DNA of 64,000 nucleotides from contig NZ_CP139301.1 of the NCBI RefSeq assembly GCF_034092395.1, positions 1,674,001 through 1,738,000 on the forward strand, in the 5' to 3' direction. The notes beneath the pieces are model-generated. The model searched no databases. It was not told where the DNA came from and saw only the letters and a list, made by a program, of their open reading frames with translations. The number at the start of each line of letters is the position of its first letter. Positions within the stretch are counted from its first letter, which is position 1. The position numbers were made by a program, and so were the translations under genes. This document shows positions 1 through 64,000 of this stretch, one piece after another. Origin of the DNA: Prochlorococcus sp. MIT 1307. GTDB lineage: Bacteria; Cyanobacteriota; Cyanobacteriia; PCC-6307; Cyanobiaceae.

Positions 1-1
1 G

Positions 2-487
2 GCAATTAGCCCCCCTTTTTTTATTCAATTCAGCCCTAAACCTCCGATAGCTTGCGTTGAAGGTTTGTCGTGAGGAATGGATCTCTCCAGTGTAGAGAGA
101 CATCTTGGTGTTTCCTTAACTCCTGTTCAGAAAGATGTGAATAGGGGTCTTTTTGAAGTTAGAGATTTTCAGATGAGCGGTTTACCTGTGAATAGTCTTC
201 GTGTTCGAGTTGAAGACAAGGATGGCTTGAAACAGCTTGCTTATGAAATGGACTATGAAAACATGATGGAAGTATTGGCAGGCTTACGACATCGTTTTGG
301 TCCTCCGGTTGGAACAAGCGTTGATGTTGACGGAAGATCGCCTCAACAGCAATGGATTTGGCATACAGGAGAAGATGTAATTACTGCAGTCAAGAGTGAA
401 CAAAGACCTTTCTTACTTTCTTATCGACCATCCCGTTTAGACCCTTCTTTCCTTTGCAAATGTGTGGATGGTGTGTGGATGGCTTAA
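2..487 (+). pseudogene. Secreted picocyanobacterial protein, interrupted by an in-frame stop
   Basis: This is a paralog of the intact 160-aa gene at 26268-26750. Codons 77-487 match that protein nearly end to end (RVRVEDK, GLRxRFGPPVGTS, QQQWIWHTGEDVITA). Upstream of ATG 77 the same frame still encodes the end of the signal peptide and the mature start (ACVEGLS). The Trp codon expected at 71-73 is TGA, which cuts the signal region from the rest. The 3' end also runs 10 codons past the paralog's LDPSFL terminus. Translation from ATG 77 would give a 136-aa protein with no export signal. The 5' end lies outside the window. Function is unknown. I read it as a nonsense pseudogene. A sequencing error at position 73 is the alternative. 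Confidence 0.75.
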
Positions 488-743
488 CATTCTCAGCCTC
501 TTATTTCTATTCTATTTCAATCAAGGTTCTATTACTAATAACGAACAGATCGCAACTGAAAGAAAAAACTTCTCTATTCCTAATAAAAATTCTCTTTTGA
601 GAAATTGAGTCACGGCAACCCAAGGACGTCAAAGATGAGTTCTTGGCTGTTTGCGCACTTTGTGAAATACCTACAACTTCGCGCATTAACTGTCTAAATA
701 AAGAGCACATCCAAAAACTGATCGATTATCACCAGAACTCAAA

Positions 744-950
744 ATGTTTTGGACGCCCTACGCTGATTGGATTTATGTAGTTGTGAGCCTGACAGGGCTC
801 TTGTTCATTACTTGGATGGTGCTTAGACCTCCCAGTCGATACCATCGTCACCTTCATCGAATTCTGATAGGCGACCTTTTATTTATAGGTAGTGATGCAC
901 GCTGTCTGGATCGAAAAACGCGAGGTAGAGAAAGATCATGGTCAGGCTGA
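744..950 (+). CDS. Possible small membrane protein
   Basis: This is a 68-codon reading frame. Residues 10-27 form a plausible transmembrane helix (IYVVVSLTGLLFITWMVL), followed by a basic stretch. The last third overlaps the end of the convergent HTTM gene and looks less protein-like. No good Shine-Dalgarno sequence precedes the ATG. It may be a truncated small gene or chance. The stretch 488-743 holds no other gene I can support. Confidence 0.28.
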   Translation: MFWTPYADWIYVVVSLTGLLFITWMVLRPPSRYHRHLHRILIGDLLFIGSDARCLDRKTRGRERSWSG

Positions 951-1689
951 AGGTGCCCACTGGTAATAACAAATACATCAGGATGTGGAGGCTGACTCCC
1001 ATTGGCATGAGCCACCAATGCCATCTCCGTATATAGAGCCCTATGACCAGAAGATATTCCAGCAAGACCGTAGTCCAGGCCATGATCAGGATTACTATAC
1101 GAAGACCTTCCCATGGAAGATGTGAGCCGAAATATGCGGTTTGAAAGACTTGTTCCAGTCGCTCTCCATAAGCCAGATAGCTTTTATCCAATGCTGTAAA
1201 GAAGTAGAGGATGGTTACCTGGGCCATTAGGAGCTTCAGCCCCCAGACAGGTCCAAGCTCTTTCGGTGGCGATTTCCCTTCACGTTTCGCATGCCGCAAT
1301 GACAGCAGTCGATCCAGAGAGTAGGAGCGACCGCTGGGTAGAAAGCAGAGCCACGTAATGACCATTGCCAGTAGGTTTGCGTGGTGGGAACGAAATGGTG
1401 CGTGATTGTGGTAGACACCCAGGTAGAGCACCATGGTGTTGAGGATCAGTGCCAGGCCGATGTTTGCGAGTTTTGTTCGCCAGCCGACAAAGAGCATCCC
1501 TGAGAAAATGAAATAGGCAGTGCCTATCAAGAACCAGTCGAGCTGTTGGAAGGTTCTGTAGATGATCATCTCTTTGGCAAAGCATGACCAGACCAGGGCC
1601 ACTAGACCTAGCCGCAAAATGGCCGATGATCGGGTGGAGGCTTTGCGCTCAAAGCTTCGCATCATGGAATGGAGGGTCAGGTGGTTCAT
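883..1689 (-). CDS. HTTM-domain integral membrane protein
   Basis: This 268-aa polytopic protein has about six to seven hydrophobic helices. The pattern fits the HTTM family (horizontally transferred transmembrane domain, related to vitamin K-dependent gamma-carboxylase and DoxX). Visible signatures are an FFTALDKSYLAYGERL segment near residue 165 and the closing SLHILMYLLLPVGTFSLTMI helix followed by FFDPD. Its start overlaps the stop of the upstream 174-aa gene by ATGA, so the two are probably translationally coupled. Base composition looks GC-richer than the flanks, which suggests transfer. Bacterial HTTM proteins have no settled reaction, so I assign none. Confidence 0.7.
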   Translation of the reverse strand: MNHLTLHSMMRSFERKASTRSSAILRLGLVALVWSCFAKEMIIYRTFQQLDWFLIGTAYFIFSGMLFVGWRTKLANIGLALILNTMVLYLGVYHNHAPFRSHHANLLAMVITWLCFLPSGRSYSLDRLLSLRHAKREGKSPPKELGPVWGLKLLMAQVTILYFFTALDKSYLAYGERLEQVFQTAYFGSHLPWEGLRIVILIMAWTTVLLEYLLVIGLYIRRWHWWLMPMGVSLHILMYLLLPVGTFSLTMIFLYLAFFDPDSVHHYL

Positions 1690-2210
1690 TGACTTTCTTC
1701 AGCCTTGCTCCTTCTGGTTATTTTTTTGCCATTGCAGAAAGGTTTGGCACTATCGATGTGTACTTTCCAACCGGCCCCACGTTGTCCACAGCGTACTTTT
1801 CCATATAGGACGTTTCCCTTGGGAAGTCTCTCGCAGATTTTGTTCGCCTGTGCCTTGACTTCGCTTGGCTTATTAAGGTTCTTGAGGCGTTTGGGCGCTT
1901 TCCACCAGCTGTGCGAATCAAGGTATGAATATGGGTCGATTGCGGTTCGATTGCCATCTTCGGTAGACACCGAGAATTGAACGTCGCAGATTTGATGACC
2001 CCATCCATGAAACATAATCCATGGTCTGAGGTAGGGGTTTGAGTTGCCTATGACTTGTCTGTAAAACGGTCCAGTGACCATGAAAGTTATGGCAAACAAA
2101 AAGATGAGGAATCGCCAATTTACGCGTGTAAAAATGCTTTCAGATTTGTTATCGCTAGACATCGCCTTGAAGCGTTCTTTCCTTTGTTCATTGCTCTTTT
2201 TAGTTGCCAT
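1686..2210 (-). CDS. Single-helix membrane protein partnered with the HTTM gene
   Basis: This 174-aa protein has a charged N-terminal tail of about 30 residues, one transmembrane helix (residues 33-50, FLIFLFAITFMVTG) and an extramembrane domain. That domain contains WIMFHGWGHQICDV and four cysteines (two of them near CERLPKG and RCGQRGAGW). The stop codon overlaps the start of the HTTM gene by 4 bp, so they form an operon and probably work together at the membrane. Small partners of HTTM proteins are common, but I do not recognise this domain. A second in-frame ATG 16 codons in (MSSDNK) is an alternative start. Confidence 0.62.
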   Translation of the reverse strand: MATKKSNEQRKERFKAMSSDNKSESIFTRVNWRFLIFLFAITFMVTGPFYRQVIGNSNPYLRPWIMFHGWGHQICDVQFSVSTEDGNRTAIDPYSYLDSHSWWKAPKRLKNLNKPSEVKAQANKICERLPKGNVLYGKVRCGQRGAGWKVHIDSAKPFCNGKKITRRSKAEESQ

Positions 2211-2299
2211 ATCACCGTCTATTCCAGTCTTTATATAGATCTGATTTCCATAAATACTTGCGTAAGTGAATCTTGACGTCCTGATCTATAAAAATACCC

Positions 2300-2395
2300 T
2301 CCTCTTTTAATAAATCTATTTGGACCCAGTCAGTCCACGTACAAGACATTCCTGTTGGACTCCTGTTTGCCATGGGATCCCAGCGAAAATGGGTG
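2300..2395 (-). pseudogene. Possible remnant of a small cupin gene
   Basis: The minus strand reads SPTGMSCTWTDWVQ. This resembles the end of small cupins with the motif FPAGMSCxWxV. A clearer decayed copy of the same family lies at 10981-11185. No complete open frame remains. This is weak evidence from one short match, strengthened only by the second copy in the window. Confidence 0.3.
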
Positions 2396-2422
2396 GTTTG
2401 AATAAACCTTTGCCTAAGGTTT

Positions 2423-2629
2423 TCAGATGCTTTTTTTTTTGTGCCTGATTCGTGCGAAGGAACTAGTTGGTGAATAATGATCCCGTATCGCTTCTAGGAA
2501 ATCATAAATAAACTCATCAGGGCAATTCAGTTCATTTTGTAATCGTTCTATCTCCTCATGAACTAATTCATAAGAACGACTTATTGGGCCTTCTTTTTGA
2601 TGCTCTGATGGATTCCAGTCTGATGGCAT
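2423..2629 (-). CDS. Small conserved-looking hypothetical protein
   Basis: This 68-aa soluble protein is predicted mostly helical: HEEIERLQNELN and an acidic helix ending FLEAIRDHY, then a basic tail. It has no transmembrane segment or recognised domain. It lies alone between the possible cupin remnant and the nitrite cluster. Composition looks protein-like, and no better frame exists on the other strand. Confidence 0.5.
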   Translation of the reverse strand: MPSDWNPSEHQKEGPISRSYELVHEEIERLQNELNCPDEFIYDFLEAIRDHYSPTSSFARIRHKKKSI

Positions 2630-2635
2630 ATCTGC

Positions 2636-2671
2636 GGTTTGAATAGAGTTTGGATATACCCTCGATCGCAG
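2636..2671. repeat. 36-bp motif repeated near 10.9 kb
   Basis: The block beginning GGTTTGAATAGAGTTTGG and ending CCCTCGATCGCAG recurs at 10929-10964 with about 30 of 36 matches. Both copies lie near cupin remnants. It is either a leftover of a duplicated segment or a shared promoter element. Confidence 0.4.
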
Positions 2672-2703
2672 GGGACTTCTGTTTTTTCTATCTTGGCCTA
2701 TTT

Positions 2704-3417
2704 TTATTGCAGTTGCAGTTGCAGTTGCTTTTGGGCCATCTCTTTTAGGGGCCCTTGGGGGAGCTCATTGAGAAGATTTGACAGGGTTGCAAGGCTATGG
2801 GAAGTGGCTATACAACTGAGGGCAAGGATTGCTGCACGAGCTGTTGCTTCTGATCCGTTCTTAGCAATTTCTGCAATTTGTGAGTTGACGGCGGTACTAT
2901 TGCGTCGTTGTAAAACCCTAATGGTTGATAACACAACTGGATCGCGAAAATCTTTTAATGGTTTCTGAATAAGATCAAGAAGAAGATCATCACTGAGTTG
3001 ATGAACTTTGAATTTGAGTAATTCCAAGCCTGCCAAGAGAAGGGGTTGGGATTTTTCGCTTAAGACATTTCTAAGGAGCATGATTGGAAGCTCACCTCCC
3101 CAGCAGGTAAGTGCTTGCAGAACTGGCAGCTTGAGTTGCTTCTCTTCTTTGAGTAGCTTTAGCAACCAAGTTTTTGCCTCAGTTTGATGACAAAGTCCTG
3201 CTGCACTAATTAACTCTGGCTGAGCCCCTGCTTTTTTGATTAGCAACTCTAAAACTGGCCAACCTTTATTGCTTAGTAATCCGAGTTGCTCAGTGATCGC
3301 AAAGCGAAGGTCTGCCTGAAGATTGAGTGAATAAACCTTACCCAACCAGCAAGGCTCGAGGGGAACCCTGCGGGATTGGTTGAGTTTTTCCCAGATTGAG
3401 TCTTCATGGAACGCCAT
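2704..3417 (-). CDS. HEAT-repeat protein of the nitrite cluster
   Basis: This 237-aa protein consists of repeated paired helices rich in Leu and Ala (for example LPVLQALTCWGGELPIMLLR and ARAAILALSCIA), typical of HEAT-like scaffolds. I place the start at ATG 3417 because AAAGGA lies just upstream and the start then falls 16 bp after the focA stop. An earlier start at 3447 would overlap focA. As the last gene of the nirA-focA cluster, a role in nitrite reductase assembly or regulation is plausible by context only. It ends in a Gln-Leu repeat encoded by repeated ttgcag. Confidence 0.65.
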   Translation of the reverse strand: MAFHEDSIWEKLNQSRRVPLEPCWLGKVYSLNLQADLRFAITEQLGLLSNKGWPVLELLIKKAGAQPELISAAGLCHQTEAKTWLLKLLKEEKQLKLPVLQALTCWGGELPIMLLRNVLSEKSQPLLLAGLELLKFKVHQLSDDLLLDLIQKPLKDFRDPVVLSTIRVLQRRNSTAVNSQIAEIAKNGSEATARAAILALSCIATSHSLATLSNLLNELPQGPLKEMAQKQLQLQLQ

Positions 3418-3433
3418 AGATAGTCCTTTGGCC

Positions 3434-4345
3434 TTAGCGTGCACCAAGTTCTGCTGCTAGTTCTCGTTCCAGCTTTTCATCATGAACTGTTGGCAGGACA
3501 TTAGACATCTTGGTGCGATGTGTGCTGTAGAAAAGCATGCCTATAAAAACCATTCCGCCAATAATGTTGCCAACAGTAACTGGCAGGAAATTCCAAAAAA
3601 TAACCTTAATGAAGGGCACTCCAGAGCCAAGCAGAGGTCCTGCTGTATGCAAAAACATGTTTACAACAATGTGCTCCATGCCCATTGTTTGGAATGCAGT
3701 AATTGGTAGCCAACAAGCAAGAAGTTTTCCTGGAACACTTTTACTTACTAGAGCCATTGTGACTCCAAGACATACGAGCCAGTTAGCAATAACACCTCGT
3801 ATAAAGGCTAGGAAAAGTCCAGTACTTCCTAGAGATTCATACTTAGTAAGAACATTTGATTGATTTATAGATATCAGTTTTGATGCAACAACGGCCCATC
3901 CTTTACCTCCTTCAGCTGCAGATAAAGGATCAATAGTTCCTGCGCTTGTCAAACTAATTGAAAGTAAAATTGCTACAAGAAATGTGCCTAAGAAATTACC
4001 TATCCAGACCCAACCCCAATTTCTAAATGTGGCTTTCCAGGAGGACTTACCCGCCCAAGTTGCCATAGGTAATAGAGCAAAATTTCCAGTAACTAGCTCC
4101 ATACCAAAAAGCACGATGCTTGCAAAGCCAAACGGGAAAATAACTGAGCCGAGGAAAGGCATCCCAGATTGAATACCTACAGTTATTGCCAGACATGTAG
4201 CTAAGCCAAGTATTGCCCCAGAGTAAAAACCTCTTACTAGTAAGTTTTTTGTACTTACAGTAGATTTTTTTCCACCCGCTGCAATCATTCCATCGACTAA
4301 TTCATTAGGAAGGACATAATCCATTTGTGAGGTGTTTGCATCCAT
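3434..4345 (-). CDS. focA: Formate/nitrite transporter family channel
   Basis: This is a 303-aa member of the FNT family with six hydrophobic helices. The conserved FNT features are visible: GATLG-like glycine-rich first helix (GAILGLATCLAITVG), the ELVTGNF signature near residue 85, NWLVCLGV near 190 and GMEHIVVNMF near 223. FNT proteins form pentameric channels for small monovalent anions in the cytoplasmic membrane. Its position between nirA and the HEAT gene makes nitrite the likely substrate, supplying NirA. Expression under NtcA control is inferred from the sites upstream of nirA. Confidence 0.9.
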   Translation of the reverse strand: MDANTSQMDYVLPNELVDGMIAAGGKKSTVSTKNLLVRGFYSGAILGLATCLAITVGIQSGMPFLGSVIFPFGFASIVLFGMELVTGNFALLPMATWAGKSSWKATFRNWGWVWIGNFLGTFLVAILLSISLTSAGTIDPLSAAEGGKGWAVVASKLISINQSNVLTKYESLGSTGLFLAFIRGVIANWLVCLGVTMALVSKSVPGKLLACWLPITAFQTMGMEHIVVNMFLHTAGPLLGSGVPFIKVIFWNFLPVTVGNIIGGMVFIGMLFYSTHRTKMSNVLPTVHDEKLERELAAELGAR

Positions 4346-4389
4346 GTTTGGGAAAATGATTGTGTTGGAGATGTTTTTAATTGCTTGAT

Positions 4390-4533
4390 TTATCTGCTAA
4401 TGCGATTCATTAGCCTTGAAAAAGGATCTTTACTTCCGCCTTGACGATTAATGAGTGGACGGTCATTGCCAAATTCACTTAGCCAATTGACAATGCGACT
4501 AAAGAAATCAGTTGAATTGGATTTAAATTGCAT
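4390..4533 (-). CDS. 47-aa protein between nirA and focA
   Basis: This small frame fills the gap between nirA and focA. The product begins MQFKSNSTDFFSRIVNWLSE and ends SRLMNRISR. It is basic, with a possible amphipathic N-terminal helix (FFSRIVNWL) and no transmembrane segment. It has the same strand and spacing as its neighbours, so co-transcription is likely. I do not recognise the family. A small regulator or assembly factor for nitrite reduction is a guess from location only. Confidence 0.5.
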   Translation of the reverse strand: MQFKSNSTDFFSRIVNWLSEFGNDRPLINRQGGSKDPFSRLMNRISR

Positions 4534-4572
4534 GGAGAAGTTAACAAAGATAGTGGTGTTGGTAAAAGCAGC

Positions 4573-6177
4573 TTATGGAGAATGACTGCTTTTACCTAAC
4601 TGACGAATCCAATCAATAATCTGCTTTAAAACAATAAATTTCTCAGAGGAATTCTTTGTCTTTGGAATTGCAGAGTAATTTTCAATCAATAATTTTTTTA
4701 ATAGATTCTTTAATTCAGCAGTAGGCACTGATTTATGTTTTAACTCTCCTATCTTTTGATTTGGACCTTGCTCTCCTCCAATTGATATGTCATAAGCCTC
4801 AATCATCTTCCCATCAGCATTTCTAGCTTTTGTTCCGGTTAGGCCTATTGCTCCCATATAGGCTTGACCACAACTATTTGGACAGCCTGTCCAGTGAATC
4901 TTTAGCTCTTCAGGTAAATCAATTTCTGAGTCAAGCTCTTTAGATATCTTTAGAGCCTGATCTTTAGTATTTGTCAAAGCAAAACTGCAGTAGGTATTAC
5001 CTGTACATGAGACAGTCCCTGCCGCTATTGTTTTTGGGCTGAGAGGAAATTTCTTTAATAGACGATCAGCTTTAAAACTATCAATTTGCTTGTCTGGGAT
5101 ATTAATTATGATTACGTTTTGATCTTCAGTAAGACGAACTTCACTGCTCCCATATGTTGCACTTATACAGGCTAAATCTTGAATTTCTTCTGCTGAAAGC
5201 CTACCTACTGGAATATGTATGCCTGCATAGTGAAGTCCTAACTGCTTTTGAGGGTGAATCCCAAAGAAAGAACGTGGTTTTTGTGAAAAAATAGAACCAG
5301 GGTCTGGAATAAGTCTTCCAAATTTTTCTTGAACATGATTCCTAAAATTTTCTACTCCCACTTTATTTAAATAGAATCTAAATCGTCCTTGAGGTCGTTT
5401 ATAACGTTCTCCACCATCGCGCCAACTAGATATAACTACTCCTGTGAAATCACAGATTTCATGTGGTTTAACCCATACATTAAGAGGAATAGCGTAGTCA
5501 TTTAATTGAGAAGACAGAATCCCTCCAACCCAAACACTAAAACCAAGTTCTCCTTCTTTTAAAACTGGGTGGAAAATAATGTCATTATGCAAAAGAAAGT
5601 TGTCATGTGAACCTGCTACTGCAGTGTTCCATTTCCTTGGCAAATTAGAGAATTCAGAATTTCCTTCTCCATTCTTAGTTAAGTAATTTTCCAACTTCAA
5701 TGTATATGGCCTGGTATCTATAATTTCTTTTGGATCGATTCCTGCTAATGGATTACCTGTGACATTTCTTGGGTTATCAAATCCTGATTGGATGGTTTCT
5801 ATATCAGCATCTTTTAGACGTCTAAGAATTTCAGGTAGGTCACTAATAAGAATTCCACGGAGTTGGAGGTTTTGCCTTGTAGTGATATCGCAACTTCCAT
5901 CTTCTGCATAACGAGCAACAATAGATGCAATTACATTTAATTGATGTGCATTTAGTATTCCATTAGTTACTCGTAAACGGAGCATAAATTTTCCTGGTGT
6001 TTTAGGCCGCCAGAACATTCCATACCATTTCAAGCGAAGCTCTAAGTCGGTTTTGTCCATTTTCTCCCAACCAATCTTGGCAAATTCTTCTATTTGACTA
6101 CCTAATAAAAGCCCATCCTTTATAGCTTTATTCTTTTCTATTTTATTTAATTTCTTCCCTTCTAAATACGGTTTCAT
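4573..6177 (-). CDS. nirA: Ferredoxin-nitrite reductase
   Basis: This 534-aa protein reduces nitrite to ammonium using six electrons from ferredoxin, in the cytoplasm. The siroheme/4Fe-4S ligands are visible as C391-x5-C397 (CTGNTYC) and C432-x3-C436 (TGCPNSCG). The sulfite/nitrite reductase half-domain repeats are also present (RQNLQLRG near 101, EVRLTEDQNVII near 346). Length is close to other cyanobacterial NirA proteins. It is first in the cluster nirA, 47-aa gene, focA, HEAT gene. There is no nitrate reductase gene in view, so the cell may use nitrite directly. A petF ferredoxin that could serve as donor is at 59892. Confidence 0.95.
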   Translation of the reverse strand: MKPYLEGKKLNKIEKNKAIKDGLLLGSQIEEFAKIGWEKMDKTDLELRLKWYGMFWRPKTPGKFMLRLRVTNGILNAHQLNVIASIVARYAEDGSCDITTRQNLQLRGILISDLPEILRRLKDADIETIQSGFDNPRNVTGNPLAGIDPKEIIDTRPYTLKLENYLTKNGEGNSEFSNLPRKWNTAVAGSHDNFLLHNDIIFHPVLKEGELGFSVWVGGILSSQLNDYAIPLNVWVKPHEICDFTGVVISSWRDGGERYKRPQGRFRFYLNKVGVENFRNHVQEKFGRLIPDPGSIFSQKPRSFFGIHPQKQLGLHYAGIHIPVGRLSAEEIQDLACISATYGSSEVRLTEDQNVIIINIPDKQIDSFKADRLLKKFPLSPKTIAAGTVSCTGNTYCSFALTNTKDQALKISKELDSEIDLPEELKIHWTGCPNSCGQAYMGAIGLTGTKARNADGKMIEAYDISIGGEQGPNQKIGELKHKSVPTAELKNLLKKLLIENYSAIPKTKNSSEKFIVLKQIIDWIRQLGKSSHSP

Positions 6178-6380
6178 GGTTTAGATGTTTAATGCTGTTG
6201 ATTTATAGGTGAAAAAAAGAGAATAATGAATTTGGGGATGCTTCGGCTTTATAAGTTTCGTGAGACCAGAGTTATATTCATAGCAAAGTATTGAAATACA
6301 TCTCCTATTAATACATTTAGGAGATCACTCTCTCTGTATCAGATTAAACAAAAATGGAAATTTATTGAATTTAAAATTTA

Positions 6381-6394
6381 GTAAATTTAGATAC
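6381..6394. promoter_or_regulatory. ntcA site: Candidate NtcA site, GTA-N8-TAC
   Basis: GTAAATTTAGATAC fits the NtcA consensus GTAN8TAC. It lies about 205 bp upstream of the nirA start codon. I do not see a well-spaced -10 box, so the assignment rests on the palindrome and on the NtcA dependence known for nir genes in cyanobacteria. Confidence 0.4.
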
Positions 6395-6489
6395 AGAATT
6401 ATTACAGCCAAGATGAAGCTAGATAGATTGACCCATCTAAAATTATTGCTAATCTGCTATGTCCAGAGTAGGTTAGAAGATTATTCTAT

Positions 6490-6503
6490 GTATATTTAGA
6501 TAC
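6490..6503. promoter_or_regulatory. ntcA site: Second candidate NtcA site
   Basis: GTATATTTAGATAC also fits GTAN8TAC and shares the core TTTAGATAC with the site at 6381. Reading toward nirA, a TACTCT box that fits TAN3T lies 19 bp further on, slightly closer than the usual 20-24. It could act on nirA or on the gene at 6556-6738, although that gene is transcribed towards lower coordinates as well. Confidence 0.4.
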
Positions 6504-6555
6504 AAAAAAACGTCATTTAGTTCTTTTATCTCTCTTGAGGATCTAAACCGGAAGA

Positions 6556-6738
6556 CTAATATTGACGACCTACTTCCCCAAGCCAGCGTGTTGAACCTTC
6601 TAATAGCATTTTCCAAACTTTCTTCATTGCAGCAATGTCCCTATCTAGTCCATTATTACAATTACCGGAGCGCCTTAAATCATTTATTTGCGTAGAAGGT
6701 CTTGTTGTTAATTTTGGTCTATAGAGGCGGTTAACCAT
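6556..6738 (-). CDS. Small hypothetical protein with N-terminal YRP motif
   Basis: This 60-aa basic protein begins MVNRLYRPKLTTRPSTQ and has a helical second half (RDIAAMKKVWKMLLEG). The LYRPK start loosely resembles the LYRG motif of the DUF4278 gene next to it, but the rest does not. No transmembrane helix is seen. It sits upstream of nirA on the same strand, separated by the candidate NtcA sites, so it is probably a separate transcription unit. Confidence 0.5.
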   Translation of the reverse strand: MVNRLYRPKLTTRPSTQINDLRRSGNCNNGLDRDIAAMKKVWKMLLEGSTRWLGEVGRQY

Positions 6739-6934
6739 TTAAAGCCCTTTACTTGAAAATAAATTCATAACCATTACAACAGAGATCTATACTATTCATA
6801 TGTTGCAGTTGCTACAAAAATAATATTCAAACCAAGCATCCCTTTCTTGAATAAGATAACCTCTTAATTAAAAAGTTAGATTTAGATGATTGATTTGTGG
6901 TTGCAATTATTTTATTTGGAGGGATCCACTATAA

Positions 6935-7342
6935 TTATTCTTTGGAGAAATAATCTAAATCAGCATCTAACATGCTCTGATTATCTTGGTTTGAACAGCA
7001 TCTATACATAAGGTTGATAATACGTTTTGGATCAATTTTAAAAGCTGCAACCTCATCCCATAGTTTGCGACTAAGCTCATCATTGGCGAGATTAAATTGT
7101 GCATTAATAAGATCCCTTGCTAACGAGAAGATTTTTTTGTTAGCATCAGGTCTATAAGGCTTGTTAGTAGACCCTTTAGACAAGTATTTGTTGCCACGAT
7201 AGATTAAATCATTTTGAACCTTAGATATTAATTGTCTTTTTTGAATGTAAATGCTCCGCCTGTACTTTAATTGGACAGACTTTTTAGACACAATTTCTTT
7301 GTTTTGGGTATATTTGTTACCACGATAAAGAAGCTTTTCCAT
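6935..7342 (-). CDS. DUF4278-type protein with repeated YRGxxY motifs
   Basis: This is a 135-aa protein. Its first half carries three spaced copies of the YRGxxY motif typical of DUF4278: LLYRGNKYTQ (residues 4-13), a degenerate KYRRSIYIQ (26-34) and LIYRGNKYLS (46-55). A fourth, weaker LYRP-like stretch follows. The second half is a helical domain (LINAQFNLANDELSRKLWDE) with no match I recognise. A minimal two-motif version of the family is at 24996. Function is unknown. The family is abundant in picocyanobacteria. Confidence 0.7.
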   Translation of the reverse strand: MEKLLYRGNKYTQNKEIVSKKSVQLKYRRSIYIQKRQLISKVQNDLIYRGNKYLSKGSTNKPYRPDANKKIFSLARDLINAQFNLANDELSRKLWDEVAAFKIDPKRIINLMYRCCSNQDNQSMLDADLDYFSKE

Positions 7343-7518
7343 TGTTTAGAGATTGAAGTTGGCCAAAGAAAATTTCTTTCTGTTGATTAACAGGGTCTTT
7401 GAGAAACGAGCCTGAATGCGCTTTGGCCATATGTCCTCTTTATTGATAGCTACTAAGGACTAGAGATGTAGTTCATAAGGGCACAAAAAATAGCTTTTTG
7501 TCTTTTCTCCCTGAAGCA

Positions 7519-7692
7519 TTATTGTTCGACATCAATGCTTTCATAGTAGGGACGATCTACGTAGTCAGCATCTGAGCAGTACATATCTCCGTAGATCTCC
7601 TTTAGTAATTCATAGGCATCGTCGTAGTTGTCGAAGCCCTGAGAGGTAATGGGATCCTCTTCTCCGGCGTCTGAATTGATCAGGTATCTCAT
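7519..7692 (-). CDS. 57-aa acidic protein, copy A of a duplicated family
   Basis: This short frame gives MRYLINSDAGEEDPITSQG followed by FDNYDDAYELLKEIYGDMY, then CSDADYVDRPYYESIDVEQ. It is acidic and rich in Tyr and Asp, with no signal or membrane segment. Residues 1-45 are encoded inside the perfect 276-bp direct repeat and are identical to copy B at 9525. Only the last dozen residues differ. Degenerate relatives occur at about 12190 and 22319. Identical upstream DNA means identical promoters. Function is unknown. Confidence 0.65.
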   Translation of the reverse strand: MRYLINSDAGEEDPITSQGFDNYDDAYELLKEIYGDMYCSDADYVDRPYYESIDVEQ

Positions 7693-7832
7693 TCCAGCTT
7701 TAATCTTTCCCCGTGTGGATCTGTCCGAAGAGCTTCTCTATACGTAGTTGAATTGCATACATCTAAGTTTTGTCAAAGAAAGACTTTCGCCTTTGCTGTT
7801 TTTGATGGTGATAGCAGCTCATAAAGCTGTAA
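7557..7832. repeat. 276-bp perfect direct repeat, copy 1
   Basis: Every base from 7557 to 7832 matches 9563-9838 at a constant offset of 2006 bp. The repeat holds the upstream region and the first 45 codons of the 57-aa gene. Recombination between copies would delete 2006 bp, including the hli gene and one copy of the inverted repeat. Confidence 0.95.
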
Positions 7833-8019
7833 AACCATTTCAATGTGCTGAGGCCGCTAGGCCACATATTCCAATTCCGTTCTGCCCCAATAAAGAAATC
7901 AAGCAGGATAAGCCAAGCTAATGAATAAAAGAAAAAAGATCAATCAATGCCGTAGGGGTTTATACCCACAGTTCCTTCATGTTTCCTTTATATTTAAAGG
8001 GTTATTTTTAACTACTCTC

Positions 8020-8127
8020 ATGACTCCTGAAGCAGAAAAATTTAATGGCTGGGCTGCAATGATCGGCTTTGTAGCAGCACTTGGTTCTTATGCAACAACT
8101 GGACAGATGATTCCAGGTATTTTTTAA
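8020..8127 (+). CDS. hli: High-light-inducible protein (minimal Hli)
   Basis: This 35-aa one-helix chlorophyll-binding protein of the ELIP/HLIP family starts MTPEAEKFNGWAAMIGF. It ends with TGQMIPGIF, the family's usual closing motif. The E-x-x-N-G-x-x-A-M-I-G signature with Glu and Asn chlorophyll ligands is present. I choose ATG 8020 over the longer frame from 7921 because multicopy Hli proteins of this type begin MTPEAE. It acts in the thylakoid membrane, protecting photosystems under stress. A strong terminator follows at 8210. Confidence 0.88.
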   Translation: MTPEAEKFNGWAAMIGFVAALGSYATTGQMIPGIF

Positions 8128-8209
8128 ATGGAATTCAATCCATTCAAGCCTTATCTGCAAAGTATTAAAAAATTTCTTACTAGATAAAGCTGAAGTAGGT
8201 ATCAAAATT

Positions 8210-8243
8210 GATCCTTGACGGTCTGGTCAAGGGTCTTTTTTTT
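8210..8243 (+). terminator. Rho-independent terminator of hli
   Basis: GATCCTTGAC pairs with GTCAAGGGTC around a 6-base loop, followed by eight T residues. It lies 83 bp after the hli stop codon. Confidence 0.85.
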
Positions 8244-8513
8244 GTGTTCAATGAAAGCTAAGTGCTAACTCTAGGGTGCGAATTCTGTTGGCATGAATAG
8301 CTTTGAGAGGGAGGATTCTCGACATCTATTCTTAGCCTGTTTGCTAGTTTAAGAAGTGATGCTTTGCACCATTTCTTGCGTTCGTTTTGGTGACCATTAA
8401 TGCTCTTTTCCCTTGAGCATCCTTTGGCAGTTACGCTGAGACTTTCTATTTCTTCTTATTCAGAGTTCACGCATATTTCGGACATATCTATCATCGGATG
8501 TAACTTTAGGCAC

Positions 8514-8600
8514 AAGAAAACCCGCCAAAGGCGGGCTCTTGGAGATCATGAGCAAGTGTTGCCTTGTTTCCACTGCTCGGAGAATCTCATCTCCTCACTT
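8514..8600 (-). ncRNA. yfr2: Yfr2-family small RNA, left copy
   Basis: Read on the minus strand, an outer GGAGAT/ATCTCC stem encloses a hairpin. Its loop carries GGAAACAAGGCAACA, the GGAAACA-type repeat characteristic of cyanobacterial Yfr2. It ends with the terminator CCCGCC-TTT-GGCGGG plus TTTT. A TTGCCA/TAAAAA promoter precedes it. The 5' end is estimated from the -10 position. Near the 5' end GTGAGGAG is complementary to CUCCUCAC of the sRNA Yfr1. It is transcribed away from the 11-kb segment. Confidence 0.8.
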
Positions 8601-8647
8601 CAGGTATTTTTACCTAATTAGTTAATTTTGGCAAGCCCTCTAGCTCA

Positions 8648-8693
8648 TAAAAAAAGGCCCTTGCGAAACGCGCCGGACCTGGGTGATGGGGAA
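8648..8693 (-). ncRNA. Candidate short RNA B (left copy)
   Basis: A TTGATT-17 bp-TAGAAA promoter predicts a very short transcript that starts about TTCCCCATCACCC. It ends in a strong terminator, AGGTCC/GGGCCT stem with seven T residues. It has the same direction as Yfr2 and lies just upstream of it. Its CCCCATCACCC is perfectly complementary to the motif in candidate RNA A. Existence as a transcript is inferred. Confidence 0.45.
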
Positions 8694-8784
8694 CCTGTTT
8701 TCTAAGAGAGATTGAGCTCAAAATCAACCCCCACAAGTAGTGTTTTTTCTGATCGGTTGTATAAGTCACACTATAAATAGCGTG

Positions 8785-8891
8785 TATCTACCGATGACAA
8801 ATCGCTTGACAGTGACTAGTGTCATCCAAGTGGCCGGGTGATGGGGATCAAACGGTCTTATGAAGCCTCTTCTGATCAAGAGGCTTTTTTA
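8785..8891 (+). ncRNA. Candidate small RNA A (left copy)
   Basis: On the plus strand a run of local hairpins (GATGACA/TGTCATC and CTTGACA/TGTC..CAAG) leads to GGGTGATGGGG at 8836-8846. The terminator AAGCCTCTT/AAGAGGCTT plus T6 then ends at 8890. No short protein frame explains this block. The 5' end is a guess based on a TATAAA box at 8772. RNA A and RNA B diverge and share an 11-nt complementary motif. Confidence 0.4.
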
Positions 8892-9524
8892 TTGTGTGAT
8901 GACTTTTCCTAATGCAGGTGCAACCACCCTGCAGAAATATTGAATTCACTTAATTCAGAACAAACTAGGTTCTAACTAGAGCTTTCGTTCTGGTTACCCA
9001 AGTATTTGGCCTTATTTTCAAATCTTCTAAATTAGCGCTGTCGAAAGCAGCAGCATTATTGGCTTTTGACGCCCAAGGATCAACTTCTTAAATATGCTTC
9101 TAGGCTATGCCTCCATCGACATGGCTGCCACCCTGCATCGATTTCTGCGATATGGGCCCTTAGGCAGTTGGCAGCAAAGTTACTGATAAAAGGGTTTGAA
9201 TATGTCTAGGTCTTCATGGCTTAAAGATTGCATGCTGGCGAGAAAGAGTAGAGATAAAAGATCATGGGTAATAAGCTCATAGAAGCTAAGGGCTTCCTTA
9301 TCTTCTCGTTAGAATTTCCCAGCATAGATTCCTAGAGATTGTGCAGATTCATTGTTATTAATGGCTTTTAACTGTTCATTAGCCATTAGTTAATTTCGCT
9401 TATTTGCTTGGTATAACTAGTGTTTAAAGGATTAGAGTGAAATCAGAGTAACTACAGTTCTAAATAAAAAGTATCAAGCTGGTTGGACAGGTATTCTGCA
9501 TGTATTGATGATCACCCAAATCGT
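8892..9524. other. Gap with no supported gene
   Basis: These 633 bases between the inverted repeat and the second 57-aa gene have no convincing frame on either strand, no tRNA and no clear terminator. Confidence 0.5.
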
Positions 9525-9698
9525 TCAATCTTTTAGCTCAATGATCTCGTAGTAAAGAGGAGCTACGTAGTCAGCATCTGAGCAGTACATATCTCCGTAG
9601 ATCTCCTTTAGTAATTCATAGGCATCGTCGTAGTTGTCGAAGCCCTGAGAGGTAATGGGATCCTCTTCTCCGGCGTCTGAATTGATCAGGTATCTCAT
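9525..9698 (-). CDS. 57-aa acidic protein, copy B
   Basis: Residues 1-45 are identical to the protein at 7519 because they lie in the perfect direct repeat. The C-terminus then switches to DADYVAPLYYEIIELKD. Both versions have exactly 57 residues although their final dozen codons differ, which argues that both are functional proteins. Composition is acidic and Tyr-rich. A decayed tyrosine recombinase lies just upstream of its promoter region. Confidence 0.65.
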   Translation of the reverse strand: MRYLINSDAGEEDPITSQGFDNYDDAYELLKEIYGDMYCSDADYVAPLYYEIIELKD

Positions 9699-9838
9699 TC
9701 CAGCTTTAATCTTTCCCCGTGTGGATCTGTCCGAAGAGCTTCTCTATACGTAGTTGAATTGCATACATCTAAGTTTTGTCAAAGAAAGACTTTCGCCTTT
9801 GCTGTTTTTGATGGTGATAGCAGCTCATAAAGCTGTAA
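9563..9838. repeat. 276-bp perfect direct repeat, copy 2
   Basis: This is identical to 7557-7832. The left boundary is inside the 57-aa gene and the right boundary is 140 bp upstream of its start codon. It abuts the remnant of a recombinase gene. Confidence 0.95.
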
Positions 9839-9932
9839 CCCAAGGAAGAGCAGTCCCATTAGGACCAGAACCGAATATGGATCACCAAGCACTAAATTTC
9901 GGCCTTTCTGTGTAATTCCGTTCTAGCTGTTG

Positions 9933-10607
9933 TCAGACTCTCTGAATTTGACCCATAGTTGCCTTCTCTCCAATGAATGTATTCAGATCCTCTGGTGGCA
10001 GCCAACTTCTATTAGCCCCATTCTTAAAGGCAAAGCGTAGGAATTCCGCTGCGTATTGGATCCGGAGTCGTCGGCTTGCTGAGCCAGGCTCTCCCCCATG
10101 ACGTTCAACAAGGGTTTTTAAAACCGAGTAGCCACTTGATACAGAAGTTTCGCCAGTGAGGATAAGCAATGTGCGGTCAATAGGAGTTCGGTAGTTTCGG
10201 TTCCAAACTCGTGATCCTTTCTTCCCATTACTTGTTTTATGCGATTTGAATTTTCTAGCTAGTTGTTCCCAGTCGAGTGCACCATTTAATCCAGACTCGT
10301 TATTTTGTTTCACTAGCTCATATGCTTCTGCTAGGCCCTTTCCTTGAGACTTCATTATTAGCGAAATGTCTGTGGAGATTTTCAATATCCATCCTGCACT
10401 TGTGCCTACCCATGGAACAAAATCTGGATTGTTCTTGGCCTTTGGCCCAAGAACAATGCTGGTTCTGTTGCCATCTTCAAAACGAACTGTCAGCTGAACC
10501 TTTTGAATAAGACCTTTCCCTATGCCTCGGACCATCCATCCTTCGCCACATGCCTGTCGAATTTCTTCGCGCAGGGAGGTGATCCATTTTGAAGGCTTAT
10601 CAGGCAT
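9933..10607 (-). pseudogene. Tyrosine recombinase N-terminal fragment
   Basis: This 224-aa frame resembles the front half of integrases found in marine picocyanobacteria. It has an arm-type N-terminus (WITSLREEI...CGEGWMVRG, then VQLTVRFEDGNRTSIVLG). A core-binding segment follows (DWEQLARKFKSHKT, DRTLLILTGETSVSSGYSVL, ERHGGEPGSASRRLRIQYAAEFLRF split here for brevity). It stops after the core-binding domain. The catalytic domain with the Arg-His-Arg-Tyr residues is missing, and I found no continuation in other frames downstream. It is probably a relic of an integrative element. Confidence 0.65.
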
Positions 10608-10650
10608 TATTTTTATTGAATACTAGACAGGAGTAGTAGTAGGTCTTTCA

Positions 10651-10791
10651 TTAGCTATCCAATCTTTCTGCATAGTCTCTTAAAACCTCTGCTATTTTGT
10701 GTGGCGGTATTTCTTGCTGATATTCCTTGCATAACTCAAAGAACTTGTCTAGAAATTCCTTCATAGGACTTGGTCTCTTTTCTTTAGTCAT
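10651..10791 (-). CDS. 46-aa protein upstream of the recombinase relic
   Basis: This small frame reads MTKEKRPSPMKEFLDKFFEL followed by CKEYQQEIPPHKIAEVLRDY. It is charged and helical. It is co-oriented with the recombinase fragment, 43 bp upstream of its start, so the two may once have formed an operon. Position beside an integrase would suit a small accessory DNA-binding protein. No motif proves this. Confidence 0.45.
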   Translation of the reverse strand: MTKEKRPSPMKEFLDKFFELCKEYQQEIPPHKIAEVLRDYAERLDS

Positions 10792-10928
10792 TTGAGCCTT
10801 AAAAGTGTGTACAGAGTGTGAACGGATTTTGTGACTTCCTTGAAACTGTTTTCATTGAGTCAAATGCACTGGTTCATTAGCTAGCAGTTAACCGCCTGTT
10901 GAGCCATCGGATCTCAGAGAAAAGTGTT

Positions 10929-10964
10929 GGTTTGAATAAAGTTTGAATAAACCCTCGATTTCAG
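10929..10964. repeat. 36-bp motif, second copy
   Basis: This matches 2636-2671 at about 30 of 36 positions, keeping GGTTTGAATA and CCCTCGAT. It lies directly beside the cupin pseudogene, as the first copy lies beside a possible cupin remnant. Confidence 0.4.
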
Positions 10965-10980
10965 TGTCTGCATTGATTGA

Positions 10981-11185
10981 CTAGTTACCAAAACGATAGT
11001 GCTTACGAACTGTTTTATGCACTTCTCACTTGCAAGACATTCCAGCAGGAAAAACAACTAGATCACCGACTCCAAATCTCAGAGGCTGACTCCATCAGGA
11101 GTAACGATCACATCTCCTTTGATTAGTAAGCAAGCTTCCTGAGAGTTATATGTCCAAGTGAATGTAGTTGGATCACAAGTCTATA
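10981..11185 (-). pseudogene. Small cupin gene, inactivated
   Basis: The minus strand encodes a recognisable single-domain cupin of the DUF861 type: PTTFTWTYNSQEACLLIKGD, VIVTPDGVSL, then a TGA stop with a frameshift. It continues with FGVGDLVVFPAGMSC, another stop where Trp is expected, and VHKTVRKHYRFGN before TAG at 10981. At least two disabling changes are visible. Intact members are about 90-100 aa beta-barrel proteins of unknown substrate. Confidence 0.7.
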
Positions 11186-11406
11186 TATGCCATTGCTAGA
11201 TCCTTAGCTAGTTGATTATGCATTTGGCAGGAGGAGGTGATTTAGATTGACAACTTCTGCGCTTAGAGCTCAAGCTCTTTCTACCTATTTTTAGTAATTT
11301 AATTAGTTGATTTCAGTAAAAGCCAAACATCGTTCCGCCTATTTTGACTAGTCCATCTAGATAAACTTGAGTATTATTTTGTTGTATTTTTTGTGTGAGA
11401 AATCAA

Positions 11407-12099
11407 GTGTCATTAAGAAAGAGCTTGCTTACGGCAAGCATTGTTTGCTCTTGTGTAGCTACTCCAGTTTTCGCTGATGTGTATTCTGCAGGCCAATCAG
11501 TAGAAGATGATAAAGGCTTTTACGGGGTACTTTCTGTAGGTATTGGTGATATCGATGGAACCAAGTGGGAATCAACTATTGGCGGGACAAAATATGGTGG
11601 TAAGGCACCTGTTGATGCAGGCTTCTCAGGGGAAGTAGGCATTGGATATGACTTTGGTGCGTGGCGTACTGATTTGACTTATGAGAATGGAGGTGGTGAT
11701 TTAGGTGATTGTACAGAAACTAAAGTTACAGGAACTAATTGCTCATCAACTAGTGGAGAGGTCGAAACTAACAGCTTTATGATTAATGCCTACTACGATA
11801 TAGATACTAATTCTAAATGGGAGCCTTACGTCGGAGCAGGAATTGGCACCACTAATTTTGATGTGGAAAACTTTACGGTTGGTGGCACAAAATATAAACT
11901 TGGTGATGATGATAGTACTACGTATCAATTAAAAGCAGGAGTAACTCATCCTGTTAGTGACAAGATGGATCTATTTGGAGAAGCAGCTTATAAAATTTAT
12001 GATGATATAGAAACTTCTACTAACGTTGCAGGAGTGAAATTTAAGGTGAAAGACAGTACAGAGTGGGTAGCTAAATTAGGACTACGCTATATGTTCTAA
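11407..12099 (+). CDS. Outer-membrane beta-barrel protein, copy 1
   Basis: This 230-aa protein has a signal peptide (LLTASIVCSCVATPVFA) and alternating amphipathic strands ending in LGLRYMF, the C-terminal aromatic signature of outer-membrane barrels. It fits the OMP_b-brl/OmpW-like group of eight-strand barrels. I choose GTG 11407 rather than GTG 11395 because the paralog at 27797 starts at the matching codon (MSLKKGLL) and both then have 230 aa. The leader contains GUGUGAG overlapping the ribosome-binding region, complementary to the Yfr1 core. Role is probably a small channel or surface protein. Confidence 0.82.
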   Translation: MSLRKSLLTASIVCSCVATPVFADVYSAGQSVEDDKGFYGVLSVGIGDIDGTKWESTIGGTKYGGKAPVDAGFSGEVGIGYDFGAWRTDLTYENGGGDLGDCTETKVTGTNCSSTSGEVETNSFMINAYYDIDTNSKWEPYVGAGIGTTNFDVENFTVGGTKYKLGDDDSTTYQLKAGVTHPVSDKMDLFGEAAYKIYDDIETSTNVAGVKFKVKDSTEWVAKLGLRYMF

Positions 12100-12128
12100 A
12101 CTTAGCCAAATTTAATTTTTAAATTGTA

Positions 12129-12160
12129 AAAAGGCGATATTTTTATATCGTCCTTTTTTA
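12129..12160 (+). terminator. Terminator after barrel gene copy 1
   Basis: AAAGGCGATAT pairs with ATATCGTCCTTT around TTTT, followed by further T residues. The GGCGATA core is shared with the hairpin behind the second barrel gene. Confidence 0.8.
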
Positions 12161-12184
12161 TTTTTAGATTTTACTTTCTATTTA

Positions 12185-12312
12185 TTGCCTTGGCGCAATG
12201 TTGTCATAGCTAGGGTCTCATAGTAGCCGATATCAGAGCAGCATATAAATCTGATACACCAGGAAGATGTGTCCACTTAGAGTAAGCAGCGACTATGGAT
12301 CACAAACATTAA
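12185..12312 (-). pseudogene. Degenerate relative of the 57-aa family
   Basis: The minus strand reads FICCSDIGYYETLAM, similar to the YCSDADY..YYE end of the 57-aa proteins. The flanking stretch with TATGGATCACAAACATTAAAT matches the DNA beside copy B (TATGGATCACCAAGCACTAAAT). No complete frame or start codon remains. Confidence 0.4.
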
Positions 12313-12397
12313 ATCTCTAGCTTTTTGAGCAATTCTTTGCTATCTGCCTTTCGTAAATCTTGATCCATTGGAAGAAGATCAAGTTATGTCGAAAAAG

Positions 12398-12949
12398 TTA
12401 TTTAAGACTTTTCGTAATAACTGCGTTTAGGAAAGCATGATTCAACTTTTCTAAAGGATCATTAGACCACAACACTAGAGCAGTCCTCATTGCGCAAGAT
12501 CCATGCCTATAAGCCTGTGTCATTTCTTGAGCTGTTAAAGAATGTGTACCTAATAATATTGTGAAGACTAGTTCGGGAGAGGCATGAGGGAGCTTCTTGA
12601 GCACCAATGATAATTCTTGCAAGGCCTTCTCGATAGTCAGTCCCTTTTCTTTGCAGTGATATTCAAATTCTTCCTTAGCAACTTCGCCATATTTCTTTGC
12701 TCCATGATCAGTAAAGATAACTCCGATGTTTTGTTTTAATGTAGCTGCACTCTTCTTTAAACCAAGGCTTTCCTCTATCTTTATGAGCCTCTCTTCAAGT
12801 AGAGCATCATTATCTAATTTGTGATTGTTGTCTAGTTTCTCAGTGACATATTGCGTCAAGGTTTTTCCTTCCTGTATCGCTTGTTTTTTTAGCTTTAACA
12901 AGAGCTCAGGTTCAATATTTATATTTAGCTGCGTTCGACCTTTCGCCAT
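12398..12949 (-). CDS. Ribbon-helix-helix protein, copy 1
   Basis: This 183-aa protein begins with a ribbon-helix-helix DNA-binding domain: strand RTQLNINIEPELLLKLKKQA and helix GKTLTQYVTEKL. A coiled-coil linker follows (LLEERLIKIEESLGL), then a C-terminal helical domain with GAKKYGEVAKEEFEYH and LLGTHSLTAQEM. The gene at 40077 has the same architecture with low identity. Such proteins usually repress their own or neighbouring genes. No toxin partner is adjacent, so I do not call it an antitoxin. Confidence 0.65.
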   Translation of the reverse strand: MAKGRTQLNINIEPELLLKLKKQAIQEGKTLTQYVTEKLDNNHKLDNDALLEERLIKIEESLGLKKSAATLKQNIGVIFTDHGAKKYGEVAKEEFEYHCKEKGLTIEKALQELSLVLKKLPHASPELVFTILLGTHSLTAQEMTQAYRHGSCAMRTALVLWSNDPLEKLNHAFLNAVITKSLK

Positions 12950-13481
12950 TTTCGTGGTTGACTATAAGTTAACTATATCTTTTTAAGAGGATAATTGCAG
13001 CTTCACTCAAACTCTTGTAAATTAATTCCTCTCTCCCTTTGAATTTCTTTGCTTGAACTGGCTATTGTTGAGACATGTCAGCCCTGGCAGCCAGTATGGA
13101 TGATCTTGTTTGCTGGAAAGGTTATCGATAGATCTAGATTAGTTAGTGGTAAGACTTTTGGAAGAAAGGTGTAGGGATTAAATTTGTTTCTTATAAGAAA
13201 GAGAATAAGTGCTTTGAAATAAATAGTTTTTACCTGGCTATGACTTCATGAGCGAATATGAGATTCTTGTTTAGCTATTGGAATAAAAGGTTTAGAGAGC
13301 TTTTGGGAGTTAGAACCTTGTTGGAATTAGAGCAAGCTTTCCTTTCTATTATTTTGACTAAATTATCTTCTTTGTGCTTTTAGTATTTCCAGTGTTTAGG
13401 GAGTATTAGGGGTAGCTTTAACCTATTGCCTTGATTGATTCCTTAATGAATGAGGGAAAGGCCGTCTGTGGAGACATCAGT
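12950..13481. other. Gap with no supported gene
   Basis: These 532 bases carry no convincing frame, RNA gene or terminator. They are AT-rich and presumably hold the promoter of the ribbon-helix-helix gene at the left edge. Confidence 0.5.
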
Positions 13482-14342
13482 TCAGGTTGAGGCATCTTGC
13501 TTGATTATTTCCCAGGCTTCTAAGGCTGTATCTGCATATTGAAAGAGCTTTAGGTGATCATCGGCAATCAGCCCAGAATCTGCAAGTAGTTGAAAATCAA
13601 TAGCTTTAGACCAATATTCTCGCCCAAAAAGAATTATAGGGATATTGTTCTTCATTCCAGTCTGACGAAGTGTTAAAAGCTCAAATAGTTCATCAAATGT
13701 TCCAAAGCCACCAGGAAAAAATACGGCTGCAATTGAACGCATTACAAAGTGAATTTTGCGCAACGCAAAATAATTAAATTTAAAACAAAGTCCAGGTGTG
13801 ATAAATGGATTTGGATTTTGTTCATTAGGGATACTGATGTTTAAGCCTATTGATTTGCAGTCTGCATCAAAAGCACCTCTATTAGCAGCTTCCATAATGC
13901 CAGGACCACCACCAGTAACAATTACATGAGAACGGCACTCCTTTATTTGATTTTCTCTAGACACAATTCTAGAAAACTCTCTTGCAGATTAATAGTAATG
14001 AGACATTAAATATGCTTTTTCTAACCTATCTTTTTCCCTTTGTAGTTGACTTGAATCCGTATTTTCTTCTAACATTCTACATGCTTCTTCTAGTTTTCGT
14101 TTTGCAGACAATCTGTCTAAGATGTTTGCTCCTCCGAATACAATAATAGTTGATAATATCTTTTCATTCTCGAGTATTTGTTCTGGCTTGCTAATCTCAA
14201 GCAACATGCGAACTCCTCGCATCTCATCGCTATTCAATAACTCTAAATCCTGATGAGCTAAATGATAAGAATTGGAACTGAGTATTAATTTCAGATTCTG
14301 TTTTGCAATTTCATTATCATCACTGCGTTCGTAGTGTTTCAC
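13482..14342 (-). pseudogene. LOG-family (lysine decarboxylase-like) gene split by a stop codon
   Basis: Two fragments, 117 and 160 codons, lie in the same frame, separated by one TAA at 13989-13991. Together they form a 286-codon LOG-family gene. The N-part has STIIVFGGANI and ends YLMSHYY. The C-part continues AREFSRIVSRENQ, VTGGGPGIMEAANRGA and the nucleotide-binding signature PGGFGTFDELFE. LOG-family enzymes are phosphoribohydrolases acting on nucleoside monophosphates. The C-fragment could start at GTG 13964 but would lack the first strand of the Rossmann fold. Probably inactive, unless the stop is an error. Confidence 0.8.
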
Positions 14343-14401
14343 CGTTGTCCTCTAATAGCACTTCGCCTCTTAGAAAGGATAGTAGATATAGTTCTTATTT
14401 G

Positions 14402-14728
14402 TCATAGATCTTGCGAAACAAGATCACACTTGGTGAGTTCTGGAGTCGCAAGTCGATCAAGAATTCTTGCCATGTCCACTGCTGAGAGTTCTCCATCGCT
14501 AGACCACTTCAGTGTCGTTTTTCGCTGAGCAGGGATTTGTTCTTTTGTTGCTGTCAGTAGATTATTTTTTCTCTCTAAGTCTTCTAAATACGCCTTCGCA
14601 GAATGTAAGTCACCTGAGTAAATACAACGACTTCTTGAGCAAGATCGAAAGATTCGACCAGAATCCCCTTTAAAACAAGTAATTGATCCACCTTGAGAAC
14701 TTATGAATAAAGGATTTTTTGTGATCAC
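14402..14728 (-). CDS. Hypothetical protein, GTG start coupled to upstream gene
   Basis: This 108-aa protein starts MITKNPLFISSQGGSITCF and has a Ser/Arg-rich segment (FRSCSRSRCIYSGDLHSAKA), then a helix and a Thr/Asp-rich end. The GTG start overlaps the stop of the 52-aa gene at 14725 by GTGA, and GGAGG lies just upstream within that gene. The pair is therefore almost certainly translated together. I recognise no domain. Confidence 0.6.
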   Translation of the reverse strand: MITKNPLFISSQGGSITCFKGDSGRIFRSCSRSRCIYSGDLHSAKAYLEDLERKNNLLTATKEQIPAQRKTTLKWSSDGELSAVDMARILDRLATPELTKCDLVSQDL

Positions 14729-14883
14729 TTTTCCTCCTTTTTTAGGTGAATATCAATACATTGAGTTAAGCAATGGATACCATCATCACTTAGAGAGCAG
14801 GCAGTAATGCATTCAAAATACTCGTCAATAGCATCGTGTTCGATGTTAACTTCATCCATTAAATGGACGCTTTTGGTAATCAT
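14725..14883 (-). CDS. 52-aa acidic protein, first gene of a coupled pair
   Basis: The frame starts MITKSVHLMDEVNIEHDAID and ends LKKEEK. It contains four cysteines in ECITACSLSDDG and HCLTQCID, an arrangement that could bind metal or form disulfides. The product is acidic and has no membrane segment. Its last codons contain the Shine-Dalgarno AAAAGGAGG for the next gene, and the stop overlaps that gene's start. Function unknown. Confidence 0.55.
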   Translation of the reverse strand: MITKSVHLMDEVNIEHDAIDEYFECITACSLSDDGIHCLTQCIDIHLKKEEK

Positions 14884-15021
14884 AAGTTGCACCTCTTTGA
14901 TTGGCTTACGAAACTAGCATTGAATCTATATTTGGGGTCATTATTATACGAAAGATAAAGTACCTATTTTCTCTTGCAAGTGGAAAAGAAGATTATAAAA
15001 AATAATATAGAGTCCTTCTTA

Positions 15022-15079
15022 AGTAATAAAAACTGACCCTTCTTTGTCCCCAAAGAAAGAAAGGCCAGTTTTTATTACT
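15022..15079. terminator. Bidirectional hairpin terminator
   Basis: AGTAATAAAAACTG pairs perfectly with CAGTTTTTATTACT, with an inner TTCTTTG/CAAAGAA stem. It has T-runs in both directions. It would terminate the minus-strand locus at 15080-15340. Confidence 0.75.
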
Positions 15080-15340
15080 CGTCTTTTAGAGAAGCTATTT
15101 GCTATTGATCGCCTGGGGCCAAGGATCTAGGTGTAAGGCTGATAAAGGCTCCATTGAGGGCACCTAAACGATGCAGAGGAGTGTCATTAATGCTTTAGAG
15201 GCCATCTATGACCAGCCCACTTGTAAAATGAGACTGTTGGAGCAGGGACCAGAAGTCAATTCGCTTCTATTTAATACTCAGGCGGAGTATCGATCATGAA
15301 CCCCTCCGGCTGACATTGGGGTAATTCTGTAGCAACCGCT
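15080..15340 (-). other. Conserved mini-locus 1: strong RBS, 8-codon peptide, PAPTVS block
   Basis: On the minus strand a GGAGGGG Shine-Dalgarno precedes ATG 15297 and a peptide MIDTPPEY with stop at 15271. The same frame resumes as LLVPAPTVS. Further on a second frame reads HRLGALNGAFISL and LTPRSLAPGDQ. A paralogous locus at 49370-49650 keeps the ribosome-binding site, DTPPE, PAPTVS, RLGALKG, the PRNMAPGGQ-like end and a terminator hairpin. Each copy has different stops. It is either a decayed small-gene family or a leader/structured RNA. Confidence 0.45.
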
Positions 15341-15955
15341 ACAAAAAGACAATGCGCCTTAATGCTTATTTCTTCTGACTTCTTTTGGCGATAAGGTTTG
15401 GCCTTTTATTGTTAATCGTGGAATGAAAACAGTTTTTTCCTTGAAGAGGCATTCACCATGGCTACTTCTAAGTTGTGATCCTGAAATTGAATATCTTTGT
15501 TCAATTTTGTTGCCAGAATTTTACTGGAATAGATATTTAAAAATCGCTAAGGCCTTTAGGTATTAATGGCTGTTTAATTTCTATTGAAAGGAGGTATATA
15601 TAGTCGTGTCAATAGATTTGGGCGCATTTTGTGGTATTGATTTTGAGCAGACTTTGGTGTCATCATTGCTTATAAGACAAATATTGTGTTTAAAAAGGGG
15701 CATAACATTGCCTTTATTAATTAAGACAAGGCCTTGCTTTATTTGCATATTCCAAATACTTGATAAAACTTTTTGTGGCGAATTTTTGTAATGGTATTTA
15801 TCTCTCTGGCGCTTTCGTCCAACACCTTTAATATTCTTAGACGAATATTTGCTCTGAAACTGACAGGAAGAAGAGACGAAATCTCCATCAATATTGCTTG
15901 ATTACATCAAGATAATTTGATTAGATTAATATGTGCCAATGCTGTTGTGGCTCTC
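15341..15955. other. Long leader region of pstS
   Basis: These 615 bases contain no frame I trust. A plus-strand frame at 15606-15791 has no domain and weak composition. The region should include the pstS promoter. I could not identify a convincing Pho box. Confidence 0.45.
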
Positions 15956-16945
15956 ATGACCTTCATAAAGAAGGGTCTTCTGCTCTCTTCCACCCTTGCT
16001 CTTGGTACAGGTATAACCACTGCCTGTGTCTCATCGGGTATATCTTCAAAAATCAACGGGGCGGGTGCAACGTTCCCAGCGAAGATTTATACCCGTTGGT
16101 TTTCCGATTTAGCAAAGACCGGTGGTCCCAAAGTGAACTACCAAGCAGTGGGATCTGGATCTGGGCGTAAAGCTTTTATCGATCAATCTGTGGATTTTGG
16201 TGCTTCTGATGATCCCATGAAAGCCATGGATATTGCCAAAGTCACTCGTGGCTTGGTTCAAATTCCTATGGTTGGGGGCACTATTGCTTTTGGCTATAAC
16301 AATCCAGATTGCGATCTCAAGCTGAGCCAAAAGCAAGCTGTAAGAGTTGCTATGGGCAAAGTTACTAATTGGAGTGAATTGAATTGCCCTGCAGGCAAAC
16401 TCCTCTGGGTTCATCGTTCAGATGGCTCAGGCACAACTAAGGTCTTCACGAACTCAATGCAGGCGTTCTCTAGTGAATGGACATTAGGAACAGGTAAATC
16501 GGTGGCCTGGCCCGAAGGAGTTGGAGGGAAAGGTAACGCCGGTGTTGCTGGAGTGATCCAGCAGACTCCAGGTGCTATTGGTTATCTCAATCAGTCTTAT
16601 ATCAGAGGCAACATTAAAGCGGCAGCATTGCAAAACCTTTCTGGAGAATTTTTAAAGCCAAGCACTAAAGCAGGTGCAATTGCTCTCAATGGAATCAGAC
16701 TGGATCAAAACCTCGCTGGAAAAAATCCAAATCCAACAGCTCGTGGTGCTTATCCGATTGCAACTTTGACTTGGATATTGGGGTATGAAACTGGTAATGG
16801 CTCTAAAACAAAAGCTATTAAAGATGCTTTGAATTACTTATTGAGCGATGATGTTCAAAATAAAGCTCCTAGTTTGGGATTTGTTCCACTTAAAGGGAAC
16901 ATCCTTAATAAAGCTCGTTTTGCTGTGGAGAGAATCAGCGAATAG
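15956..16945 (+). CDS. pstS: Phosphate-binding protein PstS
   Basis: This 329-aa periplasmic solute-binding protein of the high-affinity phosphate ABC transporter has a signal peptide ending GITTAC, which may be a lipoprotein cleavage site. The phosphate-site motifs are INGAGATFPAKIY, GSGSGRKAFI, DFGASDDPM and VHRSDGSGTTKVF. ATG 15956 is preferred over 15917 because the signal peptide then begins MTFIKKG. The rest of the transporter (pstCAB) is not in the window. The next gene is an arsR-type regulator, a linkage that fits arsenate entering through phosphate systems. Confidence 0.93.
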   Translation: MTFIKKGLLLSSTLALGTGITTACVSSGISSKINGAGATFPAKIYTRWFSDLAKTGGPKVNYQAVGSGSGRKAFIDQSVDFGASDDPMKAMDIAKVTRGLVQIPMVGGTIAFGYNNPDCDLKLSQKQAVRVAMGKVTNWSELNCPAGKLLWVHRSDGSGTTKVFTNSMQAFSSEWTLGTGKSVAWPEGVGGKGNAGVAGVIQQTPGAIGYLNQSYIRGNIKAAALQNLSGEFLKPSTKAGAIALNGIRLDQNLAGKNPNPTARGAYPIATLTWILGYETGNGSKTKAIKDALNYLLSDDVQNKAPSLGFVPLKGNILNKARFAVERISE

Positions 16946-16963
16946 TAAAAAGTTTTTAGATTA

Positions 16964-17293
16964 ATGGGATTAGTATTTGCTAAAAAAGATGTGCTTGCAA
17001 CAAGTCAAGCAAGTGGGCTTCTCAAGGCTTTAGCCGATCCACTTCGCATGAAAGTCATTGAGTCTTTGTCAGAAGGAGAGTGTTGTGTTTGTGATCTGAT
17101 GAAAAAGACAAGTCTTGCGCAATCACGCTTGTCATTTCATCTTAAGGTTCTTAAAGATTCTGGATTAATTACAGATCGACAAAGTGGCCGTTGGGTTTAC
17201 TACAAATTGGATCTTGAAGCGTTCCAATTGCTAGAAGATTGGATAGCAGATCTGAAACACACTTGCCATAGTGCAGCAAATACTAGTCCTTGA
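16964..17293 (+). CDS. arsR: ArsR-family metalloid-sensing repressor
   Basis: This 109-aa winged-helix repressor has ALADPLRMKVIESL (helix 1-2), the metal-binding ECCVCDLM motif (Cys40, 41 and 43; the family form is ELCVCDL), recognition helix SRLSFHLKVLKDSGL and wing DRQSGRWVYYKL. In the family, arsenite binding to these cysteines releases the repressor from DNA. It begins 18 bp after pstS and is probably co-transcribed. No efflux or arsenate reductase gene is nearby, so its target may be the pst/arsenic genes elsewhere or its own operon. Confidence 0.88.
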   Translation: MGLVFAKKDVLATSQASGLLKALADPLRMKVIESLSEGECCVCDLMKKTSLAQSRLSFHLKVLKDSGLITDRQSGRWVYYKLDLEAFQLLEDWIADLKHTCHSAANTSP

Positions 17294-17777
17294 ATATCAA
17301 TACTTTTCCACCTTTTAAAGTAATTAGCGACTTTCTAATTATTCATAGGTTCTATCCATTCCACCACCACTGTCCATGGCAAGCTCTTTGGTGATGACAA
17401 ATATTGTCTGAAAAGCACTTAAGACTTAATAGCTAAGGATATTTAGATCTAAAGCTATGTGCAGGATACGTTCTTCAAAATCTCGAATGATTTACGGAGA
17501 TGCATATCTATAACGAGATCCAGGTTGTCATAGCTAAAATTCCGCAATCTGTCTACTTAATAGATTCATAAGAAGAATTATCCTTGCAGGTTAATTGTAG
17601 TTGAAATGCATTCTCTCAAATTAACTCGGTGGCTTTGGGATAAGAACTTTTCAGATGTTCTTATGATTTACATCATTGGTTTATAGACCTAAGAGAGCTT
17701 TTATATTCAATGATTAAGAAGCTTATAGAGTAATTTGATGCCTATTATAATTAATTTCTAAAATAAGAGTATTCAAT
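17294..17777. other. Gap with no supported gene
   Basis: These 484 bases have no credible gene. A short TTTACGGAGATGCATATCT resembles the IYGDMY codons of the 57-aa family, too little to call. Confidence 0.5.
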
Positions 17778-18614
17778 ATGCATAAGTTCTTCAAAAAGGT
17801 TGCTTCGAATCTTATCCCTCCAGGAGTGTTTAAGCTGTATCAATTCCTCGCCTCAGGGAAAAGTAGATATACATATAAAGGCATTTTTAATACCTTTGAA
17901 GAGGCTAAGAATGCATCTGGACAGGATTCACCCTATCTAAATAAAGATTTTGATAAAGCAGCTGTTGATGAAACATACTCAGTGCTTTCCAAATTGAATC
18001 TCTACGGAAGGAGTGATCAACGTAAAGGGTTATTGCTGGAAATGATTTTAAAACTAAGATATCCCCATCGAAAGGCTACCATCCTTGATTATGGTGGTGG
18101 AAATTACCCTCAATATGCCTACCTTTCAAGAGAAATACAAGATATAACAAATACAATTATAATAGACAGAAAAGATCTCATACAACTAATTAGGCAAGAT
18201 TCTAGGTTCTCTAAATTGCCAGCTAATTTAAAGTTCTTAGATTTAAATGAATTTGAAGCTGCTAAGCTAAATATAGATATAGTATATTTTGGATCTACTG
18301 TTCAGTATATAAGTGACTTAATTTCGAATATTGGCAGCCTTTCTCAGAAAGGCTGCCAATATGTAATCATTTGCGATAGCACTTTTACTGAAAAGGATCA
18401 TGATATATATGTTCTGCAACAGAATGAGCCGCCTTCTGTCTTTCCAAATAAATGGCATTCAAGGAAAGACCTTATACAAAACATGAATAAAATTGGTTAT
18501 GACTTAATTCTTGAAAATCGCAGAAGACATAATTACAAGCATGATTCGATTAGGCCAGAAGATTTTTTTTATCAAACATTTATATTTGAGAGATGTAAGA
18601 CTGACAATGTCTAA
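17778..18614 (+). CDS. TIGR04325-type putative methyltransferase
   Basis: This 278-aa protein has the SAM-binding-like motif ATILDYGGGNYPQYA near residue 110. It also shows DIVYFGSTVQYI and HSRKDLIQNMNKIGYDLI, matching the layout of the TIGR04325 (LIC12133) family that occurs in polysaccharide and glycan clusters. The N-terminal YTYKGIFNTFEEAKNAS segment is also typical. It stands alone here with very AT-rich codons, which suggests acquisition. No partner glycosyltransferases are present, so its substrate cannot be inferred. Confidence 0.72.
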   Translation: MHKFFKKVASNLIPPGVFKLYQFLASGKSRYTYKGIFNTFEEAKNASGQDSPYLNKDFDKAAVDETYSVLSKLNLYGRSDQRKGLLLEMILKLRYPHRKATILDYGGGNYPQYAYLSREIQDITNTIIIDRKDLIQLIRQDSRFSKLPANLKFLDLNEFEAAKLNIDIVYFGSTVQYISDLISNIGSLSQKGCQYVIICDSTFTEKDHDIYVLQQNEPPSVFPNKWHSRKDLIQNMNKIGYDLILENRRRHNYKHDSIRPEDFFYQTFIFERCKTDNV

Positions 18615-18787
18615 ATTACTAGACTATATTTTTTATTGAATAGAGGGAAAGGAAAGTGGTACGTCTTTCATCATTTATTACTATTCTAGACAAGCAAAAT
18701 CATTAACTAAGCGTTTTTCTTGGAAGTCTTCTGTAACAATGCCTTCTTAGTAAGCATTAAGGAATGGAATTAGCAAGAGGCTTATTA

Positions 18788-19225
18788 TTATTGCCTTAGA
18801 GACTCTTTCTGTCGAATCTGGGGTAGATTCAAACCCTTAGATTTGCTTGGAATTTTACTTGCTAATTGAGTTAGATAATTATCAAGCTCTTCTTTAGTAC
18901 CTGTAAAGTTTTTTCCACATTTATCAAAAATATTATTGGATAAGGAAGCAGATAAATCTTCTCTTGGAGAAGACATTAGTTCATTCATAACAGGGGTCAA
19001 GAAAAAGCCTTGTGCAAGTTGAGGTGACAGTTGAGCAGCAGCACTTGCTCCGGATTCCTCAGACGTCATCCCTTTGGCAATAGACTTGCAAAATTTCTCT
19101 GCAAACTTCTGACTTATATCTGAAACAGCTGGTGACAAATCTGTAGCTGATCCAAATGATCTAATCGGAGTAAGAAAAAATGCTGTTGCGAAAAGACAGG
19201 CAAGTAGTAAAAGTAAACGACGCAT
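18788..19225 (-). CDS. Secreted hypothetical protein
   Basis: This 145-aa protein has a clear signal peptide (LLLLLACLFATAFFL, cleavage around SFGSA) and a soluble domain with two cysteines (FCKSIAKG, DKCGKNF) likely to form a disulfide. A helical C-terminus follows, with PSKSKG. A terminator-like hairpin ends its U-run directly at the start codon, so transcription may be attenuated. Domain and function unknown. Confidence 0.65.
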   Translation of the reverse strand: MRRLLLLLACLFATAFFLTPIRSFGSATDLSPAVSDISQKFAEKFCKSIAKGMTSEESGASAAAQLSPQLAQGFFLTPVMNELMSSPREDLSASLSNNIFDKCGKNFTGTKEELDNYLTQLASKIPSKSKGLNLPQIRQKESLRQ

Positions 19226-19254
19226 AAAAAACGGCCTGTGCAGACTCAGACCGT
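19226..19254 (-). promoter_or_regulatory. Attenuator-like hairpin abutting a start codon
   Basis: On the minus strand ACGGTCTG pairs with CAGGCCGT around AGTCTG and is followed at once by TTTTTT and ATG. Just upstream CAGGTA/TACCTG forms another stem that shares bases with it, allowing alternative folding. This layout suits transcription attenuation or a riboswitch-like leader. Confidence 0.45.
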
Positions 19255-19642
19255 ATCAGGTATCTCACTACCTGTCTGGCATTTAACCGGTTTTACCAAT
19301 CAGGTGCCCTCGTAAGGAATACCCAAAAATATTAAGTAGGTCGAAAGCGTTGAGTTTGTTTGCTCGCCACCAGCACCAACAAAATTTTCTAAAATGAATG
19401 AACTACATCGAAACGTTAAGCTCGGCGAGGTGTCAGTGACTGTTTTGCTTTCGGTTGCTCGATTGGCCAGAGGCAGTAAACCAAGACATGACGGAAAGAA
19501 AGAACATATTTGCTTACATATTCACTCTTCTCTTTTTAATTAAAATCCTTTTCTAAACATACTTAGAGCACTGAATCAGTATCCCGTTGGACATACGAGT
19601 GAGTTTTCTTTCTGCTATGAATGACTAGTTTTTAAAAAAGTC

Positions 19643-19915
19643 ATGCTCTACATTCAGCACTGGAAGATCAAAGCTGGTTATCACCAGAAAAGTGCAGAAA
19701 AGTTTTTAGCGACTGGCGCTCCTTATCCAGGCGTTAAATCATTTTCTCGTTATCATTCACCAGGTTCATTAGAAGGTTGGATTGTTGTTGACTCAGATGA
19801 TCCAAAAGCTCTTTATGAGCATGCCGCTGAATGGGCTGAGTTTCTGGATTGGGACACAACTCCAGTGCTAACTGACGAAGAGGCTGGTCCTATTTGCGCA
19901 AAGGTCTACAGCTAA
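19643..19915 (+). CDS. DUF3303 family protein
   Basis: This 90-aa small alpha/beta protein reads MLYIQHWKIKAGYHQKSAEK, with GVKSFSRYHSPGSLEGW and WAEFLDWDTTPVLTDEEAG. This pattern matches DUF3303, a ferredoxin-like fold family frequent in marine picocyanobacteria. It is complete, monocistronic and close to the inverted repeat. No catalytic residues are known for the family. Confidence 0.8.
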   Translation: MLYIQHWKIKAGYHQKSAEKFLATGAPYPGVKSFSRYHSPGSLEGWIVVDSDDPKALYEHAAEWAEFLDWDTTPVLTDEEAGPICAKVYS

Positions 19916-19983
19916 ACAGCTAATTGACTTGATTGAGAAGTTTTTTGGCAGCTCTCCTTCTCTCATAGAGATTTGATAAGTAC

Positions 19984-20090
19984 TAAAAAAGCCTCTTGAT
20001 CAGAAGAGGCTTCATAAGACCGTTTGATCCCCATCACCCGGCCACTTGGATGACACTAGTCACTGTCAAGCGATTTGTCATCGGTAGATA
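19984..20090 (-). ncRNA. Candidate small RNA A (right copy)
   Basis: This is identical to the unit at 8785-8891 but on the minus strand, ending in the AAGCCTCTT/AAGAGGCTT terminator at 19985. It carries GGGTGATGGGG (minus strand, 20029-20039). The 5' end is uncertain. Confidence 0.4.
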
Positions 20091-20181
20091 CACGCTATTT
20101 ATAGTGTGACTTATACAACCGATCAGAAAAAACACTACTTGTGGGGGTTGATTTTGAGCTCAATCTCTCTTAGAAAACAGG

Positions 20182-20227
20182 TTCCCCATCACCCAGGTCC
20201 GGCGCGTTTCGCAAGGGCCTTTTTTTA
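20182..20227 (+). ncRNA. Candidate short RNA B (right copy)
   Basis: The promoter is TTGATT at 20148 and TAGAAA at 20171 with 17-bp spacing. The predicted transcript begins with CCCCATCACCC (20184-20194) and runs straight into the AGGTCC/GGGCCT terminator with seven T residues. Confidence 0.45.
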
Positions 20228-20274
20228 TGAGCTAGAGGGCTTGCCAAAATTAACTAATTAGGTAAAAATACCTG

Positions 20275-20361
20275 AAGTGAGGAGATGAGATTCTCCGAGC
20301 AGTGGAAACAAGGCAACACTTGCTCATGATCTCCAAGAGCCCGCCTTTGGCGGGTTTTCTT
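20275..20361 (+). ncRNA. yfr2: Yfr2-family small RNA, right copy
   Basis: This is identical to the left copy. A hairpin with loop GGAAACAAGGCAACA sits inside an outer GGAGAT/ATCTCC stem. The CCCGCC/GGCGGG terminator follows, with promoter TTGCCA (20241) and TAAAAA (20263). Flanking DNA differs on both sides, so both copies could be expressed from identical promoters. GTGAGGAG near the 5' end can pair with Yfr1. Confidence 0.8.
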
Positions 20362-20604
20362 TCTGAATTTGTTTTTAGTGTGGAGATAATTGACTAAATA
20401 CCTTTTAGGCGCCCTAATATCTTCGATTGGTTTGAGAACATAATTGAGTGATCTTTTTTAAATTAAAAGTTTTAAACTAGATTTTGATGGGGGATAAAAA
20501 ATGTGTGAAATTAATTCTGCAATTCGTTCAAATTCCATTAGAGCAATCAAATCAACTAGTACATTTTCAATAGTTCATTTCTTGTTTAGATATATGATAA
20601 TGAT

Positions 20605-21618
20605 ATGAAAATAAATCAAGAAAAAGTTTTAGTCACTGGTGCATCCGGATATATAGCTCTGCATTGCATTGCAGAGTTATTAAAAAAAGGGTACAGGGTA
20701 AAGGGATCTCTCAGAGATTTGAATCGACAGGATGAAGTGAGAAAATCTTTAGCTTTAGAAGCTGAATATGAAAAACTTGAATTTTGCAAACTGAATCTTC
20801 TAGATAATCAAGGCTGGGAAGCTGCTGCTTCTGATTGTGATTATCTTCTTCATATTGCTTCTCCATGCTCTATCGAGGAGCCAACAAATGAGAAGCAACT
20901 GATTAAGCCTGCATTAAAAGGAACATTGAGTGCATTAAAGGCTGCTCAAAAATCTAATGTAAAAAAAGTAGTGTTAACTTCTTCCATTGGTGCAATAGCT
21001 TATGGCCACAGTAAAAGCACCTGTGACCCTACTGATTGGACTGATACCTCAAAAGATGTTGGAGCTTATATAAAAAGTAAAACCATAGCTGAAAAAGCAG
21101 CCTGGGATTTTATGACTAATCAATCTGATACGTCATTTACAATGACGACGATTCATCCTGGAATGGTCTTTGGACCATTGCTTAGCAATGCTATAGAAGG
21201 TATGTCTGCAGGCCTAATTACAAAAATGATTAGCGGTAAATTTTTAGCCTTACCAGACATCTACTTTACTGTTGTTGATGTAAGAGATATAGCAAAATTG
21301 CATGTAGAATCCATAACGAATAAACAAAGTGATCATAAAAGGATAATTGCTACATCTCAACAAGCTATTTCATTCTTAGAAATTTCAAAAATATTAAGAG
21401 AGCTTGGATTTAATAAATCTCCTCAAAATAGAATTCCAACTCAACTGATAAATTCTTTAGCGATATTCAATATAGGGATGAAAAATACTGCTTCTATGAT
21501 TAAAAGAGGTTGCTATAGTGTAGATACATCAGAAACTATTTCACTTTATGATTGGGACCCTATCCCCTTCAAAAAAACCTTAAAGGATATGACTAAATCT
21601 TTAAAGACAATGAGTTAA
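20605..21618 (+). CDS. Extended short-chain dehydrogenase (dihydroflavonol reductase-like)
   Basis: This 337-aa protein has an NAD(P)-binding Rossmann motif VTGASGYIALHCIAELL at the N-terminus, where the third glycine is replaced by Ala (GASGYIA). The catalytic Ser (VVLTSSIGAIAYG) and the YxxxK active site (GAYIKSKTIAEKAAW) are present, as is TTIHPGMVFGPLL. This is the extended SDR layout of the DFR/cinnamoyl-CoA reductase group. In bacteria these reduce carbonyls of unknown nature. AT-rich codon use suggests island origin. Its start overlaps the stop of a doubtful 35-codon frame beginning at 20501. Confidence 0.85.
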   Translation: MKINQEKVLVTGASGYIALHCIAELLKKGYRVKGSLRDLNRQDEVRKSLALEAEYEKLEFCKLNLLDNQGWEAAASDCDYLLHIASPCSIEEPTNEKQLIKPALKGTLSALKAAQKSNVKKVVLTSSIGAIAYGHSKSTCDPTDWTDTSKDVGAYIKSKTIAEKAAWDFMTNQSDTSFTMTTIHPGMVFGPLLSNAIEGMSAGLITKMISGKFLALPDIYFTVVDVRDIAKLHVESITNKQSDHKRIIATSQQAISFLEISKILRELGFNKSPQNRIPTQLINSLAIFNIGMKNTASMIKRGCYSVDTSETISLYDWDPIPFKKTLKDMTKSLKTMS

Positions 21619-21752
21619 TAACGATAGCTTACATTGAGATGTAAAAGTTGAAATTTAGAACTAAAGGATTGCAATATAAGGATACCTAATAATCTATTTC
21701 AAAGCAATTATCAGAATTAAAATTGAGAGATTAGATAGAAGGTTCTTTTTGA

Positions 21753-22160
21753 TTATTTATTTGTCCAGCGATACCATTTTGGCTTTTGAGTTAGCTTTTC
21801 ATTGATTCTTATCCTTATAAGTTCAATATCTTTCGCTTTTGGTTCCCAATCTTGATAAAGTTCATAAGGCCATTGTTCTTTTTTAAATTTGCGAGCTGGA
21901 TTAGGACTCATTCCACGCCTCTTCATTTCTGCTATAAGCTTTAAATATCTTTTATGAAGGTATTTCCCTTTATTATAAAAGAATTTAACGTGTCCAGTAT
22001 TTAATGTAAAATCCTTAGGTAATCGTTCTTTTATTTGATTCCAGCTTGGAGATTTTAATGACCGCTGTAGCGCAGATCCAACCATAAAAATCTCTCTATA
22101 CTCTGCCACTAAATGTTGATCAGAGAGTTCACTTGGGCTGACTAGATTTATTCTTGTCAT
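21753..22160 (-). CDS. Pyrimidine-dimer DNA glycosylase (T4 endonuclease V type)
   Basis: This 135-aa protein is close to T4 DenV in layout. It has MTRINLVSPSELSDQHLVAE with Thr2, whose amino group would be the catalytic nucleophile after Met removal, and Glu23 in EYREI. LNTGHVKFFYNKGKYLHKRY follows, with KLIAEMKRRGM and the C-terminal RINEKLTQKPKWYRW. The enzyme removes UV-induced cyclobutane dimers by glycosylase/AP-lyase action. Length matches T4 (138 aa). It is sporadic in bacteria, so acquisition is likely. Confidence 0.9.
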   Translation of the reverse strand: MTRINLVSPSELSDQHLVAEYREIFMVGSALQRSLKSPSWNQIKERLPKDFTLNTGHVKFFYNKGKYLHKRYLKLIAEMKRRGMSPNPARKFKKEQWPYELYQDWEPKAKDIELIRIRINEKLTQKPKWYRWTNK

Positions 22161-22318
22161 ATGAAGATGATTTTTTACTCATTTTCTTAATGAGCAATAG
22201 TACATCTCCCTAAGAAAGTATTTTGGGCTAGGCTTATCAACTACATTTCTCGTAAGCCCCTTTGCCTTGCACCTAAAGAGAAGCCATTACAGCTCGTTCT
22301 TGTTCTGAAGGAGTCAAG

Positions 22319-22600
22319 TTAACTATTTCCATTTTGATCTTTTTCTTTAGTTCTTTGCTCCTGAGATTCGCTGTATAGCTCGAATACCTTTTGCGCAACA
22401 GCCAAGGTTGATGCAACAAGTAGACCTATGGCAAAGAGCTGGAAGTAGCTTGCTTGTAGGTGCATCAATATCGTGTCAACGATTTCATAGTAAGGCGGCC
22501 TTTTACAGTCAGCATCAAAGTCGCGCATATCTCCGTAGATCACTTCTAAAAGTAATGTGCCTCCTTGTGATTACCGAAGCCCTTTGAGGTTATTAAGCAA
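22319..22600 (-). pseudogene. Frameshifted relative of the 57-aa family with a C-terminal membrane helix
   Basis: One frame reads ITSKGFGNHKEAHYF, matching ITSQGFDNYDDAY of the 57-aa proteins. A shifted frame continues LLLEVIYGDMRDFDADCKRP then PYYEIVDTILMHL. After this the frame adds a transmembrane helix (LFAIGLLVASTLAVA) and a charged tail, giving a 74-codon piece from 22543. It shows an ancestral or alternative C-terminus for the family. A single-base indel explains the break. Confidence 0.55.
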
Positions 22601-22891
22601 CACTGCGAATGAGTTTTCAATGAATGTTTGCTTGGACTTGAATCCTAGGCAACATTCTCTAGGAGGTTGGCTTTAAGGTGCTATTAGTCTGCAAGCTTCG
22701 AAGAAAAGATTATTGCCAGAAAAAAGATCTCGCCTGGAAGATGATATTTTCTATGATAGGTTGAACTCCAATAGGCTTGATTTAAAGCCTTTGATCTTAT
22801 ATGGGATCAAGATCTTAAATAGATCGTTTTAATCCTTTTAAAAATTAGATCAGGTTCTGTTCCTGTAATTGATCTTTTATTAGGTTAAAGC

Positions 22892-24709
22892 TTATTCAAT
22901 TAATTTGCCTTCGAAGTTAACTATTTGGTCGCTACTGCTAATAATGTCTTGATGATTCTTTTGTAAAGGAGCAATGTGATTTACGCATATATCTAGGTCA
23001 AGAGTACGCTTATTAAGCTTTATATGATAATTGCATCTTTCAGAAGGATTTAATTTGGGATAATCACTCCTTTGATGCGCTCCTCGGCTTTCTTTTCTTT
23101 GAAGAGCAGAGAGTATTGTTGCTTGCGCGGAAGTTACAGATGCCTCTAAATTAAAAATTTGAATAAGATCTTTATAACTGCTATCACTGCTTCGAATATT
23201 AACGCTTTCAATCATATCTTTAATTTCTAGAACTTTCTTTAAGCCTGTTTCTAGCAACTCTTTATCTTTTATAACACCACAATATTTCCACATAGTATTA
23301 CTTAAATGAAGTTGTAATGGTGTTACTGCCTCTGTGCCTTTTCTTAGAAACCTATTAATATTTTCATGGGCTTTTTTAATCGACTTATCTGATTTGATGT
23401 GTGAATTTATTTGCTTAGAGTAACTAATACTAGCTAACCCAGCTCTTTTGCCGAAAATTAAGATTTCAGCAAGTGAATTCCCTCCTAGGCGATTAGCCCC
23501 ATGAAGGCCTCCTGCTACTTCCCCAGCAGCATATAAACCTCTTATTGACGTGCAATGATCTTCAGGGCTTATGAATACTCCTCCCATGGAATAGTGAGCA
23601 GTTGGAGCTACCTCCATTGGGTGCTTTGAAATGTCAAGCATTTGTGTGTCTAAAAACTGCTTATAAATACTTGGCAATTTTTTCATTATGAACTCTTTGC
23701 TTTTATGACTAATGTCCAGGTAAACACCTCCGTTAGGTGTTCCACGCCCTTCCACTATTTCTGTATAATTCGCGATCGCAACTCTATCTCTGGTTGATAA
23801 TTCCATTCTTTTCTTATCATAATTAGCCATGAACCTCTCTCCTTTGCTATTTATAAGCTTTCCACCTTCTCCTCTTACTGCCTCTGTGACTAATGTTCCT
23901 GCGATTTCTTCTGGTAAAAGAATTCCTGAGGGATGAAATTGAACCATTTCCATATCAGTTAACTCACAACCTGCTTTTAGGCTTAGGTAATATCCATCCC
24001 CTGTATTTTCATTTTTTCTTGAAGAACTTCTTTTCCATATTTTCGTATGTCCACCCGTACAAAGAATAACAGCATTAGCTATGTGGACTGTCCTTTCATT
24101 TGTTCTGGTATTGAAGGACATAGCTCCAAAGCAAACTTTATCTCTAATAAGTAAGTCAGTAACATATTGATTGTCATCAATTGGAATATTTAGAGCATCG
24201 GCTTTCTTCAGGAGTGCTTTTAATATTGATAGACCAGTGTAATCACCTGAGTAACATGTTCGTCTATAGGTATGTGCCCCAAAATATCTTTGATCTAGGC
24301 TTCCATTTTCTAACTTCGCAAAATTTGCGCCCCACCTATCTATTTCTTTTACAAGAGTCGGAGACTCTTTTGCCATTAGTTCAATTTGTAGTGGATCTCC
24401 AATTCCATAACCTTCCAAATAGGTATCTGCAAAATGGTGTTCCCAAGAATCTTCGGGATCTATATTCCCAAATGCAGCATTAATTCCACCTGCAGCTAAA
24501 ACAGTATGTGAATCTGTTTTCACCCTCTTCCCCAAAACTAAAACTTCAAGCCCAGCCAACTTGACTTCTATAGCTGCTCTTAGCCCAGCTCCTCCACAAC
24601 CAATTACTAAGACATTGGATATTTGAGTTAAGTGATTGTTGATATACATCGCACGATTGCAAATTGATAGAGGGTTTAAGCAGGTTTGGAAACTTCTTGG
24701 AGCCAACAT
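22892..24709 (-). CDS. FAD-dependent succinate dehydrogenase/fumarate reductase-type flavoprotein
   Basis: This 605-aa protein has FAD-binding VLVIGCGGAGLRAAIEVK near residue 33, then HTVLAAGGINAAFGN and HTYRRTCYSGDYTG. The substrate region is MEMVQFHPSGILLPEE, LVTEAVRGEGGKL with the proton-shuttle Arg, and APTAHYSMGGV. C-terminal NRLGGNSLAEILIFGKRAG is also typical. It is SdhA/FrdA-like rather than aspartate oxidase. No iron-sulfur SdhB or membrane anchor is adjacent. Starts at 24709 or at ATG 24649 (MYINNHL), the latter closer to the family N-terminus. It may pair with a distant SdhB or act alone. Confidence 0.85.
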   Translation of the reverse strand: MLAPRSFQTCLNPLSICNRAMYINNHLTQISNVLVIGCGGAGLRAAIEVKLAGLEVLVLGKRVKTDSHTVLAAGGINAAFGNIDPEDSWEHHFADTYLEGYGIGDPLQIELMAKESPTLVKEIDRWGANFAKLENGSLDQRYFGAHTYRRTCYSGDYTGLSILKALLKKADALNIPIDDNQYVTDLLIRDKVCFGAMSFNTRTNERTVHIANAVILCTGGHTKIWKRSSSRKNENTGDGYYLSLKAGCELTDMEMVQFHPSGILLPEEIAGTLVTEAVRGEGGKLINSKGERFMANYDKKRMELSTRDRVAIANYTEIVEGRGTPNGGVYLDISHKSKEFIMKKLPSIYKQFLDTQMLDISKHPMEVAPTAHYSMGGVFISPEDHCTSIRGLYAAGEVAGGLHGANRLGGNSLAEILIFGKRAGLASISYSKQINSHIKSDKSIKKAHENINRFLRKGTEAVTPLQLHLSNTMWKYCGVIKDKELLETGLKKVLEIKDMIESVNIRSSDSSYKDLIQIFNLEASVTSAQATILSALQRKESRGAHQRSDYPKLNPSERCNYHIKLNKRTLDLDICVNHIAPLQKNHQDIISSSDQIVNFEGKLIE

Positions 24710-24995
24710 AAAGTATTAATTTTAATAACACCTCCGTAGATAAGATTATTTAACTTCTGTATTCCATTAGCACAGGATGTGTTTATGACATGTCAATGAT
24801 CTACTAGCGAAAAGGAGAATAATGAAATAAAAAGCTAGCCAATTTTTTTTTTGCTCTACCCACTAACAGTTAATTAACTTTTCTTGTTATGCTGGTTTAG
24901 TAGCAAATGCTACTAAAACGTTCGACTCTCTTTCGAGAGCCGCAGCTCGACTCAAGCCATGGAACGGGGACTTGAGCTAAAACGGAGAAAGATCA

Positions 24996-25097
24996 ATGTC
25001 TCTTATTTACAGAGGGAAAAAGTACAACCAGCAGAAAGAAGTCGCTGTTAAGGAGCATGTTCTCCTTACTTATCGTGGAAAGCAGTATCTACGTTAA
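24996..25097 (+). CDS. 33-aa DUF4278 miniprotein
   Basis: This tiny gene encodes two YRGxxY motifs: SLIYRGKKYNQQKE and LLTYRGKQYLR. A terminator follows, and AACGGAGAAAGATCA gives a good ribosome-binding site. The two-motif unit is the minimal DUF4278 domain. The longer relative at 6935 has extra motifs. The 190-bp leader is unusually long and could carry regulation. Function unknown. Confidence 0.8.
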   Translation: MSLIYRGKKYNQQKEVAVKEHVLLTYRGKQYLR

Positions 25098-25115
25098 ATT
25101 AGTCAAAATCTGGGA

Positions 25116-25152
25116 AAGAAAAAGGGCCTTCAAAGTAGGGCCTTTTTTTTTT
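25116..25152 (+). terminator. Terminator of the DUF4278 gene
   Basis: AAAGGGCC pairs with GGGCCTTT across a short loop with one mismatch, followed by ten T residues. Confidence 0.75.
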
Positions 25153-25324
25153 GATTAATTTGATATGACTGGTTTTTATTGCCTTTTGGTTTCGGTAACA
25201 ATATAAACCATGCTAATCAAATATTGCTTATTCTCGGATAATTAGCGATAAGAATATAAATACTCTTCAAAATATAAGCATTATTTGATGCTTATATTTT
25301 CTTGCTTTTAGTAGGTGAGGAATC

Positions 25325-25501
25325 TTGCTATCTTGCATCATTCACACTTTCGCTCTTGGCTGGCTAGTATCTACCTCTTTAGTACAAAACATGGGAGGAG
25401 TTCAATCAACTATAGGCATTTGCACAGGCAGGGAAACTATTCTTTACTTCTTTGGCCAATCAGAAGCTCTGGCTGCTCTTAACTTTTGTCAAAGTACGTG
25501 A
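25325..25501 (+). CDS. Possible 58-aa secreted or membrane miniprotein
   Basis: A TTG start preceded by GAGGA gives LLSCIIHTFALGWLVSTSLV, a signal-like hydrophobic start. A short soluble part follows with GICTGRETILYFFGQSEALA. Start codon and reality are uncertain because there is no ATG, but the ribosome-binding site is good and the composition is protein-like. Confidence 0.38.
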   Translation: MLSCIIHTFALGWLVSTSLVQNMGGVQSTIGICTGRETILYFFGQSEALAALNFCQST

Positions 25502-25588
25502 TTATGATGATCCATAAGTGAGGGAAAATACTTCCTGTTGTTTAAGACTTTTAAAGCTATTACCACTAGATTTTTTTTCAATCTATCC

Positions 25589-26083
25589 ATGACTTTACAG
25601 ATCGGTGATTCAATTCCTGATTTTTTGTTGTTTGATCAGGAAGGAAACTATAGAAGTAATAAGGAATGCATAGGTAAATTATTGGTACTATTTTTTTATC
25701 CTAAGAATGACACCCCAGGATGCATAGCTCAAGCTTGTGGGTTTCGTGATAAATATGACCTATTTAAACTCCTTGGAGCTTTGGTTTGGGGTGTTAATAA
25801 CGATAATCAAGAGAGTCATCGTAAGTTTGCAGAAAAAAATCAACTTCCATTTCCATTATTATGCGATGAGGAGAATTTATTAAGAAAACAATTTGGAGTT
25901 CCAAAGATATTAGGACTTCTTGATGGAAGAGTGACTTATATAATTGATTCAAAAGGGATCATTCGCCATGTTTTTAAAGACCTTCTAGATGGCCCCCAAC
26001 ATGTCATAGAAGCTTTGATAGTTCTGGAAAAAATGAAACTAGAGTTAAAATCATATAAGAGAATTGCAACAAAGATTTGTTGA
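25589..26083 (+). CDS. prxQ: Peroxiredoxin Q / BCP
   Basis: This 164-aa thiol peroxidase reduces H2O2 and alkyl hydroperoxides using thioredoxin. The motif FYPKNDTPGCIAQACGFRD shows peroxidatic Cys45 and resolving Cys50 in the 5-residue spacing of the PrxQ group. WGVNNDNQESHRKFAEK and FPLLCDEENLLRKQFGV follow the family pattern. ATG 25589 (MTLQIGDSIPDF) is the start that matches the family. The upstream TTG-initiated extension from 25538 is not needed. Cytosolic or thylakoid-associated defence against photosynthetic peroxide is likely. Confidence 0.9.
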   Translation: MTLQIGDSIPDFLLFDQEGNYRSNKECIGKLLVLFFYPKNDTPGCIAQACGFRDKYDLFKLLGALVWGVNNDNQESHRKFAEKNQLPFPLLCDEENLLRKQFGVPKILGLLDGRVTYIIDSKGIIRHVFKDLLDGPQHVIEALIVLEKMKLELKSYKRIATKIC

Positions 26084-26267
26084 CTTCTTTTATTCCTAAT
26101 AGAGAGCTGTAGCAATTAAGAAGGCCTAAGAGGCCTCAATAGCTTCTTTAATAAATTAGTATCAATAAAACAACTATTTAAATTTCGATGGCTGACGCTA
26201 ACACAAGAGATTTTTCTCACAAGTGACTAAGTAGACTATTGGATATTTATGGATTATCAGCAGCTAT

Positions 26268-26750
26268 ATGACCAAAATTTGCGGATATATTGCAGCATTG
26301 CTGTTTTGCTTCTTACTTCAACTAAGTCCTAGCCCTGCAATGGCATGTGTTGAGGGTTTGTCGTGGGGAATGGACCTTTTGAGTGTAGAGAGACATATTG
26401 GTCAGCCTTTAGTACCTATTCAAGGAGGGATAAATAATGATTTGTTTGAAGTTAGAGATTTCAAAATGAGCGGACTACCTGTAAAAAGCCTTCGTGTTCG
26501 TGTCGAAGATAAAAATGGTTTACAACAACTTGCTTATGAAATGGAATATAAAAATATGACTGAAGTCTTGGCAGGTTTAAGAAAGCGTTTTGGCCCACCA
26601 GTAGGTACTAGCCTTGATGTTGATGGAGGATACCCTCAACAACAATGGATTTGGCATACTGGAGAAGATGTGATTACCGCTATTAAGAGTGATAAAAGCC
26701 CCTTTCTTCTTTCTTATAGACCATCACTTCTAGACCCTTCGTTTCTTTAA
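26268..26750 (+). CDS. Secreted picocyanobacterial protein (intact copy)
   Basis: This 160-aa protein has a signal peptide (YIAALLFCFLLQLSPSPAMA) and a mature start ACVEGLSWGMDL. The domain contains VEDKNGLQQLAYEMEYKNM, GLRKRFGPPVGTS and QQQWIWHTGEDVITAIKSD. A paralog at window position 2-487 is interrupted by a stop at the Trp of LSWGMD. The domain has a small alpha/beta look but is not one I recognise. Likely periplasmic. Confidence 0.72.
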   Translation: MTKICGYIAALLFCFLLQLSPSPAMACVEGLSWGMDLLSVERHIGQPLVPIQGGINNDLFEVRDFKMSGLPVKSLRVRVEDKNGLQQLAYEMEYKNMTEVLAGLRKRFGPPVGTSLDVDGGYPQQQWIWHTGEDVITAIKSDKSPFLLSYRPSLLDPSFL

Positions 26751-26880
26751 AAAGAGTTAGTTAATCCGCTTCTTCGATTGATTTTAATTCTTCTTCTTAA
26801 AATTAAGAACAACTATTGATTAGCTAACAGCATAGATTGCTTTCTAATCGTTGCCTGTCGTGGCAGCATAAAAGAAGTTT

Positions 26881-27246
26881 ATGGAGTTAGAGATGCGCAT
26901 CTTTGAAACGGCCTTTTTAAAAGCCGTGGTTTTTGCCGCTTTATCGGTTGGTTTAATCTTTTCTTGCCTATTTGGAGGGTGGAAGAGTGTTGAGGCTCTC
27001 TCGAATCCTTTAGCAGGTAAGCCATTGGGTTTCGATGAGATGCTTCCTTATATGAGTAAGGAGCAACCTATATACAGGAGTGGGACAGGTGATAACGGAG
27101 AAAATTCTCTTGGAATTGTTATTGAACCATCCGATGAGAGCGAAGACCTATCAGGAACAAAGGAGGAAATGAGTATGGAAGATATTTTTGGGAGCGAACA
27201 AATCTTTCCTTTTGAACCAGGTCTTGGGAATGGAGGAAGGACATAA
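26881..27246 (+). CDS. Membrane-anchored acidic protein
   Basis: This 121-aa protein has one N-terminal transmembrane or uncleaved signal helix (FLKAVVFAALSVGLIFSCLF) and a long acidic, low-complexity tail (EPSDESEDLSGTKEEMSMED) ending PFEPGLGNGGRT. It lies on the same strand 130 bp after the secreted 160-aa gene. No domain recognised. An internal ATG at codon 5 is an alternative start. Confidence 0.6.
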   Translation: MELEMRIFETAFLKAVVFAALSVGLIFSCLFGGWKSVEALSNPLAGKPLGFDEMLPYMSKEQPIYRSGTGDNGENSLGIVIEPSDESEDLSGTKEEMSMEDIFGSEQIFPFEPGLGNGGRT

Positions 27247-27720
27247 ACGTTACTTCACCCATTATGCGAGCCATGATTGGATATCCAAAGATACTTTGCT
27301 GACAGCCCAGCTCATTGCAAGGTACATTAAAACTGGCGCTACAAGCTTTTGAGTATGACGACTTGATTTGCTTTTTAGGAACAAAAAAACACCCTAAGAT
27401 GATTAAGACGGATTGCTTTTTTAGCTTTTCAGTTTGGATATAAATCTTTCCTCTTTTGCAAAGCATTGATGTAAATCATGGCCCTTGCTGGCTTGCCTGC
27501 CTAATGCATACTTAGACTTATTAATTGCATGAAAGAATTCTCAGCGGAGTAATATTTTAGTGAAGAGATATAGCGACCACTATCATTTTAATGGCTTTTG
27601 ATAGGAATGAAGAAAGATTTAAGCCTACTAGAACAATTCCATACTGAGTACTTTCTTTGGTCGAACCTCTAGGAATAGAAAATGCAAGATTTTATCTTTA
27701 GTCTTTATTAGCATGTTAAC

Positions 27721-27790
27721 TTCAAAGCTAAAACACATCAAAAAAGGCGATACAAAAATATCGCCTTTTTTGATGTGTTTTAGCTTTGAA
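27721..27790. terminator. Exceptionally long perfect hairpin behind barrel gene copy 2
   Basis: A 32-bp arm at 27721-27752 pairs without mismatch with 27759-27790 around a CAAAAA loop. The inner part AAAAAAGGCGATA/TATCGCCTTTTTT is a normal terminator for the barrel gene. The outer 19 bp extend it beyond what termination needs. It starts 6 bp from the barrel stop codon and works in both orientations. Confidence 0.85.
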
Positions 27791-27796
27791 TATTAA

Positions 27797-28489
27797 TTAA
27801 AACCTCTGGCGCAGCCCAAAGCGGACGCCCCATGAATCAATATCGTTAATGCCAAATTTGACACCAGCTACAGGCGTATCAGAATTTATGTCGTCGTACT
27901 TTCTATAACTTGCTTCTGCCAAAAGGTCTGTTTTTTTACCGACCTCATAACTTACGCCTGCTTTTAATTGATAGGTCAGAGTGTCTTCAGAATCTAAATC
28001 ATAGTTAGTGCCGGCTACATTGATGCTATTGGGAGAAATTCTTGTACTCCCAATTCCTGCTCCTAAATAAGGAGTGAATTTTGAATTAGTAGGAAAATCG
28101 TAATAACCAGTCAACATATAAGTTTTTAATTCGCCAGTACCTTGACTGCCAGTTGTACAAGCAGCGTTCTGTTTAGTCTCTGAGCAACTGTCTAAATCAT
28201 GATCTGATTGGGTATAAGTGACATCTGTGCGCCATTTGCCCCAGTCATAACCAACACCTAGTTCGTAAGCAGCTCCTTCGGAACTTAATTGTGCCTTTCC
28301 CCCATAGGCTGTTCCACCAACTGATGTGTCCCACTTTGGATCACCTAGTGAGTCACTTCCTATGGAAAGCACTCCGTAATAGCCGGTTTTTTCTTCTGCT
28401 TGAGCTGGGGAGTAGATTCCTGTCACCGCTGGTGCGGCAAAAGCAGACAACGCAAGGCTGGCGCTAAGCAAGCCCTTTTTTAAAGACAT
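27797..28489 (-). CDS. Outer-membrane beta-barrel protein, copy 2
   Basis: This 230-aa paralog of the gene at 11407 has the same length. It has a signal peptide (LLSASLALSAFAAPAVTG), YYGVLSIGSDSLGDPKW, GVGYDWGKWRTDVTY, YLGAGIGSTRIS and terminal VRFGLRQRF. Both paralogs carry two Cys in the same surface-loop position. The leader TGTGTGAGGATTTTCAATG contains GUGUGAGGA, a 9-nt complement of the Yfr1 core, directly over the ribosome-binding site. Probably a small porin-like or adhesion barrel. Confidence 0.82.
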   Translation of the reverse strand: MSLKKGLLSASLALSAFAAPAVTGIYSPAQAEEKTGYYGVLSIGSDSLGDPKWDTSVGGTAYGGKAQLSSEGAAYELGVGYDWGKWRTDVTYTQSDHDLDSCSETKQNAACTTGSQGTGELKTYMLTGYYDFPTNSKFTPYLGAGIGSTRISPNSINVAGTNYDLDSEDTLTYQLKAGVSYEVGKKTDLLAEASYRKYDDINSDTPVAGVKFGINDIDSWGVRFGLRQRF

Positions 28490-29510
28490 TGAAAATCCTC
28501 ACACAAATTAGGATTTTTATTATTTACTTGAGGCTGACTAGAAAATCTAGGCGCACTAGACCAGTTCTTGTATTGTTTGATAGTTGAGATGGTAACTTTT
28601 TACTCATAAAGAGAGGGAGTTGAATTATCCTGGTGGCGTGAAAACACTTATGCCGACTACTTTTATGATTAATGTCGTAATGATTAAACCTTTTAAATAG
28701 ACTTTATGTATAGAGACTTCGAGTTTTATGAAGTGGCCATTTTTTTGTAGGGAGTTGGATTGTGTTGACTAATGATTTACTGGAAACTTGCCAGAAAATT
28801 ATTTTGGCGGGATTAGGTGTTGCTCATAGTTAAAAAATCTTCTCTGGCTGGCCGAATTCAACTCATAATATTTAGTTAGTGATTTATTCACCTCTTATTG
28901 TTTTGTGCTACCCGATTAAATTCTTTTGTATGTTCCTAGCTAAAAACTCTTGAATCAGGTTAGGAAGGAAAGCCAGCTAAGAGCGGTATTCATTTTCTTG
29001 GCCCCCGCGCATACTATTTGAATTGGAAGCACTGGAAGGGCTTTAAATCCTGTGCTGGATTGGCAATCACCTGCCGACCTATCCCTATAGTACATACGTT
29101 CCAGGGGTTGTTGGGCTAAATTTTGTGTCGTCAGTTTATCCTGGCTGATAGTCAAAGCTGTGTAAATCTTTGTATTATTCTTGAATCTAGTGGCTAAAAG
29201 TCGGGAAACCAGATGAGCCAGTCTAGGTATATTGCTGTTTGCTCGCATCTAAGACCTTGCAGGAATATAAACTTCGTATTTTGGAGACTCAAGAGCATCA
29301 AAAGATATAAAGAAAGTTTCAAATAGGGTCGATAAAAATAAGAAAAGATTTAATTTTAATATTTTCCCTTAGAAAGGGCCCAGTCAATATTGCATTAACC
29401 TGACTCAATCTGATGAACTATTTGCTAACCATTAATGCAATCAATACATAGATACGGCTTGGCTTTGAAGGCTTTTATAGATAATTTCTTGGACTATCCA
29501 GAACAAAAGG
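28490..29510. other. 1-kb gap with no supported gene
   Basis: Apart from the barrel gene leader at the left edge, I see no credible protein frame, tRNA or terminator. A minus-strand frame at 28955-29248 lacks domain, ribosome-binding site and protein-like composition. Confidence 0.5.
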
Positions 29511-29744
29511 TTAAGCAACCTTTTGCGTCATTACTGTGTTTGGATCATCTTTAAAACCTGGATGCTTTTTCTTCTTTACTCCGCTTACTACATTTAAAAG
29601 AGCTTCTAGCTGGCTATATAAAGCTCTAATTTCACCAGCTTCAGGAAGTAGGTCTTCATCTTTTAACATTAAAGCCATCTCCCTTAGTTCTAGCCTTAGG
29701 AACCTTAAATGGCTTGCTGCTTCTTCCCTTCTGGATTGACTCAA
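29511..29744 (-). CDS. Small helical hypothetical protein
   Basis: This 77-aa protein starts MSQSRREEAASHLRFLRLEL and is almost wholly helical with heptad-like Leu spacing. A basic tail KKKKHPGF follows. It may form a coiled coil. No membrane segment. The opposite-strand frame is a shadow. Function unknown. Confidence 0.6.
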   Translation of the reverse strand: MSQSRREEAASHLRFLRLELREMALMLKDEDLLPEAGEIRALYSQLEALLNVVSGVKKKKHPGFKDDPNTVMTQKVA

Positions 29745-30019
29745 TTTCTTTAATTTAAAAAGGACTACAGAAGGTATAACTCATTATATGAGATAAGAAA
29801 AGAGTTGGATTCTAATTGGTTGAAGATTGCTTCTTATTCGAATAGTCGATTTATCCCAACGAGCTTATAGTCTCTTGCTAAATAGACTAATCACCTATAG
29901 CAATGATATTCGCCTTTCGTTGGATTTAACTCTTCAAATGAAAATTGCTTGCCTTCAGTTGCCGTCTGGATTGTTGACTCAGCTCTAATTGCAGATAGAT
30001 TTAGAGAAACATTAGAGTT

Positions 30020-30316
30020 ATGCCAAGAAAGGAAAAATATCCTGAGAAGTGTCCATGGGATGCAGGGCCAGATCAAACCAGGTCTAATGATGACTATTGG
30101 AGAATGACCAATGGAGAAGATATGGTTACATTCTCTAAAAGCAAGCTGGACCCTAACTATTTCTATATAGAAAAGAATTCAGAGGAAAAAAAGTCATTTC
30201 TATCATTTCAAGCTCGACTGACTTATCAAAAATTATTAGATAAAGGCTATTGGCTAGAAGGTAGTCGAGATCATAAATACCAGCAGCATATCCATCTTAA
30301 TGGAACAAGAGAGTAA
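30020..30316 (+). CDS. KYPxxCPWD family protein, member 1
   Basis: This 98-aa protein belongs to a three-member family in this window (others at 45352 and 51789). Shared features are KEKYPEKCPWDAGPDQ at the N-terminus, a W..xxGEDMVTFSKSK strand, NYFYI, and FQARLTYQKLLDKGY near the end. Member 1 has a 14-residue extension (DHKYQQHIHLNGTRE). It is soluble, about 80-95 aa, with one conserved Cys. I do not recognise a named family. Confidence 0.68.
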   Translation: MPRKEKYPEKCPWDAGPDQTRSNDDYWRMTNGEDMVTFSKSKLDPNYFYIEKNSEEKKSFLSFQARLTYQKLLDKGYWLEGSRDHKYQQHIHLNGTRE

Positions 30317-30572
30317 ATGATCAATGGGTTCATGCTACTCACGATTTAATGGCAACCTATTGGTGCTGACTTGCTCTGCTGCTTAGTAGTAGTTACAACA
30401 GTATAGAATCAAAAAACTCCTCTACATGATTCAGCAAGTTGCGCTTCAGTTAACTATCACTGTCATTCTTGTCCGATTGGGATTTCTAATTAATAGATTG
30501 ATAAAGTCCAGCACAAGCCCCGCTATTAAAGCAGGCTAAGTTAAAACCCTTACATTTCTATTTAATTTTGAG

Positions 30573-30621
30573 TCAAAAGAACAGTCACAGCGTTGCTCAA
30601 GTGTTGTGAATGTTCTTTTGA
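30573..30621. other. Long imperfect hairpin
   Basis: TCAAAAGAACAGTCACAG pairs with TTGTGAATGTTCTTTTGA at 16 of 18 positions around a 13-base loop. No T-run follows on the plus strand. It could be an operator, an RNA stability element or a weak terminator between members of the gene-poor stretch. Confidence 0.5.
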
Positions 30622-30787
30622 TTCTTATGCTGAAGATTCTTGGAATCATGCAATTGTAAAAAAACTCATGATTTATATATTCAGCTTGGCTTGTAAGTAG
30701 CTTGATACAGCTCGTTCAGATTCTTCTAACGTCCCTGCTTTGTTTTCTTGCCTTAACCGTTAGGCTCACCTTTAAAGGATTAACCCA

Positions 30788-31081
30788 ATGCTTCTTGTTG
30801 AAATTACGAATTCAACCGAAATGGTTGCATCTAAAACTCACAAGTTATTTGGAAAAACTCCCTTTGAGACTATAGATAAGAGCATCGTTGAAGCACAAGT
30901 CATCAAGCAAATGAGTGAGGACTTAGCTACATGGGGGTTGGAAGGCTCTATCTCTATTGTTAAAGGCATAGAGGTTCAAGAAGATACTATAGTGATGAGA
31001 AAAGGCTTTGCAGTTAAACAAAGAAAAGAATTTGGGAAAGGTGTCAAGAAAACTGAAACTGAATACAGTAAACCTCGTTAA
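30788..31081 (+). CDS. Hypothetical protein
   Basis: This 97-aa soluble protein has MLLVEITNSTEMVASKTHKL, a helix VIKQMSEDLATWGLEG, a strand SISIVKGIEVQEDTIVMRKG and a basic C-terminus. The composition is protein-like. The frame is clean with ATG after AAGGATTAACCC. No domain recognised. Confidence 0.58.
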   Translation: MLLVEITNSTEMVASKTHKLFGKTPFETIDKSIVEAQVIKQMSEDLATWGLEGSISIVKGIEVQEDTIVMRKGFAVKQRKEFGKGVKKTETEYSKPR

Positions 31082-31327
31082 CTTGTTAAACATTGAGTCA
31101 AAAATGTGCTCTTTATAAACTTGTTGCTATTAACCGATCTCCAAACCTCATAAATTATTACTACCTGGCAGAACCTAGCCTCTTCCCCTAAGTGGTGTTA
31201 CTAGGCATAAAACTCCAGTTCAGTAATTTTCGTTAAAGCCTGATGTGGCTCTATCTTACAAGTGGCTCAGTTGCACTATCTATCATCACAATGGGCTTAA
31301 GCTTGCTCTTTGAAGTTTATTTGAAAT

Positions 31328-31534
31328 TTATTTGAAGTAACTTTTAGCGTAGTTAAGGACATCTAAATAAAGATTCTCGTCTATCTCTCTAATGTCATAT
31401 TCAACTGGCCGTGTTCCATGACGATGTTCATGTACAACTATCCAGCAGCTTCGCTCTAATTCACTGCTACTAGAGCCAGATAGTTCAATGGCTTTTTTAG
31501 CAAGCTTCGTTGTTAACTCATTTCTTTCTTTCAT
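31328..31534 (-). CDS. Small hypothetical protein
   Basis: This 68-aa protein has a helical N-terminus (ELTTKLAKKAIELSGSSSS), CWIVVHEHRHGTRPVEYDI and LYLDVLNYAKSYF. The HEHRHG stretch resembles a metal-binding sequence but is not a full HExxH motif. Isolated gene. Function unknown. Confidence 0.52.
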   Translation of the reverse strand: MKERNELTTKLAKKAIELSGSSSSELERSCWIVVHEHRHGTRPVEYDIREIDENLYLDVLNYAKSYFK

Positions 31535-31786
31535 TGGGATTATCTGCTATACCTTCATTGTTCTTTCCTTCACATTAAAAACCTTTAATATTTTCAAAGC
31601 TTAATAAAGCCGAAGGATATTTATTTAGCTTATCTCTTTTTAAATATTAGATGAGAAGTTAGAAGAATCTAGAGATAACATAGACCTTTAATTTGATTTA
31701 TAAAGCTTCTCTTAGGGTAATTGGCGACTCTGAATTCCTTTGTTCTGAGTCTTTAAGTTCCCCTTAAGGTTATGACTTATTACAGA

Positions 31787-32131
31787 TTAAATACGTGTAA
31801 ATAATGTGTTGACATTCCAGGAAGATAAATCTTCTATCGCTTCTTTATCTTTGCTTTTGGCTGAGCAGATAAGCCATTCAGCCTCTTCAAGAGCAGCGAA
31901 TAAAAACAAGATTCCAAGAATAAAGATCTCTATAGTTTTTTTCGTATTCACCTGAGGACTTTGACGGTGTCGAAAGCCTGTTTGGATCTGCTTTGATTTC
32001 TTCCTGTCCTTTCCATGGGTCCTTATCAGCTGTTTCTTGAATTCTCTTTCTAAGATCTGAAATTCGATGTTCAAGTTGACAATCTCCCCAGCAGCTGGGT
32101 TGAAATATGGCTTTCTTTTGTTCATTATCAT
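31787..32131 (-). CDS. Hypothetical protein downstream of DUF3102-like gene
   Basis: This 114-aa protein has a basic N-terminal half (IEFQILEREFKKQLIRTHGK, DRKKSKQIQTGFRHR) and one transmembrane-like helix (IEIFILGILFLFAALEEAEW). It begins 6 bp after the stop of the DUF3102-like gene, so they are probably co-transcribed. No recognised domain. Confidence 0.48.
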   Translation of the reverse strand: MIMNKRKPYFNPAAGEIVNLNIEFQILEREFKKQLIRTHGKDRKKSKQIQTGFRHRQSPQVNTKKTIEIFILGILFLFAALEEAEWLICSAKSKDKEAIEDLSSWNVNTLFTRI

Positions 32132-32137
32132 TGATAT

Positions 32138-32779
32138 TCAGACCTTTGCTTTTTTCTTAAGGGCAGAAGTTAGTGAATATTCAATTTTGTACTTGTCTAG
32201 CAAGTTACGTAATTGCTTATTCTCGTTTTCTAGCTCGATTATTCTTCTTTTTGCTTTAGCAATGGTCATCGATTGACTTGCAGAGGTTCTGCGAGCTCTT
32301 GTTGATTTCGCCTTCTCACCAGTTAACTCCCTGACATACTTTTCGGTTACTCGCGCATTCTTCATCAACTGAGCTTCAACTTCTTTTTGAATACCAGCTG
32401 AAGCGGCCCCAATTTTTTGGATGGTTCTGATGCCAACAAGATTGAACTTTTCAGGGGGAAGCTGACTATGACTAAGCCAACCTTCCCACCCTGCAACAAG
32501 ATCAGTAATCTCTCTCTTGTTAAATGGAACCAAGTTGCTGCTTTTAAACTTCGACCACTGTCGAGGATCGTTTTTTTTACTTCCTTTTATTGCATTTCTT
32601 AGTTCGTGCAAAAGGAATGCACTCTCGACAATGAATCGAGCATTCCCTGACTTGATCTTATATATCGTATCTTGCATCTTCGCCACTTGAGGAGCTTCAA
32701 GGCCTTCAGTGATACCAGGATCTATCTCTATTTCAAGGGCTGGACCCTTAACGACTGGGACGAGGTCAGAGAGTGCCAT
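32138..32779 (-). CDS. DUF3102-like protein, copy 1
   Basis: This 213-aa protein is related to the gene at 43468. It has a helical core with ESAFLLHELRNAIKG and QWSKFKSSNLVPFNKREITD, similar to the L.E.K..L..G.W..WL...S.R.. pattern of DUF3102 from plasmids and phages. The linker is basic and a C-terminal coiled coil follows (RRIIELENENKQLRNLLDKY). It probably binds DNA. ATG 32779 (MALSD) is chosen to match its paralog (MASTS). GTG 32791 is possible. A 19-bp perfect hairpin lies just upstream. Confidence 0.6.
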   Translation of the reverse strand: MALSDLVPVVKGPALEIEIDPGITEGLEAPQVAKMQDTIYKIKSGNARFIVESAFLLHELRNAIKGSKKNDPRQWSKFKSSNLVPFNKREITDLVAGWEGWLSHSQLPPEKFNLVGIRTIQKIGAASAGIQKEVEAQLMKNARVTEKYVRELTGEKAKSTRARRTSASQSMTIAKAKRRIIELENENKQLRNLLDKYKIEYSLTSALKKKAKV

Positions 32780-32819
32780 TTCGGCGATCACGTGTAATTA
32801 ACTTCTAGCTCAACGAAGA

Positions 32820-32866
32820 GTACATGTCTACTTGCTGGACGATTCGCCCAGCAAGTAGACATGTAC
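32820..32866. promoter_or_regulatory. Perfect 19-bp hairpin in the leader of the DUF3102-like gene
   Basis: GTACATGTCTACTTGCTGG at 32820 pairs exactly with CCAGCAAGTAGACATGTAC ending 32866 around a 9-base loop. It lacks a T-run, so it is not a terminator. It lies about 40 bp before the start codon. A recognition site for a DNA-binding protein or an mRNA leader structure are both possible. Confidence 0.6.
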
Positions 32867-33110
32867 GAGAGTCTTGCCGAGAGCTGCACCTTGTCGCCCT
32901 GCTCGCAATAACATACATTTATGATTTCGTTTTAACTAGGGGCATTTCCGCTCTTTTTGCCTGTATTAGAAGATTTTAGCGCGAGTAGAGTCAACCGCTT
33001 TGCCTTTCTTGATTCTCCCCTGCAAGTAAGATGTTGCACAAACTATTGTGATAAAGAATACATAAATGGCTGAATATTGCTGATTCTGAAGAGCTTGTTA
33101 GTAATTCTTG

Positions 33111-33152
33111 GAGTCCAAGGTTCGACCAGCCTGCAACTCGAACCTTGGACTC
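33111..33152. other. Perfect 15-bp hairpin
   Basis: GAGTCCAAGGTTCGA pairs exactly with TCGAACCTTGGACTC around a 12-base loop (33126-33137). It is followed by TTGTGTGTTTGG on the plus strand. It could terminate transcription weakly or serve as a protein-binding site. It lies 245 bp from the hairpin at 32820. Confidence 0.55.
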
Positions 33153-33562
33153 TTGTGTGTTTGGATGATTTTGAATGAATTAACTCGCAAAATTTCAAAT
33201 TATTGACAATTTTTAGGCGCTTTTGGACTTGTGAGGGTATTTTGGTTTTATACACTCTTGAAAGGAAGTTTTGAGTCAACTAAGTGAGGTGTGAGCGATG
33301 AAGTTCCTTGGCGAAGAAGTAAAAAAGTGGATTAAGTTCCGGGAGACTTAGTAAGAATCGCTTATTGAGTTCTGTTTAGAGGTGCGCAATCCTATTAATT
33401 ATCTTGTGCATTCCCAATGCTTTCATTGTTTAAATTTTTCTACCCACAAAGAAATAAGATACAGAGCAAAATACTTTTGAGAGACTTATTGGCTACTTAT
33501 AATTTAAAAGTCCCTGAGGGGTTGGAAGATCATCTTGTTAATTCGGTGAAGAATGTATAGAA

Positions 33563-33670
33563 ATGATTGATACTAGCCTTGATTCAATTAGAACTTTTTC
33601 TATTTTGGTTTTGGGACTTATTTGGTTTTACCTTCTTTGCCATCCAGGCAAGAAAGCTCTAAAGCAATAG
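33563..33670 (+). CDS. 35-aa membrane miniprotein
   Basis: The frame reads MIDTSLDSIRTFSILVLGLI then WFYLLCHPGKKALKQ: one transmembrane helix followed by a basic cytoplasmic tail. The layout is typical of small membrane proteins, but no family is recognised. The short length leaves real doubt. Confidence 0.4.
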   Translation: MIDTSLDSIRTFSILVLGLIWFYLLCHPGKKALKQ

Positions 33671-33717
33671 GTTGCTTTTATTGGTCACGACAGTAAATAA
33701 ATAATTTTAGTCGTCAA

Positions 33718-33903
33718 TCACCCGACACCTGGGATATCAAAAGGTAGTTTTGTTTCTAGCACTACTAGAATTTTTTGAACAGCAGGAATACGCAACAGGA
33801 CTAATGGTATAACAATATTCAGGCCAATCCAAGTAATACCAAGAATTGCACCCCATTTTCCACTTTTCTTGAGCAGTTTGTTTTCCTTCACTTCTTTAGT
33901 CAT
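33718..33903 (-). CDS. Small membrane protein
   Basis: This 61-aa protein has a basic N-terminus (MTKEVKENKLLKKSGKWG) and one long hydrophobic segment (AILGITWIGLNIVIPLVLL). A second amphipathic part ends PFDIPGVG. Frame and composition look real. Function unknown. Confidence 0.6.
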   Translation of the reverse strand: MTKEVKENKLLKKSGKWGAILGITWIGLNIVIPLVLLRIPAVQKILVVLETKLPFDIPGVG

Positions 33904-34301
33904 TTGATTAAATACTCCTAAACATCACCTTACTTTCTAACGCTTTTTACTTTGTCTAGTGTTGTTTAGCTACAACTTATTTACTAATGTAAAAGCTTTA
34001 TGGATTTAATTAATCATTGATCAAATATTTTTGCCTTTCAGCATTATCAAATTAATCTATCGCGCCCTAAAAGCTTAGGATAGTACTTCCAGTCAACAAT
34101 AGACTTGGAGTTAAGAGGGATCTGATTTGAACATTGCTAGCTGTTTTCACACTAAGAGGACTTTAATGAGGGGATAAATATGATTCGTTCCAGTACCAGG
34201 AAAATCAGTCAATAAGACATATAATTTCTTTGTTAGGGCTTAGGAAAAGTTTATCGCAGTTTAAATCATAGATCTGATTTAAATGCTTTGATTTGTATTC
34301 G

Positions 34302-34435
34302 TTCATTACTATTTCTTTACTCAGAAGTGCTTTTGCACAATCGACTATTGAAGAAGAATCATTGCCTCTTGAAAAGCTTTCTCGATATATTGAGAGATGA
34401 TTATCTAGTGGATGCTTATAACAGTTAATTATTTT
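34302..34435 (+). pseudogene. Possible remnant of a small secreted protein
   Basis: A frame reads LYSFITISLLRSAFAQSTIE then EESLPLEKLSRYIER before TGA. Shifting one base continues DDYLVDAYNS to a stop. The first part looks like a signal peptide with an AFAQ cleavage site. There is no clear start codon. The rest of the gap 33904-34670 holds nothing I can support. Confidence 0.3.
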
Positions 34436-34670
34436 CGCTGACTCTTAGTGATGTGCAATTAAGTCAGAATATCTGTAATTATATAATTGTTTTTCAGTTG
34501 TTATCTCATATTCGCTTGTGAAGCCTTGCTTATAAACTTAATTTGATTCATGAGAAAGTTTCTTCGAGTTAAGTCTGAGTTTTATAGTATGAATAATTTC
34601 AAGATAGAGAGAATTAATTAGGCTCTTTACCTTTCATGTAAAATATTGCAAGAAAGATATTTAAGCTGTT

Positions 34671-35336
34671 TTGACTACCTACTTAGTAACGGGCTCCAAT
34701 CGAGGGATAGGTCTCGAGTATTGCAGACAACTTAAAGATAGAGGTCATGAGGTCATTGCAACATGTAGAACATCTTCACCTGAGTTAGATGCTCTGGCTG
34801 TAAGAGTTGAAACTGGTGTTGATGTTACATCAGGTTCCTCAGTTTTAAGGCTTAAAGAGAAATTAATTGGAATCCAAATAGATGTATTAATTCAAAATGC
34901 TGGAATAGCGGAATTTAACTCTTTATCCAATCTTGATCCTGAAAGTGTTATTCGCCAGTTTCAAGTCAATGCATTAAGCCCATTATGCTTTACTCATGCT
35001 TTTCTGAGCCACATGGGAAAAGGGGGCAAAGTTGCTCTTATGACTAGCAGAATGGGATCTATTGATGACAATACTTCTGGAGGCTCCTATGGATACAGAA
35101 TGTCCAAAGTTGCTCTTTGTATGGCTGGAAAGTCCCTATCTATTGATTTGCAGCCTTATGGAATTGCTGTGGCTATTTTACACCCTGGCTTAGTTAGTAC
35201 ACGAATGACTGGCTTTACTTCTAAAGGGATCCAAGTTGAATATTCGGTAAATGGACTTCTTGAGAGGATAGACTCATTAACTATTAACAATTCAGGTACT
35301 TTTTGGCATGCTAATGGCGAGATTCTCCCATGGTAA
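34671..35336 (+). CDS. Short-chain dehydrogenase/reductase
   Basis: This 221-aa classical SDR starts at TTG. The cofactor motif is TYLVTGSNRGIGLEYCRQL, the NNAG equivalent is LIQNAGIAEF, and the active site is Ser (MTSRMGSIDD) with Tyr-x3-Lys in YGYRMSKVAL. HPGLVSTRM follows. This resembles the CsgA/sniffer-like group of small SDRs. Substrate unknown. A TTG start is supported because the Rossmann strand begins immediately and no ATG lies before it. Confidence 0.85.
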   Translation: MTTYLVTGSNRGIGLEYCRQLKDRGHEVIATCRTSSPELDALAVRVETGVDVTSGSSVLRLKEKLIGIQIDVLIQNAGIAEFNSLSNLDPESVIRQFQVNALSPLCFTHAFLSHMGKGGKVALMTSRMGSIDDNTSGGSYGYRMSKVALCMAGKSLSIDLQPYGIAVAILHPGLVSTRMTGFTSKGIQVEYSVNGLLERIDSLTINNSGTFWHANGEILPW

Positions 35337-35353
35337 TATTTTTTCTTAGCAAG

Positions 35354-35990
35354 TCAAAATATGCTCATTTGTGTATTTGAATTCTCCTTGACTATCCTTT
35401 CTGCTACCCAATTATCTGGGCTCCATTCACATAGGAGTGGTTCTAAGTCTCTTAATCCCAGACCATCTTTTTGTTGAACCCAATCATTTCCCAATTCAGT
35501 GGAAATAATTACTGGCATTCTGTTATGAAAAGGTTTGATCAGCTGGTTTGCCTTAGTAGTTATTACGGTGCAACTTTCTATTTCACTTCCATCAGGGCCA
35601 AGCCATCTATTCCAAAGGCCTGCCAACCAAAAAGGTTTATGATCCATTCTTTTTATATGCATTCCTTTCTCAAAAAAACCATTAGCAGGGAGAAGACACC
35701 TTCTATATCTCCAGGCTGACCGAAAACTTGTCTTTGTTGCCAAGGTTTCAGCTCTGGCATTAAGAGGCCTGGGGCTATTGATTGGACTCTTGCTCCCAAT
35801 CTGCTAATAAACCCCATAACATTATTGAAAATTCAGCTCTTGCATGTTCTTGCTTTAGAACTAGAACTGGATCATTTGGTTTAATTAATGGTTGTTTCTC
35901 ATAGTGATTTTTAATTCCATCAATAATCTTTGCTTCACCTGGTCTAGGGAGTTGTTCTAGATCTGTTGTTAGTTCATATCGACCACACAT
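35354..35990 (-). pseudogene. SRAP-domain protein (YedK/HMCES type), frameshifted
   Basis: The N-part begins MCGRYELTT with the nucleophile Cys2 and runs to LWGLLADWEQ. A one-base shift then moves the frame to SPINSPRPLNARAETLATK, which contains the catalytic NARAE motif. The C-part continues SFRSAWRYRRCLLPANGFFE and HNRMPVI. SRAP proteins crosslink to abasic sites in single-stranded DNA to protect them. The shift near 35780 separates Cys2 from the active-site Glu, so neither half should work. Assembly error is the alternative. Confidence 0.8.
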
Positions 35991-36119
35991 TGTTATAAGT
36001 CTTTAAGAGTGAAAATCGGATTAAACAATTTACCTAATAAAACTTTTATTATATTAACTTTAGTTTGTTGAAGTAAATTCACTCACCTTAAATAAAGATA
36101 CATAGGCTCTGATTGGATG

Positions 36120-36356
36120 TTACGAAATAGGTTCTATTGGTGAATCTACTTTTTGTTGATTAAAAGTTGAATTTAGCATTAATATCATTGGAGCAATGAA
36201 AGCAAAACACGCTGCTAAGCCTAATAGTCTAATTGGTTTAAAAGTCTTTTTTTTGACTAACTTGTCTCCACATAGACCACATATCAAAACACCATCTGGA
36301 CGTTGCTTTTTGAAGAAATAATTAGGGTTGCAATAAGGACAATAAAAGTCAGCCAT
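36120..36356 (-). CDS. Zinc-ribbon membrane protein
   Basis: This 78-aa protein has two CxxC pairs, YCPYCN (residues 5-10) and ICGLCG (25-30), forming a zinc ribbon. One transmembrane helix follows (LLGLAACFAFIAPMILML). Small ribbon-plus-helix proteins of this type occur in picocyanobacteria. No function is established. The frame is complete. Confidence 0.68.
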   Translation of the reverse strand: MADFYCPYCNPNYFFKKQRPDGVLICGLCGDKLVKKKTFKPIRLLGLAACFAFIAPMILMLNSTFNQQKVDSPIEPIS

Positions 36357-36715
36357 GACTCATTAGCAAATAGTAATCTGACTAGCTTAAACCTGAGAAC
36401 CTTCTTTATAGGTTTTATATAGCGATACATTATTTGTTTTTATCAATGAGATTGAAAACATTGTGTATAACCTTATTTTAGATAATGATTCACAATAATA
36501 ATCATCATGATGATTTTTTTATTTTGAGCAGACGACTTTAGCTCTGAAATGATTGATTCCTCATACTCTGATTGGATGCTATGAAATTGATTCATTTCCT
36601 TTGCTAGGCTTAACCTTTTAATTACATGCTTATTGCATATTGATCAGTAGATTCCTATTGGCATTGAACTTCTAGGATCAATTCTGAAAGTTTTTAGATC
36701 GCTAGGCCTTCTGGT

Positions 36716-36862
36716 TTACTTGTCAGCCTTTGTTTTGTTGATATTGTTTTTCTCCTCCTTTGCGCGCTCAAAGAGTGCTTTGGCTAATTCCTCATTACCT
36801 CTAATTCGTGCTTTTTTGCCACGGTCAAGTAAATCTGCATAGCTCATCCACTCAGTATTCAT
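36716..36862 (-). CDS. 48-aa helical protein
   Basis: The frame reads MNTEWMSYADLLDRGKKARI then RGNEELAKALFERAKEEKNN. It is a charged, fully helical miniprotein with TPR-like character (ADLLDRGKKAR..GNEELAKALFERA). The composition is convincing despite the size. Function unknown. Confidence 0.5.
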   Translation of the reverse strand: MNTEWMSYADLLDRGKKARIRGNEELAKALFERAKEEKNNINKTKADK

Positions 36863-36970
36863 GCGACTTGGTTTCCAGGTTTAGCAAAGAAGTGCTTTCT
36901 TCTGTTTAGTTCTTAGCAAGAAAAAAGGTTTATATATAGTATCTTTAGCTTCTCCCTCGATTTCTTCTGC

Positions 36971-37267
36971 TTAAGCGGCCTCCTTAGGTGATCTATGGCC
37001 CTTAATAAATAGTTTACCTTGTTTTGTGAGTTGAGCAGAGGAGTTGTAGATTTCTTGGTATATATCTGTTGTGCTTCTTTCAAGCTCTAGTTCTGTCAGC
37101 TTCAACGAGCTCCATTTTAGTAGTCCATATACTTCAAGATCTAAAAAGAGATCTATCACTTCATTTATACCAACCTCAAGACTTTCATCTACTTCCCTTG
37201 GCGATAGCCTCATTGACTCTTTTCCCTTTAGGAACAACTCCATAATTTCAAGCTGCTTCGTGGTCAC
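36971..37267 (-). CDS. Hypothetical helical protein, possibly winged-helix
   Basis: This 98-aa protein has KQLEIMELFLKGKESM, LSPREVDESLEVGINEVIDL and LEVYGLLKWSSLKLTE. The order of helices and a short strand pair recalls a winged helix, but I cannot assign a family. Ends with a basic tail KGHRSPKEAA. Confidence 0.5.
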   Translation of the reverse strand: MTTKQLEIMELFLKGKESMRLSPREVDESLEVGINEVIDLFLDLEVYGLLKWSSLKLTELELERSTTDIYQEIYNSSAQLTKQGKLFIKGHRSPKEAA

Positions 37268-38013
37268 TGCGGCTAGCTGTCTGCTTATTAGGTTAAACCT
37301 ACCTAAAGGAATTCGTTAATGCTTGCCTGATTTGAAGAAAGGCGGTGGCATACTTTACTTTTACTGGGCTATTGAAAGAAGAAATCCCAACTTCTAGTAA
37401 AAAAACTCCAATGATCTAAGAGGGTTAATTTTGAAGGAGCTATAAGGTACAAAAATTACTTTAAAGCAAAGTTAGCATGAAGCATTTATTGACTACCTTT
37501 AAACAAATCAAAAAACGAAGGACACTTTGCTTCCTATACATTCAGGCTAAAATAACAAACGAATAATCATATAAACATTCCCACTAAGGCAAAAGCTAAT
37601 TATACTTTTAAGGCAACATAAAGAGATTAATAAATTAGATAATAGACCTTTAGTTGATATTAAGGGAGTGACATCATGATTTCATTTTTTGGGTTAACCC
37701 CTGTTCTAATTGAGGAGTCAAGCTTAAAATATTAAGATACACTTGCCTTAAGCTTTATAGTTCTAAAAGAGCTTTAGCCAGAGAAATCGAAGTTAAGATA
37801 TTTCTTTTTCTTTAGATATGTGTATTACTTCATTTTAACAGTTTTTAATACAGGTTTTCATGCTTGGGTCTTTTTCTTTCTCTTCCAAATCTGTTTAAAA
37901 TGGCAAATATCCTTAAAGGGAATATGACTTTTGCACCCTCTTACAGGTGTGGGCTTCTCTTTGGCTGATTTAACCTCTTTAAGATATTGCTTGCTCTTTA
38001 GACATCAGAAGTA
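37268..38013. other. 746-bp gap with no supported gene
   Basis: This is very AT-rich DNA. No frame with a ribosome-binding site and protein-like composition, no tRNA and no terminator were found. Confidence 0.5.
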
Positions 38014-38382
38014 ATGGACCTCCGTGACAATGCTGTAACTATTCATCCTTATTACAAAGTCTCCAATGAAAATCTTGCAAGCTTCAAAAAGCTTGCTCAA
38101 GATCTTGTAGAAACTACAAGAGGCGAAATGGGATGCCTTTACTATGGGTTTTCATATGGTGAAGGCGAAGCTTTTTGTCGAGAGGGATATAAGGATGCTG
38201 AGTCATTGGTTGCACATCTCGACAACGTTGCAGATCTTCTAGAACGCATTACAAGCATTGCGGAAATTTTTCGATTGGAAATACATGGACCAGAAGAAGA
38301 GGTGGTTAAGCTCCGTGAATGGATCTCACTAAAAGAGTTAAATCCGAAGTATTACGTTCTTGAGCCAGGCTTTCGCAATTAG
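38014..38382 (+). CDS. ABM-type monooxygenase-like protein
   Basis: This 122-aa protein has the ferredoxin-like fold of the antibiotic biosynthesis monooxygenase (ABM) family: TIHPYYKVSNENLASFKKLA, TTRGEMGCLYYGFSY, REGYKDAESLVAHLDNV and a final LEIHGPEEEVVKL. These act as small cofactor-free oxygenases or as stress proteins. The Cys in GCLYYGF and in FCREGY may be redox-active. Substrate cannot be inferred. Confidence 0.75.
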   Translation: MDLRDNAVTIHPYYKVSNENLASFKKLAQDLVETTRGEMGCLYYGFSYGEGEAFCREGYKDAESLVAHLDNVADLLERITSIAEIFRLEIHGPEEEVVKLREWISLKELNPKYYVLEPGFRN

Positions 38383-38513
38383 ATCAACTCTAGTTGGACT
38401 TCCTACTTAGAAGTTTGCGTATCTTTTAAATACTTCATATTCAATAAAACTACCAGGGACTTGTTTTCTTTGTTTTTACTTGTAATAGTTGTGTATATAA
38501 AATTTAAATACTC

Positions 38514-38660
38514 ATGGCACCTCTACTCAAGAAATTATTTCAAAGAAGTTCAACTCTAGAAGTTATCCCAATATCCCGCCTTCTTCTTTTTAAGGACCTT
38601 ATTAAAATAGAACCTGAGAATCATTCACTAGCAACAGAAGAAATTAATGAACTTTGGTGA
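38514..38660 (+). CDS. 48-aa protein coupled to the next gene
   Basis: The frame reads MAPLLKKLFQRSSTLEVIPI then SRLLLFKDLIKIEPENHSLA, ending EINELW. Its TGA overlaps the GTG start of the following gene (GTGA), so the pair is probably translated together. It has a basic amphipathic N-terminal helix. Function unknown. Confidence 0.45.
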   Translation: MAPLLKKLFQRSSTLEVIPISRLLLFKDLIKIEPENHSLATEEINELW

Positions 38661-39013
38661 TTCATAATAAGATAATGGAATACAAAGATAGGAATGGAGA
38701 TTATTGTTTGAATTCGTGGGATGACTTTTATGAAAGCTATGATGGTAAGTTTGACGAACGCCATATGTTGCATATCACTATCAGCGCACAATTTAAAAAT
38801 AATATTGAAAAATTAGGTTATAAACTACAACGTGAGGAGGAAGATTGGCATAAGCCATTTGAGGGAGAATATAAAATAGATGATGATGGGAACCTAGTTA
38901 TTATTCATAGTTGTCCAGATAGGGATATATTTAAAATGGATCTTCAAGACTTTCTTGAAGATCTCTTTATTAATTATGAATGGGTTACGGATGCATCTTT
39001 ATCTATCATGTAA
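38657..39013 (+). CDS. Acidic hypothetical protein
   Basis: This 118-aa protein starts at a GTG that overlaps the upstream stop. ATG 38675 (MEYKDRNGDYC) is an alternative. Features are DDFYESYDGKFDERHMLHIT, HKPFEGEYKIDDDGNLVIIH and an acidic helix MDLQDFLEDLFINYEW. Probably a small alpha/beta protein. No family recognised. Confidence 0.55.
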   Translation: MIHNKIMEYKDRNGDYCLNSWDDFYESYDGKFDERHMLHITISAQFKNNIEKLGYKLQREEEDWHKPFEGEYKIDDDGNLVIIHSCPDRDIFKMDLQDFLEDLFINYEWVTDASLSIM

Positions 39014-39183
39014 CTTGTATATGTTTGTTTTACTTCGCCTTACAACTTTAATCTTCTTAAGCAGAAAATAGTTAATACGGAAAAGTTTTGCTTGGATTAG
39101 AGTTAATGCAAAAAACATTCACTTTTATTTCCCACCCTTGTGAGTTGGTTTAATGCTGTGGTAATCATAAAAAGATTAAATAT

Positions 39184-39957
39184 TTGAAGACTAATTCAAT
39201 TCCGTTAATTATGAGAAGAATGACCTCTTATAAATTGATGCTTAGAGAGCTTGTTAAGCCATGGTTAAGCCCAATAATTTGCCTGACAATATTATTCATA
39301 TTAGGAGCCCTGGGATATCGCATAACGGAGGGTTGGGATTGGGGTGATTGCCTTTGGATGGTTCTTATCACAATTACTACTATTGGCTTTGGTGAGGTAG
39401 AGCCGTTAAGTGAGGCAGGGAGAGCAGTCACAGTTTTGATCATAGGTGGAGGAGTAGTTGTGGTTCAATTAACCTTGCAACGCTTATTAGGTCTTTCTGA
39501 CTCTGGCTACTTTCGCCAGATGAGGGAGCTAAGGTTTAGAAGGGTATTAAGAAGAATGCACAATCACATAATTATTTGCGGCTATGGCCGTATTGGTAGA
39601 GAAATTGCTACCCAACTTCAATCACAAAATTTGCCTATTCTTATTGTGGAGTTAGACACTATTGTTAAGAGTCAAGCCGAAGAAAGAGGCTTAAAAGTAC
39701 TGCAAGCAGATGCAACCCTTGACGAAACATTAATACTAAGTGGTATAAAAGAGTGTCGGAGCCTTGTAGTAACACTACCAAGTGATGCAGCTAATTTGTA
39801 TGTTGTACTTAGTGCAAAAGGTATACACCCAGAATGTCGCCTGATAGCAAGGGCAGAAAGTGAAGAGGCTTCTAACAAGTTAAAATTAGCGGGTGCAAAT
39901 GTAGTTGTTAGTCCTTATGTTGCAGCTGGAAAAACAATGGCTGCTGCATCTATCTGA
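39184..39957 (+). CDS. Short K+ channel with RCK/TrkA-N domain
   Basis: This is a 257-aa two-helix potassium channel. The pore filter reads TITTIGFGE (residues 63-71), a variant of TVGYGD. A second helix and an RCK domain follow, with NAD-type motif GYGRIG (133-138) and VELDTI. The protein stops at AGKTMAAASI, a point where relatives usually continue for roughly another 80-100 residues of RCK dimerisation or TrkA-C domain. It may be C-terminally truncated. It would sit in the cytoplasmic or thylakoid membrane. It starts at TTG 39184 or at ATG 39211. Confidence 0.82.
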   Translation: MKTNSIPLIMRRMTSYKLMLRELVKPWLSPIICLTILFILGALGYRITEGWDWGDCLWMVLITITTIGFGEVEPLSEAGRAVTVLIIGGGVVVVQLTLQRLLGLSDSGYFRQMRELRFRRVLRRMHNHIIICGYGRIGREIATQLQSQNLPILIVELDTIVKSQAEERGLKVLQADATLDETLILSGIKECRSLVVTLPSDAANLYVVLSAKGIHPECRLIARAESEEASNKLKLAGANVVVSPYVAAGKTMAAASI

Positions 39958-40076
39958 ATATTTATATAGACCTTAGTCAGATTTCTTTTTTCGATACACG
40001 AATGAAATATAAGATATATAGAGTTAAATCCAAAATAGTCGTTATTGGCTAATACTAAAAATTTATTAATAGCTCT

Positions 40077-40679
40077 TTAGTCTGGATATACCTCTGCATC
40101 ATTCAAGGCAAAATCCAGTTCTGGAAGACTCTTTCCTGATAATTGACTTAAACCTTCTTTACAAGGGCAACTTTGAAAATTGTTTAAAGAATCTTCTATT
40201 TCTGACCCTTTTAAAATATGGCTTCCTTTTAAGACTTCGTGACAAAAGGATAGATAATTAGGGTCAATACTTGCTGCATTTTTAATCGCTGGTTGCTTTT
40301 TTAATTCATTCCAGGTCGAATCTAGGCTTAGCATAAGATCTTGTCCAATTTGATTGAATGCTTCTTTCAAGGCTTGGCTATATAACTTTGCTCCCTCATT
40401 TGAGTAGGAAATTTTTGACTTGGCTACTTTAGTCTTTTTACCATAAAAGTTCTCTGATAAAATCTTAGAAGAAATTAAGGCATTTTTTAGGCTATTCAAT
40501 TCTTCTTCTAATGTAACTATTCTTTGGTCTATATTTACTTCGGATTTTCCCTCAATTGCTTCTAAGAGACAACTATTTACGAATTGAGATAAGGACATTC
40601 CCTGTCTTCTGGCTTGAGCTTTGACTGCTCTAATTAGCTCTTTACTGAGAACCACATTGAGCTGTGAACGTTCCTCCAA
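40077..40679 (-). CDS. Ribbon-helix-helix protein, copy 2
   Basis: This 200-aa protein has the same design as the gene at 12398. It has an RHH domain (QLNVVLSKELIRAVKAQARR, GMSLSQFVNSCLLEAI), a coiled coil (RIVTLEEELNSLKNALI) and a C-terminal domain with GAKLYSQALKEAF and EVLKGSHILKGSEIED. The TTG start is deduced from the beginning of the ribbon strand. Probably a transcriptional regulator. Its operator is not identifiable by eye. Confidence 0.62.
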   Translation of the reverse strand: MEERSQLNVVLSKELIRAVKAQARRQGMSLSQFVNSCLLEAIEGKSEVNIDQRIVTLEEELNSLKNALISSKILSENFYGKKTKVAKSKISYSNEGAKLYSQALKEAFNQIGQDLMLSLDSTWNELKKQPAIKNAASIDPNYLSFCHEVLKGSHILKGSEIEDSLNNFQSCPCKEGLSQLSGKSLPELDFALNDAEVYPD

Positions 40680-41110
40680 GTTTCAAAGATATTTTAAAGC
40701 TTTTTATACAATACTCCAATTAGAGAGAGCAAGTTAAAAGACTAGATGATCTAGATTAATGTGTTTAAAAATCGTATAGTTGGCGGTCTGTTTAATGCAG
40801 CATCGAAGATCTTTTCTTTATAGGCAATACCAGAGGTTGGCAAACTTAAGAACAGGTTTAGCTGCTTGATGCTTCAGCACTTCCAGAGTCGCGTAAAAAA
40901 AAATACAATCAGGAGGATTCAGATTAAACCATCCGGCACCCCACTGACTAGTTCAATTGTACTGTAGGACTAGACTCTTCTGTTTTGTGGCTTGTAAATT
41001 TTTAGCATTATTTTTATTGCTCATAGAAAATCTGCAAATGAATTATTGGATAAGATTTGATTCATGCTTAAAATAAGTCAAGATATTAGTAATTATCTGA
41101 CTAATCTTTC

Positions 41111-41365
41111 ATGAAAAGAGAAGGCTGGCTAATGAATAGCCGTACAAATGATACAAAAAGATTTTATAGAGATGAAAAAAGCTGGCATAAAAATCCTTTT
41201 GTTTTCATAGATTCAGGAAGGCCCATACCAAATGAACCGGCCTTATTAAGGCGGAGAGATTATTTGCACAGGCAAGAAGCAGTTAAGGTTTGGGAAAGTC
41301 TGAGAGCGGAAGGCTGGATTAGTGTTCAGCCTCAATGGGGCGCTGACGCTGAAAAATCTTTGTGA
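41111..41365 (+). CDS. DUF1651 family protein
   Basis: This 84-aa protein has the DUF1651 signature: WHKNPFVFIDSGRPIPNEPA, LLRRRDYLHRQEAVKVWESL and RAEGWISVQPQWGADAE. The family is nearly restricted to Prochlorococcus and marine Synechococcus, often in several copies. Function unknown. ATG at codon 8 (MNSRTND) may be the true start. Confidence 0.82.
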   Translation: MKREGWLMNSRTNDTKRFYRDEKSWHKNPFVFIDSGRPIPNEPALLRRRDYLHRQEAVKVWESLRAEGWISVQPQWGADAEKSL

Positions 41366-41591
41366 CCGATTGATAATTGATTTAAATGCAAAGTAACTAA
41401 TTAGTAGAGATGTTTTAGTCTTAAGAAAGAAACTAATATTAAATAATTGTTTTGTACTATTTAATTTTAGAACTTAGATTCTAAACAATATATTAGTTGA
41501 CACTTAAATTTTATTTTTAGTGCCAATGTCTATTTTCTATTCGCCATAAACTTTACTTGTCCTCCAAGATAACAGGAGATAAAATAAGGGT

Positions 41592-42113
41592 ATGATGAAA
41601 CTAATTGCGCTAATTGCATTTCTTTATTTGCTCACGGAATTGTTGAGCAGGTCAACAGAAAATAACAACGCGAATAGTGATAATGATCAACCACCTAGCC
41701 TTATTGATTTCTTGAGTTCAATTGCATCGCTAATCAGTCCAAAAGAAACTAAGCCGTTTCAAGACTCTATGGAAGAGGAAGTCATAGAAGTCGAGGCTAA
41801 AGTTTCTGCAGAGTCTGGTGCTACTAAGCTGTTTCAAGACTCTATGGAAGAGGAAGTCATAGAAGTCGAGGCTAAAGTTTCTGCAGAGTCTGGTGCTACT
41901 AAGCCGTTTCAAGACTCTATGGAAGAGGAAGTCATAGAAGTCGAGGCTAAAGTTTCTGCAGAGTCTGGTGCTACTAAGCCGTTTCAAGACTCTATGGAAG
42001 AGATCGAGCCTCCTGAAGATGAATTAGATCTTGAAGAACAGAAAATTGACTCTGCCACTATCAGTAGTGTTGACATTAAGGAATGGACTAAGAGAAACCA
42101 AAAGAAGAAATAG
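41592..42113 (+). CDS. Membrane-anchored acidic repeat protein
   Basis: This 173-aa protein has an N-terminal hydrophobic helix (MKLIALIAFLYLLTELL) and a Ser-rich spacer. A 25-residue acidic unit follows, KPFQDSMEEEVIEVEAKVSA plus ESGAT, repeated three times with a partial fourth, and the protein ends in a basic tail RNQKKK. The DNA repeat is nearly perfect, so copy number can change by slippage. The repeats probably form a rod or linker exposed from the membrane. Function unknown. Confidence 0.65.
   Translation: MMKLIALIAFLYLLTELLSRSTENNNANSDNDQPPSLIDFLSSIASLISPKETKPFQDSMEEEVIEVEAKVSAESGATKLFQDSMEEEVIEVEAKVSAESGATKPFQDSMEEEVIEVEAKVSAESGATKPFQDSMEEIEPPEDELDLEEQKIDSATISSVDIKEWTKRNQKKK
41751..42002 (+). 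repeat. 75-bp in-frame tandem repeat, 3.4 copies
   Basis: Units start at 41751, 41826 and 41901, with a partial one at 41976. The only change I see is a single base (Pro to Leu codon) at the start of unit 2. Such identity means recent expansion. Confidence 0.93.
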
Positions 42114-42179
42114 CATTCTAACTCTAAATAAATAAATTTAATAATAATCAATTATTATATGTAATTTACGTAAAAAATA

Positions 42180-42593
42180 TTATTCAAACCCTTTAAAAAG
42201 TTCTTTATGCACGGCAAAAGTATGGTATTGGGCAGTTCCTTCCTCAGGAGTCAGCATTTCACCATCAATGTTCCAAACTATACTACAAATCAGATTCCCA
42301 TCCCATCTAACTCCATCTTTGCTAACTGCTTCAGACCATTTGCGAACACTAAAAAAGTGACTTGGCATATAATTACCAATTTTTCTTGATAAATCACAAA
42401 TAATTGATAATATAGGTGGCTTTGAACTTAAATTTAGTTCTTTTTTTAATGTAATCTGATTAAAAACTCCTATAAATCTAATATAATCAATTAACTCTTC
42501 TTCACTTTTGGAAAGCTCTGCTTTAAGCAATGACCTTTCAAAATCTTTTATTGGAGTAATGGGCCTTGCCTCAACCGACTTTGCTTTATACAT
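42180..42593 (-). CDS. Hypothetical protein
   Basis: This 137-aa soluble protein has a helix RSLLKAELSKSEEELIDYIR, then ILSIICDLSRKIGNYMPSHF and WDGNLICSIVWNIDGEML. An alpha/beta fold is likely. No family recognised. It is convergent with the repeat protein gene. Confidence 0.55.
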   Translation of the reverse strand: MYKAKSVEARPITPIKDFERSLLKAELSKSEEELIDYIRFIGVFNQITLKKELNLSSKPPILSIICDLSRKIGNYMPSHFFSVRKWSEAVSKDGVRWDGNLICSIVWNIDGEMLTPEEGTAQYHTFAVHKELFKGFE

Positions 42594-42747
42594 AGATTTA
42601 ACTAACTATTATTTAAGTAATAAATTTAGTTATTTTAAAGTATATAGTACTCGTTGAACTTGATTCATTTTAATTATAAGAAAAACTATTGAGGCTATTA
42701 TTCTTTATATTAAACTGAGTGAGATTAACTACTGAAGATAACTATAT

Positions 42748-42900
42748 CTAGGCAGCTTCTTTAGCTGAATCATTTTCGTCAATCTGCTTAGACCATTTCA
42801 CTTCATTGGAAGTAATTGTAGCTAAGTCATAGGGAGATAGACCTTCGCCTCCTAATAACTCCTCAACTTCATACAAATAAACTATATTCTTGTTTTTCAT
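42748..42900 (-). CDS. 50-aa acidic protein
   Basis: The frame reads MKNKNIVYLYEVEELLGGEG then LSPYDLATITSNEVKWSKQI. It is small, acidic and without membrane helix. The composition is protein-like. No family recognised. Confidence 0.42.
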   Translation of the reverse strand: MKNKNIVYLYEVEELLGGEGLSPYDLATITSNEVKWSKQIDENDSAKEAA

Positions 42901-43467
42901 ATCACTAAAATACATTCTCTTGACTACTGAAATTAAACTCAGAAAATACCTGATGTTTGTTTAATAGTAACTTCTTGTTCAAATCTTTATCAAAAAAACG
43001 TTTCCTTGGATAAAAGTTTTTAAACGTTTTTCTACTAATAAGTTCTTTCATTTGAGAAGCAACAAGAGCTCTAATAAATGTTTGATTCCTTCATTTGTAA
43101 CTTATCGGAACTGTCTTTTCAATGTAGATAGTTTGAAAGTTGTTTTAGATTTACACTGTTTAATAAAGATACTAATTTAGAGTCGTTACATATTAAATCA
43201 AAAGAACCTCTCAATTAATTTTTATCTAGAAAGTAATCTTTTAATATTTATATTGGATTCGCTTTCAAATTGGCAAGCCACCTCTATAAGTGATAAAAAA
43301 CAAGTAGCAAAGATAATTCTTCCTTGGATTAGGATTTCAACTAAATAAGATATCTTTGAATTTAAAAAATATACTTTTTCCCAAATAACTTTTATTATTG
43401 TTAATAAATTTACTATTAAATTAATATGCTTTTATTTATATCCACTTCATAACCATTAGAGGTTTTG
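42901..43467. other. 567-bp AT-rich gap
   Basis: No gene, tRNA or terminator can be supported. The stretch is among the most AT-rich of the window and contrasts with the GC-richer gene that follows. Confidence 0.5.
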
Positions 43468-44085
43468 TCATATTTTGGAAGCCCCACCTTGCGCCACAAG
43501 ATCTCTAAGTTTTTTATTTTCAGCAATTAATTCCTTATTCTTCTTAATAGCTACTTTTAGACGATTATTTAATTCTTCAACCCTTGCATCTACTGTTTTA
43601 GGCACCTTGCTTTTTGCAGATGGCCTGCCACGTAGGGTATTGCGAACCTTTGCGTCTGATAGGACCTCTCCTTTGGCCGCCAAATCAAACACCTTTGCTC
43701 TTTCTCTATCTGTAATCCCTTTTCCTCCCATCGCGTTAAGTGACCTTGCGGAAAAGCCGGCCAGCAAATGATCATCCACATCAGAGTTGCCTAGCCATTT
43801 CTCATGAGCATTGACTAGATCGACCGCATACCTTTCTGAACAGTTGAGTGCCCCAGAGCGGAGATAAGCCTTCCAGTTGCCTGGCCTAACATTTTGCTTG
43901 ATTTCAAATAAGTGCGCTGCTACTGCCCTAATACATTGCCCCGCTGTAAGCAGCTCTTCATTGACCTCCAGGGTTGACTCCTTGATGAATGCCACTTGGG
44001 CTGGCACCAACCCTTTCTCCACTTCTTCGCCGAGATATATGCCTCCCGCTTCCAGTACCTCGGGCGAAATAGAGGTTGAAGCCAT
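43468..44085 (-). CDS. DUF3102-like protein, copy 2
   Basis: This 205-aa protein is homologous to the gene at 32138. It has a helical core LTAGQCIRAVAAHLFEIKQN, GNWKAYLRSGALNCSERYAV (the DUF3102-like region) and LLAGFSARSLNAMG. A basic linker with RGRPSAKSK and a C-terminal coiled coil follow (KKNKELIAENKKLRDLV). Probably DNA-binding. It is clearly GC-richer than its flanks, a sign of transfer. ATG 44085 (MASTS) matches the paralog. TTG 44106 is a possible earlier start. Confidence 0.6.
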   Translation of the reverse strand: MASTSISPEVLEAGGIYLGEEVEKGLVPAQVAFIKESTLEVNEELLTAGQCIRAVAAHLFEIKQNVRPGNWKAYLRSGALNCSERYAVDLVNAHEKWLGNSDVDDHLLAGFSARSLNAMGGKGITDRERAKVFDLAAKGEVLSDAKVRNTLRGRPSAKSKVPKTVDARVEELNNRLKVAIKKNKELIAENKKLRDLVAQGGASKI

Positions 44086-44519
44086 TGCATAAGGTACGAC
44101 ACCCAAAGGTAGCCCTTGCTGTCGAGGCCGTCACCAAGTACAAATGTATCAATTACCTCGGTTCCAAGGAGTTGGCTTGTTGGTCTGGTAGGTCTTGATT
44201 TATATATGTGCCTGACTTGCACGGATGATTTTCAGAGTAAAATCAGCATAAAAGCTTATTTTTTTATATCAACTCAACTAAAATTGAACTTCTCATGAAA
44301 AATTCTTTATAGAATTTGAGCATCTCCTAAATAGACAGTATTTATATCTATATACCTTCCTATGATTTTCTTTTTTTACGAAACAAGTATTTACTTTATA
44401 TCAAAATGCCTACCTTAGTCTCTTTAAGATTTTGACTTGCTAGTTCTAAAATCAAACTAAATAGTGGCTTAAAACTTGAAAAGGCTCTAAAAAAAACTTT
44501 AGATCTTTAATCAGAGAAA

Positions 44520-45053
44520 ATGACTAAGACAGAGCAACTCTTGCATTATTGGAAACTTGCTCAATTACCAAAGACATTTAATGCAAAAGTTGCTTTTTTT
44601 AATGAGAATGAACAAGCGTTTCTTTTAGATTCACAGGAAGGAGAAGACTTTGAGAATTGTAAGCATTCCTTTTGTTCTGAGAAAGGATTAGATAAAGAAG
44701 AGACAGAGGAATTTCAAGATAACTCTTGGGAATCCTTTCCTAATGATTTTAAGGCCTATGCTTTTGACTATTGCATTTTAGAAGGTGTTGCATATGAAGA
44801 TGTTGAGTGCACCTTGGATGTCGCACAAATTACATCTCTAATTTCAGTAGAAAAACTTTTTGAAAAGCTCGAAGATGAGGGAATCAGCCCTTCTGAAGCT
44901 GAAGATGATGTAATGCTTCTTTTAGAAAGAAGACTTAAGAAGGCAGGAAAAAGTGCAACTGAAGATGATCTATACGATGCTACTCAGAACTTACTAAGTG
45001 ATTTAATAGATTGGATGGATGATCATCACCCAGATAATATAGAAGCGGCATAA
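44520..45053 (+). CDS. Acidic hypothetical protein
   Basis: This 177-aa protein is strongly acidic. It has QLLHYWKLAQLPKTFNAKVA, a Cys pair in CKHSFCSEKG and helical EKLFEKLEDEGISPSEAEDD ending WMDDHHPDNIEAA. Soluble. No family recognised. The gap 44107-44519 upstream contains no other supported gene. Confidence 0.58.
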   Translation: MTKTEQLLHYWKLAQLPKTFNAKVAFFNENEQAFLLDSQEGEDFENCKHSFCSEKGLDKEETEEFQDNSWESFPNDFKAYAFDYCILEGVAYEDVECTLDVAQITSLISVEKLFEKLEDEGISPSEAEDDVMLLLERRLKKAGKSATEDDLYDATQNLLSDLIDWMDDHHPDNIEAA

Positions 45054-45351
45054 CTTTTAGTTCTCTTGAGAGTTTGACTATTCCATAATTAAAATTTTAG
45101 CTATATCAATATATTCGAATGCTGCAATTGAGTTTTATAATTACAGCTGTAAATATAGTTCGTGTTTTTAAACTGATAATTTAAAGAATTAACTACCTCA
45201 AAGGATATAGCTTTGCACCCTTTCTTTAGAGATAGTTCATCAAGGATCTGGAGCTATCTAGTCTAGATTAGATCTATACCAGTAATTCAAAAAAAAGTCT
45301 TGACGCTTACCTAACAAAAGATACATAATAGAAATTCAATGAATTTTTCTG

Positions 45352-45606
45352 ATGGCTACGGGAAGGGAGAAATATCCAGAGAAATGCCCATGGGACTTTG
45401 GTCCTAATCAGAATCAATCTGATCAATCGAATTGGGTTATGAAAAACGGAGAAGACTTTGTGATATTTGCTAAAAATAAAGACAATTCAAATTATTTCTA
45501 TGTCACACAAAAACAAACACTTAAATCTATCTTGGCCTATGAGGCCCGCCTTATATTTCAAAAGTTGTTAGATAAAGGGTATAAATTAGAAAGTCACCCT
45601 TCCTAG
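45352..45606 (+). CDS. KYPxxCPWD family protein, member 2
   Basis: This 84-aa member of the three-gene family has REKYPEKCPWDFGPNQNQSD, MKNGEDFVIFAKNKDNSNYF and the C-terminal EARLIFQKLLDKGYKLE. Its N-terminus is closest to member 1 (30020), its length to member 3 (51789). A soluble protein of unknown role. Confidence 0.68.
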   Translation: MATGREKYPEKCPWDFGPNQNQSDQSNWVMKNGEDFVIFAKNKDNSNYFYVTQKQTLKSILAYEARLIFQKLLDKGYKLESHPS

Positions 45607-45811
45607 TCTTTCTTGGAAAGTATATCTATATTTAGAGACTAAATATCTAAATTATTTATGAAATCTTTAACAAGCATCTCGTTCTCATGAGATGTTATGT
45701 TAAGGCCTGAAATGGTTAAATTTATAGATGAGTGATAGTTCTCTATAGCATGATAAAAGCTTGAAAAACTAGTATTAGACGTTAGATTTCTTATATACTT
45801 AATGGCGCAAA

Positions 45812-46249
45812 ATGGTTGTTCCAACTTACTTGAAGAAAAGACAGGAAAAAAGAGTCTCTAAATACCATTTAATTCAAAATAACATTTCTTCTCAATACCA
45901 AGTATTAAAACAAAAGCTTTCATCAAAATTTCATAGGCAAGATAAACTTGAAAGAGATGGAGTCGATCAAAGCACTTTAAATTTCGTTGAGAAATATGAT
46001 TTCTTTTTAGAAAGACAAGATGAAGAAATAAATATTAGAGAATTGACAATGCCTTTCAAAGCTTTATCTAAAGATAAAAAAATTAGCCTGTCAAGGAATA
46101 GACTTGATTGGACTCGTGGCCGGATATCAGGGACAGTCTCTTTAATTGTTGTAAGAGATGGAGTAATTATAGAGAAGGTTTTTTTGACTCCCAAAGGGAA
46201 TAAGGTTTCAGTTAAACGTAGTGAAATGGGAATATTATCAATTTTCTAA
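45812..46249 (+). CDS. Hypothetical basic protein
   Basis: This 145-aa protein has a basic helical N-terminus (YLKKRQEKRVSKYHLIQNN, KQKLSSKFHRQDKL) and a beta-rich C-terminus (LTMPFKALSKDKKISLSRNR, GTVSLIVVRDGVIIEKVFL). Possibly nucleic-acid binding from charge alone. No family recognised. Confidence 0.52.
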   Translation: MVVPTYLKKRQEKRVSKYHLIQNNISSQYQVLKQKLSSKFHRQDKLERDGVDQSTLNFVEKYDFFLERQDEEINIRELTMPFKALSKDKKISLSRNRLDWTRGRISGTVSLIVVRDGVIIEKVFLTPKGNKVSVKRSEMGILSIF

Positions 46250-46353
46250 GCTAATAATATTAGCTTGAATATAGATCTTTTGATTTTTTATGTATTCGCC
46301 TTAGATAACAGAATTCTAATTATTAGAATAGATTTCTTTATGGCTAGTAAGAT

Positions 46354-46785
46354 TTAACCTTCAATAAAAACTTTCTTTTGACGCTTCCGCTTTAAATCAC
46401 CTCTAATTTTCTTGATTTTAATTCTTTGATTTTTAGCTTTAAGCCCTGGTTTGGTTGATTTCCTAGCCTTTTGTGGCGGCTTTAACCCTTCTATTAATAG
46501 TTCTTTCATTCTCGCTAAGGCTACTTTGCGATTTTGGTATTGAGAACGTTCTTCTTTGGCGACAACACGAAGAGCCCCATTCACTACTTGACTTTTAAGT
46601 TTCTCAAGTAATCTATGTTTTTGAAAGGGACTAAGTGTATAGGATTTTTCTAAATTAAGCAGAAGCTCTACTTGGCTTTCAACTTTGTTAACTGCTTGAC
46701 CTCCTGGACCTTTAGCGCGAGAGAAGGACCATTTTAATTCTTTAGATGGAATAATTAAACGAGTATTTATAAATAAGTCCATCAA
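46354..46785 (-). CDS. arfB: Alternative ribosome-rescue factor ArfB-like hydrolase
   Basis: This 143-aa release factor-like protein has the peptidyl-tRNA hydrolase motif GPGGQAVNKVESQVEL (Gly-Gly-Gln at residues 28-30). It has a basic C-terminal tail (KAKNQRIKIKKIRGDLKRKR) that in ArfB/YaeJ enters the empty mRNA channel. Length matches E. coli ArfB (140 aa). It lacks codon-recognition domains, so it should release stalled ribosomes without a stop codon. Confidence 0.85.
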   Translation of the reverse strand: MMDLFINTRLIIPSKELKWSFSRAKGPGGQAVNKVESQVELLLNLEKSYTLSPFQKHRLLEKLKSQVVNGALRVVAKEERSQYQNRKVALARMKELLIEGLKPPQKARKSTKPGLKAKNQRIKIKKIRGDLKRKRQKKVFIEG

Positions 46786-46953
46786 TCTAACTGATATTTA
46801 TCCAGCTGTGATTATTAAGGCCGCAGAAGAATATTTTTGAGAATGACTTGAAGAGTACATGATAACTAAAATCAAAAATTAATAATTATTGCTATGGTTT
46901 AAAATTACATCGAAGCTACTACAAAGCCTTCATAGATATTTGACTTATCTATT

Positions 46954-47073
46954 TTAAGTTCGCTTTATAATACTTCTTTTTGGATTCATGCCCCATAGTT
47001 CCCCATTCTTAGAAGCCTCTACAATTGCATTGTAGATTTTGCTACTTTTGATTTGTGCTGTAGTTGTTTTCAT
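46954..47073 (-). CDS. Possible 39-aa protein
   Basis: The frame reads MKTTTAQIKSSKIYNAIVEA then SKNGELWGMNPKRSIIKRT. It is basic and soluble. The composition is acceptable but there is no strong ribosome-binding site. The gap 46786-47288 holds nothing else I can support. Confidence 0.35.
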   Translation of the reverse strand: MKTTTAQIKSSKIYNAIVEASKNGELWGMNPKRSIIKRT

Positions 47074-47288
47074 ATAAAAAACATATCGAAAAGCGGGCAA
47101 TTGATCAAGAGGAATAATGGATACTCATAAGGCGAATAAGAATAACTTATGTACTGATTTTTTAAGGCTGCAAGTTTTGCGATTGGGCTTGAAGCACTCC
47201 AGCTTTTTTTAAGTATTTATTTCAGCCTTCTGGCTAAATGAATAATTCTTCGTTTTATCGCTAATAATTAACTATTTGCAATCTGTAT

Positions 47289-47402
47289 ATGGGTAGTCAA
47301 TGGAAAGTTATTTGGCCTGGCGCTGTACTCGTTATGGCTATTTTCATAGTTATCGTTGGAATAATGCTTGGGTTGATAGACCCAAAATCCTTGATGGTGT
47401 GA
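47289..47402 (+). CDS. 37-aa membrane miniprotein
   Basis: The frame reads MGSQWKVIWPGAVLVMAIFI then VIVGIMLGLIDPKSLMV: one transmembrane helix between short polar ends. The layout is like small photosynthetic or respiratory membrane subunits, but I recognise no family. Confidence 0.45.
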   Translation: MGSQWKVIWPGAVLVMAIFIVIVGIMLGLIDPKSLMV

Positions 47403-47559
47403 TCAATCTTGAAAGCTTATAGAGCTACTGTGATTACCTTTTATCTTTTACTTATCTCAGGTGGCAGGTAGGCTGTTTGATAATGATCACTTAGATAGTT
47501 GTACTTCTAATTCTTTATTTATTATCTGCCTATTTCTTATTGTTATTTTGATTAGGCTT

Positions 47560-48303
47560 TTAGCTGTGCGTTTTTAGTAAGTACTTTTTTTCTGGAATAG
47601 GATCGATAAGAAGAGTCTTTTTATCGAGACTCTTTGCAGCCTCTTCAGTGCTCCCTTCCATTTTCATTAGGCTGCTTAGTAATCCTGTGAATTTTGCATT
47701 TCCTCCTGTAGTGCTAGCTAGGACGCTTAAGGGCTGGAAGCGGTCAATAAGTTCAGGTAAAACAGTTTGACCTTTTAAAAAGGCTCCAGCGAATGGCAAG
47801 GTGACATCAACTACTGGACTAATAACTGCATCAAGTTGACGGGGCTTTATGTTCTTATCCATGAAGCCATGTGGCTCCACGTATAAAGACCCCATTGGAT
47901 GAGAAATTACATAACCGTTTTCAACATTGGGGACTGGCGCCCCGGCAAAAGCCTCGATTTTAAGTTCTTTTATTTGTGAGGTTTCACCTGGCTTTAACTC
48001 CTGAACAATTTCGAAGTCACAACTTCTTGCAACATTAGCGGCGGAGGGGGAACCTACGACTGGCAAGGAACGGGGTAGTTTTTTGAGAGTTGGTTTATGG
48101 GAATGATCGGCGAGTCCTTGAGTTAAAAGAAGCAAATCGATTTGTTCGGGAATCTTTATCTCATTAGGCAAACTGCCTTCAATAAGCCAAGCCCCAGGGG
48201 GGAATTTAAGAGTTCCGGTTAGCCATGGGTCTATCAAAACTCTGAAGTTGCCAAATTCAATTAACCAGCCGCTAGAGCCGAAATAAAGGGCTGAGAAAGT
48301 CAT
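47560..48303 (-). CDS. Metallo-beta-lactamase-fold protein, divergent metal site
   Basis: This 247-aa protein of the UlaG-like branch has ALYFGSSGWLIEFGNFRVLI, DPWLTG and the metal-site region LLLTQGLADHSHKP near residue 60. The last replaces the usual HxHxDH with QGLADH, keeping only Asp-His. Later features are GSPSAANVARSCDFE and YVEPHGFMDKN. The changed motif suggests altered or lost metal binding. It is a family found across cyanobacteria. Substrate unknown. Confidence 0.75.
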   Translation of the reverse strand: MTFSALYFGSSGWLIEFGNFRVLIDPWLTGTLKFPPGAWLIEGSLPNEIKIPEQIDLLLLTQGLADHSHKPTLKKLPRSLPVVGSPSAANVARSCDFEIVQELKPGETSQIKELKIEAFAGAPVPNVENGYVISHPMGSLYVEPHGFMDKNIKPRQLDAVISPVVDVTLPFAGAFLKGQTVLPELIDRFQPLSVLASTTGGNAKFTGLLSSLMKMEGSTEEAAKSLDKKTLLIDPIPEKKYLLKTHS

Positions 48304-48450
48304 CTATCGGAAATTTTTTGTTAGGCGCTAAAGGAAAGCTGTAAATAGAGCAATTGAGTTCTCTATTGACAGGCTGGAGAGACAACATACTGTAATTGCA
48401 TGGAAGTACCCAAGCACTACTTAGAAAACCATAGCCTTGGAAATAAGCTG

Positions 48451-48648
48451 TTAAAACAAACCCAAGGCCTTGCCTAATCCAAAAAGCAAGAGAAAGTTAC
48501 CAATGACCAAGACGAGAAAGATTGCACCAGGATTTTTCATTCCTTTAGGTGCAGATAATTGAATGCCAAAAAGTTGTCCTACCTCTTTTTTTTCATCTTT
48601 GTTTTGGGCTTTAGGTGTCGATTTTTCGTTGGAGATAGGTTGTTCCAT
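48451..48648 (-). CDS. Small membrane protein
   Basis: This 65-aa protein has a charged N-terminal half (EKSTPKAQNKDEKKEVGQLF), GIQLSAPKGMKNPG and a C-terminal transmembrane helix (AIFLVLVIGNFLLLFGLG). Tail-anchored layout. It stands between the metallo-beta-lactamase-fold gene and a Nif11-like gene on the same strand. Confidence 0.62.
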   Translation of the reverse strand: MEQPISNEKSTPKAQNKDEKKEVGQLFGIQLSAPKGMKNPGAIFLVLVIGNFLLLFGLGKALGLF

Positions 48649-48752
48649 TCTTTGACTCTATGATGGTTTTTATTTGAGTTGAAAGTAATTTAACAATTGA
48701 GAAAGTGATTTTTTCATTCCCTCCTAATTTGGGGATTTTTCTTATCTTGACA

Positions 48753-49103
48753 TCAGAAGCCAGCTACCATGCCAACTATAAAAAGCAGTATTATTAGTGC
48801 CCCCATCCCTATGAATCTACGATTTTTAGAATTTTTGTCCTGCTGATAACGGAGAACTCCATCTCCCAATGTTAAAGGTGCATCTTTGTTCTTCCACCAG
48901 ATCCAATCGCGAATGGGTGGTGTTTTTAAAAAGTCATCCCTAGTTAGATCAAGATTCATTTGTGTAGAAGTTTCAATTAGAAGATTCAACATATCTTCTC
49001 CATCCTTACAGCTGGACAAGGCATCATTTTTGGCTTTGTCGCCATCTAGCCTATCCACAAGTAACTGCACTTTTGCATTCACTGATAATGTTTTTGATTC
49101 CAT
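48753..49103 (-). CDS. Nif11-like domain with C-terminal membrane helix
   Basis: This 116-aa protein begins with a Nif11-like helical domain: NAKVQLLVDRLDGDKAKNDA, SSCKDGEDMLNLLIETSTQM, LDLTRDDFLKTPPI. Nif11 domains serve as leader peptides of ribosomal peptides in picocyanobacteria. Here a Trp-rich segment (DWIWWKNKDA), a basic stretch and one transmembrane helix follow (IGMGALIILLFIVGMVAG) instead of a Cys-rich core and Gly-Gly site. It is probably not a lanthipeptide precursor. Confidence 0.55.
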   Translation of the reverse strand: MESKTLSVNAKVQLLVDRLDGDKAKNDALSSCKDGEDMLNLLIETSTQMNLDLTRDDFLKTPPIRDWIWWKNKDAPLTLGDGVLRYQQDKNSKNRRFIGMGALIILLFIVGMVAGF

Positions 49104-49316
49104 AGCAATAATGAATGTTTGTCTGAGAAGTCAGGACTATTCTCTTTATCTAGAAACTAGTATATAAGTTTAAAAACTCTTAGGTCAAATTGAACCTGGT
49201 GATTTTTATCATCTGACACTTGGGTGCTGTTAATTTACATAATGAAGAAAATTTTTGTAAAATATTCACCAGCCAAAAATTTATGGGTCCTTTTAATTGT
49301 TATAGCTTCTTAAAAC

Positions 49317-49355
49317 TCTAAAAGCCGACTTCGGTTATAGAAGTCGGCTTTTAGA
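49317..49355. terminator. Bidirectional 16-bp perfect hairpin
   Basis: TCTAAAAGCCGACTTC pairs exactly with GAAGTCGGCTTTTAGA around GGTTATA. It lies at the 3' side of the minus-strand mini-locus 49370-49650, as the hairpin at 15022 does for its paralog. Confidence 0.75.
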
Positions 49356-49369
49356 TGCCTTTTAATTCA

Positions 49370-49650
49370 AGTTTCTGGTACTTGACCTCCTGGGGCCATG
49401 TTTCTAGGAATAGGGCTAAATCCCTTTTAGGGCACCTAAGACGATGCAAAAGAGAGCGACTGATTTGACGCACCTATATCTATCTACAAAAGATAGATAG
49501 AATTGATCCTTGTCGAATCAGCTTTCATGCAAAGCCCTGTTGATAATTGAGACTGTTGGAGCAGGGGTCAGAAGTTAGAAGGCTTCTGGGAAAGACTCTG
49601 GTGGAGTATCTACCGTCATTAGGTACCTCCTTCTTTAATAACTATATGCT
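49370..49650 (-). other. Conserved mini-locus 2: strong RBS, 14-codon peptide, PAPTVS block
   Basis: On the minus strand AAGGAGGT lies 5 bases before ATG 49619, which opens MTVDTPPESFPEAF with stop at 49575. The same frame continues LLTPAPTVSIINRALHES. Further on, the sequence encodes RLGALKGI and SPIPRNMAPGGQVPET in shifted frames. It matches locus 1 (15080-15340), including the upstream CCTTAATGCTTATT block (plus-strand reading) and the closing terminator. Confidence 0.45.
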
Positions 49651-50122
49651 TGTCGTTGAGGGAATAAAAAGCAATCAGCCTTAATGCTTATTATTCCTCA
49701 GTGGTCGCTATGCGTTACTTGGAGAGTGTTTGAATTGACTTGCCTAAAGAGTGGAGTGCCTATCTTTAAAGTTTGATTCCTCATGAATCTAATTATGCTT
49801 AATTGATTAGAACTTCAAAGCCAACTAGCTCAAATCAGGGCGATTCTTTGGATAGGTTACTCGAAGTATCAGTGTTGTGATTCATTTGTGCTCGCTCTAA
49901 CTTTTTTGCCTCACCTTATGCATTTTGTAGAAGATACGCTGATGCCAAGCTTGACTTGCCTTGTTTTGATTAAGTGTTTGGAGGTGTTTTGGCCATTTGC
50001 GACAAGTACTGACATGAAATTTGCTTTTGAGTTATGAGCTTCCTTATTAAGCTGTCACTTATAGCCTCGCACTTTTGGAAATTAATACCTATAACTATTA
50101 TCAACTCAATAGCTAGTCGAAC
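49651..50122. other. Gap with no supported gene
   Basis: These 472 bases have no credible frame or RNA gene. The right end should carry the promoter of the TM2-type gene. Confidence 0.5.
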
Positions 50123-50440
50123 ATGTTTCGTAAAGAAGAAAAGAAATCTCTTACCCGCTTAGCTTTGTTATCAGTCGGTTGGGGTTTAGGCCTGGACAGG
50201 TTTTATGACGGTCAAACTCGTGATGGATTGTTGTCAATTATTGGCTGGCTTGTAATTTTTGGGAGCCTTATGCTCCTATCTCCTTGCCATGGTTATGACT
50301 ATTCCACGGGAGGAAAAACTATGGCCGAGATGAGTGTGAATCCACTTATTATTGTTCCTTTTGGTTTTGGACTTTATGGCGCTGTCTTGGTGGTTCGTAA
50401 GGGCTTCCGTTTGCTCCGCCAGTTTGAAACTGCTGAATGA
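50123..50440 (+). CDS. TM2-domain-like membrane protein
   Basis: This 105-aa protein has the pattern LALLSVGWGLGLDRFYDGQT followed by RDGLLSIIGWLVIFGSLMLL. This matches the TM2 fold: a hydrophobic helix, a D-R-F-Y turn and a second helix. A third helix (PFGFGLYGAVLVV) follows. Function of bacterial TM2 proteins is unclear. Confidence 0.75.
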   Translation: MFRKEEKKSLTRLALLSVGWGLGLDRFYDGQTRDGLLSIIGWLVIFGSLMLLSPCHGYDYSTGGKTMAEMSVNPLIIVPFGFGLYGAVLVVRKGFRLLRQFETAE

Positions 50441-50822
50441 TATCTGCAAAACAAATTTGCCTCACTTTGAAAGCAGTATAAATAAAATATTAAACTGTAG
50501 TTATTTACTGATTTGATGTAAAAATAATTAGTGAGATATCTCAATTCCCCTGGAAATTTTTTAGGGAAATTAATTTTAATTAATTTCTTTAGCTATAGTA
50601 AAACACTAAAAGACTTTGATTCTTTTACCACTAGTTTTTTTGACTAAGTATTTTGATCAGCTAGCTAGAGAATAACTAGTGAAGGCCATGCAAAGTTTTG
50701 CATGGGAGATGCGCTCTAAATTAGTGGTGGTATAAACAAAGATTATCTTTCCTGAGTAATTGTCTTCATTCGTTTTCAATTGGTGCTTGAAGAAGCGAGA
50801 CTAATGAAACTCCATAATCTTT

Positions 50823-51350
50823 ATGATCATGCCTCCAGTAGCTACATTGCTTCTATATCTTCTTAGTGGGACTGCTTTAGGTCTATTAATGCTTGTTACT
50901 GGTATACCAGCTGCGCCGCTTGCAGGGGCGATTCTTGGTGCAGGCTTATTAAGTATTAGTGGTCTATTAGAGGTTGCAGAATGGCCACCTGGCACTAAAA
51001 CAGCTCTTGGAATAGGAGTAGGGACTGTTATTGGTACTGGAATAAATAGAGAAACCTTAGGAGAATTACAGACCCTTTGGAAACCTGCTTTGCTCATTAC
51101 AATTACCCTTGTCATTAGCGGAGTGTTACTTGGGATACTTTGTAGTCGATTGTTGGGCCTAGATCCTGTCGTTGCATTCTTAGGGGCTGCTCCAGGCGGA
51201 ACTATTGGGATGAGTCTTGTTGGCGCTGAATTTGGGGTAGGTGCTGCGGTAGCAGCTCTTCATGCAGTGAGACTGATGACTGTACTTTTATTAATCCCAA
51301 CAATAGTTAAGTTCCTTGTTCCTTTGGCTGGTTTGAACATTAACAAGTAA
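50823..51350 (+). CDS. AbrB/AmoA-type membrane protein (half-length)
   Basis: This 175-aa protein has about five hydrophobic helices. It has the Gly-rich signature of the AbrB membrane duplication family: GTALGLLMLVTGIPAAPLAG, LLGLDPVVAFLGAAPGGTIG, MSLVGAEFGVGAAVAALHAV. Most family members carry two such halves. This one has a single half, as seen in other cyanobacteria, so it probably dimerises. A transporter role is suspected for the family but not proven. Confidence 0.78.
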   Translation: MIMPPVATLLLYLLSGTALGLLMLVTGIPAAPLAGAILGAGLLSISGLLEVAEWPPGTKTALGIGVGTVIGTGINRETLGELQTLWKPALLITITLVISGVLLGILCSRLLGLDPVVAFLGAAPGGTIGMSLVGAEFGVGAAVAALHAVRLMTVLLLIPTIVKFLVPLAGLNINK

Positions 51351-51788
51351 TTTGTTCTCAACAAAGATTATTTCAATTAATTGGCAATTGTTTTGAATGA
51401 GATCAACACCCTCCGTATATTTTCTTTTCTGAAAGCTTTTAACTAGGAGTATTTGTATAGATAAACTCTGCAATAATAAATTAATTTGAACATTGAAAAA
51501 CTTTTCAATTAGACTGCCTTATTTGCTTTGTATGCCATTAGAAAAACCTCATAATTGGCATTAAAGACAGTCAAATTCAAGCTTTAAAGTTAATAGATAT
51601 AAAGTATAAAGAGATAATTTTGACTCTAAATCTAGTTTTTTTGCTCATTTGGATCTATTGATTCTTAATGAGCTTCTTGGTGGAGAGAGCTCCCCTGACC
51701 TCGATGACTTTCAAGCAATTATTTTGGTTTAGTTTTCAAATGGGCAAAATGCGTTACAACTTGTACATAACCTTTTGGGTTGACGGTG

Positions 51789-52031
51789 ATGGTAAAGGAA
51801 AAATATCCAGCGAATTGTCCTTGGGATCTAGGTCCAGGACAAAAAAAATCCTATCAAGATGAATGGACTCTTGTTAAAGGAGTTGACTTTGTAAAGTTCT
51901 CAAAGAATAAGCATGATAAAAATTGGTTCAACATCAACAAAAACGACGAGATTTACGAGCAATTTCTTTCATACCAAGCAAGACTGACTTATCAAAAGCT
52001 TTTGGATAAAGGTTTCACCCTTAAGAAATAA
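51789..52031 (+). CDS. KYPxxCPWD family protein, member 3
   Basis: This 80-aa protein has MVKEKYPANCPWDLGPGQKK, WTLVKGVDFVKFSKNKHDK and the terminal QARLTYQKLLDKGFTLKK. ATG 51789 is chosen because the other two members begin at the equivalent position. A TTG at 51780 would add three residues. Function unknown. Confidence 0.68.
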   Translation: MVKEKYPANCPWDLGPGQKKSYQDEWTLVKGVDFVKFSKNKHDKNWFNINKNDEIYEQFLSYQARLTYQKLLDKGFTLKK

Positions 52032-52089
52032 CTACTCTTGGGGGCTATGACTACACAAGATTTTTTAGAAAAGGGGTTGAGTCTAGAAA

Positions 52090-52296
52090 TTATGCAGCAA
52101 TAGGAGGTGAGGTTGCCTTGAGTTCAGGTTCTACAAACTCATCACTGCTCAAAAGTTTCTTTACCCAGCAATCAACTTCTTCATATTCACTGGCTTGTTG
52201 ATGCAGATAGATAAGCTCATTGACTGTAACAGGTTCCTTGATTTCTAGACGGTGCAGTATTTCTTTGACAAGTAGCCGATTGTTTGTTGTCAGCAT
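52090..52296 (-). CDS. Small hypothetical protein
   Basis: This 68-aa protein has NRLLVKEILHRLEIKEPVTV, NELIYLHQQASEYEEVDCW and a low-complexity end. Helical and soluble. It looks like a genuine small gene, convergent with the preceding family member. Confidence 0.55.
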   Translation of the reverse strand: MLTTNNRLLVKEILHRLEIKEPVTVNELIYLHQQASEYEEVDCWVKKLLSSDEFVEPELKATSPPIAA

Positions 52297-52397
52297 TTAG
52301 ATGGAGATAACAATCTCTTTTACAGGATCAAACTGTTGTTTTTTGCTCATGGTGATACAAGAACCTTTGAATGGAACAAACCGCACAATTTGGTCGA

Positions 52398-52976
52398 TTA
52401 TTTGGTCACAATAGTGCCGTTGTGGCTCTTCTTGATGGCATTCCTTCTTGTGACTAGTTTCCTGAGCTTCTGAATGGCTGAGCCTGTATGTTCATATATA
52501 TGTGATTTTTCACGCTTTATTTCTATGCAATATGGATTAGTAAAAATGGCTAATAATATTCTTATAAACCTAATGATATTCTTTTTTGTTGCTTCTTGGC
52601 TTTGTTCACTATTTTGTAACTCAGATATTATATCTTCGCTGAATAATTCTTTATTAGAAAAAGTTTGAATAATTTTATATTGCTCTTCAGTATTAAGCAT
52701 TTTGATTAATAATTTCAGTCCTTTTATTGCGCTTAGGTCCCCTTTAACTACCTCTCGTGCAATGCTTTGATATAACATCTCCCATTTATAGGGCTCCTTT
52801 TTGAAAAGGCCTGCAGCTGGGAATGTTGCGCTTGATTTTTTCAGCCTTTCATTCTCTTGAGCTGTGTTTTGGGATGATTTCCAATAGGCATATAAAGGAG
52901 ATGCAAATTCTATTGTTTCTGCAATCTCTTTTCTTCTGTTAGGTGATTTCATCTCTTTCAGTCTGAACAGTTGCAC
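52398..52976 (-). CDS. Hypothetical protein
   Basis: This 192-aa helical protein has RKEIAETIEFASPLYAYWKS, WEMLYQSIAREVVKGDLSAI, a hydrophobic stretch IIRFIRILLAIFTNPYCIEI and a basic C-terminus KLRKLVTRRNAIKKSH. No domain recognised. Confidence 0.5.
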   Translation of the reverse strand: MQLFRLKEMKSPNRRKEIAETIEFASPLYAYWKSSQNTAQENERLKKSSATFPAAGLFKKEPYKWEMLYQSIAREVVKGDLSAIKGLKLLIKMLNTEEQYKIIQTFSNKELFSEDIISELQNSEQSQEATKKNIIRFIRILLAIFTNPYCIEIKREKSHIYEHTGSAIQKLRKLVTRRNAIKKSHNGTIVTK

Positions 52977-53137
52977 TTGCAGGCATATATTATGTTATTT
53001 ATCCTTGATAGTCATTGCCTAGCTATTAGTTGATTCATATGAATCTATCAAGATGATTCCCTAAAAAGAGGTTTTCTTTTTACTTGCTTTTAATGTTTAA
53101 ATATTGTTTTAATGAATGGCTGGTTCCTTATATTAAA

Positions 53138-53290
53138 TTAGCAGTAGCTGTTTACTTCTTTGGTTAGCCACGCTGGCCTTTGCTTTTTCCCTTTGCGCCA
53201 AGCTAGTACTAACAGGGCCAGTATTGCTTCTTGTCTTCTTGGGATATCACATGCATTCAAATTGTGATTTTTTGCAGGCGTTAACTTCAT
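53138..53290 (-). CDS. 50-aa basic protein with strong RBS
   Basis: The frame reads MKLTPAKNHNLNACDIPRRQ then EAILALLVLAWRKGKKQRPA. AGGAGGTGCCCT sits directly before ATG 53290, one of the best ribosome-binding sites in the window. One hydrophobic helix followed by a basic stretch. It lies 47 bp downstream of the 47-aa gene at 53338 on the same strand, so an operon is likely. Confidence 0.5.
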   Translation of the reverse strand: MKLTPAKNHNLNACDIPRRQEAILALLVLAWRKGKKQRPAWLTKEVNSYC

Positions 53291-53337
53291 AGGGCACCTC
53301 CTACTTCTTGTTGTCTTTAAAAGGTGATAGTTAGTTT

Positions 53338-53481
53338 TTATGCGCTTGCGCTTTTTTTGAAGGCTAGCTTTGCTTCCTTGAATAGTTCGCGCAAGCCAAC
53401 TAATGCAAAAATACCCATAGAACCGCCTATTACAGCTGGCATTAGGGATTCAACAAGGGCAAGTGCTTCTTTGAAAGTCAT
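53338..53481 (-). CDS. 47-aa membrane miniprotein with strong RBS
   Basis: The frame reads MTFKEALALVESLMPAVIGG then SMGIFALVGLRELFKEAKLA. One transmembrane helix lies between an amphipathic start and a basic tail (KEAKLAFKKSASA). GGAGGAAGAC precedes the ATG. First gene of a probable two-gene unit with 53138. Confidence 0.55.
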   Translation of the reverse strand: MTFKEALALVESLMPAVIGGSMGIFALVGLRELFKEAKLAFKKSASA

Positions 53482-53707
53482 GTCTTCCTCCATGGTGAGT
53501 CGAGGGACACTTAAATACTGATGATTCCCTCTAAGTCAATTAGAGCAGTGCCAAGTTGCTTTTTCTGACTCTATTACTTGTCTAGATGTTTAATTAATGA
53601 ATGTCTATGAGGAAAATCACTTACTAGCTTGATTAAGTTCTTTGCCTTTGGATTATCGTGCCATTTATTGGCTGCAAAATTGTTAACGATTTCAAGCGAC
53701 TTTTTAC

Positions 53708-54013
53708 TTATTCTAGGTTTGATGCGTTTCGAGCTTGTATGGCCATATTTAGGTGAGCCGCCAATGCCCCTAAGGCCATTATTGCTTGTGGTTTTTTCCC
53801 TTCAACTATGTAATCATGCTTTCTCTGGAGTTCATCAAGTAGCTTTCGGCTTAAAGAGGACCAATTGACCAACAATTCTTCAAAAGATTCTTGCTCTTTT
53901 GAAGAGAGACTAATTGAATCATGACTTGATAACGGCTGTTTTCGGGCCTTGGCGAGTAGTGAATTTAGTTGTTTATGGCTTATTGAGTTTGGCAAAGAAT
54001 TAAAATTGCTCAA
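53708..54013 (-). CDS. Helical hypothetical protein
   Basis: This 101-aa protein has LNSLLAKARKQPLSSHDSIS, LSSKEQESFEELLVNWSSLS, RKLLDELQRKHDYIVEGKK and ALGALAAHLNMAIQARNAS. All-helical. No family recognised. It lies downstream of murD on the same strand but 162 bp away. Confidence 0.55.
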   Translation of the reverse strand: MSNFNSLPNSISHKQLNSLLAKARKQPLSSHDSISLSSKEQESFEELLVNWSSLSRKLLDELQRKHDYIVEGKKPQAIMALGALAAHLNMAIQARNASNLE

Positions 54014-54175
54014 GACATACCCCTAACTCTTTCTTAACTTATCTATTTGTGGAGACTATGCGCTAGTTAGTTAAGGGAGTAATGACCGACCTCAAATTCA
54101 AGGTTATCTATAGCTCCTTTTTCGGTTTTTATTTTATAAGTAGATTTTTTATGAATTATTTCATGACTATGAAGA

Positions 54176-55558
54176 TCAAATTGATAAGAATGATGAGATT
54201 AGTTTTTGAAAATGCTCTCCGCGTTCCTCGTAGTCTTTATATTGATCAAAACTGGCACATGCTGGCGATAATATAAGGCTTTTCGCTTTTTTATTTTTCC
54301 CAATTTCAATTGCTATAGTTACTGCTTTCTCAAGCTCTTTGCAACAAGAAATTGTGCCTTGGAAGTTTGATAATTCTATTAAGTTCTTTAGGTGAGTTGC
54401 CCCACTCCCAAATAGAACAATGCCACAAGCTCTTTTGTGAATTGCTTTTAACCATTCAGAAGGGTCGCCTTCTTTAGGTTGTCCTCCAGCAAGAATAATT
54501 GTAGGGGGACTCACTGCTATTAACCCCATTTTTGCTGACTCAAAATTAGTAGCTTTACTGTCATTGAATATGTTTAGACCATGTAAGCATCCAAGTTTTT
54601 CGAGGCGATGAGGAACGCCAGTAAAAGTACTTATGCTTTTCTTGATATTGCTTGCAGAAAGACCTGTTTGTCTAGCGGCTGCAGTTACGATTAAAAGATT
54701 TTGCAGATTGTGGATCCCTGGCATATTAAGTACTGATGAGTGAAACAGTTCTTTTCCTTTTTCTATAATCATCCCTTTGTCATTGATCCAGAATTCTGCT
54801 GAATTATTTGTATTATTTTGATCTTTAGCACTAATCCAAATACCTTCTTTTAGAGAGTTTTTTTGTTTTGAAAGAAATCTGTCATCTGCATTGTAAATAG
54901 GGACAACAGAGTTTTCAAGAAGTCTCCGCTTGATATTGCTATAAACCTCAAGATTTCCGTGTCTTTCTAGATGATCTGGAGTGAGGTTTGTCCATATGCC
55001 AATGTTTGGAGAAATTTCAGGTGAAGCTTCAAGTTGATAGCTACTTAATTCCATAATTAACCAATCTGGCTTTTGTTTCTTTTTGAGATATGCCAATGCA
55101 ATTTCGGCGGCTGAATTTCCTACATTTCCCCCCATAGGAGCTACTAGTTGATTTTGTTCCAAAACATGATTGAGCATGTGGGTCACAGTGGTTTTCCCAT
55201 TTGTCCCTGTGATGCCAACCCAAGGCAGGTGTTTGAGATGCTCCCATGCGAGGGTAATTTCTCCTTTAATATGTACTCCTTGACTTCGAAGCTCATTGAG
55301 TACGGGGTGATTCCATGGAATTGCAGGACTAATTACTACTGAAGACAGTTGGTTTAGCCATGGTTGAAAACTAGAAAGCTTTAATGGCGTTCCTAGCTCT
55401 ACTTGGATACCTTGACCTTTAAGTTTCTCTGCATGAGCCTTGTATGAAGGTCCCTCGCGGCTCTCAAAAACTATTACTTGATGACCTTCAGAATTAAGAA
55501 GTTTGGCAGCACCAATACCAGAACGTCCTAGCCCTATAATTACTATTTTTGATTCCAA
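54176..55558 (-). CDS. murD: UDP-N-acetylmuramoyl-L-alanine:D-glutamate ligase
   Basis: This 460-aa cytoplasmic Mur ligase adds D-Glu to UDP-MurNAc-L-Ala in peptidoglycan synthesis. The N-terminal UDP-binding domain begins KIVIIGLGRSGIGAAKLL. The ATP P-loop is GITGTNGKTT (115-124). The central domain holds NIGIWTNLTPDHLERHG and the C-terminal domain has NDSKATNFESAKMGL, ILAGGQPKEGD and LSPACASFDQYKDYEERG. Length is normal. The tRNA-Val gene lies just upstream. Confidence 0.97.
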   Translation of the reverse strand: MESKIVIIGLGRSGIGAAKLLNSEGHQVIVFESREGPSYKAHAEKLKGQGIQVELGTPLKLSSFQPWLNQLSSVVISPAIPWNHPVLNELRSQGVHIKGEITLAWEHLKHLPWVGITGTNGKTTVTHMLNHVLEQNQLVAPMGGNVGNSAAEIALAYLKKKQKPDWLIMELSSYQLEASPEISPNIGIWTNLTPDHLERHGNLEVYSNIKRRLLENSVVPIYNADDRFLSKQKNSLKEGIWISAKDQNNTNNSAEFWINDKGMIIEKGKELFHSSVLNMPGIHNLQNLLIVTAAARQTGLSASNIKKSISTFTGVPHRLEKLGCLHGLNIFNDSKATNFESAKMGLIAVSPPTIILAGGQPKEGDPSEWLKAIHKRACGIVLFGSGATHLKNLIELSNFQGTISCCKELEKAVTIAIEIGKNKKAKSLILSPACASFDQYKDYEERGEHFQKLISSFLSI

Positions 55559-55582
55559 AGACTCCTTTCATTGCAACGGGAA

Positions 55583-55654
55583 TGGGCGATACTGGAATCG
55601 AACCAGTGACTCCTACCGTGTCAAGGTAGTGCTCTACCTCTGAGCTAATCGCCC
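55583..55654 (-). tRNA. trnV: tRNA-Val(GAC)
   Basis: On the minus strand GGGCGAT opens a 7-bp acceptor stem closed by ATCGCCC. The D-arm is GCTC-AGAGGTA-GAGC. The anticodon arm is CTACC-TTGACAC-GGTAG with anticodon GAC. The T-arm is ACTGG-TTCGATT-CCAGT. All stems are complete, the discriminator base is A, and CCA is not encoded. No integrated element is seen at its 3' end, although murD follows at once. Confidence 0.97.
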
Positions 55655-55729
55655 TGTTAACCAACTTGTGGATGTGCTTGATCACAAGCTGAACAAAAAG
55701 CAAAGTAGCAGCTTATGCTCCAAATATTC

Positions 55730-56518
55730 TCATTGACGTAGTAATTCGATCCTCCATCGCTGCCTTTTTGTCAGCTCAAGGCTTAAAACTTCCAGCCTCC
55801 CTTTCCCTTCAAGTTGAATGCGATCTCCCACGCCTAATGTTTTATTGACTTTGTTGATGCCTTTCCAGTTAAGCCTGAGGCGCCCTTCTTTGATTTGCTT
55901 AATAATTTTGGCTCGCGATATGCCAAAACCTGCTGATGCTATTGCATCTAGCCTTCTCGAAGCCTCAACTGTGCACAATCGTTTTGGGATTCTTTGAATA
56001 GGTAGGTTTAATTCTTTCGAATTGACTGCTTCACAAAGGATTTGTACATCTCTTACTCTTCCAGTTTTGTTGTTGAGGTATAAAGATGCTTCTGGAGTGC
56101 ACAAAGCTTGCGCGCCTCTATCACCACATATCCAAATATCTCCTAGTGCACCTGCTTTGATTCCCATCATTTCTAGTGTGTTCCTGATATCTGTTGGCGA
56201 AGCTCTATCAAATAAGAAGTTGCCTTCTATTCGAAGCCCTGTAATTGGAGCAGAATCTGAGGTGACAGGCCTTTCTTTTTCATAATGGATGTACTGCAAT
56301 CTTTGCCGTTCGGCGCCAGGGTGTCCTCCATCAGAATGCAGATGAAGATTATTTAGAGGTTCCATTATGTTGATTGCTTCTTCCTTAAGAGGTGCGGAGA
56401 GAAAGTCACTCCATATAGGCTGTTTTGTGCGAAGTACTGTTTCAGCTTGATTGAGTAATTCCTCTATCGCTAAAGGATTCTTGCAACCATTTAGTAGCTG
56501 ATTTCTGGGTAATTTCAC
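55730..56518 (-). CDS. Photosystem II S4-domain protein
   Basis: This 262-aa RNA-binding protein of the PSII S4 / YlmH type has an N-terminal YlmH-like domain with RQRLQYIHYE, GNFLFDRASPTDIRNTLEMM and LGDIWICGDRGAQALC. The C-terminal S4 domain reads RLDAIASAGFGISRAKIIKQ, IKEGRLRLNWKGINK and GDRIQLEGKGRLEV. In cyanobacteria and plants this family is linked to PSII biogenesis. It overlaps the upstream 195-aa gene by ATGA, so it is the second gene of a coupled pair. Confidence 0.88.
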   Translation of the reverse strand: MKLPRNQLLNGCKNPLAIEELLNQAETVLRTKQPIWSDFLSAPLKEEAINIMEPLNNLHLHSDGGHPGAERQRLQYIHYEKERPVTSDSAPITGLRIEGNFLFDRASPTDIRNTLEMMGIKAGALGDIWICGDRGAQALCTPEASLYLNNKTGRVRDVQILCEAVNSKELNLPIQRIPKRLCTVEASRRLDAIASAGFGISRAKIIKQIKEGRLRLNWKGINKVNKTLGVGDRIQLEGKGRLEVLSLELTKRQRWRIELLRQ

Positions 56519-57102
56519 TGATCTATAAGCCTAACAATATCAAGTGGTTCAATTTCCTTTAACAATTTCCAGGGCAATTCGACTTCAAAGGGAGTCTCAA
56601 GAAGGAGCAGCCATTCTCCCTGCTCACTGAGTTTTCGCAGACTTGTAATATCCTCTTCATTTTTTGAGCTGACACTTGCAGCGGCTACATGGCTGCCCAT
56701 CCACCCAGAAGCCATCCCTACAAGACCTCCACTTAGAGGTTCCCCTAGGGCACCAACTCCAAAATCGGAAAATGTTGTAAGGCCAGTCATTTGAGTAAAG
56801 GTGAGTCCTGCTATAAATCCAAAAGGCATTAATAACATTGACATCTTTCGCTGACGCAATTTCTTGGAAAGGTTTGGAGTCAGTAATTCAACGGTATCTA
56901 TTTCTACGGAAGCAATTGAGGAAGGATTATTGGTTGTCGGATCGGTTGAAGTTTCTTGCGGCTTTTGTGCCCTGCTCCCATCCTGATTAACCCTAGGTTG
57001 AATTAGGTCACATCTGACCAATGCAATGCCTGCATTTTGAATGCTTTGGATCAGTTGATTAGCTTTTCCACTTTCGGAAAGAACCACTATGCAAATAGTC
57101 AC
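56515..57102 (-). CDS. Conserved cyanobacterial protein with a hydrophobic centre
   Basis: This 195-aa protein has an N-terminal Rossmann-like strand (TICIVVLSESGKANQLIQSI), a Pro/Thr-rich linker and a central hydrophobic Gly-rich segment (MLLMPFGFIAGLTFTQMTGL, GGLVGMASGWMGSHVAAASV). The C-terminal part ends PLDIVRLIDQ. Start codon diverges from serA. The stop overlaps the S4 gene by 4 bp. Function unknown. Confidence 0.7.
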   Translation of the reverse strand: MTICIVVLSESGKANQLIQSIQNAGIALVRCDLIQPRVNQDGSRAQKPQETSTDPTTNNPSSIASVEIDTVELLTPNLSKKLRQRKMSMLLMPFGFIAGLTFTQMTGLTTFSDFGVGALGEPLSGGLVGMASGWMGSHVAAASVSSKNEEDITSLRKLSEQGEWLLLLETPFEVELPWKLLKEIEPLDIVRLIDQ

Positions 57103-57204
57103 TCAGTCATTCCTCAATTGTTTGGATTTTGAATCCTGACCTCCTGAAAACTGATGATGAGCAGATTGCTCTCTACAGTTCAGTTCGGCAATGTTTCGCC
57201 TTTG

Positions 57205-58791
57205 ATGACGAAAGTTCTGGTTTCCGACCCCATTGATCAGGCAGGTATTGACATTCTTAGTCAGGTTGCGGATGTTGATCAGATCATTGGTCTCACAATT
57301 GATGATCTGAAGCAGATCATTGGTCAATATGACGGACTCATGATCCGATCCGGCACACAGGTTACTTCTGATGTTGTTCAAGCCGCTGAAAACCTTCGAA
57401 TAATTGGGCGTGCAGGAGTTGGAGTAGACAACGTAGATGTTCCTGCAGCTACTCAAAGAGGAATTTTGGTGGTTAACTCACCAGGTGGAAATACCATTGC
57501 CGCTGCTGAACATGCACTTGCATTGCTTCTTTCTCTTTCACGCCATGTGGCTCAAGCTCATGCAAGCACAATTTCTGGGGGATGGGATCGAAAAAAATAT
57601 GTAGGGAACGAGCTTTATAAGAAAGTTTTAGGCGTAGTAGGTCTTGGGAAGATTGGCTCACACGTGGCAAAAGTCGCAATTGCAATGGGAATGGAAGTCA
57701 TAGCTTTTGACCCTTTTATTTCAGCAGACCGTGCTCAAAAGATGCAGGTGAAGCTTATGCCTATTCAGAATCTTTTTGAAAAAGCTGATTATGTCACTCT
57801 TCACTTGCCAAGAACACCTGATACAGAGAATTTGGTGGATGCCAATTTATTGTCCTCAATGAAATCCACAGCAAGGTTGGTCAATTGTGCTCGTGGGGGC
57901 ATTATTGATGAATCCGCCCTGGCAGAAGCTATTAATAAAGGTGTTATCGCTGGTGCAGCGTTGGATGTATATGCAACTGAACCTTTGTCAAAGGAGTCAC
58001 CTCTCCTCTCAGTAGATGAGCGTTTGATTCTCACTCCTCATTTAGGGGCATCAACAGCAGAAGCTCAAGAGAATGTCGCAATAGATGTTGCTGAACAAAT
58101 TAGGGACGTTCTCTTAGGTCTTCCTGCTAGAAGCGCTGTAAATATTCCTGGTCTTAATGCTGACTTAATGGAGAGATTGAAACCTCATTTGCAACTTGGG
58201 GAAACTTTAGGGTTGCTTTCAAGTCAGTTATCAGGTGGACAAGTTAATTCTTTGGAAGTTCGTTTGCAGGGGGATTTTGCTCAGCATCCCTCACAACCGA
58301 TTGTGGTTGCAACTTTAAAAGGCTTGCTTACAACAGCTTTGGGAGAAAGAATTAATTATGTGAATTCTTCATTAGAGGCAAAAGCCAGAGGAATCCATGT
58401 GCTTGAAGTTAAAGATGAATCCAGTCGTGATTTTGCTCTTGGTTCTTTGCAAATCACTACTAAGGGTGATTGTGGTAGTCACATAGTGACAGGCACTGTT
58501 CTTGCAGATGGGGACTTGAGAATAACTAGTATTGATGAATTCCCTGTCAACGTCTCTCCTAGCCAGCACATGCTTTTTACACGCCATAGAGACATGCCTG
58601 GAATTATTGGGCAACTTGGTTCTCTATTAGGTGAGCACAATGTCAATATTGCTTCTATGCAAGTAGGACGCAAGATTGTTCGGGGGGATGCAGTGATGGT
58701 ATTGAGTATTGATGATCCAATCCCTTCAGAGTTGCTGATTTCGATACATTCAATCGAAGGTATTAAAGAAGCGTATCCAGTCACATTATGA
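57205..58791 (+). CDS. serA: D-3-phosphoglycerate dehydrogenase
   Basis: This 528-aa enzyme is the first step of serine synthesis, oxidising 3-phosphoglycerate with NAD. Features are RSGTQVTSDVVQAAENLRII, the NAD motif GVVGLGKIG (133-141), NCARGGIIDESALAEAI, the Glu/His catalytic region ATEPLSKESPLL and LTPHLGASTAEAQENVA. An ASB domain and a C-terminal ACT domain follow (HRDMPGIIGQLGSLLGEHNV). ATG 57205 (MTKVLVSD) is the family start. Frames from 57154 only add a non-homologous extension. Confidence 0.96.
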   Translation: MTKVLVSDPIDQAGIDILSQVADVDQIIGLTIDDLKQIIGQYDGLMIRSGTQVTSDVVQAAENLRIIGRAGVGVDNVDVPAATQRGILVVNSPGGNTIAAAEHALALLLSLSRHVAQAHASTISGGWDRKKYVGNELYKKVLGVVGLGKIGSHVAKVAIAMGMEVIAFDPFISADRAQKMQVKLMPIQNLFEKADYVTLHLPRTPDTENLVDANLLSSMKSTARLVNCARGGIIDESALAEAINKGVIAGAALDVYATEPLSKESPLLSVDERLILTPHLGASTAEAQENVAIDVAEQIRDVLLGLPARSAVNIPGLNADLMERLKPHLQLGETLGLLSSQLSGGQVNSLEVRLQGDFAQHPSQPIVVATLKGLLTTALGERINYVNSSLEAKARGIHVLEVKDESSRDFALGSLQITTKGDCGSHIVTGTVLADGDLRITSIDEFPVNVSPSQHMLFTRHRDMPGIIGQLGSLLGEHNVNIASMQVGRKIVRGDAVMVLSIDDPIPSELLISIHSIEGIKEAYPVTL

Positions 58792-58819
58792 GTTTAAGGT
58801 GATTTTGAATCTATAAATA

Positions 58820-59752
58820 ATGAGTTTTTCAGAGAAAGTATTTTGGTGGCGATTGGGCTTTATTTCTTTTCCTGATTTTGAAGATTTCTTTTTTGAGAAG
58901 CTCGCAGAATTAGGAATCAATAAAGTGGCAGTTGAATATTCCCCTGAAAAATCTGATGAACGTAATTTTTATGTTTGGTTGCCCTCAAATGAATGGCTCC
59001 AGCATGAACGAGAAGGCTTAGTAAATACTCTCAAGCAGATCGCAGAGAGCTTGAACTGGCCTATTTCGGCTGTGAAGTGGGAAAGAATTGAAGAAGAGGA
59101 TTGGAGTAAGAGCTGGAAGCAATATTGGGAGCCAGATGCTGTTGGAAAAAACTTGTTGATCTTGCCTGCTTGGCTAGAACCTCCAGAAGAGCTTTCTCAT
59201 CGTTTGATTCTGCGATTAGATCCAGGTTGTGCCTTTGGTACTGGAAGCCATCCCACGACTCGTTTGTGCTTAGAAGCCTTAGAGAATGACCCACCTGTTA
59301 ATTTGAGAGTGGCTGATCTTGGTTGTGGCAGTGGGATCTTAAGTTTGGCGGCGCTTGGTTTAGGGGCAAAAGAGGTCTTAGCTGTTGATATTGATTCTTT
59401 GGCAATTAGAACAAGTTTGCAAAATCAAAAGCTGAATAAAGCTTTTAAGGGAAACTTTAGTGCTTTTATTGGGTCGGTAGATGTGTTGATGGAGGAGTTG
59501 AAAGGGAATCCAGCAGATCTATTGCTTTGTAATATTTTGGCCCCTGTGATTGAGCAATTAGCTCCGAGCTTTCATGATTTGCTATCTCCAAATGGGAGGG
59601 CATTGCTAAGCGGATTATTGTTTGATCAATCTGCAGGGCTTGCAAAGTTGTTGAATTCTTTGGGGTGGGAAGTTAGTAACTGCTTGTTAAAGGATCAATG
59701 GGGATTATTGGAGATCAGCCAGCCCAAAAGACAGAACCAATTCATAAGCTAA
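58820..59752 (+). CDS. prmA: Ribosomal protein L11 methyltransferase
   Basis: This 310-aa enzyme trimethylates ribosomal protein L11 with SAM. Visible motifs are DPGCAFGTGSHPTTRLCLEA, then the SAM site VADLGCGSGILSLAALGLGA with AVDIDSLAI, and LLCNILAPVIEQLAP. The N-terminal substrate-binding region contains WSKSWKQYWEP. It follows serA by 28 bp on the same strand and is probably co-transcribed, as in other picocyanobacteria. Confidence 0.94.
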   Translation: MSFSEKVFWWRLGFISFPDFEDFFFEKLAELGINKVAVEYSPEKSDERNFYVWLPSNEWLQHEREGLVNTLKQIAESLNWPISAVKWERIEEEDWSKSWKQYWEPDAVGKNLLILPAWLEPPEELSHRLILRLDPGCAFGTGSHPTTRLCLEALENDPPVNLRVADLGCGSGILSLAALGLGAKEVLAVDIDSLAIRTSLQNQKLNKAFKGNFSAFIGSVDVLMEELKGNPADLLLCNILAPVIEQLAPSFHDLLSPNGRALLSGLLFDQSAGLAKLLNSLGWEVSNCLLKDQWGLLEISQPKRQNQFIS

Positions 59753-59891
59753 GCAAATGAATTGTGATATTTAGATCATATTGATTCATTAGAGTGTCAG
59801 AATGGTCGTTAATCACCCACTATCGAGGCAAAAAGGATCGATAATAAGGTGATATTTTTTACATCAGATCTTCCAGGTCCTTTATTTCACT

Positions 59892-60191
59892 ATGGCTTCA
59901 TACAAAGTGACCCTTGTCAGCCAAAGCGAGGGTATCAATACAACCATTGAAGTCCCAGATGATCAGTACATACTCGATGCTGCTGAGGAGCAGGGTATTG
60001 ATCTTCCTTACTCATGTAGAGCAGGAGCTTGCTCTACATGTGCAGGAAAACTCACTTCAGGGACAGTTGATCAATCTGATCAGAGCTTTTTAGATGATGA
60101 CCAGCTTGAGGCTGGCTTCCTTTTGACATGTGTGGCTTATCCAACTTCTGATTGCACAATCAGTACTCATGCTGAGGAAGAGCTTTACTAA
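59892..60191 (+). CDS. petF: Plant-type [2Fe-2S] ferredoxin
   Basis: This 99-aa ferredoxin carries electrons from photosystem I. Cluster ligands are Cys42, Cys47, Cys50 ([12 protein letters not shown]) and Cys80 (LLTCVAYP), the standard spacing. It can supply FNR, nitrite reductase (nirA in this window) and other enzymes. A terminator follows at 60251. Confidence 0.97.
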
Positions 60192-60250
60192 AAACTTTTA
60201 GGCCCTTTGATCTCAGATCATTTTTGAGACTTGCAAAAGGTTGTTTGATC

Positions 60251-60276
60251 AGCCACCCTCATGGGGTGGCTTTTTC
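60251..60276 (+). terminator. Terminator of petF
   Basis: AGCCACCC pairs with GGGTGGCT around TCATG-type loop bases and is followed by TTTTT. Confidence 0.85.
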
Positions 60277-60303
60277 ATGAAGGCTTTTTAGGCCTCTTTT
60301 AAA

Positions 60304-60687
60304 TTGATAACTTCTGCCGCTCTAGAGAGGCACAATGTGGATTCTTTGTTGGAGCATGGATCAATTTATCCAAGTGAAGGGGGGCAATACAGTTTTCGTG
60401 TGATTGGGCCATGTTGCAGGCTTTTTGATCGGGAGGAGTTGCCTTGGCCTTGCTCTCGTTTGGCATGGAGAAGTAAAGAGCCCAGCTGGAGAAGAATTGG
60501 TTGTCGCTTTGTTGCTGATATTGCTTCTCGTAGATGCCCTTCCTATGCAGTCGAGATTCTCCAGCCTGGCACTAAGCCCACGAAAACAGTATTAACACTA
60601 TTTTCTCGGCGACTTACAGCGGAGGTGCAAGAGTGGTGGTATAGCAAGCTCCCTAGATCTAAGGAGGCTTCGAACTATTTACCTTAA
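60304..60687 (+). CDS. Conserved hypothetical protein
   Basis: This 127-aa protein has NVDSLLEHGSIYPSEGGQYS, FRVIGPCCRLFDREELPWPC, SRLAWRSKEPSWRRIGCRFV and a basic, Trp-rich end (EVQEWWYSKLPRSKEAS). Five cysteines. The TTG start is assumed because no ATG precedes the conserved-looking part. The position after petF is typical core-genome context. Function unknown. Confidence 0.68.
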   Translation: MITSAALERHNVDSLLEHGSIYPSEGGQYSFRVIGPCCRLFDREELPWPCSRLAWRSKEPSWRRIGCRFVADIASRRCPSYAVEILQPGTKPTKTVLTLFSRRLTAEVQEWWYSKLPRSKEASNYLP

Positions 60688-60703
60688 AGGCCTTTTAAAT
60701 AAA

Positions 60704-60741
60704 AAAGCTCCACAGTTCAAATCACTGCGGAGCTTTTATGA
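60704..60741. terminator. Bidirectional terminator between convergent genes
   Basis: AAAAGCTCC pairs with GGAGCTTTT, with an inner ACAGT/ACTGC-type extension. A and T runs at both ends serve the plus gene 60304 and the minus gene 60826. Confidence 0.8.
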
Positions 60742-60825
60742 GGACATTTCTTTGACCTTGATTGAGTGAAAGCAGAAGTATCTAACTCACTAAATCAAAG
60801 TTTGAAATAGTCTTTGTGTGTTTAG

Positions 60826-61446
60826 TTAGGTTCCAGGATTGAACTTGTTTTGTCCCTCAGAAGCAGGAACATAGCCAGCACTGATTGAACCGCATTTCAA
60901 ACTTTCAGCAGTTTTCCCAGAAGCCCTTTCACAAAGAGCTTTCTGTTGGGACCTGTCTAGAAGGGCGTCAGTGAAATCGGCTCCATCTATGTTTGCTCCA
61001 GGGAACTTACTTTTCAGTAGATCTGCACCACTGAGATTTGTATTTGAAAGGTCTGCATTATCAAAGCGTGTTGCATAAGCAATAACACCTTTGAAGTTTG
61101 CTCCACTCAAATTAGCGTTTTGGAGGCTTGAAACACTAAAGAAAGCACCAGAGAGATCGGCGTCGCTTAAATCCGCGCCAGAAAGGTCATATTTGACATA
61201 CTCAGTGTTCTGCAGGTTTTGACCATGCAAATCACGGCCGACGCTCGAATCAGATGTATCTGTGGGATAAAGAGCGTCTACTGACATCGGGCTGATACTT
61301 AGGCCAATTAGCACTGGCAATAGGATCAGCAGTCTTGTAAGGGACCGTTTTAGGGAAGAAATAAGAGAGGTCATTGAGGACGCCAGATACTGACTTAAAA
61401 AACCGCACCCTCTCATTCTTTCACGACGTGGGAGCTCCTTTGACAA
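60826..61446 (-). CDS. Exported pentapeptide-repeat protein
   Basis: This is a protein of up to 206 aa with a signal peptide (SLTRLLILLPVLIGLSISPM, cleavage near SVDALY). About a dozen pentapeptide repeats of the A(D/N)LSG type follow (YDLSGADLSDADLSGAFFSV, NANLSGANFKG, NADLSNTNLSGADL), forming a right-handed quadrilateral helix. A C-terminal part has two Cys (ALCERASG, LKCGSIS). Thylakoid-lumen or periplasmic location is likely. ATG at codon 25 (MTSLISS) is the better start. Confidence 0.85.
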   Translation of the reverse strand: MSKELPRRERMRGCGFLSQYLASSMTSLISSLKRSLTRLLILLPVLIGLSISPMSVDALYPTDTSDSSVGRDLHGQNLQNTEYVKYDLSGADLSDADLSGAFFSVSSLQNANLSGANFKGVIAYATRFDNADLSNTNLSGADLLKSKFPGANIDGADFTDALLDRSQQKALCERASGKTAESLKCGSISAGYVPASEGQNKFNPGT

Positions 61447-61450
61447 GGAA

Positions 61451-62407
61451 TCACGAACTGTTGCAGCGAGGTTTTATGTCTAATTGCAAAAAGTCTTTTG
61501 CCAAGAGGCTATTCGGGAAAATTGCCTTTGCTTCATTAAGAAGATCATTAGGAGTTAAACGGTTTCCTGGGGCGTATCTAGGACTTAGGTGAGTTAAAAC
61601 TAATTGTCTTACGCATGCCTCTGCAGCAGTTTGTGCTGCCATTGTGCTGGTGGAATGCTGTCTTTGATAAGCCAAATCTGCATCTTCATGGGCATATGTA
61701 GCTTCATGAATTAATAGATCCGCTCCGCGAGCGAGCTCTATGACTGCTTCTGAAAAAATTGTATCTGTGCAATAAACAATGCTTGTACCTGGGCGACTAG
61801 GGCCACAGAAATCTTTCCCATCAAAAATCCGCCCATCTCCTAAATTGACTTTTTCTCCTCTTTGCAGAGCTGCATAGATTGGACCTGGCTCAATATTCAA
61901 TTTTTGAGCAAGCTCCAGGTTAAAACGACCTGGTCTTGTCTTCTGCTCGACCCTATATGCATATGCAGGAACCCTGTGATTTAAAGGGCAGCAACGTACT
62001 AGAAGATCATCATCATCTATTAAAACAGTATTTTTTTCAGCGGATTCTCTTACACGGTGAATCTTTGTTGGGTAGCCGATTCGGCTAGAGCTGCTTTCCA
62101 TAACACCAGTGAGATATGACTCCAAAGGGTCAGGACCATACAAATCAATACCTGAACTATTTCCAGCCAATCCAAGACTTGCTAATAGTCCAGGTAGTCC
62201 AAAGACATGATCTCCATGCATATGAGAAATAAAGACTCTTCGCAATTGCGATAGGCGTAAGTTGCTTCGAAGGAATTGATGCTGGGTTCCTTCTCCACAA
62301 TCAAAAAGCCATAGCTCTGCTCGCTGCGGAAGGCGCAGTGCCATCGCTGAAACGTTACGAGCGCGTGTTGGAACGCCTGAGCTTGTGCCTAGGAAGGTGA
62401 CCTGCAA
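61451..62407 (-). CDS. rnz: Ribonuclease Z
   Basis: This 318-aa metallo-beta-lactamase-fold endonuclease removes 3' trailers from tRNA precursors. This matters here because tRNA-Val has no encoded CCA. Motifs are [28 protein letters not shown] and the zinc site HMHGDH (62-67). Others are [14 protein letters not shown]-type with [10 protein letters not shown] (Glu/His), and a closing VLTHLSPRY. Complete length for the short form. Confidence 0.95.
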
Positions 62408-62506
62408 GGTCTATTGCTTTTTAAGAACATCTTGTCATCTCAAAGTCTGAACATTGCTTGAATTGTTGTCTTATAAGCAAACTGCTATTTTTCTTGAGCA
62501 TTCATT

Positions 62507-63907
62507 ATGTTTCGACTGATGCCTCAGAAGGCCTGGGGTGCACTTGGGGGAATATTGCTAGCGATTATTTGTCCTGTTGAACCAAGTCAGGCCGCTAAGG
62601 AGCCAGTTTTGCGAGTTTTGGTTTTGGAATCAAAGCAACTTCGTTTTCGTGCTGATGGAGATAAGCCTTTAATGCTTTTTGGAACAGGTGCAAATAAAAA
62701 AAGAATTAGTACTTTGAAAATTCACAAGAAGAATGGTCAGTTTAAAATGGCAGTGAATGGTAGCTCTGGAAGATGGTCTTATTTACCTCGTAAAACTGAG
62801 TTAAGAATTAGGAGTAATGATCCTCGAGGAATTTGGCTGGGTAAACGTCGATACAGTGGTGAATTACGAGTTTTTGTCAGAGGTAATGATTTATTAGTTG
62901 TGAATTATTTAGGCATCGAAAAGTATTTGGCCAGTGTTGTTGGTAGTGAGATGCCTAAGTCTTGGCCTATGGAAGCACTAAGAGCACAGGCTGTCGCTGC
63001 AAGAACATATGCTTTACAACAACTAGGAAAGAAAGAGTTTTATGACGTCAACTCTACTGAGCAAAATCAAGTTTATTTAGGCATTGAATCTGAGACTACA
63101 AGCACGAAAAAGGCTGTATATACAACTCGCTCTTTGGTGTTGATGCATAAAGGTCGATTAATAAATGCTGTTTTTCACAGCAGTTCAGGAGGTGCAACAG
63201 AGGCTAGTGGGGCAGTTTGGACCAAACAGTTGCCTTATTTGGTTAGTGTGCCTGACTATGATCAACATAGTCCTGCCTTTAAGTGGGAGATGGAATTTGA
63301 TCCATATCAACTAAAAGCAGCTTTTTCTGAAATAGGAGGTGTAGAAGGGATAAAGGTACTTAATAGCAGTAATACAGGTAGGGTTCTCACTGCAAGGATC
63401 GATGGACCGCGTGGTGATCTTGAGCTAACTGGTAAAGAATTGCGCCATCGTTTGGGCTTGAAAAGCACATTGGCCAGCTTTGAAATGGTTCCGCATATGC
63501 CGACGTCTAAGAAAACATTGACAAAACCATTTGCTTTATGGGATTCGTTCAATGAGTCGTCATCAAAAATAAAAAACTCTTCAGATGATTTATTGCGGCG
63601 TGGTTGGTCTTTCAAAGAACTTGATTTTGATTTGGCACATAAAACTCAGGCCTTGAAACCACCACTTCCTCCACCTCGCCCTTATTTATTCCCAAAGCTT
63701 CCACCTTTATTTGCGTTGGAGGCTCCTCCACCTTTGCCTCCTATAGCTAAGAAACTCATGTTGGTGGTAAAAGGTTCTGGCTCAGGCCATGGTGTTGGTA
63801 TGAGTCAATGGGGGGCTTATGGTTTAGCTGAGAAAGGAGTTGATTTTCGGAAGATACTTACTCATTACTACAAAGGCGTAGAGATTCGCCAGTTTTCAGC
63901 GACTTGA
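62507..63907 (+). CDS. SpoIID/LytB-domain protein
   Basis: This 466-aa exported protein has a signal sequence (WGALGGILLAIICPVEPSQA). The SpoIID domain contains YLGIEKYLASVVGSEMPKSW, ALRAQAVAARTYALQQLGK, VFHSSSGGATEASGAVW and the C-terminal GSGHGVGMSQWGAYGLAEKG. SpoIID proteins are lytic transglycosylases acting on denuded peptidoglycan. The cyanobacterial versions are less studied. A Pro-rich insert (KPPLPPPRPYLFPKLPPLF) separates the two halves. Confidence 0.88.
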   Translation: MFRLMPQKAWGALGGILLAIICPVEPSQAAKEPVLRVLVLESKQLRFRADGDKPLMLFGTGANKKRISTLKIHKKNGQFKMAVNGSSGRWSYLPRKTELRIRSNDPRGIWLGKRRYSGELRVFVRGNDLLVVNYLGIEKYLASVVGSEMPKSWPMEALRAQAVAARTYALQQLGKKEFYDVNSTEQNQVYLGIESETTSTKKAVYTTRSLVLMHKGRLINAVFHSSSGGATEASGAVWTKQLPYLVSVPDYDQHSPAFKWEMEFDPYQLKAAFSEIGGVEGIKVLNSSNTGRVLTARIDGPRGDLELTGKELRHRLGLKSTLASFEMVPHMPTSKKTLTKPFALWDSFNESSSKIKNSSDDLLRRGWSFKELDFDLAHKTQALKPPLPPPRPYLFPKLPPLFALEAPPPLPPIAKKLMLVVKGSGSGHGVGMSQWGAYGLAEKGVDFRKILTHYYKGVEIRQFSAT

Positions 63908-64000
63908 CCTGTGCTCTGAGGGCAAGCTTAGTTATTTTCTATATTGAATAGTTTATTTTAAGGGGCTTTTTTGGATCAAGACTTGTCAGCCCTGGTCTCT

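Follow-up and report, generated by a model that had tools for sequence, protein, structure and literature searches.

The 378-nt inverted repeat that encloses an 11-kb segment of this Prochlorococcus genome is real, recent and made of small RNA (sRNA) genes, and it is best read as a sign that sRNA cassettes continue to be copied locally within the islands of Prochlorococcus genomes. Each arm is probably a copy of an sRNA cassette that is bounded by terminators, is present in multiple copies and was recently copied or homogenised in a variable island. Local duplication of such cassettes supplies homology for recombination, and recombination between the arms may already have taken place. In the hypervariable islands of Prochlorococcus it is often unclear which homology serves for rearrangement. 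The sRNA cassettes described here are a source of recent, nearly identical repeats in direct and inverted orientation, and paired cassettes could enable the cell to invert or reshuffle whatever genes lie between them.

The window (the whole stretch of 64,000 nucleotides analysed, 38% GC) comes from a genome that is a single contig of 2,032,419 bp. The nearest named relatives of its pstS gene are Prochlorococcus single-cell genomes. Pairwise comparison confirmed that the arms (Table 1) are exact reverse complements, 100% identical over 378 nt and separated by 11,092 nt. The identity ends abruptly on both sides of each arm, and both limits of homology coincide with terminator T-tracts. Because the arms are the sole two full-length copies in the genome, the ten further matches being partial and 73-90% identical, a chance match can be excluded. 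No protein family or conserved open reading frame (ORF) was found in the arms, which bears out the initial annotation on this point as well. Long identical inverted arms, as would be looked for around a segment inverted by homologous recombination, are thus present (378 nt, 100%). Long identical inverted repeats are substrates for homologous recombination in inversions between rRNA operons, insertion sequence (IS) copies or prophages. The repeat described here is alike in being long, identical and inverted but differs from all three in being a short sRNA cassette in a variable island.

Table 1. Coordinates of the repeat arms, their predicted RNAs and the neighbouring features in the window
Feature	Position	Strand	Basis or remark
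Left arm (Yfr2 + L/R unit cassette)	8514..8891	+	Exact 378-nt inverted repeat
Right arm (exact reverse complement of left arm)	19984..20361	-	Exact 378-nt inverted repeat
Yfr2 sRNA, left copy, outward	8514..8601	-	RF01701 match 8538-8604, 47.1 bits; predicted start
Yfr2 sRNA, right copy, outward	20274..20361	+	RF01701 match 20271-20337; mirrors left copy
L RNA (predicted), left copy, outward, with UCCCCAUCACCC and intrinsic terminator	8649..8725	-	26-copy alignment A1, consensus fold, model R1; predicted start
L RNA (predicted), right copy, outward	20150..20226	+	R1 match at 20124-20226
R RNA (predicted), left copy, inward, with GGGUGAUGGGGA in stem-loop and intrinsic terminator	8829..8890	+	25-copy alignment A2, consensus fold, model R2; predicted start
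R RNA (predicted), right copy, inward	19985..20046	-	R2 match
Putative divergent promoter/regulatory region common to L and R, with conserved CACTATAAATAGCGTGTATCTACCGATGACAAATC block	8726..8828	.	Conserved across alignments; predicted regulatory role
Putative shared divergent promoter region, right copy	20047..20149	.	Mirrors left copy
11.1-kb segment between the arms	8892..19983	.	Gene content in the rows marked segment gene
Direct repeat D1, just outside left arm	7532..7832	+	97.7% to 9538-9838; 57-aa ORF on - strand
Direct repeat D2, inside segment	9538..9838	+	97.7% to D1
OMP_b-brl outer-membrane barrel	11395-12099		Segment gene
RHH-like gene	12398-12949	-	Segment gene
Frameshifted LOG-family relic	13482-14342	-	Segment gene
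pstS	15917-16945		Segment gene
arsR	16964-17293		Segment gene
TIGR04325 methyltransferase	17778-18614		Segment gene
Conserved 145-aa gene	18788-19225	-	Segment gene
DUF3303 gene	19643-19915		Segment gene

Each arm contains an outward-pointing Yfr2 gene (Rfam RF01701, Cyano-1) with a covariance-model score of 47.1 bits against a cut-off of 41, so the Yfr2-like RNA proposed earlier for each arm stands. Both copies show the 5' GUGAGGAG motif and the apical GGAAACA loop when aligned to the model, and a terminator is visible. They resemble the rest of the Yfr2 family in these motifs, in scoring above the gathering threshold and in being multi-copy at unconserved loci, and members of the family are expected to be expressed as sRNAs of roughly 80-90 nt, but here Yfr2 shares a cassette, perfectly duplicated in inverted orientation, with a tandemly placed divergent RNA pair. 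This pair occupies a 242-bp unit beside Yfr2 (arm positions 137-378) that looks like two divergent, terminated RNAs, termed L (outward) and R (inward). An alignment of about 25 copies of the unit resolves two terminator-bounded halves read divergently and, between them, a conserved upstream region common to both; an imperfect palindrome is also present between L and R. By starts placed at -10-like motifs, the terminator-bounded lengths would be about 77 nt for L and 62 nt for R, and we infer from sequence that both are transcribed. The initial annotation had described one terminated unit pointing inward in each arm. This unit is R, but the outward L with its own terminator had been missed, and with it the third predicted RNA of the arm; nor had the arm been recognised as a dispersed multi-copy cassette.

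The 12-nt motif UCCCCAUCACCC in L is the exact reverse complement of GGGUGAUGGGGA in R, and nearly all copies keep a 10-nt core of the motif (L, 25 of 26; R, 23 of 25). Consensus folding of L and R supports the terminators and yields little covariation because the motifs are almost invariant. The energy of the L:R duplex (-42.7) is approximately 2.8 s.d. below that of shuffled sequences, does not beat the best shuffle, and by itself does not prove pairing. Yfr1/Yfr10 and Yfr2 are interacting sRNAs with conserved complementary single-stranded motifs (PMC6778093). By analogy L and R, which are likewise two predicted sRNAs with conserved complementary motifs, may pair with each other, although they are divergent neighbours and carry a different motif. 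Since the core in this genome lies mostly within units (15 of 20 sites; the control pattern, read backwards, has 5), L-R pairing is directly testable.

L/R units are absent from Rfam, and the pair is a candidate for a conserved multi-copy RNA outside that database. Covariance models detect nine L, six strong R and one weaker R in this genome, and most of these copies cluster at 89-140 kb. Of 81 genomes sampled from the family, 30 have L, and these are mainly genomes of 1.4-2 Mb; G017 is among the genomes carrying unit copies. A small ORF that by eye resembles the N-terminal domain of IF2 is repeatedly convergent to L terminators (window 634-830, L046 3418-3613 and L047 3482-3678). Picocyanobacteria, some Prochlorococcus among them, have multiple copies of the non-coding RNA Yfr103, which occurs in WH7803 and MIT9313, measures 290-328 nt in CC9605 and has a conserved imperfect palindrome reported upstream (PMC5069720). 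The unit is likewise multi-copy and has an imperfect palindrome, but L and R measure only about 60-80 nt and the WH7803 genome (G040) has no match with the L model R1 or the R model R2, and the unit is therefore probably not Yfr103. A tentative and rather doubtful proposal is that the units belong to an unnamed Prochlorococcus family of divergent sRNA pairs, with perfectly complementary conserved 12-nt motifs and often beside Yfr2, that multiplies in genomic islands and whose near-identical copies act as recombination homology that inverts or reshuffles island genes. If true, this would tie RNA regulation to genome plasticity.

Over most of the unit, other copies in the genome share 71-81% identity with the arms, and partial matches to the L half go up to 90%. 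Because the arms show zero differences over 378 mostly unconserved non-coding positions, their identity is well supported as the result of recent copying or conversion and not of selection alone. The recent duplication or gene conversion suggested in the initial annotation therefore holds, and near-identical local pairs also occur in relatives. Unit-containing direct pairs are found in G000 (at 138.7 and 140.3 kb, 98.3% over 405), G005 (840 bp, 99.9%; L058 9420-10259 and 10997-11836) and G065 (96.7% over 364), while inverted pairs are found in G001 (95.9% over 270) and G004, where arms of about 93% identity surround a 2.9-kb segment (L059 1299-2021 and 4946-5966) and the unit has been largely lost from one arm. 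Near-identical local pairs are thus direct in three genomes and inverted in three, including the present one, although the loci were picked because they hold a unit and the survey shows recurrence, not rate.

These pairs suggest that the cassette (Yfr2 plus the divergent L/R pair) duplicates locally, in direct and inverted orientation, across the Prochlorococcus lineage. Its copies would supply portable homology for RecA-type recombination, which would homogenise copies by conversion, remove or duplicate the sequence that separates direct copies and invert the stretch that separates inverted ones. The two inverted arms of the window probably come from a recent copying event; the recombination route, like any present-day inversion, is presumed. 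Identical inverted ends enclosing cargo could also belong to a dedicated invertible or mobile element, either one with a site-specific invertase or a composite transposon, with the arms as its ends. However, no recombinase, transposase or invertase was recognised in the segment or beside the arms, the arms are made of sRNA genes that are found singly elsewhere, and the three other near-identical local pairs that are direct do not fit such an element. This explanation is largely refuted and has next to no probability. An assembly artefact, in which the orientation of the middle segment or the second copy is wrong, is very improbable too. A perfect 378-bp repeat does exceed short-read length, but the genome is a single contig, the distinct flanks of the arms are individually explicable from other copies, and similar pairs are present in independently assembled genomes.

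Each arm keeps a natural flank, and it does so on opposite sides, the left arm on its outer and the right arm on its inner side. Most other Yfr2 copies continue after the terminator with GTGYCTA or a close variant; the left arm has GTGCCTA and the right arm differs. Past the R terminator, the inner flank of the right arm matches the sequence that naturally lies downstream of three other units, with a score attained by 0 of 500 shuffles, and the inner flank of the left arm corresponds to sequence on the 3' side of an unrelated gene that also occurs in AG-463-F15 and at another place in this genome. This mosaic, which is built on short stretches of 7 nt and about 16-19 nt, points to a possible earlier recombination between the two arms through inversion. 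Conversion between older copies fits it almost as well, and independent flank replacement could also produce it.

Gene conversion without inversion has slightly less than an even chance of being correct. Under this explanation both loci already had a unit and one overwrote the other over the entire shared stretch while the orientation stayed constant. Both loci may indeed be old, since the right inner flank is a natural unit flank and the left outer flank a natural Yfr2 flank, and islands often carry units. Some diverged remnants are usual after conversion, however, and here the identity tract covers the whole shared homology and ends exactly where the flanks diverge; conversion would also require the flank to have been replaced separately in each arm, on opposite sides. 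In another possible history, the cassette was recently duplicated in inverted orientation and the arms then recombined to invert the segment, so that the orientation seen today would be derived. This history predicts exactly the pattern in which each arm has an ancestral flank on one side and a foreign flank on the other, with the sides opposite in the two arms. In G005 (L056), a cassette of ancestral type has both of its natural flanks. Such a history is a substantial possibility, though one to be doubted sooner than accepted.

The comparison of orientation and copy number in related strains that had been proposed earlier could be made with G003, the only one among the relatives searched in which a single contig carries both flanking genes (nirA and an epimerase, 95% and 79% protein identity). 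No arm is present in G003 at the locus between nirA and the epimerase, and the content there is scrambled; the flanking genes are 7.2 kb apart versus 14.4 kb in the present genome. Three shared elements lie in reversed order in G003, two keep their strand, and the 18788-19225 gene is inverted relative to the present genome. The G003 order (18788, 12398, 10991) is the order obtained when the inversion is undone, so that all three elements have the predicted order and one of the three, the 18788 gene, the predicted orientation. Duplication with subsequent inversion fits this order, but two of the three elements lack the predicted orientation, and the 10991-11253 element is dispersed and may not be orthologous. 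The direct repeats D1 and D2 (301 bp, 97.7% identical) straddle the left arm; the alignment with G003 is interrupted within this repeat, which is another sign of repeat-mediated rearrangement. No second orientation of the segment was observed with one genome per species compared, and viral contigs searched with the left outer-junction pattern gave no match. Inversion of the segment, which the initial annotation considered plausible, thus remains mechanistically plausible and is indirectly supported by the mosaic flanks but is unproven, the alternative orientation not having been seen.

The segment between the arms contains pstS-arsR, a barrel gene and a relic, as had been reported. The LOG/TIGR00730-family gene at 13482-14342 is split into two ORFs and is considered a relic here because it is continuous for about 297 codons in relatives (L053 and L070). 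At 15917-17293, arsR directly follows pstS, and in relatives 0.5-3.8 kb separates the two. The surroundings of the pstS-arsR pair differ in other relatives, and a synteny test through pstS in named relatives found the gene but no common neighbourhood around it. A 24-bp imperfect hairpin is located at 15022-15079, and the block around it (14411-15371) is also found between the inverted arms of G004 (L059), whose 2.9-kb segment holds a gene that by eye is OsmC-like. Elsewhere in the window, a tandem repeat of about 75 bp lies at 41748-42002 with copies approximately 99% identical, a stretch at 24-455, which lies over a 136-aa ORF, is duplicated at 26317-26748 (78% identical), and a Glutamine-II riboswitch (68.9 bits) is present at 24916-24976.

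Follow-up and report, generated by a model that had tools for sequence, protein, structure and literature searches.

Candidate Yfr1 target sites over the start regions of two small outer-membrane beta-barrel genes in Prochlorococcus sp. MIT 1307

Enterobacterial small RNAs (sRNAs) of the MicA/RybB/OmrA type offer an analogous arrangement to the one considered here, in which one sRNA represses several outer-membrane proteins by pairing with their start regions. These RNAs are unrelated to the cyanobacterial sRNA Yfr1 and are stress-induced, whereas Yfr1 is regarded as constitutively present, with Yfr2 as its modulator. Yfr2 levels go up when nitrogen is short. Yfr1 is defined in the accessible part of PMC2190773 by an ultraconserved ACUCCUCACAC that lies unpaired between two stem-loops. 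Its published targets are Som porins, named som genes in PMC3142192. As described in the accessible sections of PMC6778093, Yfr1 represses a reporter of the MED4 porin PMM1121 4.7-fold; in E. coli, Yfr1 repressed a MED4 Som porin and Yfr2 lifted the repression, with reporter fluorescence restored by Yfr2 competing for Yfr1. The same study doubts that blocking of the Shine-Dalgarno (SD) sequence is the general mode of action in Prochlorococcus. In Nostoc PCC 7120, Yfr1 targets, predicted and partly verified, are likewise enriched in outer-membrane proteins, and those named in the accessible part of PMC6974561 comprise OprB-like porins, TonB-dependent transporters, Omp85, TolC-like proteins and peptidoglycan genes; no PF13505 small barrel was found among them. 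Nor was a PF13505 barrel found as a Yfr1 target in the rest of the literature searched, which covered article listings and main-text passages.

The 64,000-nucleotide stretch of the Prochlorococcus sp. MIT 1307 genome analysed here (the window) contains two genes for small outer-membrane beta-barrels, each of 230 aa and matching PF13505 (OMP_b-brl): copy 1 on the forward strand (11407..12099, GTG start) and copy 2 on the reverse strand (27797..28489, ATG start). As the original prediction held, both carry a stretch complementary to the Yfr1 core over the ribosome-binding region, namely GTGTGAG in copy 1 (11393..11399, forward strand; 7 nt), followed after 7 bases by the GTG at 11407-11409, and GTGTGAGGA in copy 2 (28496..28504, reverse strand; 9 nt), followed after 6 bases by the ATG at 28489-28487. 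Both start codons are backed by the aligned N-termini MSLKK/MSLRK; in copy 1, the open reading frame (ORF) list also holds an alternative in-frame GTG at 11395, within the motif. The predicted structure of the copy 2 protein is a barrel (mean pLDDT 73.7). By a consensus scan, a terminator-like hairpin with a T run lies 3' of copy 1 (12133..12152, forward strand) and a long terminator-like hairpin lies 3' of copy 2 (27732..27779, reverse strand), while a promoter scan directly upstream of the two genes gave no convincing candidate.

The resemblance to the MED4 pair PMM1119/PMM1121, as that pair appears in PMC3142192 and the accessible sections of PMC6778093, extends to the sRNA core, the site in the start region, the paralogous pair of barrel targets and the Yfr2 motif. 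It differs in that the putative targets here are 230-aa PF13505 small barrels predicted from sequence, and in that this genome has Som targets of its own besides them. Som/OprB iron-uptake porins, taken as proteins of about 450-530 aa with an OprB or por_somb domain, are a separate class: neither copy matches PF04966 or NF033921. The parallel to porins drawn in the original prediction thus stands insofar as Yfr1 represses a published porin reporter, and fails insofar as the published targets are Som porins and these barrels are not; the likeness would lie in regulation rather than in orthology.

The genome encodes a single Yfr1 (RF01116; covariance score of 62.7 bits against a cut-off of 38) between guaB and trxA, as named by eye from the translated flanks, where a frame with a guaB-like terminus and a thioredoxin containing WCGPC were recognized. 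Its core is exact, reading ACACACTCCTCACACCACC in context, and is unpaired between two hairpins in the predicted fold, so that the circumstance under which the prediction was to be abandoned, a Yfr1 lacking the core, does not occur in this strain. The genome has four matches above the cut-off to Rfam Cyano-1, which we take to be Yfr2. Two fall within the window (8538..8604, reverse strand, and 20271..20337, forward strand) and have the same sequence throughout the 67-nt Rfam match. All four contain GTGAGGAG, complementary to the Yfr1 core, as had been proposed. The further proposal that Yfr2 competes for Yfr1 is known from PMC6778093, as far as its accessible sections go, and is therefore not new; by analogy with that work, the copy at 8538..8604 is likely a Yfr1 sponge. 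A second exact copy of the core, at G000:C1:1492724, lies in a hairpin with a terminator-like hairpin behind it and is a putative Yfr10-like RNA, where Yfr10-like stands for an RNA that would bear the Yfr1 core in a hairpin loop and be transcribed as a separate sRNA. The terminator-like hairpin was read beside the core hairpin, and its fold as a separate, badly cut piece is weak. This RNA is a possible second regulator of the sites.

The hybrid with Yfr1 has an energy of -11.3 kcal/mol for copy 1 and -15.8 kcal/mol for copy 2. Adding the predicted energy needed to open the leader brings the totals to -8.6 and -7.7 kcal/mol, respectively, alongside -9.1, -13.1, -9.1 and -10.3 kcal/mol for four Som genes. 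By total energy both copies fall within the top 2 to 3% among the 319 genes sampled, copy 1 being beaten by 2 and copy 2 by 5 of the 317 others; the copies are good by energy, not unique. The earlier expectation that the two paralogs are regulated to different degrees, based on match length, was not upheld: with opening cost the two are about equal, and their ranking is undecided or, if anything, reversed. When Yfr1 was folded with entire leaders without constraints, the resulting duplexes were long, gappy and meaningless by themselves; the opening-cost energies were used instead.

As a word, the motif is unremarkable. GTGTGAG occurs 4 times in the window against 3.83 expected, and the pattern GTGTGAGN{3,12}DTG returns 41 rows in the genome against 37 for a control read backwards, so word counts at this chance frequency were rejected as evidence. 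Position tells more. The 41 rows reduce to 37 distinct GTGTGAG sites with ATG, GTG or TTG 3-12 bases downstream, all of which were read. Only four head real genes: the two barrels and two Som porins of 507 and 512 aa. The 512-aa porin matches NCBIfam por_somb (iron uptake porin) with 201.8 bits, the cut-off being 100. The remaining ORFs of at least 50 aa either begin within a longer frame (L029, 245 aa, preceded by 327 open codons; L222, 211 aa, preceded by 61) or are contained in a longer ORF read in a different frame (L025, 79 aa; L031, 63 aa). GTGTGAG thus exceeds chance by its position over real gene starts, not as a word, and among the gene starts found in this genome the sites are specific to outer-membrane barrel genes. 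Among 352 sampled genes of the same genome, a match of at least 7 nt occurs in three: both barrels, plus a doubtful start at window position 77 with zero spacing between site and start.

The sites might instead be nothing more than strong SD sequences (GAG, GAGGA) preceded by GTGT by accident. GAGGA is indeed SD-like and lies at SD distance, and the Yfr1 core itself resembles an anti-SD, so that any SD pairs partly with it. Against this, SD-like tetramers are found in 91 of the 352 sampled genes (counting any candidate start) and GAG in 118, whereas GTGT before GAG is found in two, the barrel copies. Copy 1 and the small barrel L092 have GTGTGAG without GAGG, Som genes picked by protein retain the GTGTG part along with the GAGGA part, and an SD-like tetramer is absent from 61 of 72 small barrels, so that an SD is not the default in this family. 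Accidental SD sequences are accordingly an unlikely account of the sites.

Relatives were examined with genes picked by protein rather than by site. Som leaders carry a core complement of at least 7 nt at -25..-1 in 24 of 25 matches from 10 genomes, and the remaining one (L355) has 6. For the small barrels, both the leader counts and the tree refer to 72 distinct proteins of 180-300 aa scoring at least 45 bits; among the 96 loci considered, some rows represent one gene fetched twice, and nine (L091, L119, L143, L146, L155, L158, L163, L170 and L181) offer no usable start. Seven of the 72 distinct leaders have 7-9 nt and none has 6, which compares with 1 of 350 sampled genes of the strain's own genome (Fisher test, p = 2e-5); the site is absent from the other 65. 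Within this genome, two of five small-barrel paralogs have the site and three are without it, a site-less one lying at G000:C1:1255 kb. The ortholog L089 reads GCGTGAGGA, which pairs over 7 contiguous positions rather than 9. In the same clade, L094, the closest relative of HL type, is without the site. Seven carriers require 6 changes on the tree, a fit matched in 105 of 500 shuffles of the carrier labels (about a fifth), and a single ancestral site inherited by all small barrels is therefore unsupported. A search of 28 genomes for GTGTGAGGA before ATG or GTG gave 98 rows, and the backwards control gave 37. Rows with the core's own complement GTGTGAGGAGT were left out before reading. Of the 65 distinct leaders then inspected, 49 precede an ORF of at least 200 aa: 45 with a Som signal peptide, two small barrels (copy 2 and L254) and two other genes (L241 and L253).

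This scatter of carriers over the tree also bears on whether the site of copy 2 is real and that of copy 1, a short motif covering only 7 of the 11 core positions, an accidental 7-mer, or the reverse. The two sites, however, keep the same register to the start codon and occupy two of five paralogs in one genome, where the 350 other sampled genes provide one doubtful instance; copy 1 scores on par with copy 2 once opening is counted; and L092, another small barrel of the same genus, has the same GTGTGAG without GAGGA. We therefore regard chance in one of the copies as improbable.

It is also conceivable that the main partner is the Yfr10-like RNA and not Yfr1. In MED4, the accessible sections of PMC6778093 describe Yfr1 and Yfr10 targets as overlapping yet distinct, and besides the second core copy in this genome, g40 and g11 genomes lacking a Yfr1 match retain a Yfr10-like copy (L206, L207, L208 and L210) together with Som sites. 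Genomes without Yfr1 (G046 and G084), identified in a set of 300 that is a draw from a larger family and in which many are incomplete, keep the Yfr10-like hairpin and the sites on their Som genes, so that site presence does not track Yfr1 presence. On the other side, the porin reporter repression in the literature is by Yfr1, and small barrels of three g40 genomes with a Yfr10-like copy and no Yfr1 match (L140, L157 and L161) are without the site, these barrels not being close orthologs of the two copies. We regard a Yfr10-like RNA as the main partner as unlikely. Site loss in Yfr1-less genomes is unusable as a natural experiment, because the Yfr10-like core and the Som sites are kept there and because the small barrels of those genomes are not orthologs of the two copies.

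Judged from core, position and relatives, both sites are probably targets of trans-acting Yfr1, and possibly also of the Yfr10-like relative with the same core; the two barrel genes look like further members of the known Yfr1 circuit. In the mechanism we propose, the unpaired Yfr1 core CUCCUCACAC would base-pair with the GUGUGAG(GA) that spans the start region in both small-barrel mRNAs and prevent ribosomes from starting, which would lower small-barrel synthesis. Som porins would be lowered together with the small barrels, as their mRNAs bear the same element, and binding of Yfr2 GUGAGGAG to the Yfr1 core would withdraw Yfr1 and release all targets at once. We infer that this takes place in the cell and that its direction is repression of the small barrels. 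Yfr1 repression and Yfr2 relief are already published for a MED4 porin; what is new is the candidate extension of the Yfr1 regulon to a second barrel family.

More tentatively, and with odds we place somewhat short of even, the GUGUGAGGA leader may be a dedicated tag of outer-membrane beta-barrels in picocyanobacteria, near-fixed on Som porins and acquired in several independent events by small-barrel subfamilies that are unrelated. Yfr1/Yfr10 and the Yfr2 sponge would then set translation of the whole barrel fraction of the outer membrane, also in genomes that have lost Yfr1 and retain just a Yfr10-like RNA. The small barrels lend themselves to a clean test, because a single genome holds paralogs of both kinds, some bearing the site and others not. 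If this is true, Yfr1 would regulate the envelope, its sites jumping to further families of barrels, rather than being a porin regulator with two test cases, and constitutive Yfr1 combined with a variable Yfr2 sponge would allow nitrogen or light stress to shift many outer-membrane proteins at once.

In the window of the single-contig host genome (2,032,419 bases), the predicted Yfr1-complementary sites are read in the leaders of both small-barrel genes, as GTGTGAG at 11393-11399 (+) ahead of a GTG start at 11407 (copy 1), and as GTGTGAGGA at 28504-28496 (−) ahead of an ATG start at 28489 (copy 2). Both encoded proteins comprise 230 aa, share 47% identity and exceed the PF13505 (outer membrane beta-barrel) cut-off. 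The predicted model of copy 2 (5 input sequences, mean pLDDT 73.7) has a barrel fold, and its PDB matches are small barrels, e.g., NspA, OmpW and OprG. The closest ortholog of copy 2 (L041, 67% identity), from a record named Prochlorococcus sp. AG-363-K07, is the same gene as L089 of relative G004.

The genome contains one Yfr1 match (62.7 bits against a cut-off of 38), flanked by frames reading, by eye, as guaB and trxA. Its core, on which the original prediction depended, is exact and lies unpaired between two predicted hairpins. A second exact core at G000:C1:1492724-1492734 (L219, L233) sits in a hairpin loop followed by a terminator-like hairpin, the same arrangement as that given for Yfr10 in PMC6778093; this locus, which the RF01116 search of the genome did not report, is probably a Yfr10-like gene. 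Yfr2 is present in four copies, all carrying the expected core-complementary motif GTGAGGAG. A Yfr2 copy with its terminator lies in each arm of a perfect 378-nt inverted repeat (window 8514-8891 and 19984-20361); recombination between the arms would invert the intervening 11.1 kb, including barrel copy 1. The window also holds a Glutamine-II riboswitch (24916-24976 (+), 68.9 bits), 19 bases after which starts an ORF of 33 aa in which YRGKxY words recur. Similar words occur in a 135-aa ORF at 6935-7342 (−), and we take these ORFs to resemble the DUF4278/PirA kind.

GTGTGAG occurs in the window at chance frequency, and the spaced pattern of site plus start-like codon gave 41 rows in the genome against 37 for the control. 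When all 37 distinct genome sites were read, however, four lay at real gene starts, namely those of copy 1, copy 2 and two Som porins (507 and 512 aa); because of this, the site, although common as a word, marks outer-membrane barrel genes at the gene starts of this genome. A PF04966 search of the genome found five places, four with full-length Som genes, whose leaders match the core complement over 9, 9, 8 and 7 nt. Could the site merely be a Shine-Dalgarno (SD) sequence? Among 352 genes of at least 100 aa, sampled with lenient starts from the window and twenty 20-kb pieces, 91 have an SD-like tetramer and 118 have GAG, whereas GTGT precedes GAG only in copy 1 and copy 2, so the site is unlikely to be a mere SD. 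A core complement of at least 7 nt occurs in three of these genes, i.e., both copies and one doubtful start.

With a simple score of hybrid plus opening energy, assuming leader ends 80 nt upstream, copy 1 reaches -8.6 (hybrid -11.3, opening 2.7), copy 2 -7.7 (hybrid -15.8, opening 8.1) and the Som genes -9.1 to -13.1. Among 317 other sampled genes, two score better than copy 1 and five better than copy 2. The energies thus support Yfr1 pairing with both copies but do not set them apart from other genes, and weaker regulation of copy 1 finds no support once opening is included.

In ten genomes, Som genes picked by protein carry a core complement of at least 7 nt in 24 of 25 leaders, and of 6 nt in the remaining one. 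L362 (G119:C1:2172085), one of these 25 and full-length, has a perfect 9-nt site but, at the expected start position, ATC in place of the ATG seen in its neighbours; this could be a sequencing error, a start codon of a very rare type or a sign that the gene is inactivated. Across 28 genomes, GTGTGAGGA precedes ATG or GTG in 98 rows against 37 in the control; rows containing the complement of the core itself were excluded before the leaders were read. Behind 49 of the 65 distinct leaders read lies an ORF of at least 200 aa: 45 have a Som signal peptide, two are small barrels (copy 2 and L254 of G021) and two, L241 (G002) and L253 (G059), are neither. A small barrel is present in 114 of 300 family genomes; among 72 distinct readable leaders of genes picked by protein, seven have a 7-9 nt site (copy 1, copy 2, L089, L092, L095, L113 and L132) and none a 6-nt one. 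Since these carriers form no single clade and require 6 changes on the tree, either the site was gained several times or one old site was lost many times.

Most likely, the Yfr1 core would pair over the start region of both barrel mRNAs and block initiation; the Yfr10-like core is perhaps an additional partner at the same start regions, and Yfr2 would act as a sponge for core-bearing RNA. The steps beyond pairing, initiation block and sponging, are carried over by analogy from MED4. In published work, a reporter of PMM1121 fell 4.7-fold with Yfr1 and was restored by Yfr2 (PMC6778093), PMM1119 and PMM1121 are termed som genes with IntaRNA energies of -13.42 and -10.54 (PMC3142192), Nostoc targets also include outer-membrane proteins (PMC6974561), and the pairing capacity of Yfr2-type RNAs with the core had been noted (PMC2518516). 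The Yfr1 circuit and Yfr2 competition are already known; the proposed competition agrees with the motif in every Yfr2 copy but is not new, such relief being reported in PMC6778093. PF13505 small barrels as Yfr1 targets did not turn up in literature searches on Yfr1/Yfr10 and Prochlorococcus small RNAs or outer membrane, and the aspect that deserves further attention is that small barrels may have acquired the site repeatedly.
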